A stretch of DNA of 30,921 nucleotides, taken from a virus. The position numbers and the translations under genes were made by a program. Positions 1-30,921 of this stretch are shown here, piece by piece (position 1 is the first letter of the stretch; each line of letters opens with the position of its first letter). The stretch spans positions 1 through 30,921 of the IMG/VR virus record IMGVR_UViG_3300020392_001319; one strand, written 5' to 3'. Under the pieces are notes generated by a model. It was given only the letters and a program-made list of their open reading frames with translations, had not been told where the DNA came from and ran no database searches.

Positions 1-294
1 ATTTCCATTTTCTGCTGCTTGCCATTGCATCCTTCTTAATGACATTTTGCCCTCATCGTTGTGCTTTTTATAGAGGTCTTCAAAATTTTCGTACCCACGT
101 TCTTTCAATCTTCTGTTTAAAGTCGTATCTGACATACCGAGAACATTACAACATTCTGTCTGTGTGCATTGTATACGGATCATATTAAGAAGCTGCATAA
201 AATCTTTATCATTCAAGGCTTTAGATGGTCCTTTCGGGCCTCGTTTTTTTTCTTCAGTATCAACATCTATACTGTCATTCATGCTTTCCACCAT
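1..294 (-). CDS. terminase small subunit-like DNA-binding protein, partial (runs off left edge)
   Basis: Translating the minus strand from ATG 294 gives 98 open codons to the window edge. An acidic/basic leader is followed by a helix-turn-helix around residues 24-55 (QTECCNVLGMSDTTLNRR) and then SLRRMQWQAAENGN. That last motif is the signature I associate with phage small terminase-type proteins, which bind DNA ends and hand them to the large subunit. ATG 282, with GGAAA just upstream, is an alternative start in the same frame. The gene is the first of a leftward operon that should continue into packaging and head genes. A non-terminase HTH regulator is possible. The C-terminus is not visible. 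Confidence 0.65.
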   Translation of the reverse strand, partial: MVESMNDSIDVDTEEKKRGPKGPSKALNDKDFMQLLNMIRIQCTQTECCNVLGMSDTTLNRRLKERGYENFEDLYKKHNDEGKMSLRRMQWQAAENGN

Positions 295-310
295 ATCTTG
301 TGTGTATGTA

Positions 311-339
311 TATTTAATACATAAATTCTGAATGGTCAA
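311..339 (-). promoter_or_regulatory. candidate late promoter for the leftward packaging operon
   Basis: On the minus strand TTGACC (339-334) and TAAATA (316-311) are separated by 17 bp, with a start expected near 304, just before the terminase-like gene. It lacks the GTAAATATT element of the five early promoters and lies back to back with one of them. Confidence 0.45.
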
Positions 340-365
340 AGAGTTGTATTTTTTTGTAATTATTT

Positions 366-406
366 GTAAATATTGTATTGACAATATATATGCCATTTGA
401 TAGTTT
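366..406 (+). promoter_or_regulatory. early promoter P1 (shared phage promoter class)
   Basis: GTAAATATT (366-374), 3 bp, TTGACA (378-383), 17 bp and TAGTTT (401-406). The same arrangement recurs at four other places in the window. The -35 box lies in a small inverted repeat, TATTGT-ATTG-ACAATA. The transcript leads to the gene at 434 through the ribosome binding site GAGGTTC (424-430), 3 nt before the ATG. Confidence 0.75.
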
Positions 407-433
407 GTATATATAAACAAAAAGAGGTTCAAA

Positions 434-748
434 ATGACTTACAATACTCAAGAAAAATTCAAAACAAATACTTACTTTGACGGTGATGTTATCAGATGGA
501 TCAGCAACAACAGCGTTCCACCAAAAGATATTGTAGAGCAATTCTTTGAAAATGGTTTTATTACTGCAGAACAAAAAGAATATGCAGATAATACAAGAGA
601 CATCGAAACAGCTCAATTTATTGAAGAATACAAAAAGGCACAGGCAAACAGAACACCAGCACAGATCGAAGCAGAAAAAGCTGCAGTAAGAGAAGCATTT
701 TACAGCTGGGAAAATCCAGTCAATATTTTTACTGGGGAGAGCTTCTAA
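434..748 (+). CDS. small early protein, function unknown
   Basis: 104 aa, acidic and mostly helical by composition, with no motif I recognise. It has Trp-Ile-Ser near residue 22 and a Lys/Glu/Ala-rich helix around residues 70-92. No signal peptide or membrane segment is visible. It starts directly behind promoter P1 with GAGGTTC-AAA-ATG and is followed by the next gene with a one-base TAATG overlap, so the two are translated from one short rightward operon. Its place beside a strong early promoter suggests an early host-interaction or regulatory protein. That is inference from position only. Confidence 0.8.
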   Translation: MTYNTQEKFKTNTYFDGDVIRWISNNSVPPKDIVEQFFENGFITAEQKEYADNTRDIETAQFIEEYKKAQANRTPAQIEAEKAAVREAFYSWENPVNIFTGESF

Positions 749-957
749 TGTTCAATTTTCAAACTGATTACGAGAAAACAATTTACGAAAACAGAACACA
801 CTTTGTGGCGGTACGGGGAAAGGGGGCAAACCGTATCCGCAAAGAATTTAAAACATTTTTTGAAGTGGTAGATTTTGCAAGACCTTACAATGATAACAGA
901 ACAATGGTCTATGCAGTAAACGAACTTGGATCATCTGCTCATATTACTAATCTTTGA
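748..957 (+). CDS. small early protein, function unknown
   Basis: 69 aa and basic, with KGANRIRKEFKTFFEVVDFA in the middle. I do not recognise the family. It is translationally coupled to the upstream gene (TAATG). Its 3' end overlaps the 3' end of the opposing cytidylyltransferase gene by 27 bp, so the two transcripts converge. No clear terminator lies between them. Confidence 0.7.
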   Translation: MFNFQTDYEKTIYENRTHFVAVRGKGANRIRKEFKTFFEVVDFARPYNDNRTMVYAVNELGSSAHITNL

Positions 958-1386
958 GTTTTCCAGCTTTGTTGATTCGCTTTTTTCAAGCTCGGTTACC
1001 ACGACTCGTTTTCTAAGAAGGCTCGAACTGAAATCGTGCCTTCTTTTATTGTAGTAAATTTCCATATCTAAATTTTTACCAGTAAAATCTTTATCGCGAT
1101 ACTCTTCACCGATAATTCTTATATGAATGTTGTACAATTTTAAAATATCAAGCAAATCGTTTTCTTTTTGATAAGGTATTATTTCATCAACATACGAGAT
1201 TGCCTTTAATTGTGTGTATCTTTCTACCAATGTTTGTATTGGCTCATTTTTTTCTTTACGCTCTTCGTGTGGATTTACATGCAACCCGACCAATAAATAA
1301 TTACAAACATTTTTTGCCTCTGAAAGCATTGCTACATGCCCTGCATGGAGTAAATCAAATGTAGATGCGGTAAATCCTATTTTCAT
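931..1386 (-). CDS. TagD-like cytidylyltransferase/nucleotidyltransferase
   Basis: 151 aa with the nucleotidyltransferase fold signature: KIGFTASTFDLLHAGH at the N-terminus (HxGH at residues 14-17, which binds the nucleotide triphosphate) and RRHDFSSSLLRKR near residues 115-128, in place of the usual RTxGISTT loop. Relatives such as glycerol-3-phosphate cytidylyltransferase join CTP to a phosphorylated small molecule to make a CDP-linked donor. The substrate cannot be read from sequence. It is the last gene of a leftward cassette and overlaps the glycosyltransferase by ATGA. The Lys/Glu/Ser-rich C-terminal tail (after about residue 129) contains a repeat shared with 13914-13945. Confidence 0.85.
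   Translation of the reverse strand: MKIGFTASTFDLLHAGHVAMLSEAKNVCNYLLVGLHVNPHEERKEKNEPIQTLVERYTQLKAISYVDEIIPYQKENDLLDILKLYNIHIRIIGEEYRDKDFTGKNLDMEIYYNKRRHDFSSSLLRKRVVVTELEKSESTKLENSKISNMSR
959..992. repeat. dispersed repeat, copy 1 (partner at 13914-13945)
   Basis: Bases 975-992 are the exact reverse complement of 13928-13945 (AGCTTGAAAAAAGCGAAT). The adjoining block 959-982 matches 13914-13937 at 21 of 24 positions in the inverted sense. It lies in the 3' end of the cytidylyltransferase gene, at a convergent gene junction. Confidence 0.6.
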
Positions 1387-2297
1387 CTAACCTTAACCAT
1401 TTTCATTCCGTAGTCTTTTACTTTCCCTGTCCAATCAATGTCAGTTCTACGAATTAATTTTTGTTTTTTAAATCTATTATAATCTACATGATGGTGCCAC
1501 CTACCATATTTCTTCACCAATCTTGAACAGTCGGGATGTACCTTTACTTGCATTTTAGATTTTTCTAATGTTCCAGTATCTGCATACCTGTCACCAGCTT
1601 GCACGCTCCCTTCTTTATGATAAAACTCGTCTGTATTACCACCTTTCATGACTTGTGTATTTGTTTTTTCTTGCAGAAAAACATTAAATTGAGTTGTACA
1701 CCAACCTGCTTTTAAAATATCTAAAGATAAAATTGTATCTTCGTTATATCTACCACGCCACCGATATTTCAGTTCATTACGAATAAGGTTACAACTATAA
1801 ATTCTTGTATTAAGAACGAAAGGTGGCAATCTGGTTTTGCGAGGTGCAAACATCATATAATTTGGACCTGCCATTCCGATGTTTGTATATCGTTGTACGA
1901 AATCTTCCATTACCTTGAAACAAGTGCCATCGGTTACCTTAACCTGCAAATTTTTGTTGAAACGATGGAAATATTTAATGTTATCATCCATTACCCAATG
2001 CCAAGCAAATCCAAAACTTTTAGAGTGTTCCCAAGCAAAATTTCTGGCAGGTCCCGCGCCAGTACTTTTTTTAAGTCCCAATTCATCACAAAGCTCATAT
2101 TTTTCTTTGTAAGACATATCCAGTGGAATAATTGTTGTAAGCAAATCCCAATGTTTTATTGCTTTTGCATACTCGTCTAATTCTTGTGGTTCTACAATTA
2201 TGTAATGCGGAACCTTCATCGTTGTAAGTGCCTTTGAGGTCATCATATATTCTGCACGTCCCTTACTTGGAATATACAGAGGAAACTCAGGTTTCAC
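1383..2297 (-). CDS. TET-associated glycosyltransferase (TAGT) family protein
   Basis: About 304 aa, with the TAGT layout: PLYIPSKGR at the N-terminus, STGAGPARNFAWEHS, the metal/nucleotide-sugar motif HWVMDDNIKYF, and RWRGRYNEDTILSLDIL toward the C-terminal half. TAGT enzymes are known from phages, where they transfer sugars to oxidised pyrimidines in DNA. The chosen start is GTG 2297, which has GGAG 6 nt upstream. ATG 2324 is open in frame but has no ribosome binding site and overlaps the ParB-fold gene more deeply. The 3' end overlaps the cytidylyltransferase by ATGA. The sugar and base substrates are unknown, and the TET oxygenase that would normally make the acceptor is not in this window. 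Confidence 0.85.
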   Translation of the reverse strand: MKPEFPLYIPSKGRAEYMMTSKALTTMKVPHYIIVEPQELDEYAKAIKHWDLLTTIIPLDMSYKEKYELCDELGLKKSTGAGPARNFAWEHSKSFGFAWHWVMDDNIKYFHRFNKNLQVKVTDGTCFKVMEDFVQRYTNIGMAGPNYMMFAPRKTRLPPFVLNTRIYSCNLIRNELKYRWRGRYNEDTILSLDILKAGWCTTQFNVFLQEKTNTQVMKGGNTDEFYHKEGSVQAGDRYADTGTLEKSKMQVKVHPDCSRLVKKYGRWHHHVDYNRFKKQKLIRRTDIDWTGKVKDYGMKMVKVR

Positions 2298-2949
2298 TTT
2301 CGTCTCCGTGAACTCGATAAGCATCTAAATCTGTTCTTGCTGGTTCTGGAAATCTTATAAATCTTGTTGCCTCAGTAAGAGGTAAACCAGTCTTTTCTGC
2401 AAATAAATTTACATCTTCTTGATTATCAAAATGTATTTTTATTGTTCTAAAATAATCTAGATTTTCATTGTCGTATTCTGGCATATCTTGCCATTCATCA
2501 AATGCATCTGTCTCGCCAAAATCTTTATCTAAAAATAAGTCAGTCAGTTCATCTAATTCAAAACCCATTGTAGAAATATCAAACTTTTCTAATTCTAATT
2601 GTTTTATTTCAACTTTTAAAAGCTCTTCATCCCATTCTGCATTTATTGCTAATTTATTATCTGCAATAACATACGCGCGTTTTTGTGCATCTGACCAACC
2701 TTTTGCAATCATAACTGGTATTTTTTGCAATTCTAACTTCTGTGCAGCGAGAAGTCTGCCGTGACCAGCAATCAAGGTATTTTTTTCGTCAATTAGAATC
2801 GGAACTGTAAATCCCCATTCTTGAATACTTGCTGCTATCTGTGCAATCTGTTCAGTGCTATGAACTCTGCTATTTCGTGCATACGGAATTAATTTATCAG
2901 TTTCAAATAAAACTATTTTTGTTGCAGGCCATTTTTCTTGTTTGCTCAT
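2287..2949 (-). CDS. ParB/sulfiredoxin-fold nuclease-like protein
   Basis: 220 aa. The N-terminal ParB-like domain (about residues 10-105) shows LIPYARNSRVHS, GFTVPILIDEKNTLIAGHGRLLAAQKL and ADNKLA, the pattern of phage ParB-domain proteins. GHGR is the nucleotide-binding loop. The C-terminal part (about 155-215) has a FRTIKIHFDNQEDVNLFAEKTG segment that often follows this domain in phages. Such proteins occur beside phage DNA-modification enzymes, and this one sits between an FkbM methyltransferase and a TAGT. No partner ParA is present, so a partitioning role is unlikely. The start is ATG 2949, with AGG overlapping the upstream stop. Confidence 0.85.
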   Translation of the reverse strand: MSKQEKWPATKIVLFETDKLIPYARNSRVHSTEQIAQIAASIQEWGFTVPILIDEKNTLIAGHGRLLAAQKLELQKIPVMIAKGWSDAQKRAYVIADNKLAINAEWDEELLKVEIKQLELEKFDISTMGFELDELTDLFLDKDFGETDAFDEWQDMPEYDNENLDYFRTIKIHFDNQEDVNLFAEKTGLPLTEATRFIRFPEPARTDLDAYRVHGDESET

Positions 2950-2957
2950 TTATCTAC

Positions 2958-3650
2958 CTATGCATTTGTACAGTATACGTTACTTACCCATGCACCTTTT
3001 GTTTCTTCACGATAATGAACCTTTTTGAAAAATCTTTTAAGGAATGAAATTAATGCACGATATTTTTCTCTTGTATCAATATCGTTCAAGTGAGCATGGT
3101 GAAATTCAAAAATTATCTCTCTAAATTTTTTAATATTTGCTGGTTCGATTGCCATTAATATTTCAAACTCTGCACCCTCTGTATCAACTTTCATTACAGA
3201 CGGATTTGTTTCTTTGATAATTTTATTTATTTCTTTACAATCTACTGTTTGCGAACCGCGTCCCCTTTTTGGTATCAAAGAATGACAACCTTTATTTTTC
3301 TTTTTATTAATAGACAGATACCTTTTCTTGTCGTTATTACCAATTACAGCAACATTATATAATTTTACATTTTCTCTATTATTTAATGAAACGTTTTTAC
3401 TCGCTAATTCAAAATTTTCTGGTTCTGGTTCAAACGAATATACAAACTTACATTTTTCAGATGCAATAACTGAAAATACACCAATATTTAAACCAATGTC
3501 TAAACAAACATCTTGTGGATAAAGTTTTAATTTATTGTATGCACTTCCAGAAACCTCTTTAACTACAAAACTATCACTGGTGCCTTCTCGTACAACAAAA
3601 CTTCTATTTTTATGAGTGAACATTTTACGTTTGTAGGTTTCTGTTATCAC
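2958..3650 (-). CDS. FkbM-family SAM-dependent methyltransferase
   Basis: 230 aa Rossmann methyltransferase. The SAM-binding motif is CLDIGLNIGVFSV (residues 49-61), followed by the acidic FEPEPENF (73-80) and the FkbM hallmark VMKVDTEGAEFEIL (about 153-166). The family usually O-methylates sugars or small hydroxyl groups. With TAGT and a cytidylyltransferase in the same operon, a transferred sugar is a plausible substrate, but this is inference. The start is GTG 3650, with GGGAG 7-8 nt upstream. It is the first gene of the cassette and lies just after a leftward terminator, with no clear promoter in between. Confidence 0.88.
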   Translation of the reverse strand: MITETYKRKMFTHKNRSFVVREGTSDSFVVKEVSGSAYNKLKLYPQDVCLDIGLNIGVFSVIASEKCKFVYSFEPEPENFELASKNVSLNNRENVKLYNVAVIGNNDKKRYLSINKKKNKGCHSLIPKRGRGSQTVDCKEINKIIKETNPSVMKVDTEGAEFEILMAIEPANIKKFREIIFEFHHAHLNDIDTREKYRALISFLKRFFKKVHYREETKGAWVSNVYCTNA

Positions 3651-3695
3651 AATATTTCTCCCAAATTTTGTAACTACAATACATACATTTCCTAT

Positions 3696-3721
3696 AAAAA
3701 AAACCCCCTAAAAAAGGGGGT
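3696..3721 (-). terminator. rho-independent terminator, leftward
   Basis: Read leftward: ACCCCC, a 7-nt loop, GGGGGT, then eight T. It separates the replication genes (3772-4961) from the modification cassette (2958-3650). The cassette has no good promoter of its own, so read-through may matter. Confidence 0.8.
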
Positions 3722-3771
3722 ACAAAGTTGAGGCAAACCAAGTGGTAATGACGCCAATCGCTGACCCTTGA

Positions 3772-4263
3772 TTATTTAGCCATATTACTAGATTTTTTTT
3801 GTGATGCAAGAAAATTCATGTAAGGTTTTAAATCATCTTCTGTAATTAAATTTTGTTGTAATAATTTTTGCGCACCACCGCCAACTATCCACCATTCGCC
3901 AACACTTTCTAAATTTTTAATTCTTTTTGCATTGATTAAAGAGGGATCAAAGTCTTTTGGAGCTTCTTGAATAACCAAATCATCATCCATTTTATCCCGA
4001 TATTCTTTGACACCTTTTGTAAAAATATTTATTGTCGGCCATTTTCTAGATGATTGGTTTTTTCTTACATACTGTGCTACTTTTTCTAAAAGATACCTCA
4101 TGCCTGACTCATTTAATTTTGGTATTTCGCTATTAATATCTTCTACCATCAAAACCATTTCTTCTCTACAAGCATCTTCGTCCATATGTGATGGTACCTC
4201 ATAGCGTTTTAATGTTTGCATCAACCATGCAGAAATTTGTCTTTTTCGTTGCTCGTAATTCAT
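3772..4263 (-). CDS. replication-associated protein, function unknown
   Basis: 163 aa and hydrophilic. An N-terminal helical region (NYEQRKRQISAWLMQTLKRYE) is followed by an acidic segment and a WWIVGGGAQKLLQQNL stretch near the C-terminus. I do not recognise the family. Its start overlaps the stop of the upstream initiator-like gene by ATGA, so the two are coupled. Genes in this position in lambdoid-type phages often encode a helicase loader or other partner of the initiator. No Walker motif is visible, so a DnaC-like ATPase is not supported. Confidence 0.75.
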   Translation of the reverse strand: MNYEQRKRQISAWLMQTLKRYEVPSHMDEDACREEMVLMVEDINSEIPKLNESGMRYLLEKVAQYVRKNQSSRKWPTINIFTKGVKEYRDKMDDDLVIQEAPKDFDPSLINAKRIKNLESVGEWWIVGGGAQKLLQQNLITEDDLKPYMNFLASQKKSSNMAK

Positions 4264-4961
4264 TGTTTTTCAATTCCTAGGGTTTTTGATTTGAACAGAT
4301 TTTTCAAAAAATCAGATGTTTTTTCTGGTTCTATATTTTCTATTTCGTCATCCCATCTTTCTTGATTTAACCATGTTGCAAGATGTGGAATAAACTTTTT
4401 CGTTTTTCCATTGACAGCCTCAATATATTCAAAAACAGCATCGCGTAGTGCTGAATCATTTATTTTTGAACATGCTTTAACCCATGCTTTTTTTGCTGCA
4501 CCCTTGCCAACTTTTCTTGGATACCTTTCCCAAACCTCATCAAAAAATGTAATAACCCTTATATTATCTGGTTCAATTACTTGGTTATTATTTACAAGGT
4601 TAAGGGTGTTAAAATCTTTTATAAGCCCTTGTTCATTTTTTTGACTAGGTATGTCAAAATTTTTGACTACCTCTGCTTCTTTTTCGTTATCAACAAGTAA
4701 CAATTCGTATGTATTAGATGTATGTGAACCATTGTCTCTAAATCTCGGTTTAATTTCTATTAAACCCGCTTCTTCTAAAATTTTTAATTGATTAATAATA
4801 CTCTGCCTTGTCATTTCACAACATTCAGCCAAACGTTTATGGCTAGGGAAACATTCACCACTTTCGCCATTGTAATGATCGGCAAGCCAGTACAAAACAA
4901 TTTTAGCGGAAGGTTTAATTCCCTTCTGTTTCATTGCAAGTGCAGTCATATAATGTGACAT
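4260..4961 (-). CDS. phage replication initiator-like protein with N-terminal winged HTH
   Basis: About 233 aa. The N-terminal half carries a winged HTH of the HTH_36 type: ALAMKQKGIKPSAKIVLYWLADH, ECFPSHKRLAECCEMTRQSI and the wing GLIEIKPRF. A low-complexity linker leads to a C-terminal block, FDEVWERYPRKVGKGAAKKAW through IPHLATWLNQERWDDE, common in phage O-like proteins that bind the origin and recruit helicase. The start is set by AAGGAG (4973-4968), which fits ATG 4961. The frame is open 8 codons further. The linker DNA holds spaced repeats that could be the origin. The gene reads leftward, away from the recombination operon. Confidence 0.85.
   Translation of the reverse strand: MSHYMTALAMKQKGIKPSAKIVLYWLADHYNGESGECFPSHKRLAECCEMTRQSIINQLKILEEAGLIEIKPRFRDNGSHTSNTYELLLVDNEKEAEVVKNFDIPSQKNEQGLIKDFNTLNLVNNNQVIEPDNIRVITFFDEVWERYPRKVGKGAAKKAWVKACSKINDSALRDAVFEYIEAVNGKTKKFIPHLATWLNQERWDDEIENIEPEKTSDFLKNLFKSKTLGIEKQ
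4638..4672. other. spaced direct/inverted repeats inside the initiator gene (candidate origin)
   Basis: TTTTTGACTA occurs twice, 22 bp apart. The inverted copy TGTCAAAA lies between, giving an imperfect dyad with arms AGGTA/TACCT and GTCAAAA/TTTTGAC. The site lies in the AT-rich linker of an O-like gene, where lambdoid phages keep their iterons. This is suggestive only. Confidence 0.35.
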
Positions 4962-5007
4962 TGATTTCTCCTTTACAAAAATCAAAAATATTGATATGTG
5001 AAGGGCA

Positions 5008-5025
5008 CACTTAAGCCCTTAAGTG
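5008..5025. promoter_or_regulatory. perfect palindrome, candidate operator
   Basis: CACTTAAGCCCTTAAGTG has 8-bp perfect arms and a 2-bp centre, and lies about 47 bp upstream of the initiator start. An overlapping second dyad is AAGGGC (5001-5006) with GCCCTT (5015-5020). No repressor gene is obvious in the window. Confidence 0.5.
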
Positions 5026-5031
5026 ACGCAT

Positions 5032-5076
5032 AAGGTCATACAGTTTTGATAGTTTCTGTATGACCTTTTTTCTTTT
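5032..5076 (+). terminator. strong hairpin with rightward T-tract between divergent operons
   Basis: Perfect 12-bp arms AAGGTCATACAG/CTGTATGACCTT enclose a 12-nt loop and are followed on the plus strand by TTTTTTCTTTT. It is a rightward terminator by structure, yet no rightward gene precedes it for 4 kb. It may insulate promoter P2, or form a leader hairpin in the leftward transcript. Confidence 0.65.
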
Positions 5077-5111
5077 AAATAATTTTAGTTATAAAGTCAC
5101 CAAAAGTTTTT

Positions 5112-5152
5112 GTAAATATTTGGTTGACAAATAAATCCTTTAAAATTAGTAT
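5112..5152 (+). promoter_or_regulatory. early promoter P2 for the recombination operon
   Basis: GTAAATATT (5112-5120), 3 bp, TTGACA (5124-5129), 17 bp and TAGTAT (5147-5152). The leader ends in GAGGTTC (5173-5179), 3 nt before ATG 5183. Spacing and boxes match P1, P3 and P4. Confidence 0.8.
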
Positions 5153-5182
5153 GTTACTATCATTTATTTAAAGAGGTTCAAA

Positions 5183-5425
5183 ATGATTACAAAATACGTA
5201 TCAGCATTAGACGTTAAATTAGAAATCTGTTCAGAAATTCATGATCACAATGGTAAACTTTTGCAAGATATGGAAGATGATAAAATTTCATACGATGAAT
5301 ACAAAAGGTTGGCATATCCACCAAGATGTTTGCAAATGCTTGATGTGGCAATAGAAAGGGCATTTGATAAAAGTAAGTTTTCTGCTGCATTAACCCTTAT
5401 CAAGGATAAAGAAAATGCAGATTGA
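5183..5425 (+). CDS. small early protein, function unknown
   Basis: 80 aa, acidic N-terminal half, probably all helical. No known motif is seen. It opens the rightward recombination operon directly behind promoter P2 and uses the leader GAGGTTC-AAA-ATG. Its 3' end overlaps the Gp157-like gene by 11 bp. First position ahead of Gp157/ERF/SSB suggests an accessory of recombination or early takeover. The sequence itself does not show a function. Confidence 0.78.
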   Translation: MITKYVSALDVKLEICSEIHDHNGKLLQDMEDDKISYDEYKRLAYPPRCLQMLDVAIERAFDKSKFSAALTLIKDKENAD

Positions 5426-5897
5426 TAGTGGACTTGTTACAATGGTTTCCGAAGAATTAGCAGATTACGCTGATGATTTAGAAACATTTTGGGATACTCT
5501 TGATGGAGAAACAGATGTTCTTGATTTCGTTGGTACTGTTTTAGAAAAAGTAAACGAAACAGAATGTCAAATAGAGTCAATGAATGCCTTAATTGATCGG
5601 TACAATCTTAGACGTAATGGATTAAAACAGCGTAAAGATGCATTGAAAGAAACGCTTCACAAAATTCTTTTAATGACCAATCAGAAAAAAATACCACATG
5701 CGATAGCTACTGTATCGCTTAGAAAAGGAGGTGAAATACTAAATATAACTGACGAGAATAAAATTCCGTCACAACTTTGTAAGGTAAACATCATACCCGA
5801 TAAAATAGAAATCAAAAAACAATTACAAGCAGGTGTACAGATTGATGGAGCCGAATTGGTATCTGGTAACACAACTATAAGTATAAGGATGAAGTAA
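5415..5897 (+). CDS. siphovirus Gp157-like protein
   Basis: 160 aa. The first half is a helical coiled-coil-like region (VLEKVNETECQIESMNALIDRY through LKQRKDALKETLHKILLM). The second half is a beta-rich segment, KIPHAIATVSLRKGG through LVSGNTTISIRMK. This is the Gp157 architecture (Streptococcus phage Sfi-type resistance-associated protein), commonly found just upstream of ERF or RecT annealing proteins. Its biochemical role is not established. The start is ATG 5415, with AAGGA 8 nt upstream, overlapping the previous stop by 11 bp. The ERF gene follows without a gap. Confidence 0.85.
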   Translation: MQIDSGLVTMVSEELADYADDLETFWDTLDGETDVLDFVGTVLEKVNETECQIESMNALIDRYNLRRNGLKQRKDALKETLHKILLMTNQKKIPHAIATVSLRKGGEILNITDENKIPSQLCKVNIIPDKIEIKKQLQAGVQIDGAELVSGNTTISIRMK

Positions 5898-6524
5898 ATG
5901 AATGAAGTTAAAAATACAGACGCAATCACCGCATTTGTTGAAGCCCAAGCAAATATGGGAAAAGCAATTAAAAATCAAAAAAATGCCTTTTTGAATAACG
6001 CATACGCAGATTTATCTGCAATACAAGATGCCGTTATACCTGCATTTGCATCAAAAGGTTTTGCAATTATTCAAGAGTGTGGTGCTGACGAACATGGAAA
6101 ATTTGTCAAGACAAGTGCAGTACATACATCTGGTCACTCGTTTACAAGTACCGTTTATCTAGAATACAAAAAATCTGATATGCAGTCGCTTGGTGGTGCA
6201 ATCACATATGCAAGACGATATGGTTTGGCATCATTGACAGGTGTACCAGTACAAGATGATGATGGTAATAAAGCTGTCGGTGAAGATAGAATGCAAATTA
6301 AAAAAGATTTAAAAGAAAAATCAATCACACCAAAACAAGCAAGTGTTTTAGAACGTGCAATTAAATTAGAAAGAATGTTACCAACAATGGATGCAGATGC
6401 ACTTTTAAAATTCGGTAAAGAAGCACAAAATATTATCGACAATATAAAAACATTTAATGAAGAAAGATCAGCAGAATTAGAAGTACAGTGGCAAAGTAGA
6501 GAAGCAGAACTGGAGATTAATTAA
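5898..6524 (+). CDS. erf: ERF-family single-strand annealing protein
   Basis: 208 aa. The ERF core spans residues 1 to about 130: FVEAQANMGKAIKNQKNAFLNNAYADL, then the diagnostic GGAITYARRYGLASLTGVP, followed by an acidic DDDGN. A charged helical C-terminal tail completes it. ERF proteins form rings on single-stranded DNA and anneal complementary strands during phage recombination and genome circularisation. It sits between Gp157-like and SSB genes, the usual recombination order. It starts right after the upstream stop and shares TAATG with the SSB gene. Confidence 0.93.
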   Translation: MNEVKNTDAITAFVEAQANMGKAIKNQKNAFLNNAYADLSAIQDAVIPAFASKGFAIIQECGADEHGKFVKTSAVHTSGHSFTSTVYLEYKKSDMQSLGGAITYARRYGLASLTGVPVQDDDGNKAVGEDRMQIKKDLKEKSITPKQASVLERAIKLERMLPTMDADALLKFGKEAQNIIDNIKTFNEERSAELEVQWQSREAELEIN

Positions 6525-6895
6525 TGCACATCCATATGTTTATTGGTAATCTTACAAAAGATTGCTCTGATGTAAGGAAAACCAACAGTGGTCACGATGT
6601 GGTTAATTTTTCTGTTGCTGTAAACGATAGAAGAAAAAAAACAACTGCGTATATTGATTGTAGTTTATGGGGACAACAAACAAGTATTGCGCAATATTTA
6701 AAGAAGGGAACAAAAGTATTTATATCTGGTGATTTTGGCACTGATGAATATAATGGTAATACAAGAATAACTTGTAATGTTGAGCAGCTTGAATTGCTTG
6801 GTGGGCGGAATAGAACCTCTCTGGACACTGACCAATCAACTGATGTTGACGAAAACACGGAACTGGATGGCTTGGATGATGAAATCCCGTTCTAG
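6524..6895 (+). CDS. ssb: single-stranded DNA-binding protein
   Basis: 123 aa OB-fold SSB: MFIGNLTKDCSDVRKTNSGHDVVNFSVAVNDR, then YIDCSLWGQQTSIAQYLKKGTKVFISGDF, an acidic disordered linker and the C-terminal tip DDEIPF, which docks repair and replication proteins. It coats ssDNA for ERF-mediated annealing and replication. It is somewhat shorter than bacterial SSB, as usual for phages. It is coupled to ERF by TAATG, and its 3' end overlaps the next gene by 17-20 bp. Confidence 0.95.
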   Translation: MHIHMFIGNLTKDCSDVRKTNSGHDVVNFSVAVNDRRKKTTAYIDCSLWGQQTSIAQYLKKGTKVFISGDFGTDEYNGNTRITCNVEQLELLGGRNRTSLDTDQSTDVDENTELDGLDDEIPF

Positions 6896-7292
6896 ACCAA
6901 CTTTACAAGTTATAAAGCGTGATGGGGTCTTGCACCCTGTCACGCGATATGACGCAGAAATGCTAGAGGTTTATAAAAATAATCAATTATTCAATATTCA
7001 AGCTGTCAGTGAGCGATCGCCTCAACACCATAAGCTGTATTGGTCTATTTTAAATAACGTAGTAAAAGCAACACAAAGGTGGGCAACATCTGCACATTTG
7101 CACGACGATTTAAAAATGCTTTGTGGTTATTACCGAACAGTTGTTAATAAAGCAAATGGTGGTGTATATTACGTTCCAGACAGTATAGCATTTAGTAAAA
7201 TGGATCAAAAAGAGTTTAACGATTTTTTTGAACAAGCCATGGAAAAGCTTTCTACCACCATTGGTTACGATCCTGTTTCGGAAATGTTATGA
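6879..7292 (+). CDS. DUF1367-like phage protein
   Basis: About 137 aa. The frame is open from 6777, but that upstream part lies out of frame inside SSB. The product probably begins at the tandem ATGs 6876/6879 that overlap the SSB stop. TLQVIKRDGVLHPVTRYDAEMLE at the start and HLHDDLKMLCGYY with DSIAFSKMDQKEFNDFFEQAMEKL toward the end resemble DUF1367/NinB-neighbour proteins of phage recombination operons. The resemblance is from memory. The function is unknown, probably recombination or junction processing. It overlaps the next gene by ATGA. Confidence 0.72.
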   Translation: MKSRSRPTLQVIKRDGVLHPVTRYDAEMLEVYKNNQLFNIQAVSERSPQHHKLYWSILNNVVKATQRWATSAHLHDDLKMLCGYYRTVVNKANGGVYYVPDSIAFSKMDQKEFNDFFEQAMEKLSTTIGYDPVSEML

Positions 7293-7615
7293 CAAATTTA
7301 GCCAACAAACCTCCAATCGGTTTAAAAAAAAGTAAAGTCAAAAAAAATCCAAAATATCTAGATAAAATACGATCAATGCCATGTTGTATTTGTCGTAAAT
7401 TTAACGAACCACAATTATCTGCAACAACAGCACATCATCCAATTCACGATAGATACAGTGCCAGAAAGCGATCTGATGATACAGCCATTCCACTTTGCGA
7501 TGGGCATCATCAAGGTTTATGGGATCAATCAAAGGTTGCCATTCATAAACAACCATTGGAATGGGAAAGATTGTATGGAAAAGATTATAAATACTCTGCA
7601 GCAAGTATTGACTGA
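7289..7615 (+). CDS. Ref/HNH-like phage nuclease
   Basis: 108 aa with a zinc-finger/HNH-like arrangement: PCCICRKFNE (Cys 32, 33, 35), TTAHHP (His 49-50), SDDTAIPLCDGHHQGLW (Cys 70, His 73-74). It resembles RecA-dependent nuclease Ref of phage P1 and the YbcO/DUF968 group, which nick or cut DNA during recombination. It is the last gene of the rightward operon, and its 3' end overlaps the opposing HAD gene by 31 bp. The assignment is by motif pattern, and the exact family is uncertain. Confidence 0.75.
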   Translation: MTNLANKPPIGLKKSKVKKNPKYLDKIRSMPCCICRKFNEPQLSATTAHHPIHDRYSARKRSDDTAIPLCDGHHQGLWDQSKVAIHKQPLEWERLYGKDYKYSAASID

Positions 7616-8286
7616 GTGTCTTTCCAGTTTCTTACATAATGGTATTTATGACAAGCCAAGGCAATGGTGTAATCATTACCATTTGGAAAAATACTATCGC
7701 CAAAAAAAATTGTCTGCTTATCTCTATAGTATTTATTTTTTATAATTTGACTTTTATCTTTTCCCTTTGGGAAAATATCTATTCCAGTTTCTCCTGCAAC
7801 AACAGCATTTAAACCAGCAAATTTGGTATTCACATACGCCGCACAAGCAGCTCTTTCTTTGTATTCTCTGTCCCAAGTTTTATACATATCTCTATCTTCT
7901 AATGAAGCAGGTCTACCAACAATGCTAAAATTTAACATTCCCATTCTAAGTTCAATATGATTTCCTAATTTTATGGGATATGCAGACGCATCACAAAGCG
8001 CAGCTAGGTGCGTAATTAATCTTTCGCTTGGTACCCAAGGCTTGGATGATAAAACCTCACCTAAAAATCGCTCTTCGTTTCCAGAGCAAGGAAATACAGC
8101 CTCACATTCACTTAATAATTCACCACTTAACTGTTTAACAATTTGCTGATAATCCGCACCACTTACAATTGAAACAGAATGTGACTCACAAAATGAGAAA
8201 AAAAATTCGTAAAATTCTTTATCAATTATTTGTTTACTTGGTGTAAGTGTACCATCCATATCGAAAATAAATACTGTTTCGGTCAT
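7585..8286 (-). CDS. HAD hydrolase of the phosphomannomutase-like (C2B) group
   Basis: About 233 aa. Motif I is FIFDMDGTLTPS (Asp 9 and Asp 11). Further on come SGADYQQI, the PMM-like GMLNFSIVGRPASLEDRDMY with TWDREYKER, GIDIFPKGKDKSQII and motif IV FFGDSIFPNGNDY. This run closely follows the eukaryote-type phosphomannomutases, which interconvert mannose-6-P and mannose-1-P, though relatives are plain sugar phosphatases. ATG 8286 forms an ATGA overlap with the rusA stop, and the four extra codons upstream are unlikely to be used. A sugar-phosphate enzyme could feed the glycosyltransferase at 1383-2297. That link is inference. Confidence 0.85.
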   Translation of the reverse strand: MTETVFIFDMDGTLTPSKQIIDKEFYEFFFSFCESHSVSIVSGADYQQIVKQLSGELLSECEAVFPCSGNEERFLGEVLSSKPWVPSERLITHLAALCDASAYPIKLGNHIELRMGMLNFSIVGRPASLEDRDMYKTWDREYKERAACAAYVNTKFAGLNAVVAGETGIDIFPKGKDKSQIIKNKYYRDKQTIFFGDSIFPNGNDYTIALACHKYHYVRNWKDTQSILAAEYL

Positions 8287-8714
8287 GTTGCATCCCATTG
8301 AACTTTGATATTCAAATGAGGCTTTTCGTCAATGTCAGTATATTTTTTAAATGCAGCAATATGCCATACCTGTTTATCATCGTCATATACAATAGAATTA
8401 CACCCATCGAGTGCAGCCTTAACAATATTATCAATATCAGGACGCGGAGGTACAATATTACCAGCCTGACAGTGAAGAACTTTCTTTTTAGAATAAGATT
8501 TAGGAATTGGAAATACAGCCGTCATTATTACACTGCATCTTTTTTTTGATGCGCTTAAACGAAGCTTCTTCATTGCAACCCATGCTGAATTCTTGATTCG
8601 TGCCTCATAGTCTTTGGTTTCTTTTGGTGTATACGGCACACCAGTTTTTGTAAAACGTGGTCTGCCTTTCCCAACAGGAGTTCCAGATACTACAAAATTT
8701 ACTGTACGTAACAT
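8283..8714 (-). CDS. rusA: RusA-family Holliday junction resolvase
   Basis: 143 aa, full length for the family. VSGTPVGKGRPRF at the N-terminus and the acidic active-site block PPRPDIDNIVKAALDG (Asp 93, 95 and 103), followed by VYDDDKQV, match RusA, a dimeric Mg-dependent endonuclease that resolves four-way junctions made in phage recombination. It belongs to the leftward early block, overlapping the upstream gene by 16 bp and the HAD gene by ATGA. It complements the ERF/SSB operon on the other strand. Confidence 0.95.
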   Translation of the reverse strand: MLRTVNFVVSGTPVGKGRPRFTKTGVPYTPKETKDYEARIKNSAWVAMKKLRLSASKKRCSVIMTAVFPIPKSYSKKKVLHCQAGNIVPPRPDIDNIVKAALDGCNSIVYDDDKQVWHIAAFKKYTDIDEKPHLNIKVQWDAT

Positions 8715-9124
8715 TTGTTTTTCTTAAATTCTAAATTTTCATTTGCATCAACATCACATATCCAGATGTCTTCTGTTTTATCATCCATAACAACAATAAT
8801 ATGACTACCGTGACCATTTTTTTCAGAAAATATTGGATGATATTGTAAATTTATTTTTTGACAGTTAAAAAGATTTTGCACATCAGCTTTCAATTTAGTT
8901 AAAAGTGTACTGGAAATACCTTCTCCGCGAAAAACAGTATACGACTGCAAATCTACATTGTGATCAAGTAACGTTTTATCAATTTTATTGATTATTTTTT
9001 TAATCGATGCTAATTTTGTATCTTTATATTTATGATTTTGCTTAATATAAAAATGATAGTTTTCCATTGCAACTTTTATAGTTTCAAGTTGTGTTATTGC
9101 AAAATCTACAGCTACTTTTTTCAT
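8699..9124 (-). CDS. hypothetical protein
   Basis: 141 aa and basic. The N-terminal half is helical with many Lys (HKYKDTKLASIKKIINKIDKT). The C-terminal half is likely beta: GHGSHIIVVMDDKTEDIWICDVDA. No family is recognised. It starts at ATG 9124 with AAGGAA upstream. A structured intergenic element (9159-9223) lies in its 5' leader. It overlaps rusA by 16 bp, so it is co-transcribed with the resolvase. Cys residues are few and no catalytic motif is evident. Confidence 0.75.
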   Translation of the reverse strand: MKKVAVDFAITQLETIKVAMENYHFYIKQNHKYKDTKLASIKKIINKIDKTLLDHNVDLQSYTVFRGEGISSTLLTKLKADVQNLFNCQKINLQYHPIFSEKNGHGSHIIVVMDDKTEDIWICDVDANENLEFKKNKCYVQ

Positions 9125-9158
9125 TGAATTTTGCTATTCCTTTTTGTAAAACTTTTAA

Positions 9159-9223
9159 GTGGCGGTGGGATATTTCTTCTTATTAAAACCACAACAGTTT
9201 ATCTGTTATTTTTTCACCGCCAC
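9159..9223 (-). other. structured intergenic element (long-range GC hairpin with nested hairpin)
   Basis: GTGGCGGTG (9159-9167) pairs perfectly with CACCGCCAC (9215-9223) across 47 nt. Inside is a second hairpin, AACAG-TTTAT-CTGTT (9193-9207). It begins 8 nt after the stop of the upstream gene. No T-tract follows on either strand, so it is not a simple terminator. A regulatory RNA leader for the gene at 8699-9124, or a processing site, is possible. Confidence 0.55.
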
Positions 9224-9231
9224 ACGATTAT

Positions 9232-9624
9232 CTAAATTTTTATACCTGCTGCTCTGCATTTAGAATAAAATTCTGTCAGGTCTTTTTTTGCAAGGTAATA
9301 ATTATTGGTCGCGTTTTTGTCCGAATCAGACCTCCATCGTTCTCGTTCCCAATATAAAACTTGCTGTGTTAAGTATTTGCGCTCTTGAATAAGTCCTTCG
9401 GATAATTTTTCTTTTGACATTGGTTTCCTATGTTTAAAAAATATGTTGTGATTATAAGCAAAAGTTCTCAGGGTAATTACGTTGACCTGCAAAATCTCTG
9501 CAATGGCTGGTGCCGAAAAACCAGCATCGGCATAACATTTAATCGTTTCAATTCTCATTTGCCTTCGAGCAAGTTTTAGTTCAGATTTTGCTTTATTTAC
9601 TTTTTGACGTAAGGATATATTCAT
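9232..9624 (-). CDS. HTH-containing protein
   Basis: 130 aa. A helix-turn-helix is visible at about residues 26-58: IKCYADAGFSAPAIAEILQV, NVITLRTFAYNHNIFF. The rest is helical and charged (LSEGLIQERKYLTQQVLYWERERW). The HTH ends in xxHNIxF like that of the small protein at 10976-11185, and the two flank the 459-aa gene. It is probably a DNA-binding accessory or regulator, with target unknown. The start overlaps the upstream gene by 32 bp. No earlier or better start is apparent. Confidence 0.75.
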   Translation of the reverse strand: MNISLRQKVNKAKSELKLARRQMRIETIKCYADAGFSAPAIAEILQVNVITLRTFAYNHNIFFKHRKPMSKEKLSEGLIQERKYLTQQVLYWERERWRSDSDKNATNNYYLAKKDLTEFYSKCRAAGIKI

Positions 9625-10972
9625 GTTCGATTATTCCCAGTTCTGCATTTCCAACTGTACACTGTTTGACCCATGTACGTTTTTTAATTCGCCCATGAAC
9701 ATCTTTTAAAACGCGCCAATGACCTCGTCTTGTATGCTGTCGTTTAGGTGTACCATGACCAGTAAAAAGCTGTTGATAGATATTTACGCCATGTTTTGGT
9801 AATTCAATTTCAATAACTTTTAATTCATTTCTAGGAACACGCTGACCCCATTTTATTTGTGGATATATTTTTTGTGGCGCATGAACCTCTCGAACAAACC
9901 TTGGATAATTCAAAAGAGAAAAAACAGCAGCCAGAAATCTTAAATCACTATCACATGCCATTGCTGTGTTTGTAAGCTGTTGTTTAATTTTATCTTCTTG
10001 CTCGAGGTCTGTATGATAATTTAATTTTGTTGCAGTAATATCGGTTTCACCAAACGCAATTTGTTGACCAAAGTTTTTCATTGCTGTTTTAGGAAAGTCT
10101 TCTGCAAAATGATCACAATATTTTTTTCCAAGCAACCTGTTAAATAAATCAGGACTTTCTGTGTATGGTTTTCCCTTATGTTGACATCCAAGAGATGCCA
10201 AAGAGTCTTCATTTGAAAAAAACCAAGACCAAGAACTCATCATTGCATCTTGTGCAGATTTTTTTGTCATCGTTTGATCTGTGTAAAATTGTTCGCTCAA
10301 ACAAACTGTATATTGAAAAATATTAGAACCTCTATTCTCTATATGATAAGCTGTTTTATTTGCTACATATGGTCGTCTATCGTATTCAGTTGGTATTCCC
10401 AGTGTTTCGTTTTGTTTTTGTACCTCATCAAATTTTACCAATTCATTCCACTCTATCCAAAGATTATCAAAACAGGGAATTGCTTTTGGTAGAAGTTGTA
10501 AAATATATTTTGGATACGAAAACGAAAGTGCTACAGCGTTTCTTACAAAATCATCCGATAAGGTAATACGCTCACTTTCTATGATCTTTTTGCGCATGAG
10601 TTTGAAATCATAATCAAGGCGTTTCTTTTCGTCAGGTTGTGCAAATGCAAAATCAATAAAAAAAGCCTTCTTTGGATTTGCCAGTGCTGCGAGGAAAGTA
10701 TTGTAAAGATAACTTTCTTGTTCTGGTCTTACGACCAAATTATCTGTACCATCGTGCGCTATTCCTGCTGTTTGTCCCCAACCAAATGGTTTATCCCATT
10801 TTTCATTATCTTTATCGCGATAAAAATAATCATCAAATATTGATTGTTCGTCTTTTGAAAATTGTGATTTAACCTGTTGAACTATGTCTTGTCTATTGCC
10901 AATTTTAATTTCACTGAAATTGTTTGATTGTTGACTGTTTAATTGAACTGGTAATTTATTTTTTTTCACCAT
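9593..10972 (-). CDS. large conserved-looking protein of unknown function
   Basis: 459 aa, soluble, and the longest early gene in the window. No enzyme motif is certain. The C-terminal 60 residues contain QHTRRGHWRVLKDVHGR, then KKRTWVKQCTVGNAELG, an RRGHWR...WV pattern I have seen in uncharacterised phage and plasmid proteins. Other features are a Trp/Phe-rich middle (MSSWSWFFSNED) and GLxGK-like LFNRLLGKKYCDHF. It starts at ATG 10972 with AGGG upstream, next to an HTH protein. A replication or regulatory role is a guess from neighbours only. Confidence 0.8.
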   Translation of the reverse strand: MVKKNKLPVQLNSQQSNNFSEIKIGNRQDIVQQVKSQFSKDEQSIFDDYFYRDKDNEKWDKPFGWGQTAGIAHDGTDNLVVRPEQESYLYNTFLAALANPKKAFFIDFAFAQPDEKKRLDYDFKLMRKKIIESERITLSDDFVRNAVALSFSYPKYILQLLPKAIPCFDNLWIEWNELVKFDEVQKQNETLGIPTEYDRRPYVANKTAYHIENRGSNIFQYTVCLSEQFYTDQTMTKKSAQDAMMSSWSWFFSNEDSLASLGCQHKGKPYTESPDLFNRLLGKKYCDHFAEDFPKTAMKNFGQQIAFGETDITATKLNYHTDLEQEDKIKQQLTNTAMACDSDLRFLAAVFSLLNYPRFVREVHAPQKIYPQIKWGQRVPRNELKVIEIELPKHGVNIYQQLFTGHGTPKRQHTRRGHWRVLKDVHGRIKKRTWVKQCTVGNAELGIIEHEYILTSKSK

Positions 10973-10975
10973 TAC

Positions 10976-11185
10976 TTATGCCCTTTTCTTTTTTTTACCT
11001 TTCCGAAATTTTTGCTGTTCGCCAATAAAATTAATATTGTGTATTTTACAAAATTGATAAATCTGTTGACGATGCATTCCAAGAATACGAGCAGCCTCTG
11101 ATTGACTATGGCCTTTCTCAATTTGGTCAAAGATCAGTGCCTTTCGTTCTTCTTTTTGTTTTCGTATCAGGTCATTCCATTTCAT
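10976..11185 (-). CDS. small HTH DNA-binding protein
   Basis: 69 aa and very basic. Residues 17-50 form a Fis/homeodomain-like HTH: LIFDQIEKGHSQSEAARILGM, HRQQIYQFCKIHNI. A Lys/Arg-rich tail (RKGKKKKRA) would bind the DNA backbone. It is probably a transcriptional regulator or nucleoid-type protein. It lies 3 nt upstream of the 459-aa gene. The start is ATG 11185 with GCGGGGA upstream. It is one candidate to bind the shared promoter element, though nothing in the sequence ties it there. Confidence 0.82.
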   Translation of the reverse strand: MKWNDLIRKQKEERKALIFDQIEKGHSQSEAARILGMHRQQIYQFCKIHNINFIGEQQKFRKGKKKKRA

Positions 11186-11201
11186 TTATTATTTTTCCCC
11201 G

Positions 11202-11435
11202 CTAGTTAATACTGTCTTTAAAATCTTCAAAATCATTGTATCGTAGATTAAGAAATTTCATTATTCTGTCTGGTATTTTAAAACCTCCCTTCTCGTCTCC
11301 CCGACTGTCGTTTAAATATACATCTGTTATATTTGTTTCAGATGTAATCGTATCAAAGGTACCTTCTACAACAATATCAAATGTTTTACCTTTTACTTCT
11401 ACATTCATAAATTGATTATGATGAATATATGCCAT
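11202..11435 (-). CDS. small early protein, function unknown
   Basis: 77 aa and acidic. VEVKGKTFDIVVEGTFDTITS suggests beta strands, followed by a helical C-terminus. No family is recognised. It follows a leftward hairpin terminator (11447-11473) yet carries the special leader GAGGTTC (11444-11438), 2 nt before its ATG, like the promoter-proximal early genes. Expression may therefore depend on read-through from P3 past the hairpin. Confidence 0.75.
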   Translation of the reverse strand: MAYIHHNQFMNVEVKGKTFDIVVEGTFDTITSETNITDVYLNDSRGDEKGGFKIPDRIMKFLNLRYNDFEDFKDSIN

Positions 11436-11437
11436 GT

Positions 11438-11444
11438 GAACCTC
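11438..11444 (-). promoter_or_regulatory. GAGGTTC-type ribosome binding site
   Basis: GAGGTTC stands 2 nt before ATG 11435. The same seven bases precede the starts at 434, 5183, 11699, 12864 and 13036. The TTC part is not explained by Shine-Dalgarno pairing. Confidence 0.6.
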
Positions 11445-11446
11445 TT

Positions 11447-11473
11447 AAAATTAGGAGGGGGCTGTTGCCCCCT
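11447..11473 (-). terminator. leftward GC-rich hairpin, probable terminator or attenuator
   Basis: Read leftward: AGGGGGC-AACA-GCCCCCT, then CCTAATTTT. The 7-bp stem is strong but the T-tract is weak, so partial termination between 11478-11699 and 11202-11435 is likely. The stem resembles the rightward terminator at 13881. Confidence 0.6.
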
Positions 11474-11477
11474 GTTG

Positions 11478-11699
11478 TTATGATGTCATGTTTACTGATG
11501 CTACGTAATGTCCTGTTCCACAAATCCATTTGAAAGCAAACCTTTTAGCCAAAGAAGCGGCTTGTGTTCTATTTGTTGCGTCTACACCAACAAAAACTGT
11601 GTCACCATTTGATTGATCTGTGCCAACTTCAACATCGTATCCATGTGCTTTTGACGGATCGGAAAGCCAGATTTGATTGCTGTGAATTTTAATTTCCAT
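11478..11699 (-). CDS. small early protein, function unknown
   Basis: 73 aa. EIKIHSNQIWLSDPSKAHGYDVEVG, then VFVGVDATNRTQAASLAKRFAFKWICG, suggests a compact alpha/beta domain with no recognised family. It is expressed from promoter P3 with leader GAGGTTC-ACA-ATG and is followed directly by a GC-rich hairpin. It may thus be a near-monocistronic, highly expressed early gene. Single-gene units like this in phages often encode host-takeover proteins, which is inference only. Confidence 0.78.
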   Translation of the reverse strand: MEIKIHSNQIWLSDPSKAHGYDVEVGTDQSNGDTVFVGVDATNRTQAASLAKRFAFKWICGTGHYVASVNMTS

Positions 11700-11724
11700 T
11701 GTGAACCTCTCTTTCTATATATAC

Positions 11725-11765
11725 AGACTAATATATTTGCACATAGTTGTCAATATAATATTTAC
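11725..11765 (-). promoter_or_regulatory. early promoter P3
   Basis: On the minus strand: GTAAATATT (11765-11757), 3 bp, TTGACA (11753-11748), 17 bp and TAGTCT (11730-11725). The leader carries GAGGTTC (11709-11703), 3 nt before ATG 11699. Confidence 0.75.
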
Positions 11766-11776
11766 ATTTATTTTAA

Positions 11777-12097
11777 TTAATTTTTAACTTTCCATTTGAT
11801 ACAAGATTTTCCCCATTTGGTTTTACCTCTGTAACCACTGTCAATAACCTTACCGCTGTTCTGCAGTTCACTCAGTCGAGGTTGAACACTTGCGTATGGG
11901 CAATTTAGAAAATCTGCTATTTCTTCTGTTGTTAATGCAACACCAGCTTTTTGTAATAATTCAAAAACACGATCTCGTATTGTTAATTTATGGTTAGGGC
12001 TGCTTTGCGCAGCCCTCTTGCTTGTATCTGTCTTTTGATAACCGATACCTGTGTCTCTAAAATAACCACTGTTATAAATCATTTTATTATTATTCAT
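11777..12097 (-). CDS. winged-helix DNA-binding protein
   Basis: About 106 aa. After a polar N-terminus, KLTIRDRVFELLQKAGVALTTEEIADFL, NCPYASVQPRLSELQNSGKV and the wing DSGYRGKTKWGKSCIKWKV form a typical winged HTH (MarR/Penicillinase-repressor-like topology). The start is set by AAGGAG 10-11 nt before ATG 12097. The 20 codons upstream overlap the previous gene and have no binding site. It is the third gene of the P4 transcript and may be an early transcription regulator. The target is unknown. Confidence 0.82.
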   Translation of the reverse strand: MNNNKMIYNSGYFRDTGIGYQKTDTSKRAAQSSPNHKLTIRDRVFELLQKAGVALTTEEIADFLNCPYASVQPRLSELQNSGKVIDSGYRGKTKWGKSCIKWKVKN

Positions 12098-12098
12098 T

Positions 12099-12629
12099 TT
12101 ATTCGTCTCCTTTGAAATTTTGTACTCCAGTACCTGTGTAATTTTCTTTTTTAACAAATCTTGTTTGCCAACCGAAAGGTATGTTTGCTTCTTCTGGCAT
12201 CACAATTAAATGATACTGATTAGCCGTATTGACCATTTTACTTTCTTTTGGAAAAATTTGTATTGCATCACATTCTGTGCCACAAAGCCTGTTCTTAATT
12301 GTTTGCATATCTTGCCAATTATTCACAGGTCTTCTGTCTTTGCGTCGAATAGATAACCAAGTACATTTACCTTTAAATTCTGGATTATGTACCAAATCGT
12401 CTGCCGCCTCTCTGCGATAGACCATGATAATGTAAATATCATTTTTCCAAGTCTCTTGAAGGTACTCTTTCAGCAAATGAATTTTCATTTCTTTTAAAGT
12501 TCGATTTGCATATGCTTCTGGCAAATCATTCTTCAATTCTTGGGCTTGCTGCTCTAACCTTTCTTCGGTTGGCATGTCAGTGACAAGCCTAAGCTTGCCA
12601 CCTTTTGGATTTACTTGTTTAGTTAACAT
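12099..12629 (-). CDS. DUF7694-like phage protein
   Basis: 176 aa. The C-terminal two thirds show a recognisable block: NDIYIIMVYRREA, WLSIRRKDRRPVNNWQDMQTIKNRLCG, then ECDAIQIFPKESKMVNTANQYHLIVMP and PFGWQTRFV. I associate this pattern (drrP...W..mQ.IKN.L.G.E.EA...P.es..v...NqyHL) with the DUF7694 family found in many phages and some bacteria. The role is unknown. The start overlaps the upstream gene by 11 bp. It is the second gene of the P4 unit. Confidence 0.8.
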   Translation of the reverse strand: MLTKQVNPKGGKLRLVTDMPTEERLEQQAQELKNDLPEAYANRTLKEMKIHLLKEYLQETWKNDIYIIMVYRREAADDLVHNPEFKGKCTWLSIRRKDRRPVNNWQDMQTIKNRLCGTECDAIQIFPKESKMVNTANQYHLIVMPEEANIPFGWQTRFVKKENYTGTGVQNFKGDE

Positions 12630-12864
12630 CGTTCATTTTCCTCGCATGATCTAAAACCCTCATTCTTTCAGAGTAAGAAAGTTGAGCAATTATATTCAAA
12701 ACCTTGATTGCGTGTTTACGAACTTCTTCTTTTGAAAAATTATATTGTTTTGGCTTTTTATTTGCCTCCCTGATAATTTCATTTAATTTTGGATTTTTAG
12801 TTTTTAATTTATCTAGCTGATCATCTGTAAAATCATCTAGAGTAAAATATGGTTTGTTTTTCAT
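12619..12864 (-). CDS. small early protein, function unknown
   Basis: 81 aa, basic and helical (DDFTDDQLDKLKTKNPKLNEIIREANKK, then KEEVRKHAIKVLNIIAQLSYSERMRVLDHARKM). No family is recognised. The Lys/Arg-rich helices could bind nucleic acid. It opens the leftward P4 unit. The leader holds a perfect 9-bp inverted repeat (12885-12906) and the GAGGTTC binding site 2 nt before ATG 12864. It is coupled to the DUF7694-like gene by an 11-bp overlap. Confidence 0.78.
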   Translation of the reverse strand: MKNKPYFTLDDFTDDQLDKLKTKNPKLNEIIREANKKPKQYNFSKEEVRKHAIKVLNIIAQLSYSERMRVLDHARKMNDVN

Positions 12865-12884
12865 TAGAACCTCGTTTGATAGTT

Positions 12885-12906
12885 TTGTCTAAATCATTTT
12901 AGACAA
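12885..12906 (-). promoter_or_regulatory. perfect inverted repeat at the P4 start: operator or leader hairpin
   Basis: Arms TTGTCTAAA and TTTAGACAA surround a 4-nt centre, beginning 4 bp downstream of the P4 -10 box, so the repeat covers the expected start site. Outside it, GATAGT and ACTATC add a second, unevenly spaced pair. The other four early promoters lack this repeat, so P4 has an extra control. Confidence 0.6.
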
Positions 12907-12910
12907 TTTA

Positions 12911-12951
12911 ATACTATCACATACATTATTATATGTCAATACAATATTTAC
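12911..12951 (-). promoter_or_regulatory. early promoter P4 (divergent with P5)
   Basis: Minus strand: GTAAATATT (12951-12943), 3 bp, TTGACA (12939-12934), 17 bp and TAGTAT (12916-12911). The GAGGTTC leader is at 12873-12867. The upstream elements of P4 and P5 face each other with TTTACA and TGTAAA only 9 bp apart, forming one dyad centred near 12956. Confidence 0.8.
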
Positions 12952-12961
12952 ATAAAATTTT

Positions 12962-13001
12962 GTAAATTAATTATTGACAGTAGCTAGGTTTGTGATAGTT
13001 T
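12962..13001 (+). promoter_or_regulatory. early promoter P5 for the DUF932 gene
   Basis: GTAAATTAA (12962-12970), 3 bp, TTGACA (12974-12979), 16 bp and TAGTTT (12996-13001). The upstream box differs from the consensus in its last four bases and the spacer is one shorter, so it may be weaker. The leader ends in GGAGGTTC, with GAGGTTC at 13025-13031, 4 nt before ATG 13036. Confidence 0.72.
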
Positions 13002-13035
13002 CTACTTACAAATCAACATAAACGGAGGTTCATAA

Positions 13036-13875
13036 ATGCTTGATTTTACTAACATAAACGAAACAGACTGGAATTTTAAAGTAAACGAAGTTCCACTTAC
13101 AGCAAAAGGTTCTGATACACCGATTGAAGGTTGGAAGGTACTTGTTCGAGAAGATACTGGAATACCACTTCATGTTCATCGTAACAGCTATAAAATGCTA
13201 TCACATGATGATGTTGTAAATGCTACATATGACAGCATTAAACAAACAAACATCTCACAAGATTTTGGGTTTGATGTTAAATCACTAGATGATGGCAGAA
13301 AATTACAAATAGAAGTTTTATTCAACGATTTGGTTGCAGAACCTGCTGTTGGTGATTATTGCAAATATCGTATTCGTGTTTGGAATTCTTATGATGGTAC
13401 ATATGCATATCAAACAGTTGCAGATGCAATGAGATTATGGTGCCTCAACGGCTGTACAACACCAGACTCTATTTCAAAAGTTTGGATGCGTCATACATCA
13501 CAGGTAAGTGTAGAAGGTGCAGCAGAAAAAATCTCTAACGGTCTTGAAATATTCCACGGACAAAAAGAACTTTGGCAGGGCTGGATGAAACAAAAGATAA
13601 CTGCAAAAAAGGCAGAAAACTTTTTCAAAAAATATCTTATCAATCACCAAACAAAATCAAGCGAAGAAAAGTACAATTCAAAACAGCTTGAAAAATTGAT
13701 GGGACAATTAAAAACAGAAATAAAAGACCTTGGTTCAAATAAATGGGCATTATATAATTGTATGACTCATTGGGCTACACATACAACAGAACATAAATCA
13801 CCTGTCAGCGTAACCAGAGACAGAGAACAAAAAATTGCAAAAGCAATCAATACTAAAGCTTGGGCAGAAATTTAA
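13036..13875 (+). CDS. DUF932 (phage/plasmid-like) protein
   Basis: 279 aa. The family pattern is clear: VLVREDTGIPLHVHRNSYKML, then GFDVKSLDDGRKLQIEVLF, YRIRVWNSYDGTYAYQTVADAMRLWCLNGC and a helical C-terminal half with LYNCMTHWATHTTEH. DUF932 proteins are widespread in phages and plasmids, and their biochemical role is unknown. It is transcribed alone from P5 and ended by a strong terminator, which suggests high early expression. The start is set by GGAGGTTC upstream of ATG 13036. Confidence 0.9.
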   Translation: MLDFTNINETDWNFKVNEVPLTAKGSDTPIEGWKVLVREDTGIPLHVHRNSYKMLSHDDVVNATYDSIKQTNISQDFGFDVKSLDDGRKLQIEVLFNDLVAEPAVGDYCKYRIRVWNSYDGTYAYQTVADAMRLWCLNGCTTPDSISKVWMRHTSQVSVEGAAEKISNGLEIFHGQKELWQGWMKQKITAKKAENFFKKYLINHQTKSSEEKYNSKQLEKLMGQLKTEIKDLGSNKWALYNCMTHWATHTTEHKSPVSVTRDREQKIAKAINTKAWAEI

Positions 13876-13880
13876 CTAGA

Positions 13881-13905
13881 GGGGGGCAAACGCCCCCTTA
13901 TTTTT
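13881..13905 (+). terminator. rho-independent terminator after the DUF932 gene
   Basis: GGGGGC-AAAC-GCCCCC followed by TTATTTTT, 6 nt after the stop codon. It is a strong, classic rightward terminator. Confidence 0.88.
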
Positions 13906-13910
13906 CAACT

Positions 13911-13935
13911 TTCAAGCGAATTGACAAAGCTTGAA
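13911..13935. other. hairpin between terminator and small gene
   Basis: TTCAAGC and GCTTGAA form 7-bp arms around 11 nt. It lacks a T-tract on the plus strand. It overlaps the dispersed repeat 13914-13945. It could help stop leftward late transcription, but this is weak. Confidence 0.4.
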
Positions 13936-13945
13936 AAAAGCGAAT
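13914..13945. repeat. dispersed repeat, copy 2 (partner at 959-992)
   Basis: Contains the 18-mer AGCTTGAAAAAAGCGAAT (13928-13945), whose exact reverse complement is at 975-992. Block 13914-13937 matches the inverted 959-982 at 21 of 24 bases. The second half runs into the ATG of the next gene. Confidence 0.6.
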
Positions 13946-14189
13946 GGATAACAAAATGCTTAAATATTATACAATCATGGTATTAAGTTTTTTTATTGAA
14001 GGCGAGGAAACAAAATACAATTTGGTTTTCCCAAGTTATGATACGTGCTCACATAACAAAGCTAGAATAAGAGATACCTTTGTACCGTTTGCATCACACA
14101 AAGATGTTCAAGTTTATTGCAAAGGATCGGATGTTGCTTCTAATGAACTGGTGAAGCCGAAGGTTCGTCCTGATAGGCCTTATCAGTAA
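13944..14189 (+). CDS. small Cys-containing protein, possibly exported
   Basis: 81 aa. A hydrophobic stretch near the N-terminus (YYTIMVLSFFIEG) precedes VFPSYDTCSHNKARIRDTF and VYCKGSDVASNELVKPKVRPD. The Cys pair and the closing S-x-x-x-KPKVRPD pattern resemble small secreted or periplasmic phage proteins. The start is uncertain: ATG 13944 lacks a good binding site, and ATG 13956, with GGAT upstream, is an alternative. No promoter is clear. It lies beyond the terminator at 13881 and converges on the late operon with a 50-bp overlap. Confidence 0.6.
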   Translation: MDNKMLKYYTIMVLSFFIEGEETKYNLVFPSYDTCSHNKARIRDTFVPFASHKDVQVYCKGSDVASNELVKPKVRPDRPYQ

Positions 14190-14415
14190 ATTGTTCTGGC
14201 TTTAATCCTGCCATTGATACCAACCTAGTTAACTCACGCCTTCCTAGGTCTGTAAGCTCTAGGTTATTATCAAAATCAGAAACAAAACCATTTTCTGTAA
14301 GATCATTTAAAATTGTATCATATGGACGACGACCACAAATAAATGCAATTAAACCACCCAATCGTACCAATTGTCTTTGTGATAGTTTGCCAGAATATGC
14401 AATGGAGGTTTTCAT
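14140..14415 (-). CDS. hypothetical protein, last gene of the late operon
   Basis: About 91 aa. SQRQLVRLGGLIAFICGRRPYDTI, then LTENGFVSDFDNNLELTDLGRRELTRLVSMAG, suggests a small winged-helix-like fold. Such sequences appear as uncharacterised proteins next to phage lysis genes. ATG 14415 makes an ATGA overlap with the endolysin stop, favoured over ATG 14424. The 3' end overlaps the rightward gene 13944-14189. Confidence 0.72.
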   Translation of the reverse strand: MKTSIAYSGKLSQRQLVRLGGLIAFICGRRPYDTILNDLTENGFVSDFDNNLELTDLGRRELTRLVSMAGLKPEQFTDKAYQDEPSASPVH

Positions 14416-15020
14416 TTTAACCATTCATAAATTTTGTAGGTTTCTTCTTTTCTGTGTTTTAATCCATTGTAACCACCATTTATACGTTTGGTTAGGCGCT
14501 TGATTGTATCATCTTTGACGCCTTCATCACAAATCGACCAAAGCTTGTTTCTTTTAAAAAACCATATTGCGCTTTCCATTGGATAGTCACTTGATACTAA
14601 GTCTGGGTCTGACATAATCTCTGGTAAATTCATATCTGCACAAAATTGATCATAGTTATTTTTTCCGGTCACCTGCAGAAAGCCTCTACCGCGCCACAGA
14701 TAACCTTGACCGTCATTACCCATCCGACCACCATAAACCTTATCAGCGAGCGCCTGAGGGTTTCTGGCACACTGTTCTGCATCACTTTGAGTTTTAAAAT
14801 ACTTACCGAAAACTTTTAAGATGGATTCTGTTGAATAATTTAAATTTTCTTCAGTATATTTGAAGGTTCCTGATTCATGAACTAGTTGTCCTAAAAAATG
14901 CGCTCCACGTTCTGCATTTAGTACATAATGATTGCAAATTGCTCTTGCGGTATTCGGACCAAAAGAACCATCTGCATTTGTGCCTATTTTTTCTTGTAAC
15001 TTTTTAAGAGATTTTGACAT
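14412..15020 (-). CDS. endolysin, glycoside hydrolase family 19 (chitinase-like lysozyme)
   Basis: 202 aa. A short N-terminal region (KKLQEKIGTNADGSFGPNTARAI) resembles a peptidoglycan-binding repeat. The GH19 core follows: RGAHFLGQLVHESGTFKYTEE, where Glu of HESG is the expected general acid, ENLNYS, and WRGRGFLQVTGKNNY. Such enzymes cut peptidoglycan glycan strands at lysis. There is no signal peptide, so release should depend on the holin at 15668-16054. The start is ATG 15020 with AAGGAAAAAAT upstream, overlapping the nuclease gene by 17 bp. Confidence 0.93.
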   Translation of the reverse strand: MSKSLKKLQEKIGTNADGSFGPNTARAICNHYVLNAERGAHFLGQLVHESGTFKYTEENLNYSTESILKVFGKYFKTQSDAEQCARNPQALADKVYGGRMGNDGQGYLWRGRGFLQVTGKNNYDQFCADMNLPEIMSDPDLVSSDYPMESAIWFFKRNKLWSICDEGVKDDTIKRLTKRINGGYNGLKHRKEETYKIYEWLK

Positions 15021-15414
15021 ATTTTTTCCTTCGATCTATGAGTTCTTGTAAATCTTTTTTCTTAGACCCACCTTCATATTTCCAAGCATAACCTTCATCA
15101 ATAAGTTGTTGATTTATTGAATATGAAACAGCAAATTTATTACTAAAAAATTCACCTAACATTCTGCCAAATTTTCCATCTTTTTCTGTTTTGACTATCA
15201 GATCATCGGCTGCATATAAAAGTTCCGTAAGATATGCTTTTGCTTCATAGCCCATGTGTTTTTCTGCTAAATCTTTTGTTCTGCTCTCTGGCGTATCAAT
15301 ACCTGCCAATCGAACACGCTCTAATTTTGTAAGATCAAAACCTAAATCAATTGTGACATCAACGGTATCACCATCTACAACTCTTACGATTTCTTTTATT
15401 TTATAAGTATACAT
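15004..15414 (-). CDS. staphylococcal-nuclease-like thermonuclease
   Basis: About 136 aa SNase OB-fold: VRVVDGDTVDVTIDLGF, LERVRLAGIDTPESR (Arg, Asp and Glu of the active site), GKFGRMLGEFF with the second catalytic Arg, and NQQLIDEGYAWKYEGG. These Ca-dependent nucleases degrade DNA or RNA. No signal peptide is seen. Its place between membrane protein and endolysin suggests clearing of host nucleic acid at lysis, or packaging into the virion. Both are inference. ATG 15414 (TGATG with the upstream stop) is preferred to ATG 15441. Confidence 0.9.
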   Translation of the reverse strand: MYTYKIKEIVRVVDGDTVDVTIDLGFDLTKLERVRLAGIDTPESRTKDLAEKHMGYEAKAYLTELLYAADDLIVKTEKDGKFGRMLGEFFSNKFAVSYSINQQLIDEGYAWKYEGGSKKKDLQELIDRRKKYVKIS

Positions 15415-15671
15415 CAGTTTTTGAACTCTTTTGTTCCACAAACTCTTTGGTAAACCATATCATCAGTGTATGATTCTGCCCATTTATTTTCTGTGAAGGT
15501 GCAGAAATGCCAAAGATCATTTACATCTTGATCTATTAATTCAAGAAAATCTTGTTGTGCTGATACCGTTCCTTGCAAATGTTCTAAGTCATGCACAAGC
15601 CCTGATATATACCAAACCAATGCAACTAACTGAACAACCATCGCAAACGCTAATCCAACATTAACTTTCAT
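15414..15671 (-). CDS. single-span membrane protein of the lysis cassette
   Basis: 85 aa. One N-terminal transmembrane helix (VGLAFAMVVQLVALVWYISG) is followed by a helical periplasmic-type domain (HDLEHLQGTVSAQQDFLELIDQDVND) and a Cys-containing tail. It is coupled to the holin by ATGA and to the nuclease by TGATG. Size and topology would fit an i-spanin-like protein or holin partner, but there is no diagnostic motif. The basis for a lysis role is position. Confidence 0.75.
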   Translation of the reverse strand: MKVNVGLAFAMVVQLVALVWYISGLVHDLEHLQGTVSAQQDFLELIDQDVNDLWHFCTFTENKWAESYTDDMVYQRVCGTKEFKN

Positions 15672-16054
15672 TTTTTACTATCCGTTTTTTTCAATTTATC
15701 AAATGACCGCATACCACCAATTCCAAGCATACCAAGAAGAAGAGGCATCATCACTGACATATCAGCCTGTGGAACTTCAAAACCAAAACCCAAAGCAATT
15801 GGGGCAACCATATAATTTATACCAAGCGATATACCTGCGATCCATCCAATAAGCGGTCTCCAAGACGACTGAAACCAGTTGCCTTGAGCATCGGCTTGAA
15901 GAATTTTTAATTGCTGCATAACAATCGCTTGATGGTTTTTCTCTGCCATTGTTGCGATTTCATGCGCTAGTTTCGCTTTTTGATCTTTGTCCTCAATAAC
16001 CTTATCAAGTATATTGCTAACTGGATCAACAAGCTTGCCGAGTAGATCAATCAT
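15668..16054 (-). CDS. holin of the GTA-type 3TM family
   Basis: About 128 aa. An amphipathic N-terminus (LLGKLVDPVSNILDKVIEDKDQ) and a helical domain are followed by WFQSSWRPLIGWIAGISLG, then VAPIALGFGF and MPLLLGMLGIGGMRSFDKL. This is the 3TM holin arrangement known from gene transfer agents and alphaproteobacterial phages. It makes the membrane lesions that release the endolysin. The start is ATG 16054 with GGAG upstream. An open frame extends to 16168 inside the EF-hand gene but without support. It overlaps that gene by 8 bp. Confidence 0.88.
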   Translation of the reverse strand: MIDLLGKLVDPVSNILDKVIEDKDQKAKLAHEIATMAEKNHQAIVMQQLKILQADAQGNWFQSSWRPLIGWIAGISLGINYMVAPIALGFGFEVPQADMSVMMPLLLGMLGIGGMRSFDKLKKTDSKK

Positions 16055-16400
16055 TCTTATTCTCCATTGTAACGCTAGATTTTTTGGGTTCTGATTTCGC
16101 ACTATAAGCATTAAAGCCCATAAATGCAGCAACGACTCCACTCGCGGCAATAACATACACTGATGCAATATCCGTTATAAGACTTGCAGCTTTATCAAAT
16201 CCAAGAACAGATGCTAATAAAATTATAAATGGATAAATCAACATCCCTGCTAAAGCAAAACCAGTAAAACGTCTTTCAGCATTTCTTTTTAAATCGCGGT
16301 CTGCTATTTCTAATCTACGATCTTCCAAGGCAAGTGCGTTCCATTCTTTGCGTTGAATAACACCATCACCATTTGTATCTGCTTTATCAAATTCTGTCAT
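16047..16400 (-). CDS. EF-hand membrane protein
   Basis: 117 aa. Residues 8-19 form a canonical EF-hand loop, with Asp 8, Asn 10, Asp 12, Gly 13, Val 14 and Glu 19, which predicts Ca binding. A charged helix and two hydrophobic segments follow (GFALAGMLIYPFIILLASVLGF; VYVIAASGVVAAFMGFNAY). It sits directly before the holin in the operon, so it may be a second holin-like or Ca-sensing lysis regulator. That role is inference. The start forms ATGA with the upstream microgene, and the stop overlaps the holin start. Confidence 0.85.
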   Translation of the reverse strand: MTEFDKADTNGDGVIQRKEWNALALEDRRLEIADRDLKRNAERRFTGFALAGMLIYPFIILLASVLGFDKAASLITDIASVYVIAASGVVAAFMGFNAYSAKSEPKKSSVTMENKND

Positions 16401-16510
16401 TTTTGTAACCTTGCAAAAGCTATTGCAATTTTTTTATCTTGCGTAATTATAACGACTTTACCATTTTTGTCATATACAATATATTTTCTTCGCCATTCTT
16501 TAATAATCAC
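16397..16510 (-). CDS. 37-aa basic microprotein
   Basis: Found by translating the gap. GTG 16510 shares GTGA with the upstream stop and its own TGA shares ATGA with the EF-hand start, so it is locked between two coupled genes. The product (VIIKEWRRKYIVYDKNGKVV, then ITQDKKIAIAFARLQK) is strongly basic and predicts a beta hairpin plus helix. No family or function is known. Four-base overlaps on both sides are the main evidence that it is real. Confidence 0.68.
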   Translation of the reverse strand: MIIKEWRRKYIVYDKNGKVVIITQDKKIAIAFARLQK

Positions 16511-16668
16511 CGTTCTATTTTGATGCAGACTACCTTAGAGTTTTGATTTGTTACAAGCACTTTTGCTTTTGATAAATCATCCTTACAAGCTTCCTCAGTA
16601 GAATAACTACCAACGTGGTAATGGTCGAACGTACCACTAATGACCTGCAACCAGAGTAATACCCACAT
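16507..16668 (-). CDS. 53-aa small Cys-containing protein, possibly exported
   Basis: ATG 16668 directly follows the stop of the upstream gene (TAAATG). The hydrophobic N-terminus MWVLLWLQVISG could be a signal or anchor, followed by HVGSYSTEEACKDDLSKAKV and VVCIKIER with two Cys that could form a disulfide. A pattern of hydrophobic start, SY.T...C and late Cys is shared with 13944-14189. It is one of a chain of small membrane or envelope proteins before the holin. Function is unknown. Confidence 0.7.
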   Translation of the reverse strand: MWVLLWLQVISGTFDHYHVGSYSTEEACKDDLSKAKVLVTNQNSKVVCIKIER

Positions 16669-17148
16669 TTACCAACGTCCTTGTCGACTTCCCCAAAGAT
16701 AAAAGATAAAAAATATTACCCCTAAACCAACAGCAAAGATAGCTGCTCCAATCGCAAAGTTTATTACATTATCAATTTGTTGTTGTTTTCTATAAACTTC
16801 GTCTCTGCGTCTTTTTCTCATTTGTGCCTCTATTTGCAGTAATTCTTCGTAGCCACTTTTTCCGTAATGCCACGTGATTAACTCTTTCATTTCTAAGCGC
16901 ATGGCCTCAAGGCGTTTTTTCTGTGCAAAGATTTCCAGTGCATTTTCTTCATCTGAACCTTTAAATGTTTTTTTCCAAAACGGAGGATTGAGTTCTCTTT
17001 GTTCACAATTTTGGAAATCGCTAAATGCTTTTCCCCACTCATTAAGTTGACCTGCACAATCCGCGAGATCACGGCCTGCCGAAACAGTCGCCTTGATTGC
17101 CTTAAATGCTCCTGTTGCAAGACCAACACATGAAATAGGATCAATCAT
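16669..17148 (-). CDS. membrane-anchored late protein, function unknown
   Basis: 159 aa. A small-residue N-terminus (GLATGAFKAIKATVSAGRDLADCAGQ) is followed by a long charged helix (ALEIFAQKKRLEAMRLEMKE, then QIEAQMRKRRRDEVYRKQQQ) and a C-terminal transmembrane helix, FAIGAAIFAVGLGVIFFIFYLWG. The tail-anchored, coiled-coil layout could be a virion or membrane-complex protein. No known family is assigned. The start is ATG 17148 with AGG upstream, 8 nt after the previous gene. Confidence 0.78.
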   Translation of the reverse strand: MIDPISCVGLATGAFKAIKATVSAGRDLADCAGQLNEWGKAFSDFQNCEQRELNPPFWKKTFKGSDEENALEIFAQKKRLEAMRLEMKELITWHYGKSGYEELLQIEAQMRKRRRDEVYRKQQQIDNVINFAIGAAIFAVGLGVIFFIFYLWGSRQGRW

Positions 17149-17156
17149 CTAGATAC

Positions 17157-17369
17157 CTACTTTGAAAGCAATCTTTGAATGTCGCGCCTCATTTCTTTTT
17201 GATCATTACGCATTTCATCCAAAAGTTTGTTAGTTATATCGTTTTGATGTTTAAGTAATTTTATTTCTGATTTGTTGGTTAGAATATTATTCATTAACCA
17301 CCATACACCTGCAAGCATGGCTGTAGAAATAGCAATTACATACCCCATATATTGATCAAATAATTTCAT
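17157..17369 (-). CDS. small membrane protein with coiled coil
   Basis: About 70 aa. One transmembrane helix (YMGYVIAISTAMLAGVWWLM) precedes a charged coiled-coil tail (SEIKLLKHQNDITNKLLDEM, RNDQKEMRRDIQRLLSK). The form resembles small phage membrane proteins beside holins (hemolysin XhlA/pinholin partner type), but no motif proves it. The start is ATG 17369, with GGGA upstream, just after the previous stop. ATG 17384 is an in-frame alternative that would overlap it. Confidence 0.72.
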   Translation of the reverse strand: MKLFDQYMGYVIAISTAMLAGVWWLMNNILTNKSEIKLLKHQNDITNKLLDEMRNDQKEMRRDIQRLLSK

Positions 17370-17370
17370 A

Positions 17371-17694
17371 TTATCCCAAATCATCTAATATTTTTATTCT
17401 AAAGTAGGTTGAATTTGGGAAAGTCTCTATTACACCAGATGCAAAAGTAACTGTAAATTCTCCTCTAAATACACCGTCATTAGCTGTATCCGTCGTTACC
17501 CAATTATATCTAATTCTGCCTGTGTCTTCGTCTACTATTGTACATGATCCATTTGTTACTACTAAATTATCATCCAAATCAGCCATATTAAAAACAACCG
17601 TTGCGCCTGTAAGATCAACAGCCGTTCCATTAGCATCTTTCAATGTTGCCGTAAGAAAGGGTGCGGTATCACCTTTTTTAATTGTAAATGCCAT
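17371..17694 (-). CDS. BppU-N-like baseplate/fiber accessory protein
   Basis: 107 aa, all-beta. The pattern FTIKKGDTAPFLTATLKDAN, VDLTGATVVFNMADLDD, TGRIRYNWVTTDTANDGVFR and FTVTFASGVIETFPNSTYF is typical of the BppU N-terminal (DUF2479-type) domain that links fibers to the phage tail tip. It is probably a virion protein bridging one of the fibers encoded upstream. AGGAG lies 6 nt before ATG 17694. Confidence 0.8.
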   Translation of the reverse strand: MAFTIKKGDTAPFLTATLKDANGTAVDLTGATVVFNMADLDDNLVVTNGSCTIVDEDTGRIRYNWVTTDTANDGVFRGEFTVTFASGVIETFPNSTYFRIKILDDLG

Positions 17695-17702
17695 TTTTAC
17701 TC

Positions 17703-19589
17703 CTAACTGACGGAATTAATACCGTCATTATCAATGTCTACACCATTTATACTATCATCTGCCTCAACAGAATTTGGAACAGCCGTTTCTGCATTTACTC
17801 GCCCTGCCAATCCAATATCATAAACAAGTATTGGAATATCTGGTGTTCCGCTTTCTGTATTCTGGGCAGTAAGACCAATCCTAATTATTGCAGCAGGTGA
17901 TTGCGCAACTGGATTTCCGCTTATTACAGAAGTAAGAGGTAATTCACCCTCTGGGATTGAAGGAAATATATTATTTGGTGTAACAGGTGTTCCAGAAATT
18001 ACGCTTACAGCAACAAGCGTTTCTGCTTCTGACATTGTTGTTTGATCTACAACTGGATTTGCTGTTACTACACTGGTCGCAGAAAGATTATGATTTTGGG
18101 TAAACGAAATTGAGTCAATACTTATTGAACCTGATACAACATTATCAGATACAAATGTTTCATCTTCTGCCATGCTCACATTTTGAACAATCGGTGTTCC
18201 AGAATTCACAGAGGAAGAAACGAGCACGTTTGTAATAGATGCTGTAATACTATCAATTACTGGAGAACCGCTTAAAATACTATTTGCAGTAAGCGGGATA
18301 ATAATAGTTGCTGAAATTGATGGGACAGAAGGTGCAGAAGCTTCTATGCTTGAACTTGATAAATTATGTTCTTGTGTGAATGTAGCTGAACTTACATCTA
18401 TTGTACCTGCTTCTAATGAATTAGGTGAAAAAGATTGTTGTGCTACAAGGGATGGGCTTCCAACTTCAGGCTCACCTGCATCTAAATCGGCTGTAGTGAG
18501 CGTCTCAAATTCTGCCATATTAGCATTATTTGCTACTGGCACTCCTGATAAAATATTTGAGGCTGTTAAGGAATGATCTTGTATTAATGGCTGTGAACCA
18601 ACTTCTGACGCTCCAGATACAATAGAAGATGCGACAAGAGTTTCATCTTCTGTCATTCCAATAGACGCAACAACAGGATTTCCTGATGTTATGGAATTTG
18701 CCGTAAGACTTGTTGAAAGCGTAAAATTTAATGTTGGAACAGACGGAACACCTATAGTAACAGACGGTGTTGTGAATGTTTCATCCTCACCCATATTGAT
18801 TGTAGGCGCACTGAGAGAGCCAGAAACAACACTTTGAGGTGTGAGGTCATGTTTTTGCGTTAAAGCAGTAGACGCGGCTTGTGGTGGCGCACAGGCTACA
18901 TTTGAACAGGTTAATGCGTGTTCTGATACAATAGATGTGCTTGCAACCACAGATGCGCTTGTTACCAATGAATTTGCGGTAAGAACATAAATAATACTTG
19001 CTGTGCTTGATTGAACAACTGGCGTACCAGAAACAACGGATGTTGCTGTAAGGGAATGAACTTGAGAAAAGGAAGTAGACGCAATATTTGGAGTACCAGA
19101 AATAATATTTATAATTTTATCAACAACTGAAATAGTGTTGCCCATACCATTGCCGTGAACAGTACAATAATATCTTAGATCATCAGGAGCATTTGCAGCG
19201 ACAACTATCGTAACTGTAGCTCCACTCTGTCCAGTTGTTCCCGATGCCGTAACGCCTGTGGTATAACTATTTCCTGACCCATCTTTAAAACGAAATGGAT
19301 GACCTGACATAGAACTATCGGAAACATCAAATATATAGGTCTTTCCACGTTCTAATGTAAGCGTAGGTGTCGTTACGCCATCAATTGCATATTTATTGCC
19401 ATAGCTTTGAACAACGGTAACTGTTTTATTAATGGTTGTTTTTTCAAGGACGTGGTTCTGAGTTATGGCTGAAGAAGCGACAGATGGGTTTCCAGAAACA
19501 ACATTACTAGCTGTTAGACTTTGTGCTTGGCTTTCAACTACGCCATCATCTGCTAATGTATTTTTTGCGAGAGGTGCAAACCCAAGCAT
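17703..19589 (-). CDS. tail fiber/adhesin with cupredoxin-like domain and 23-residue repeats
   Basis: 628 aa. A single repeat unit (about residues 24-47) is followed by a cupredoxin-like domain (about 57-155) and then about nineteen more repeats of roughly 23 residues, of form LTA.SVVSG.P.V.S....(Q.H or EDET). The cupredoxin part has SGHPFRF (His 97) and YYCTVHGNGMG (Cys 142, His 145, Met 149), the four type-1 copper ligands. It was apparently inserted between two repeats. The end is Asp-rich (VDIDNDGINSV). It is probably a long surface fiber. Copper binding is untested. It lies in the block of adhesin genes before the lysis cassette. Confidence 0.82.
   Translation of the reverse strand: MLGFAPLAKNTLADDGVVESQAQSLTASNVVSGNPSVASSAITQNHVLEKTTINKTVTVVQSYGNKYAIDGVTTPTLTLERGKTYIFDVSDSSMSGHPFRFKDGSGNSYTTGVTASGTTGQSGATVTIVVAANAPDDLRYYCTVHGNGMGNTISVVDKIINIISGTPNIASTSFSQVHSLTATSVVSGTPVVQSSTASIIYVLTANSLVTSASVVASTSIVSEHALTCSNVACAPPQAASTALTQKHDLTPQSVVSGSLSAPTINMGEDETFTTPSVTIGVPSVPTLNFTLSTSLTANSITSGNPVVASIGMTEDETLVASSIVSGASEVGSQPLIQDHSLTASNILSGVPVANNANMAEFETLTTADLDAGEPEVGSPSLVAQQSFSPNSLEAGTIDVSSATFTQEHNLSSSSIEASAPSVPSISATIIIPLTANSILSGSPVIDSITASITNVLVSSSVNSGTPIVQNVSMAEDETFVSDNVVSGSISIDSISFTQNHNLSATSVVTANPVVDQTTMSEAETLVAVSVISGTPVTPNNIFPSIPEGELPLTSVISGNPVAQSPAAIIRIGLTAQNTESGTPDIPILVYDIGLAGRVNAETAVPNSVEADDSINGVDIDNDGINSVS
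17811..19118 (-). repeat. degenerate 69-bp tandem repeats (about 19 units) coding 23-aa repeats
   Basis: The DNA is diverged, but the protein period is strict: most units begin LTA/LTP/LVA, carry SG.P at positions 8-11 and end in H or EDET. Two unit types seem to be mixed, one ending TQ.H and the other AEDET. Borders are approximate. Confidence 0.75.
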
Positions 19590-19599
19590 TTGCTACCCC

Positions 19600-19860
19600 T
19601 TATTCATCATCTTCTATTGGAGCAGACCACGATGGGTTTGACGTCCAAGCAGACCCATTAAAACAATATTTACCGCCTTTATAATCATCAGGAACATCAG
19701 AAATATCTGTATAAATTGTAATATTATCTTTATTCAAATCCCATACAGTATATTTGACAGGATTACCGACACTGATATTAATTGATGTTGAATTTATAAC
19801 TACATCATCTTCCACTATAAATCTTGATACATTATCAGCCGTTTTAACTATCGTTTTCAT
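19600..19860 (-). CDS. small late protein, probably virion-associated
   Basis: 86 aa and acidic. KTADNVSRFIVEDDVVINSTSINI, then DYKGGKYCFNGSAWTSNPSW and an acidic tail. The final GGKYCFNGSAW resembles short segments of marine phage structural proteins. No function is assigned. It lies between two long fiber genes with 2 and 10 nt gaps and is clearly part of the late operon. AGGGTTAGGT lies upstream of ATG 19860. Confidence 0.75.
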   Translation of the reverse strand: MKTIVKTADNVSRFIVEDDVVINSTSINISVGNPVKYTVWDLNKDNITIYTDISDVPDDYKGGKYCFNGSAWTSNPSWSAPIEDDE

Positions 19861-19862
19861 AC

Positions 19863-21827
19863 CTAACCCTTTACAATAATTTTGGTAGCAGAAACAGCCG
19901 TACCTGCAATAACAGACGGACTATCGGCTGAAGTGCTGAGAGTTCCATCAGTCTGCACGTAATAAAGTTGACCTGCAGTAAGGCTTGATTGTGCATCATC
20001 TACTGACCCTGCAATTTGAATGGTAGCAGTTGCACCATCAGAATATGCGGCATCTGCAATACCAATAAAATTGGTTGCCGTAAGGTTTGTTGTAGAAAGC
20101 GAAGCGGCATTTTGTATAACTCTTGCATATCCATCTAGAGCATTTGACGAATCACGCCCTCTATATGCAAGTACAACTACATTATTTGTACTATCAAAAG
20201 CAGTTGCCACAGTATAATATCCTGTTTGTACTTCTCCATCTGAGTGAAATGCTGCCTCAGAACCAAAACTGATTGACGTTCCACTTACTGTAGCAAGTCT
20301 ATAATATCCTTTTTTGGAGTCATTGCCATCTGTATAAGCAACAAGGATTTTTTGCGCGTCATCGTCATATACTGCACCAATTCTATAAGAAGCTGTATCA
20401 TCTAATTGAACAGCCGTTCCAAAGGTAATTCCTGTACCGCTAACCGTTCCCACGATGCCATATCCATAATAGCTGTTTTGTTGGTCATGGTAAAAAATAA
20501 CTGTTTTACCGCTATTGGAATCGTGAACAACATCCATTGGATAACTTCCGTTGTTACTGTTGAATGTAGCAACCGAACCTACAGAAAGAGTAGTACCACT
20601 GCAGCTTACTACAGCCGCTTTACCACCAGAGTGCCTAAATGCAACAACACTTTTGCTATTCGTTGAGTCATATCCAATTCGGTTATACGTACTACTAGCT
20701 GCATTTATCGTAAGGACTGATCCAAAAGTAAGGGTTGTTCCGCTTACAGTAGCAGCAATAGCCTTGCAGTGATATGAATTGTCAAAATCCGTAAATACAA
20801 TAACTACTGCACCTGCGGCTGAGTCATAAACAGCTTCAATATCATCTGCTCTACTGGATAACCAAATCGCCTCACTGCCAAAGCTCACTGATGATCCGCT
20901 TACCGTTCCGACAATTGCAGCACCATATGTATCATCATTCACATAAGCTATAACAACTTTGTTATTTGCTGTATCATACACGATGCTTGCGTGTGAGGAG
21001 TTTGCATCATAAAAAGTAACCTCAGAACCAAAGCTAATTGATGTTCCACTTACCTCACCGACAACAACTTTTGATTTGCTACTTTCTACAAAACAAACTA
21101 TCACTTTTGAATTATCAGGATCAAAAACTGCGGTCACATTATTAGCATTACCATCATTCCATTGAACTGCTGTGCCGATAGAAGCAGATTGAGAAGTTGT
21201 TACTGCTCCAACTTTACTGACAGTGCCGTTACTATTGACAATAATCTTGTCACCATTTGCCAAAGTTCCTGATGCAGTTGCAGTCAACGAACCGCCTCCA
21301 CCGCCAGAACTTACATCTGTAAAACTTAATGTTCCCGACCCATCAGTTTTAATAACTTGATCTGCACTTCCATCTGAAGTTGGAAAAGTAAATGTGTTTG
21401 CAAAACTAGCAAAGTTCGCATCGCCAATTGGTGCGGTTTTTACTAATCCTCCCATCCCCGAATGATATTGACAGTATGAATATAAATGATCTGGCGCATC
21501 TTGCTCTAATTGAACCTCAACATAACTTCCTGCTGAACCTGCATCCCCATTTGTAGTTATGCCTGTGGTAAATTGAGAACCACCGCCATGTGTACCGTTT
21601 GATGTTGTGCTGAACCTTAAAGGATGACCGCTCATTGAAGAGTCACTAGTATCAAAGCGATAGGTAACACCTTTTGCTAACGATACCGTTTGCTGTGATG
21701 TTCCATCAAAATAATATTTATTACCACTTCCTTCATTTGCGACTGTAACCGTAATAAAACCAACTACTGCCTCTCCATCGTTGGGAACTTTTTGGGCGAA
21801 TGTTGCTAAATTTCTAGATATTGTCAT
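19863..21827 (-). CDS. tail fiber with cupredoxin-like domain and predicted seven-bladed beta-propeller
   Basis: 654 aa. A cupredoxin-like domain (about residues 25-130) has SGHPLRF (His 68) and YCQYHSGMGG (Cys 119, His 122, Met 125). A hinge, FANTFTFPTSDGSADQVIKT and a Gly run, is shared with the LamG fiber. Residues 210 to about 575 hold seven blades of form VYD..N.KVVIAY.D with IVGTVSGTSISFGSE. A strand before blade 1 (ASIGTAVQW) could close the ring. The C-terminal 75 residues, SLTAGQLYYVQTDGTLS through AGTAVSATKIIV, are a common phage-fiber end. A glycan-binding role is likely but unproven. AAGGA precedes ATG 21827. Confidence 0.85.
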   Translation of the reverse strand: MTISRNLATFAQKVPNDGEAVVGFITVTVANEGSGNKYYFDGTSQQTVSLAKGVTYRFDTSDSSMSGHPLRFSTTSNGTHGGGSQFTTGITTNGDAGSAGSYVEVQLEQDAPDHLYSYCQYHSGMGGLVKTAPIGDANFASFANTFTFPTSDGSADQVIKTDGSGTLSFTDVSSGGGGGSLTATASGTLANGDKIIVNSNGTVSKVGAVTTSQSASIGTAVQWNDGNANNVTAVFDPDNSKVIVCFVESSKSKVVVGEVSGTSISFGSEVTFYDANSSHASIVYDTANNKVVIAYVNDDTYGAAIVGTVSGSSVSFGSEAIWLSSRADDIEAVYDSAAGAVVIVFTDFDNSYHCKAIAATVSGTTLTFGSVLTINAASSTYNRIGYDSTNSKSVVAFRHSGGKAAVVSCSGTTLSVGSVATFNSNNGSYPMDVVHDSNSGKTVIFYHDQQNSYYGYGIVGTVSGTGITFGTAVQLDDTASYRIGAVYDDDAQKILVAYTDGNDSKKGYYRLATVSGTSISFGSEAAFHSDGEVQTGYYTVATAFDSTNNVVVLAYRGRDSSNALDGYARVIQNAASLSTTNLTATNFIGIADAAYSDGATATIQIAGSVDDAQSSLTAGQLYYVQTDGTLSTSADSPSVIAGTAVSATKIIVKG

Positions 21828-21830
21828 AAC

Positions 21831-24815
21831 TTATCCTTGGTAGCTGCCAGTAGGTGCAGTGAAGTTAGATGAATAACGTGCTGTATAACTTATTCGTAAG
21901 TCTTCTATATAGCCATTCATCATTTCTGAACTACTAGTCCATCCACCAATCATTACATCATCAGCAATGGAATAAGAAGTTGAGCCAGTACCAGTACTAG
22001 TGCCATTCCAATATAAAGTAATAGCAGTACCAGATCGAACATAAGCAAAATGATACCACGTATCGACCGATGGAGCAGCCGTTAAAAGAATTGACCCTGC
22101 AGTTGGAGTATAAAGAGCCATTTGACTATCACCAGACCTATAGAAAAACTGAGCACTTCCAATTCTAAACATCGTTCTGTTAGCACTAAGATCACTAAAA
22201 TTTACCCAACCTTCACAGGTAAAATTACTTGTTAGAATAGCTTTCGGCATAGTATAGGTAATGTAGTCACCACTTCCATCAAAATACATTGAAGTTGCTG
22301 CATATTTCTTTTCTGTTGTACTTGATGTTGTATTTCCAAATAATTGCAAATCAGGTGCAGTTTGTGCTTTGTCAATTATGTTCGCTTCATCACCACTTAG
22401 TAATAATGAAGTATTTGAAATTGCTGTCAATGGTTCTGTTGGTGGTGTAAAATTATTACTGGTATATACCGCACTTTTAACTAATCTGATGTCAGTCATA
22501 TATCCGTCAAAAGGATAAGAACTACTCTCTCCAGTGTTGCCGCCAAAATTAATTTGTGCGCCACTGTGTATATCTGTTGTAACGCTTGATGTTGAGACCC
22601 TTGAAACACCGTTCACATAGGTTTGCAAGACGTTATTGTATCTTACCATAGCAATATGGTTCCACCCTTTATGGAGTTGCGCACTTGAAGTTGTTTGCGA
22701 ACTAGAGTTTTTATTATAATAAAACTGTATTTCGGCAGAACCGCTTTTTTTGTATACTCGGAAGCTATTAGTGCTACTATAGTTTGAACTCATTAAAGAT
22801 TGCCAAGTTCCTCCTGCATCATTAAAATATGCCCAAAATTCAAAGGTAAAATCACCAGTGCCAAAATCAAAATCTGTATGGTCTGCGACACTTAAAAGAT
22901 CATCAGAACCATCAAATTTATAACTGCCACTATTTGAAGCAACAGAATAACCTGATGTGTCGTATGGTGAAAGTCCAACAAGTTCTAAATCTTCAGCTAT
23001 TGTTGGACTATGCCCTGTGGTTGAAGCATCTTTTACAAAAGGTTCACATTTTACCAATAACACAGTTCCAGAAAGCGCACTTAGCGAGGACAATGGTGCT
23101 GTAAAATTTCCAGTATATACGGCACTAGTTGTCAGTCTAAAATCGTGTATGTAACTATAAACTCTGTATGATGAACCACTTTGTCCAACATGAATAGCTG
23201 CACCAGTAGTGTAGCTATTGCTGTCAGAAACTGATCCTCTTTCCGTACCATCAACATATATTTTTAAAACTCCACTACTTCTTACAGCAGCTATATGATG
23301 CCATGTATTATCCGTAAGGTTAGCACCAGAGGTAAGAAGTAAACTTGAACCTCCACCATACCAATTTAATTCTGGATCACCGCTATCTTTATAAAGTTGA
23401 AATTCATTACTTGATCCATTAGATGCTGCTAATTGCTGCCAAGTGCTATCTGCATCAGGAATAAATATCCACATTTCCAGAGTAAAATCACCAGTACCAA
23501 TCGCAAAATCTGTATGATCAGCAAAAGAAAGTTTTGAACCACCACTTTGACCAGTATAAACACTATAGCCGCCTACACGATAAGGCGAGAATGTCGATTG
23601 CAGTGGATTATCACCTCTTGTAATTGTATGACCTGTCGTTGAACCATCAGTAATTGTATTATTATTACCAGCCGATCCTGACGTTGTAATTAAATTTGTA
23701 GTATATCTTGAGTTAGCTACGCTAAATTGAAGTGAGAATACAGCGACTGATGTTCCAGTATTTATTTGATCTGACGCAGTAAAAGTAAGCGTAAATTGAC
23801 CTGCATAACTTTGATTAGTACTCGGTGTTATAGTAAATTTGTTTGTATTAGAACCAGTACCTTGTACGACAGTTGCAGTAGTGCCACCGCCATTAGTTAA
23901 CGAACCCGAGGTAACAGCATAGCTATAAGATAGTGGTATTTCTTCTGGATCGCTCGCAGTTATTGTAATAACGGTTGCAGTTCCACTAGTAGATAGAAAG
24001 AACGGTGTTGAGTTGCCGCTTGCATCCTGCGTACTAGTAATAGAAGGATTGGTGTTTACCAAACTGATAGAATACCAACCAGTTGAATTACTAATATACA
24101 ACCTGTTAGTTCCTGTTACATATGCCAAATCACCTGCGCTATTCCCACTTAATGGTAAGTCAGCCGCAGTTGCGTAAGTCGTTACACCACCGCCACCACT
24201 TGCCGCTGCGAGAGAAAGAACGCCAGAGCCATTAGTTTGTAATACGTGACCGCTAGTAGAGTCGCTAGTAGGTAAAGTAAAAGTGTTTAAGAATGACTTA
24301 AAATTACTGCTTGGAAAACCATATTCGTTTACCGTCAATATATCCCCTGCAACAGCACCAGAAGCCAAAGTGATTGTTGTAGAATTTATTGTGTAATCAT
24401 CTGTGAGCTTTAACAACACACCATTTAAAAATACTGCTGCATTAGAACTTGCAAAAGTTCCTGAGAAAGCAGTTTGACCTGCTGTTGCCGTAAAGCTTGT
24501 AGCGAGATATGCCCCATTAACTTCTAAATCAGAAGCACTTGGCGAAATAAAAACTTTTGCTGAACCACTTAAATTAAGAAGTGACCCTGTGGAACTAGAG
24601 GAAAGCGTCCTTGTAAGAGTTGTGCCAGAGTGAGTATAAGTACCCACTCCTATCTCAAAATCATTTCCATCTTCTATTACATATCGAACGGTATCCCCAT
24701 CAGAAATACCGCCCGATGCAAATGTTTGGAAGCCAGTTTCCGCAGACCCAAGAGTAACCGTTCCTGTTCCTGTTGTTGAAGTAGCTACCTTGACCCGATC
24801 TGCAAATTTAACCAT
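21831..24815 (-). CDS. tail fiber/adhesin with three LamG-like domains
   Basis: 994 aa. Residues 1-100 and 100-170 are two phage-fiber attachment modules ([32 protein letters not shown] with [15 protein letters not shown]). A Gly-rich hinge near 205 follows, then a cadherin-like segment (about 255-370). Three concanavalin/LamG-like domains lie at about 415-585, 625-800 and 845-990. Their shared words are [34 protein letters not shown] and [20 protein letters not shown]. LamG domains bind sugars or proteins, so this is a likely host-receptor adhesin. The internal triplication suggests copying by recombination. Confidence 0.88.
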
Positions 24816-24817
24816 GT

Positions 24818-24949
24818 TTACTTGCTTTCGTCTTTTACATCATCTTCTTCGGTTTTTTTCTTTTTTTCTTTTAACTCAACCGAAAAATCTTTTTCAGCAA
24901 TTTTTTGACCGTGTTCATCTGAAACGGCATTTAGATTATGATGAACCAT
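24818..24949 (-). CDS. 43-aa highly charged microprotein
   Basis: Found by translating the gap between two late genes. ATG 24949 lies 10 nt after the upstream stop, and TAA 24818 stands 2 nt before the LamG fiber start. The product starts [20 protein letters not shown] and ends in a Lys/Glu/Asp-rich stretch ([17 protein letters not shown]) that should be disordered or helical. The binding site is weak. Coding is supported by the tight fit in the operon. Function is unknown. Confidence 0.6.
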
Positions 24950-24959
24950 TTAAAAAAAC

Positions 24960-25331
24960 CTATGATGGGTCAGGAATTCCAACCGTAAAAGATGCAAGAC
25001 TAAAGGTATTTCCAGATGTTACTGATTGTGAAGCGGAAAGTGAGCCTGTTACTAACAATCTTGAATTTGTTGTATCAATGATTGCATAATGAGTTACGGT
25101 TCCTGTTCCTGTTATACTTCCATCAGTAATTGCAGCCGCAGTTACTTCCCTACCACCGCCTGATCTATCCGCAGGTGCGCCAATGGAAAGTGATGTAGAA
25201 TTACCTAGTGCGTAGGTTGCGTTTGCTTCTGCGTAGGTTGTAGCCTCTTGAGAGGTCACCACTATTTTATTGGCTTCTGTGTCAAGGACTGTGAGGCCAT
25301 TGTCAAAAACCCTGTCAGCTATAGTTGCCAT
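24960..25331 (-). CDS. small tail/virion structural protein
   Basis: 123 aa. ATIADRVFDNGLTVLDTEAN followed by EATTYAEANATYALGNST is a pattern repeatedly found in late regions of alphaproteobacterial and marine phages. The rest is beta-rich (HYAIIDTTNSRLLVTGSLSA, VGIPDPS). It is probably a capsid or tail decoration protein. No enzyme motif is present. CGGAG lies about 10 nt before ATG 25331. The 69-nt gap to the next gene upstream contains no evident signal. Confidence 0.78.
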   Translation of the reverse strand: MATIADRVFDNGLTVLDTEANKIVVTSQEATTYAEANATYALGNSTSLSIGAPADRSGGGREVTAAAITDGSITGTGTVTHYAIIDTTNSRLLVTGSLSASQSVTSGNTFSLASFTVGIPDPS

Positions 25332-25400
25332 AATTTAAATCTCCGTTTCAAATTGCATATGCACCTGCACTCTACATCATTTTTCTAAATAATAGAAGTC

Positions 25401-25796
25401 CTAAGATGGCTCATCAGGATATGTTGGATTTAATGGATCAAACCCCTCTTGTTGCGGCATATCTCTAAGTTGTTGACGATATGTTTGCCATTCTGTTTTT
25501 TTGCTATCTGATAAAGGACTGTCTTCTACTTGTGTCCAATCACTTTCTGCAAGTTTAGCGTTTCTAGCAGCCCGAAAATCAGCGGTCTTCTCTTCTAAAT
25601 CTTGTTCATCTTCTGTTTTAGAATATTCTACTTTACCATCTATAACAGTCGCATATTTAATACGGCTTACCTCAATTTCTCCGACAATATAAGATTGTCC
25701 GTCTTTGATATTATCACCTATTGCTTCCTCATTTGTTACAGTAAGCTTGCTGACTACCTTTTTGCTTTCCGTTTCATACACAATTACAGTTATCAT
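25401..25796 (-). CDS. phage tail assembly chaperone-like protein
   Basis: 131 aa. The N-terminal beta part (VIVYETESKKVVSKLTV, SYIVGEIEVS) leads to the diagnostic AARNAKLAESDWTQVEDSPL, then KKTEWQTYRQQLRDMPQQ, found in tail fiber assembly chaperones (Phage_tail_APC type). Such proteins help fold or trimerise fiber subunits. It overlaps the J-like gene by ATGA and comes before the fiber genes, a sensible order for a chaperone. The Pro-rich C-terminus ends PLNPTYPDEPS. Confidence 0.85.
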   Translation of the reverse strand: MITVIVYETESKKVVSKLTVTNEEAIGDNIKDGQSYIVGEIEVSRIKYATVIDGKVEYSKTEDEQDLEEKTADFRAARNAKLAESDWTQVEDSPLSDSKKTEWQTYRQQLRDMPQQEGFDPLNPTYPDEPS

Positions 25797-28700
25797 TTTT
25801 CAAACTCTAAAATAGTAATCGTTATAGTATAAGTTCTGTTTGTGCTGCTACTGCCGCCCGGTATTATTCCCATTCCATAACTAACACTTGTGCCTGAGGC
25901 TGTGCCAGCACCAAAAGTTGTATAAGTAGCAGACGCGCCAGATTGAGCAGTGATACCACCGCTTGTTGGAATTGAAGTACTTGCACCAAATACACTATTT
26001 GAAATAGCCAGAGAAACTGTACCATAGAAAACACTCATTGTACCCATAACAAGTATCTTGTTTCCAGAAGTTGTGCCTGAGAGCGTAGTTCGATTTGAAC
26101 TATTTGATATGGAGCTTGCGTCATTAATTGTAAAAGAATATGCCTGACTAGCCATGTTAACAAGGCCCGGCAGTCTTTCAATATCTAATGAATCAGTTGT
26201 AATTCGTGATGCACTTATTTCAATTGCAGCAAGATAAGTTGTTGTAATTGAGTCTGCTACAATTCCTACAGCAGTCCAAGCGGCTGGAGAAACATTAGTG
26301 TTCCAATAGTAATACCTAAAATAAGGTGGATAATACCACAGATCACCGTGAACTGGCGTGCCAGCTGGTGCAGAATTCCCAACATGAACGCTGTTTTTTG
26401 CGTTTAAAGCAGTTGTAGTTGCATAACCGCCAAGTGCAGAGGTTGTTATAAATCCCGTATCATTTGTAAGCTCACTAACATTTGTAGGAATTGTCCCTGT
26501 TGCATATGTTCCAGACAAATCTGGTATTTGACCAGCGGTCAACGTACCTCTTATAGACGCTGATCCAAACTCAGCATATCCAGTGCTACGGTTGATATGC
26601 CACCCTAGTGTACCCTCATTACCAACAGAACCACCACCATTATAATTATCGCTTTCAAGATTTTGCGTAACTTGTATAGCACTTACTGGCGTTGTAAAAA
26701 CGATACTTTGTGCTGTCGTATCACCGTCAATGGTAACTGTGAATGTACTTCGCCATTCATAATTTCCAGTGTCAGTAATTTCTATTGCAGGTTGACTTAA
26801 TGACCACCCACTTGTCAATCCAGTAAATGAAGCAGTACTGGTATTAAAACTTGTTGCGCTTGGTGTGCTTGGAGAATTCGGTTGAACTGTATTATAGTAA
26901 ACTTGTCCTGTTATGACTGTATCACCTGCCGCACCATCAGCACCATCCGCACCATCTGCACCTGCTGACCCTGCATTAGTTTTTGTTGTAACAGAGCCAG
27001 ACGCAACGGCTGTACTTCTATTATCTGTTAAATCAGCTGCGGTTATCCAATAATAGTAAGATGTTGTTTCTGCTAAACCACCGTCAACATAACGGTCAGC
27101 CAAAACAAAAGCTATTGGATTGGAAGGCTGACTGTTTGAGGTGCTTCGATAAATATAATAACCTTTAAGATCATATAGTGTTGCGCCACCAACTTCTGTT
27201 GAAGGCGCAGTCCAATCTAAAATAACGCTTTCAAAACCACCTGTTGCAGTTAAATTAGTTATTGGTGATGGTGCAGTTGTGTCACCACCGCCAGTAAAAG
27301 TTGTATTAACGTAAGGTCCGCGAACACCTTGTATTGTAACCGCACGAACTCTTATTTGATATTGCTGCCCATCTACAATTGGGCTTAACTCAATACTGTT
27401 TTCAACAGTTGTTGTTGCTGCATAATCACTATCAACTGTGGCTTTATGCTCTACTTCATAATGAGAAATAAATGCGTTACTTGGGGCTGTCCAAGAAACC
27501 TTTACTGTATTTACAAAAGTTCCATCAGTTGTTGTTCGACCACCACCTGTGGTTGTTAAACTTGAAATTGTAAGGTTTGTATGTGGTGATGGTAAATTAC
27601 TATCATTGGCTTTTAATTCTGCCTCTTCTGCCGACCAACTAAATGCTGATGAAGAAGTTTCTCGCAGCGTAAGTGCAACTTTTAATTCACCACCATCCCT
27701 ATCATTTCTTAATTTCCAACCAATGACTTCAAAATCTTTAGCACTAAAACCATATCTCGGGTTCGTTATTCCAACAATATCACCAACTTGGATTTCTAAG
27801 GCTGTCAAACTAAAATCAGCCGTCATAGTCATTTGTTCTCTAGATCGAAATAATGTTAGCTTTGCTAATCTCTGTGCCATAGAACTGGATGTTGTAAGAG
27901 GCAATCCAAAATCTAATGCATTTTCTACACCTGCATCATCAGCAATAAATGTACTGCTTTTTATTTCTGGATAATCTGATCTAATATAATCTGCGTTAAT
28001 ATCATTAAACATTCCGCGAACTATATTAAAATTATCACGTCTTGAATGTTTTGTCGAAATAGTTATGTCACTTCTAAAATCTGAAAGCGTCAATGTTTTA
28101 ACAGGACTTATATATTCCCCAACTACAAGCTGCCATTTTCCTTGACCCCAAAAAAGCGTACCTGCACAAGCCGCGACCATATCACCTAAAATATCTTTGG
28201 GCTGTCTATCTAATGATAAAACACCATTTATTTGGTATCTTGCTTCATTACCACTTCCACTTAAAGCAACAGATTCATCACAAGTATTTGCGGCAGATGA
28301 AAATACCGTGTCATTGATAGCTGTTGGATTGTTTAATCCATAAGCAGAAACTAAATAATCTCTTATACATAATGCTGCATTTGCAGAAAAAGCAGTCGTA
28401 GAATTTCTTGGATCAAATACTTTTTTGCCTTCTATCAATGCTGTAAATAATGGAACGCCCTGTGAAAATACATCTTGATCATATTTCAATCTAACATATA
28501 GACACGCAATTCCTTGACCACGAAAATTTGTATCATCATTAAGCCCACCATTCGCCCAATTTGGAGTGTTACCATCACTCAAATTACTTAATGTTGTATA
28601 AACATTTTGGGTTGGGCTACCTGTAAATTTCTTTATTAATATTGTCGAATTACCGTCTGCATCAACCCAATTTGAATTTGTTACGTTCCCATTCCCATCA

Positions 28701-29125
28701 ATGTCGCTATTAGGTATTGCTTGATCATTTATATAAATTTGCCCAATTGAATTGACTTCATGCCCTGCAAAACAGATTATTTGATGTAAGAATTCATTAG
28801 TGCTTCCAGTTGACTCCAGATATGTAATTATACCACCTTTTCTAATTGTGCCGTATACAATTTCTTGTGGTGCAGTAGCATTTCTGGTATTCGTCATAAG
28901 ACCGCTACTTGTGCCGAAAGCATCTTCATCAAATTTTGGCATTAAAGCTTTAGCTATCCATGAAACAGCCGCAACAGTAGCCAAACCGACAAAGAGAGCT
29001 ACCGTTGTGCTTGCCATAATTCCAAGTTGACCCAATATGGCAAAACCGATTTGAACAGGGGAGCGCGGAACTCTATCCCAACTATTCCAATATTTAACTG
29101 TAAAATCGCCTAATTGATACTTCAT
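25793..29125 (-). CDS. tail tip attachment protein, J-like, with FN3 domains
   Basis: About 1110 aa. After a short N-terminus, a hydrophobic segment (about 27-63, GIMASTTVALFVGLATVAAV) is followed by the J-type core (QEIVYGTIRKGGIITYLEST, QIYINDQAIPNSDIDGNGNV). Two fibronectin-III domains lie near 515-720 (VSWTAPSNAFISHYEVEH; ILDWTAPSTEVGG), then a short collagen-like GADGADGADGAAG. The C-terminal region ends in a beta-rich tip. It forms the central tail tip that contacts the host and probably starts DNA entry. ATG 29125 makes ATGA with the upstream stop, preferred over ATG 29137. Confidence 0.9.
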   Translation of the reverse strand: MKYQLGDFTVKYWNSWDRVPRSPVQIGFAILGQLGIMASTTVALFVGLATVAAVSWIAKALMPKFDEDAFGTSSGLMTNTRNATAPQEIVYGTIRKGGIITYLESTGSTNEFLHQIICFAGHEVNSIGQIYINDQAIPNSDIDGNGNVTNSNWVDADGNSTILIKKFTGSPTQNVYTTLSNLSDGNTPNWANGGLNDDTNFRGQGIACLYVRLKYDQDVFSQGVPLFTALIEGKKVFDPRNSTTAFSANAALCIRDYLVSAYGLNNPTAINDTVFSSAANTCDESVALSGSGNEARYQINGVLSLDRQPKDILGDMVAACAGTLFWGQGKWQLVVGEYISPVKTLTLSDFRSDITISTKHSRRDNFNIVRGMFNDINADYIRSDYPEIKSSTFIADDAGVENALDFGLPLTTSSSMAQRLAKLTLFRSREQMTMTADFSLTALEIQVGDIVGITNPRYGFSAKDFEVIGWKLRNDRDGGELKVALTLRETSSSAFSWSAEEAELKANDSNLPSPHTNLTISSLTTTGGGRTTTDGTFVNTVKVSWTAPSNAFISHYEVEHKATVDSDYAATTTVENSIELSPIVDGQQYQIRVRAVTIQGVRGPYVNTTFTGGGDTTAPSPITNLTATGGFESVILDWTAPSTEVGGATLYDLKGYYIYRSTSNSQPSNPIAFVLADRYVDGGLAETTSYYYWITAADLTDNRSTAVASGSVTTKTNAGSAGADGADGADGAAGDTVITGQVYYNTVQPNSPSTPSATSFNTSTASFTGLTSGWSLSQPAIEITDTGNYEWRSTFTVTIDGDTTAQSIVFTTPVSAIQVTQNLESDNYNGGGSVGNEGTLGWHINRSTGYAEFGSASIRGTLTAGQIPDLSGTYATGTIPTNVSELTNDTGFITTSALGGYATTTALNAKNSVHVGNSAPAGTPVHGDLWYYPPYFRYYYWNTNVSPAAWTAVGIVADSITTTYLAAIEISASRITTDSLDIERLPGLVNMASQAYSFTINDASSISNSSNRTTLSGTTSGNKILVMGTMSVFYGTVSLAISNSVFGASTSIPTSGGITAQSGASATYTTFGAGTASGTSVSYGMGIIPGGSSSTNRTYTITITILEFEK

Positions 29126-29541
29126 GGGTTTATCCAAGCATCAGTAATACATTCAATTGGCATTGCATTAAGTCCATAATCAGATACAAAGATTGCATCA
29201 TTTCCAACAGAAATCCCCATTGCTTTACCAATAACCCATTGTCTGGCTTTATCTGTTAAAACCAAAGACCCCTTTGGCGGTACGAAATCAATTCGCTGCA
29301 ATTTTTGATCAATTGCCTCTTCAATTGTATGAGCATTAAATATTTTTCGTAGCTTATCTCTTTTAAATGGCTCACCATCTTCATGATATTTTGAAAGCCA
29401 ATCATCAGCCCATCCTTTTCCATACATTTTTTTAAAAGCATTATTTGTAAAGCTTAGACAATCGTGCTCAAACCATTGAAATGGTTTATTTTTTACTTCA
29501 ACTATATATTTGTTTAACATATCTAAATTAGGATGTTTCAT
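29122..29541 (-). CDS. DUF6950/NlpC-P60-like tail tip protein
   Basis: About 139 aa. PFQWFEHDCLSFTNNAFKKMYG has the Cys in the H-D-C-L context of the phage cell-wall peptidase position between DUF2163 and J genes. VPPKGSLVLTDKAR and KAMGISVGNDAIFVSDYGL follow the DUF6950 pattern. Family members are thought to help the tail tip cross the cell wall, although DUF6950 lacks proof of peptidase activity. ATG 29541, overlapping the upstream gene by 14 bp, is the likely start. The frame is open to 29580. Confidence 0.82.
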   Translation of the reverse strand: MKHPNLDMLNKYIVEVKNKPFQWFEHDCLSFTNNAFKKMYGKGWADDWLSKYHEDGEPFKRDKLRKIFNAHTIEEAIDQKLQRIDFVPPKGSLVLTDKARQWVIGKAMGISVGNDAIFVSDYGLNAMPIECITDAWINP

Positions 29542-30136
29542 CGCCTGTTTCCGTTTGACGACCCCAAGGAACTTGAACATCTTGCAATTTAGCTACCCAT
29601 CGGAAAAAACTATCATTTGATTCTGTATAGGTTGTGTTGTCTCTTGTATTTTCCGTTGCAATAACGGCAGCATGACTTCCCTCTGTATATCTGCGAATGT
29701 TTGGGCGCTCTAGTATAATTAATTTGCTCTCAACAGATAATTTAATTGTAGAAGTATCTCCTTTATCTACAATTGTCATTTGATCCATATAACCGCTAAA
29801 AACTTCTACAACTTCTGAAACATCGCTTACGCCCCAATATATATTTACTTCCCTTCCCTGATATTCTTCCGTTAAGGCATATGTAAGAATTGTACTGTCA
29901 ATACCATTAAGAACAATATCTGTGCCTGTCGCAGACAGATCACTGGCTTCTTCTAGACCATCAATAGATAGCAAATTACCTGAGCCAAGATAAGTTTCGC
30001 TATTTATTGTTTTATTGCCATATCCTGTCCAAAGATAAAGTGTACCTGTGCTAAATGATAATTTGACCGCATAAAATGGTTCTATCTCAGGATTGGCTAG
30101 TGCTGAAACAATATTGGAATGTATTGACCTACTCAT
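29528..30136 (-). CDS. DUF2163-family tail tip protein
   Basis: 202 aa, beta-rich. VSALANPEIEPFYAVKLSFS, LYLWTGYGNKTINSETYLGSG, then VEVFSGYMDQMTIVDKGDTS, LSVESKLIILERPNIRRYT and FFRWVAKLQDVQVPWGR follow the DUF2163 family, a hub component of the tail tip in GTA-like and siphovirus tails. It is coupled to the upstream gene by ATGA and overlaps the DUF6950 gene. The order DUF2163, DUF6950, J is the standard alphaproteobacterial arrangement. Confidence 0.9.
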   Translation of the reverse strand: MSRSIHSNIVSALANPEIEPFYAVKLSFSTGTLYLWTGYGNKTINSETYLGSGNLLSIDGLEEASDLSATGTDIVLNGIDSTILTYALTEEYQGREVNIYWGVSDVSEVVEVFSGYMDQMTIVDKGDTSTIKLSVESKLIILERPNIRRYTEGSHAAVIATENTRDNTTYTESNDSFFRWVAKLQDVQVPWGRQTETGDETS

Positions 30137-30732
30137 ACAACCTCAACTGCTCCGAATGAAATTCCATAAGTACTTACATCATCGGCATTCCAAGATGTTT
30201 CATTACTATTCAGTCGAAATACGCCAGAGGCGCTTGTGAGGTCTGCTGATACGCTTGTGCGACTTTTTCTTAGTGCAGGGAATATTTCTAGATTTGCGGC
30301 ACTCCCTGTGCCTGTGAAGTCTTCAACGACCTTATGTAAGGTACTATCACTTCCTGTTCCAAGTTGTATGTAATCCCCTGCCAATAATGTTTGATTATTT
30401 GTTACTGTCGCTGAAACAGTCCTATCACCTGCCGCCCCACTTATTGTTGCTGCCGTTGCTGTTCCTCTTGGGCTTGTTGCGTCTGGATCATTGAGTAAAA
30501 ATGAACCAAAACGACCGCGTAAACTTGCAAGAAAAGCAATCCACTGTTCTGCATTTGCTCTTTTCATTGGTGGCAATGTAATATCTGCCTCCCATCGCTC
30601 ACCACTGTAAGCATGGACTTGCCCTGCAAAGGTAAAAGGGCTTTCCGAATAAGAGACTGCATTGACCATTGTCCATGTAATTGACTTTATGCCTGTTGCT
30701 GTTGGTAATGCCAAAGGATATGTAATCGCCAT
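30133..30732 (-). CDS. minor tail protein (distal tail/tip)
   Basis: 199 aa. ITYPLALPTATGIKSITWTM, SESPFTFAGQVHAYSGERWE, ADITLPPMKRANAEQWIAFL and LRGRFGSFLLNDPDATSPRG form the conserved N-terminal half seen in proteins encoded between tape measure and DUF2163 genes in many siphoviruses. It is probably a distal-tail or hub protein. A beta-rich C-terminal half follows. The start shares TAATG with the tape-measure stop, and ATGA couples it to DUF2163. Confidence 0.82.
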   Translation of the reverse strand: MAITYPLALPTATGIKSITWTMVNAVSYSESPFTFAGQVHAYSGERWEADITLPPMKRANAEQWIAFLASLRGRFGSFLLNDPDATSPRGTATAATISGAAGDRTVSATVTNNQTLLAGDYIQLGTGSDSTLHKVVEDFTGTGSAANLEIFPALRKSRTSVSADLTSASGVFRLNSNETSWNADDVSTYGISFGAVEVV

Positions 30733-30921
30733 TATGCAAATGCCCTTCCAAAATTACCACCACGCCTTTTTGAATCTGTTACTGCATTTTTAGCATTTGC
30801 AGCTATTTCTGGCATCAGTGATCGAATTTCATTTCTGACCGTTTGTTGTATTCCTGTTGTAACATTTATATTTTGCACAACAGTTGAACCACCATTACCA
30901 CTCATTGCAGATCGTGTATTA
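30732..30921 (-). CDS. tail tape measure protein, C-terminus only (runs off right edge)
   Basis: The minus-strand frame ending at TAA 30734-30732 is open to the edge. It reads NGGSTVVQNINVTTGIQQTV, RNEIRSLMPEIAANAKNAVT and DSKRRGGNFGRAFA. The V-N-V-T-T-G-x-Q-Q-T-V and RRGG..G.AF pattern is typical of the C-terminus of tape measure (lambda gpH-like) proteins, which set tail length and enter the host during ejection. Only about 62 codons are visible. The gene order supports the call. Confidence 0.75.
   Translation of the reverse strand, partial: NTRSAMSGNGGSTVVQNINVTTGIQQTVRNEIRSLMPEIAANAKNAVTDSKRRGGNFGRAFA

Follow-up and report, generated by a model that had tools for sequence, protein, structure and literature searches.

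The window studied here, i.e., the whole stretch of 30,921 nucleotides that was analysed, is a 30.9-kb piece of a tailed phage, for which megablast against the phage records of an isolate collection gave no match. Judging from its relatives the phage is presumably marine, its tail and TerS-like proteins resembling those of Roseobacter and Pelagibacter phages. A 43.8-kb genome (G003) is nearly identical to the window, and two 48-kb genomes (G001 and G002) are related to it. The window carries leftward tail and lysis genes, and early-type genes lying behind five putative promoters, P1 to P5. The genes that matter here are:

434..957, + strand: genes behind P1; 434-748 has no assigned function and other genes replace it in clade C
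748-957, + strand: gene for a 69-aa product (phrog_21360), conserved in many phages that bear the site described below
5183..7615, + strand: recombination/replication operon behind P2
10976..11185, - strand: gene for a 69-aa Fis/KorA-type helix-turn-helix (HTH) protein, the proposed regulator; third gene behind P3
13036..13875, + strand: gene for a DUF932 protein, behind P5

The predicted promoters and their parts are:

366..406, + strand: P1; dyad GTAAATATTGTATTGAC at 366-382, -35 TTGACA at 378-383, spacer 17 bp, -10 TAGTTT at 401-406, in full TGATAGTTT; upstream of 434-748 and 748-957 and divergent from a TerS-like late gene
5112..5152, + strand: P2; dyad GTAAATATTTGGTTGAC at 5112-5128, -35 at 5124-5129, spacer 17 bp, -10 TAGTAT at 5147-5152; would drive 5183-5425 and the Gp157, ERF, SSB, NinB-like and HNH genes; divergent from a replication-initiation operon
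11725..11765, - strand: P3; dyad GTAAATATTATATTGAC at 11765-11749, -35 at 11753-11748, spacer 17 bp, -10 TAGTCT at 11730-11725; would drive 11478-11699, 11202-11435 and the HTH gene 10976-11185
12911..12951, - strand: P4; dyad GTAAATATTGTATTGAC at 12951-12935, -35 at 12939-12934, spacer 17 bp, -10 TAGTAT at 12916-12911; would drive 12619-12864, 12099-12629 and 11777-12097
12962..13001, + strand: P5; dyad GTAAATTAATTATTGAC at 12962-12978, -35 at 12974-12979, spacer 16 bp, -10 TAGTTT at 12996-13001; would drive the DUF932 gene 13036-13875; back to back with P4, the dyad centres lying 27 bp apart

The five sites lie where a previous sequence-only reading had placed them, each with an upstream box, a 3-bp gap, TTGACA, a spacer of 17 bp (16 bp in P5) and TAGTnT. 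The four identical boxes that it described were likewise recovered, since the exact GTAAATATT-N3-TTGACA occurs four times in the window; the P5 box, said to differ at four bases, differs at three (GTAAATTAA vs GTAAATATT). The pattern GTAAAT-N6-TTGACA is found five times in the window vs a mean of 0.015 (maximum 1) in 200 dinucleotide shuffles, and together with the -10 element five times vs none. All five matches are intergenic, so that matches are not equally frequent inside genes or in shuffled DNA, and the view of a single promoter class standing ahead of early-type genes on both strands, with the interior of genes free of sites, holds. Furthermore, a sixth copy (P0) was detected outside the window, in relatives of 43.8-48.5 kb, where it stands ahead of a small gene read in the opposite direction to the late genes.

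The scan of related phages that the same reading had called for was extended to IMG/VR, in which the full pattern matches this phage group and, besides it, one coding-sequence coincidence in three unrelated contigs. A relaxed pattern gave three unrelated matches in 84,980 bacterial and archaeal genomes, with no trace of a bacterial regulon carrying the motif at the relaxed pattern used.

Comparison among relatives redefines the conserved unit. The upstream element GTAAATATT had been regarded as a separate, phased 9-bp box, a unit that is rejected, since orthologous promoters vary at its bases 6-9 and at the last A of TTGACA. Rather, GTAAATATT is the left arm of a dyad with the conserved core GTAAA-N7-TTGAC, where GTAAA on one side and TTGAC on the other (reverse complement GTCAA) form an imperfect palindrome. 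On this comparison, the five putative promoters have in common the 17-bp dyad GTAAAY-N5-RTTKAC, with the predicted -35 hexamer as its right arm. At orthologous promoters the arms alone stay fixed, and in promoters located by gene orthology the two outermost bases of the left arm, G and T, are invariant. The P1 ortholog carries the dyad in clades B and C. The orthologs of P2, located by gene orthology, read GTAAATGATTTGTTGAC, GTAAAACATTTGTTGAC and GTAAATTCTTTGTTGAC, and only GTAAA-N7-TTGAC is retained in GTAAATATTTGGTTGACA, GTAAATGATTTGTTGACT, GTAAAACATTTGTTGACT and GTAAATTCTTTGTTGACT. The P5 ortholog, located through the DUF932 ortholog without use of the motif, keeps GTAAAT and TTGACA in clades A, B and C, whose proteins are 54-68% identical. 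A leftward promoter that would make P2 bidirectional (TTTACA-17-TATAAC) was not conserved in relatives.

In genomes of clades A to C, GTAAA-N7-TTGAC occurs at intergenic promoter sites only (five in the window and six in each of G001-G003, with 0.14-0.23 expected per genome); three sites flagged as genic sit in a spurious long start of the TerS-like ORF. The five D-clade genomes have none, and no dispersed palindrome was found in that clade. In wider relatives, gathered through the Gp157 protein, orthologous promoters have GTAAA-N7-TTTAC, the right arm TTTAC making a true palindrome; examples are GTAAATAAACTATTTAC, which is near-perfect, and GTAAATAATCTATTTAC, with a -35 of TTTACA or TTTACT, and palindromes of the form GTAAATA-N3-TATTTAC occur at these places. 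Moreover, among 27 distinct 17-mers of the TTGAC form, base 6 is Y in 23 and base 12 is R in 23, two positions outside the search pattern, which fits the dyad. A re-pairing test was weak (0.04 for the pair 6-12, nothing for pairs 7-11 and 8-10); hence it is the arms and bases 6 and 12, rather than the central bases, that support the symmetry. As in palindromic operators, dyad symmetry is kept and the centre drifts.

TAGTnT had also been considered a special -10 element, a view that we do not retain, since relatives have TAnnnT, as do ordinary sigma-70 promoters. TAnnnT lies 16 bp downstream in 34 and 17 bp downstream in 27 of the 80 distinct TTGAC-form sites (61 in all), and at any other spacing from 8 to 29 bp in at most 11. 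This phasing indicates that the sites are real promoters and that TAGTnT is one form of an ordinary -10. Besides, a Shine-Dalgarno-like sequence and a start codon follow closely in 77 of the 80 sites, which accordingly show the -35, -10, spacing, ribosome-binding site and start expected of sigma-70-type promoters.

The suggestion that a specific factor reads the site probably stands, and of the three HTH proteins named as possible binders, the product of 10976-11185 is the best candidate. The other two (9232-9624 and 11777-12097) were discarded, for they have no homologs in clades B and C in the gene-level comparison. The same comparison missed the B- and C-clade homologs of 10976-11185, which a profile was needed to detect; this profile recovered relatives of 55-70 aa in clades A, B and C and in L173, L129, L135, L148/L149/L152 and L155. 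Relatives from site-bearing phages have a near-invariant R-Q in the recognition helix. Clade D, which lacks the site, has a distant HTH relative with IDSHQL or IDTNSL in that place, and this divergence together with the missing site fits a changed specificity. Some relatives have a small XRE gene that stands divergently to the Gp157 operon; it was rejected as binder, since it is missing from the site-bearing phages in clades A-C and in L173, and since other inverted repeats occupy the intergenic region next to it.

Pfam assigned HTH_28 and HTH_23 to the 10976-11185 protein above the cut-off, and HTH_8 at 22 bits, the cut-off being 22. In the family, HTH_8 matches nine of 11 members at E 0.01 (best 2e-8); a KORA match, sought in the 11 members, was found in none, HTH_8, HTH_23 and HTH_28 being the only matches. 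The AF2 model of the monomer has four helices (pLDDT 88). Fold searches with this model gave no match under E 0.001, and the weak matches (TM 0.5-0.6) include Fis and the DNA-binding domain of a sigma-54 activator.

Whole contigs were scored separately for the site and for the HTH protein, a positive call requiring either RQ[QRS] within the recognition helix or a high profile score. All 15 contigs that have at least two sites and cover the usual position of the gene encode the protein (G001, G002, G007, G013, G016, G031, G033, G036-G040, G042, G045 and G047), and none of 22 contigs with no or one site (G009-G012, G017, G021, G025-G028, G030, G032, G034, G046 and G048-G055) encodes one scoring above 34 bits. 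The sole match among the 22, at 34 bits, belongs to the sister contigs G027/G028 and comes from a protein without R-Q; G041, with one site plus the HTH gene, was counted apart. Five contigs have the box and no HTH gene, which is ascribed to the contig ending before the gene's place in G014 and G044, by gene order, and to truncation in G029, G035 and G043, only because these are 12-kb fragments. All positive contigs have a site 0.5-2.0 kb upstream of the HTH gene, so that this gene is probably under its own operator, as its place as third gene behind P3 also suggests for the window. The genes for 748-957 and for the TerS-like HTH protein also recur in site-bearing phages.

In a reverse test, IMG/VR was scanned with the HTH protein alone, which yielded 19 contigs new to the analysis. 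Of the 19, 17 (17/18 among those with enough upstream sequence) carry the site with the same orientation 625-1320 bp (roughly 0.6-1.4 kb) upstream of the gene, the chance of finding it there being about 0.005-0.008 per locus. The exceptions are L293, which ends 661 bp upstream, and L320, a weak match on a contig of 59% GC. Lineages unused in forming the idea (L297, L298, L299, L302 and L305; L303 and L304) are among the 17, and others are close to lineages already known. The contigs are fragments, related to each other, and because relatives share the early gene module, co-occurrence is not independent evidence. The contigs of the first test being related, the value from a Fisher test, which moreover used rounded counts of 16 and 20, is no true probability and carries no weight here.

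Taken together, these data point to 10976-11185 as the probable gene of a dimeric early repressor that regulates its own synthesis and masks the -35 at all early promoters. The five sigma-70-type early promoters would be used by host RNA polymerase as soon as infection begins, and the P3 operon would supply the 69-aa HTH protein, which would bind the operator as a dimer. Lying over the -35 hexamer, this dimer would compete with sigma and keep it from the element, turning down all early operons, including its own, in a Cro- or KorA-like negative feedback that may end the early burst. The target DNA proposed for the protein is GTAAATATTGTATTGACA. In A-clade genomes the protein is the sole one scoring with HTH_3, and a search confined to Phage_integrase had no match in 15 genomes or contigs, some of them maybe incomplete, so that this mark of a temperate phage was not found there. 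The A-clade genomes, having neither an integrase match nor another HTH_3-scoring protein, speak for early shut-off over lysogeny.

The alternatives differ in which factor they place on the dyad, if any. It is unlikely, in our judgment, that the operator is read by a host regulator, by the 69-aa product of 748-957 or by the TerS-like HTH protein encoded divergently from P1. Homologs of 748-957 do sit behind P1 in many site-bearing phages, but the protein has no DNA-binding match. The TerS-like protein is 63-73% identical among site-bearing phages whose large terminases are unrelated, and clade D lacks it, yet it is present in L133, whose contig G032 has no site. A host binder would sit poorly with the bacterial genome scan described above, and none of these candidates explains why the HTH gene by itself is a predictor of the site in contigs not previously seen. 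Dispensing with a specific factor altogether is the least probable reading. GTAAATA would then be an A+T-rich, UP-like element contacted by the alpha subunit of host RNA polymerase beside a consensus -35, and the left arm, spanning roughly -47 to -41, does coincide with the place of the proximal UP subsite. UP elements, however, need neither a G, invariant here together with the outermost T, nor a right arm that turns to TTTAC when the left is GTAAA, and such an element would not track the HTH gene.

It is also very improbable that the HTH protein binds the dyad in order to activate the early promoters, or to silence a superinfecting genome. Fis-type proteins can act as activators, and operators at all early promoters would confer immunity too; but a protein bound to the dyad should compete with sigma, because the right arm is itself the -35 and mostly reads TTGACA without a mismatch, and, with the HTH gene placed behind its own operator, no activator would be available at the outset. 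The lack of a detected integrase likewise weighs against this reading. For the preferred reading, early repression by the 10976-11185 protein, we cautiously favor a wider formulation, held somewhat less firmly: a family of Fis/KorA-like phage repressors of 55-70 aa, apparently undescribed so far, may be distributed across numerous lineages of uncultured marine phages. Each would have as its partner a single palindromic operator, of which the right arm forms the -35 at all early promoters, and phages without a detected integrase would thereby possess a self-limiting, genome-wide early shut-off. No earlier description of this protein or operator was found in the open-access literature.

Very little is known, as far as we are aware, of how uncultured marine phages control their early genes. 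In this context, sequence comparison alone yields an operator, a likely regulator and a regulon for dozens of contigs, and one of the pair predicts the other in contigs unused in forming the idea. Early operons in phage metagenomes may be recognisable by the dyad, and the operator-repressor pair would be a case of co-evolution, including a sister clade without the site and with a different recognition helix. A direct and cheap test is possible, with the 69-aa protein and 19-bp DNA.

Among known systems, lambda Cro and CI and the stoperators of mycobacteriophages L5/L1 likewise combine an autoregulated phage regulator with several operators over early promoters. Here, by contrast, the protein is not of the XRE/CI fold by sequence, the sites are confined to promoters instead of being scattered along the genome, and no integrase was found. 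Asymmetry marks the sites of the L5/L1 type (PMC1934351). Likeness to Fis and to the NtrC-type C-terminal domain lies in HTH_8, found in nine of 11 phage members, and in Fis being among the weak fold matches, whereas the operator of 17 bp with fixed GTAAA arms differs from the loose Fis consensus. KorA and ArdK, of plasmids RP4 and R388, are small HTH repressors that exert negative feedback on several promoters through repeated operators, which are inverted and at the -10 for KorA, and direct and at the -35 for ArdK (PMC9723621, PMC3937220). The A4 profile matches ArdK chains 7bca/7bbq over 37 residues (E about 2e-4), in the HTH only. The phage site differs in being an inverted repeat with N7 that includes the -35, and the protein, of 55-70 aa vs about 100 aa in KORA proteins, lacks the KorA dimerisation domain. 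Because the KORA domain is absent, it is not a member of that family, but it would work like KorA.

Dyads of the type proposed as operator at the early promoters were also found at other places, namely an extra copy in the box-bearing clade C and a site within the late genes of the window:
G014 7013-7030 (+) and G013 15326-15343 (+), extra clade-C dyad GTAAATATACATTTGACA
window 17684-17700, perfect-arm site GTAAATGCCATTTTTAC, which overlaps a late gene's start codon

The clade-C dyad lies directly 5' of the TerS-like start codon, a position that excludes it as the -35 hexamer of that gene; through this dyad, the late operon in clade C may be under the same protein as the early promoters, i.e., the HTH product proposed as early repressor. 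Two further contigs contain the identical 17-mer GTAAATGCCATTTTTAC, which appears to be a codon coincidence. TerS-like HTH proteins sharing 66-73% identity (window 1-283 (-) and G002 29693-30127) occur in phages with unrelated large terminases, whereas those phages of the D clade, which lacks the site, whose large terminase is 78% identical have a different small subunit.

Among close clade-C phages, the P1 promoter is kept, but unrelated small genes take the place of the first gene downstream of it (G014 6632-6941, G013 15254, L101, L104, and L106), as if P1 were a slot for cargo genes. A sixth dyad promoter, P0, was located outside the window, and the small gene behind it is an insertion in the late gene block, on the strand opposite to that block:
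G001 23509 (+), G002 34487 (-) and G003 15281 (-), P0

All five boxed first genes of the window share an extended ribosome-binding sequence, GAGGTTC (424, 5173, 11703, 12867, and 13025), which also stands ahead of boxed genes of clades B and C. Additionally, TTTGATAGTTT lies in the loop region of a terminator-like hairpin pointing rightward (window 5034-5080) and recurs, inverted, in the P4 leader hairpin (window 12868-12912). One cassette suggests hypermodified DNA or related chemistry:
window 931-2949, nucleotidyltransferase, TET-associated glycosyltransferase (PF20691) and ParB-like protein

Near the replication genes, the D clade and relatives with few boxes have an XRE (Cro-like) gene with a single domain (upstream of Gp157 in L118, L133, L135, L145, L147, and L153; also in G009, G010, G012, and G017). 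In several relatives this gene is divergent from the Gp157 operon, and other inverted repeats, TTTACA..TGTAAA or TTGC..GCAA, lie between the two.
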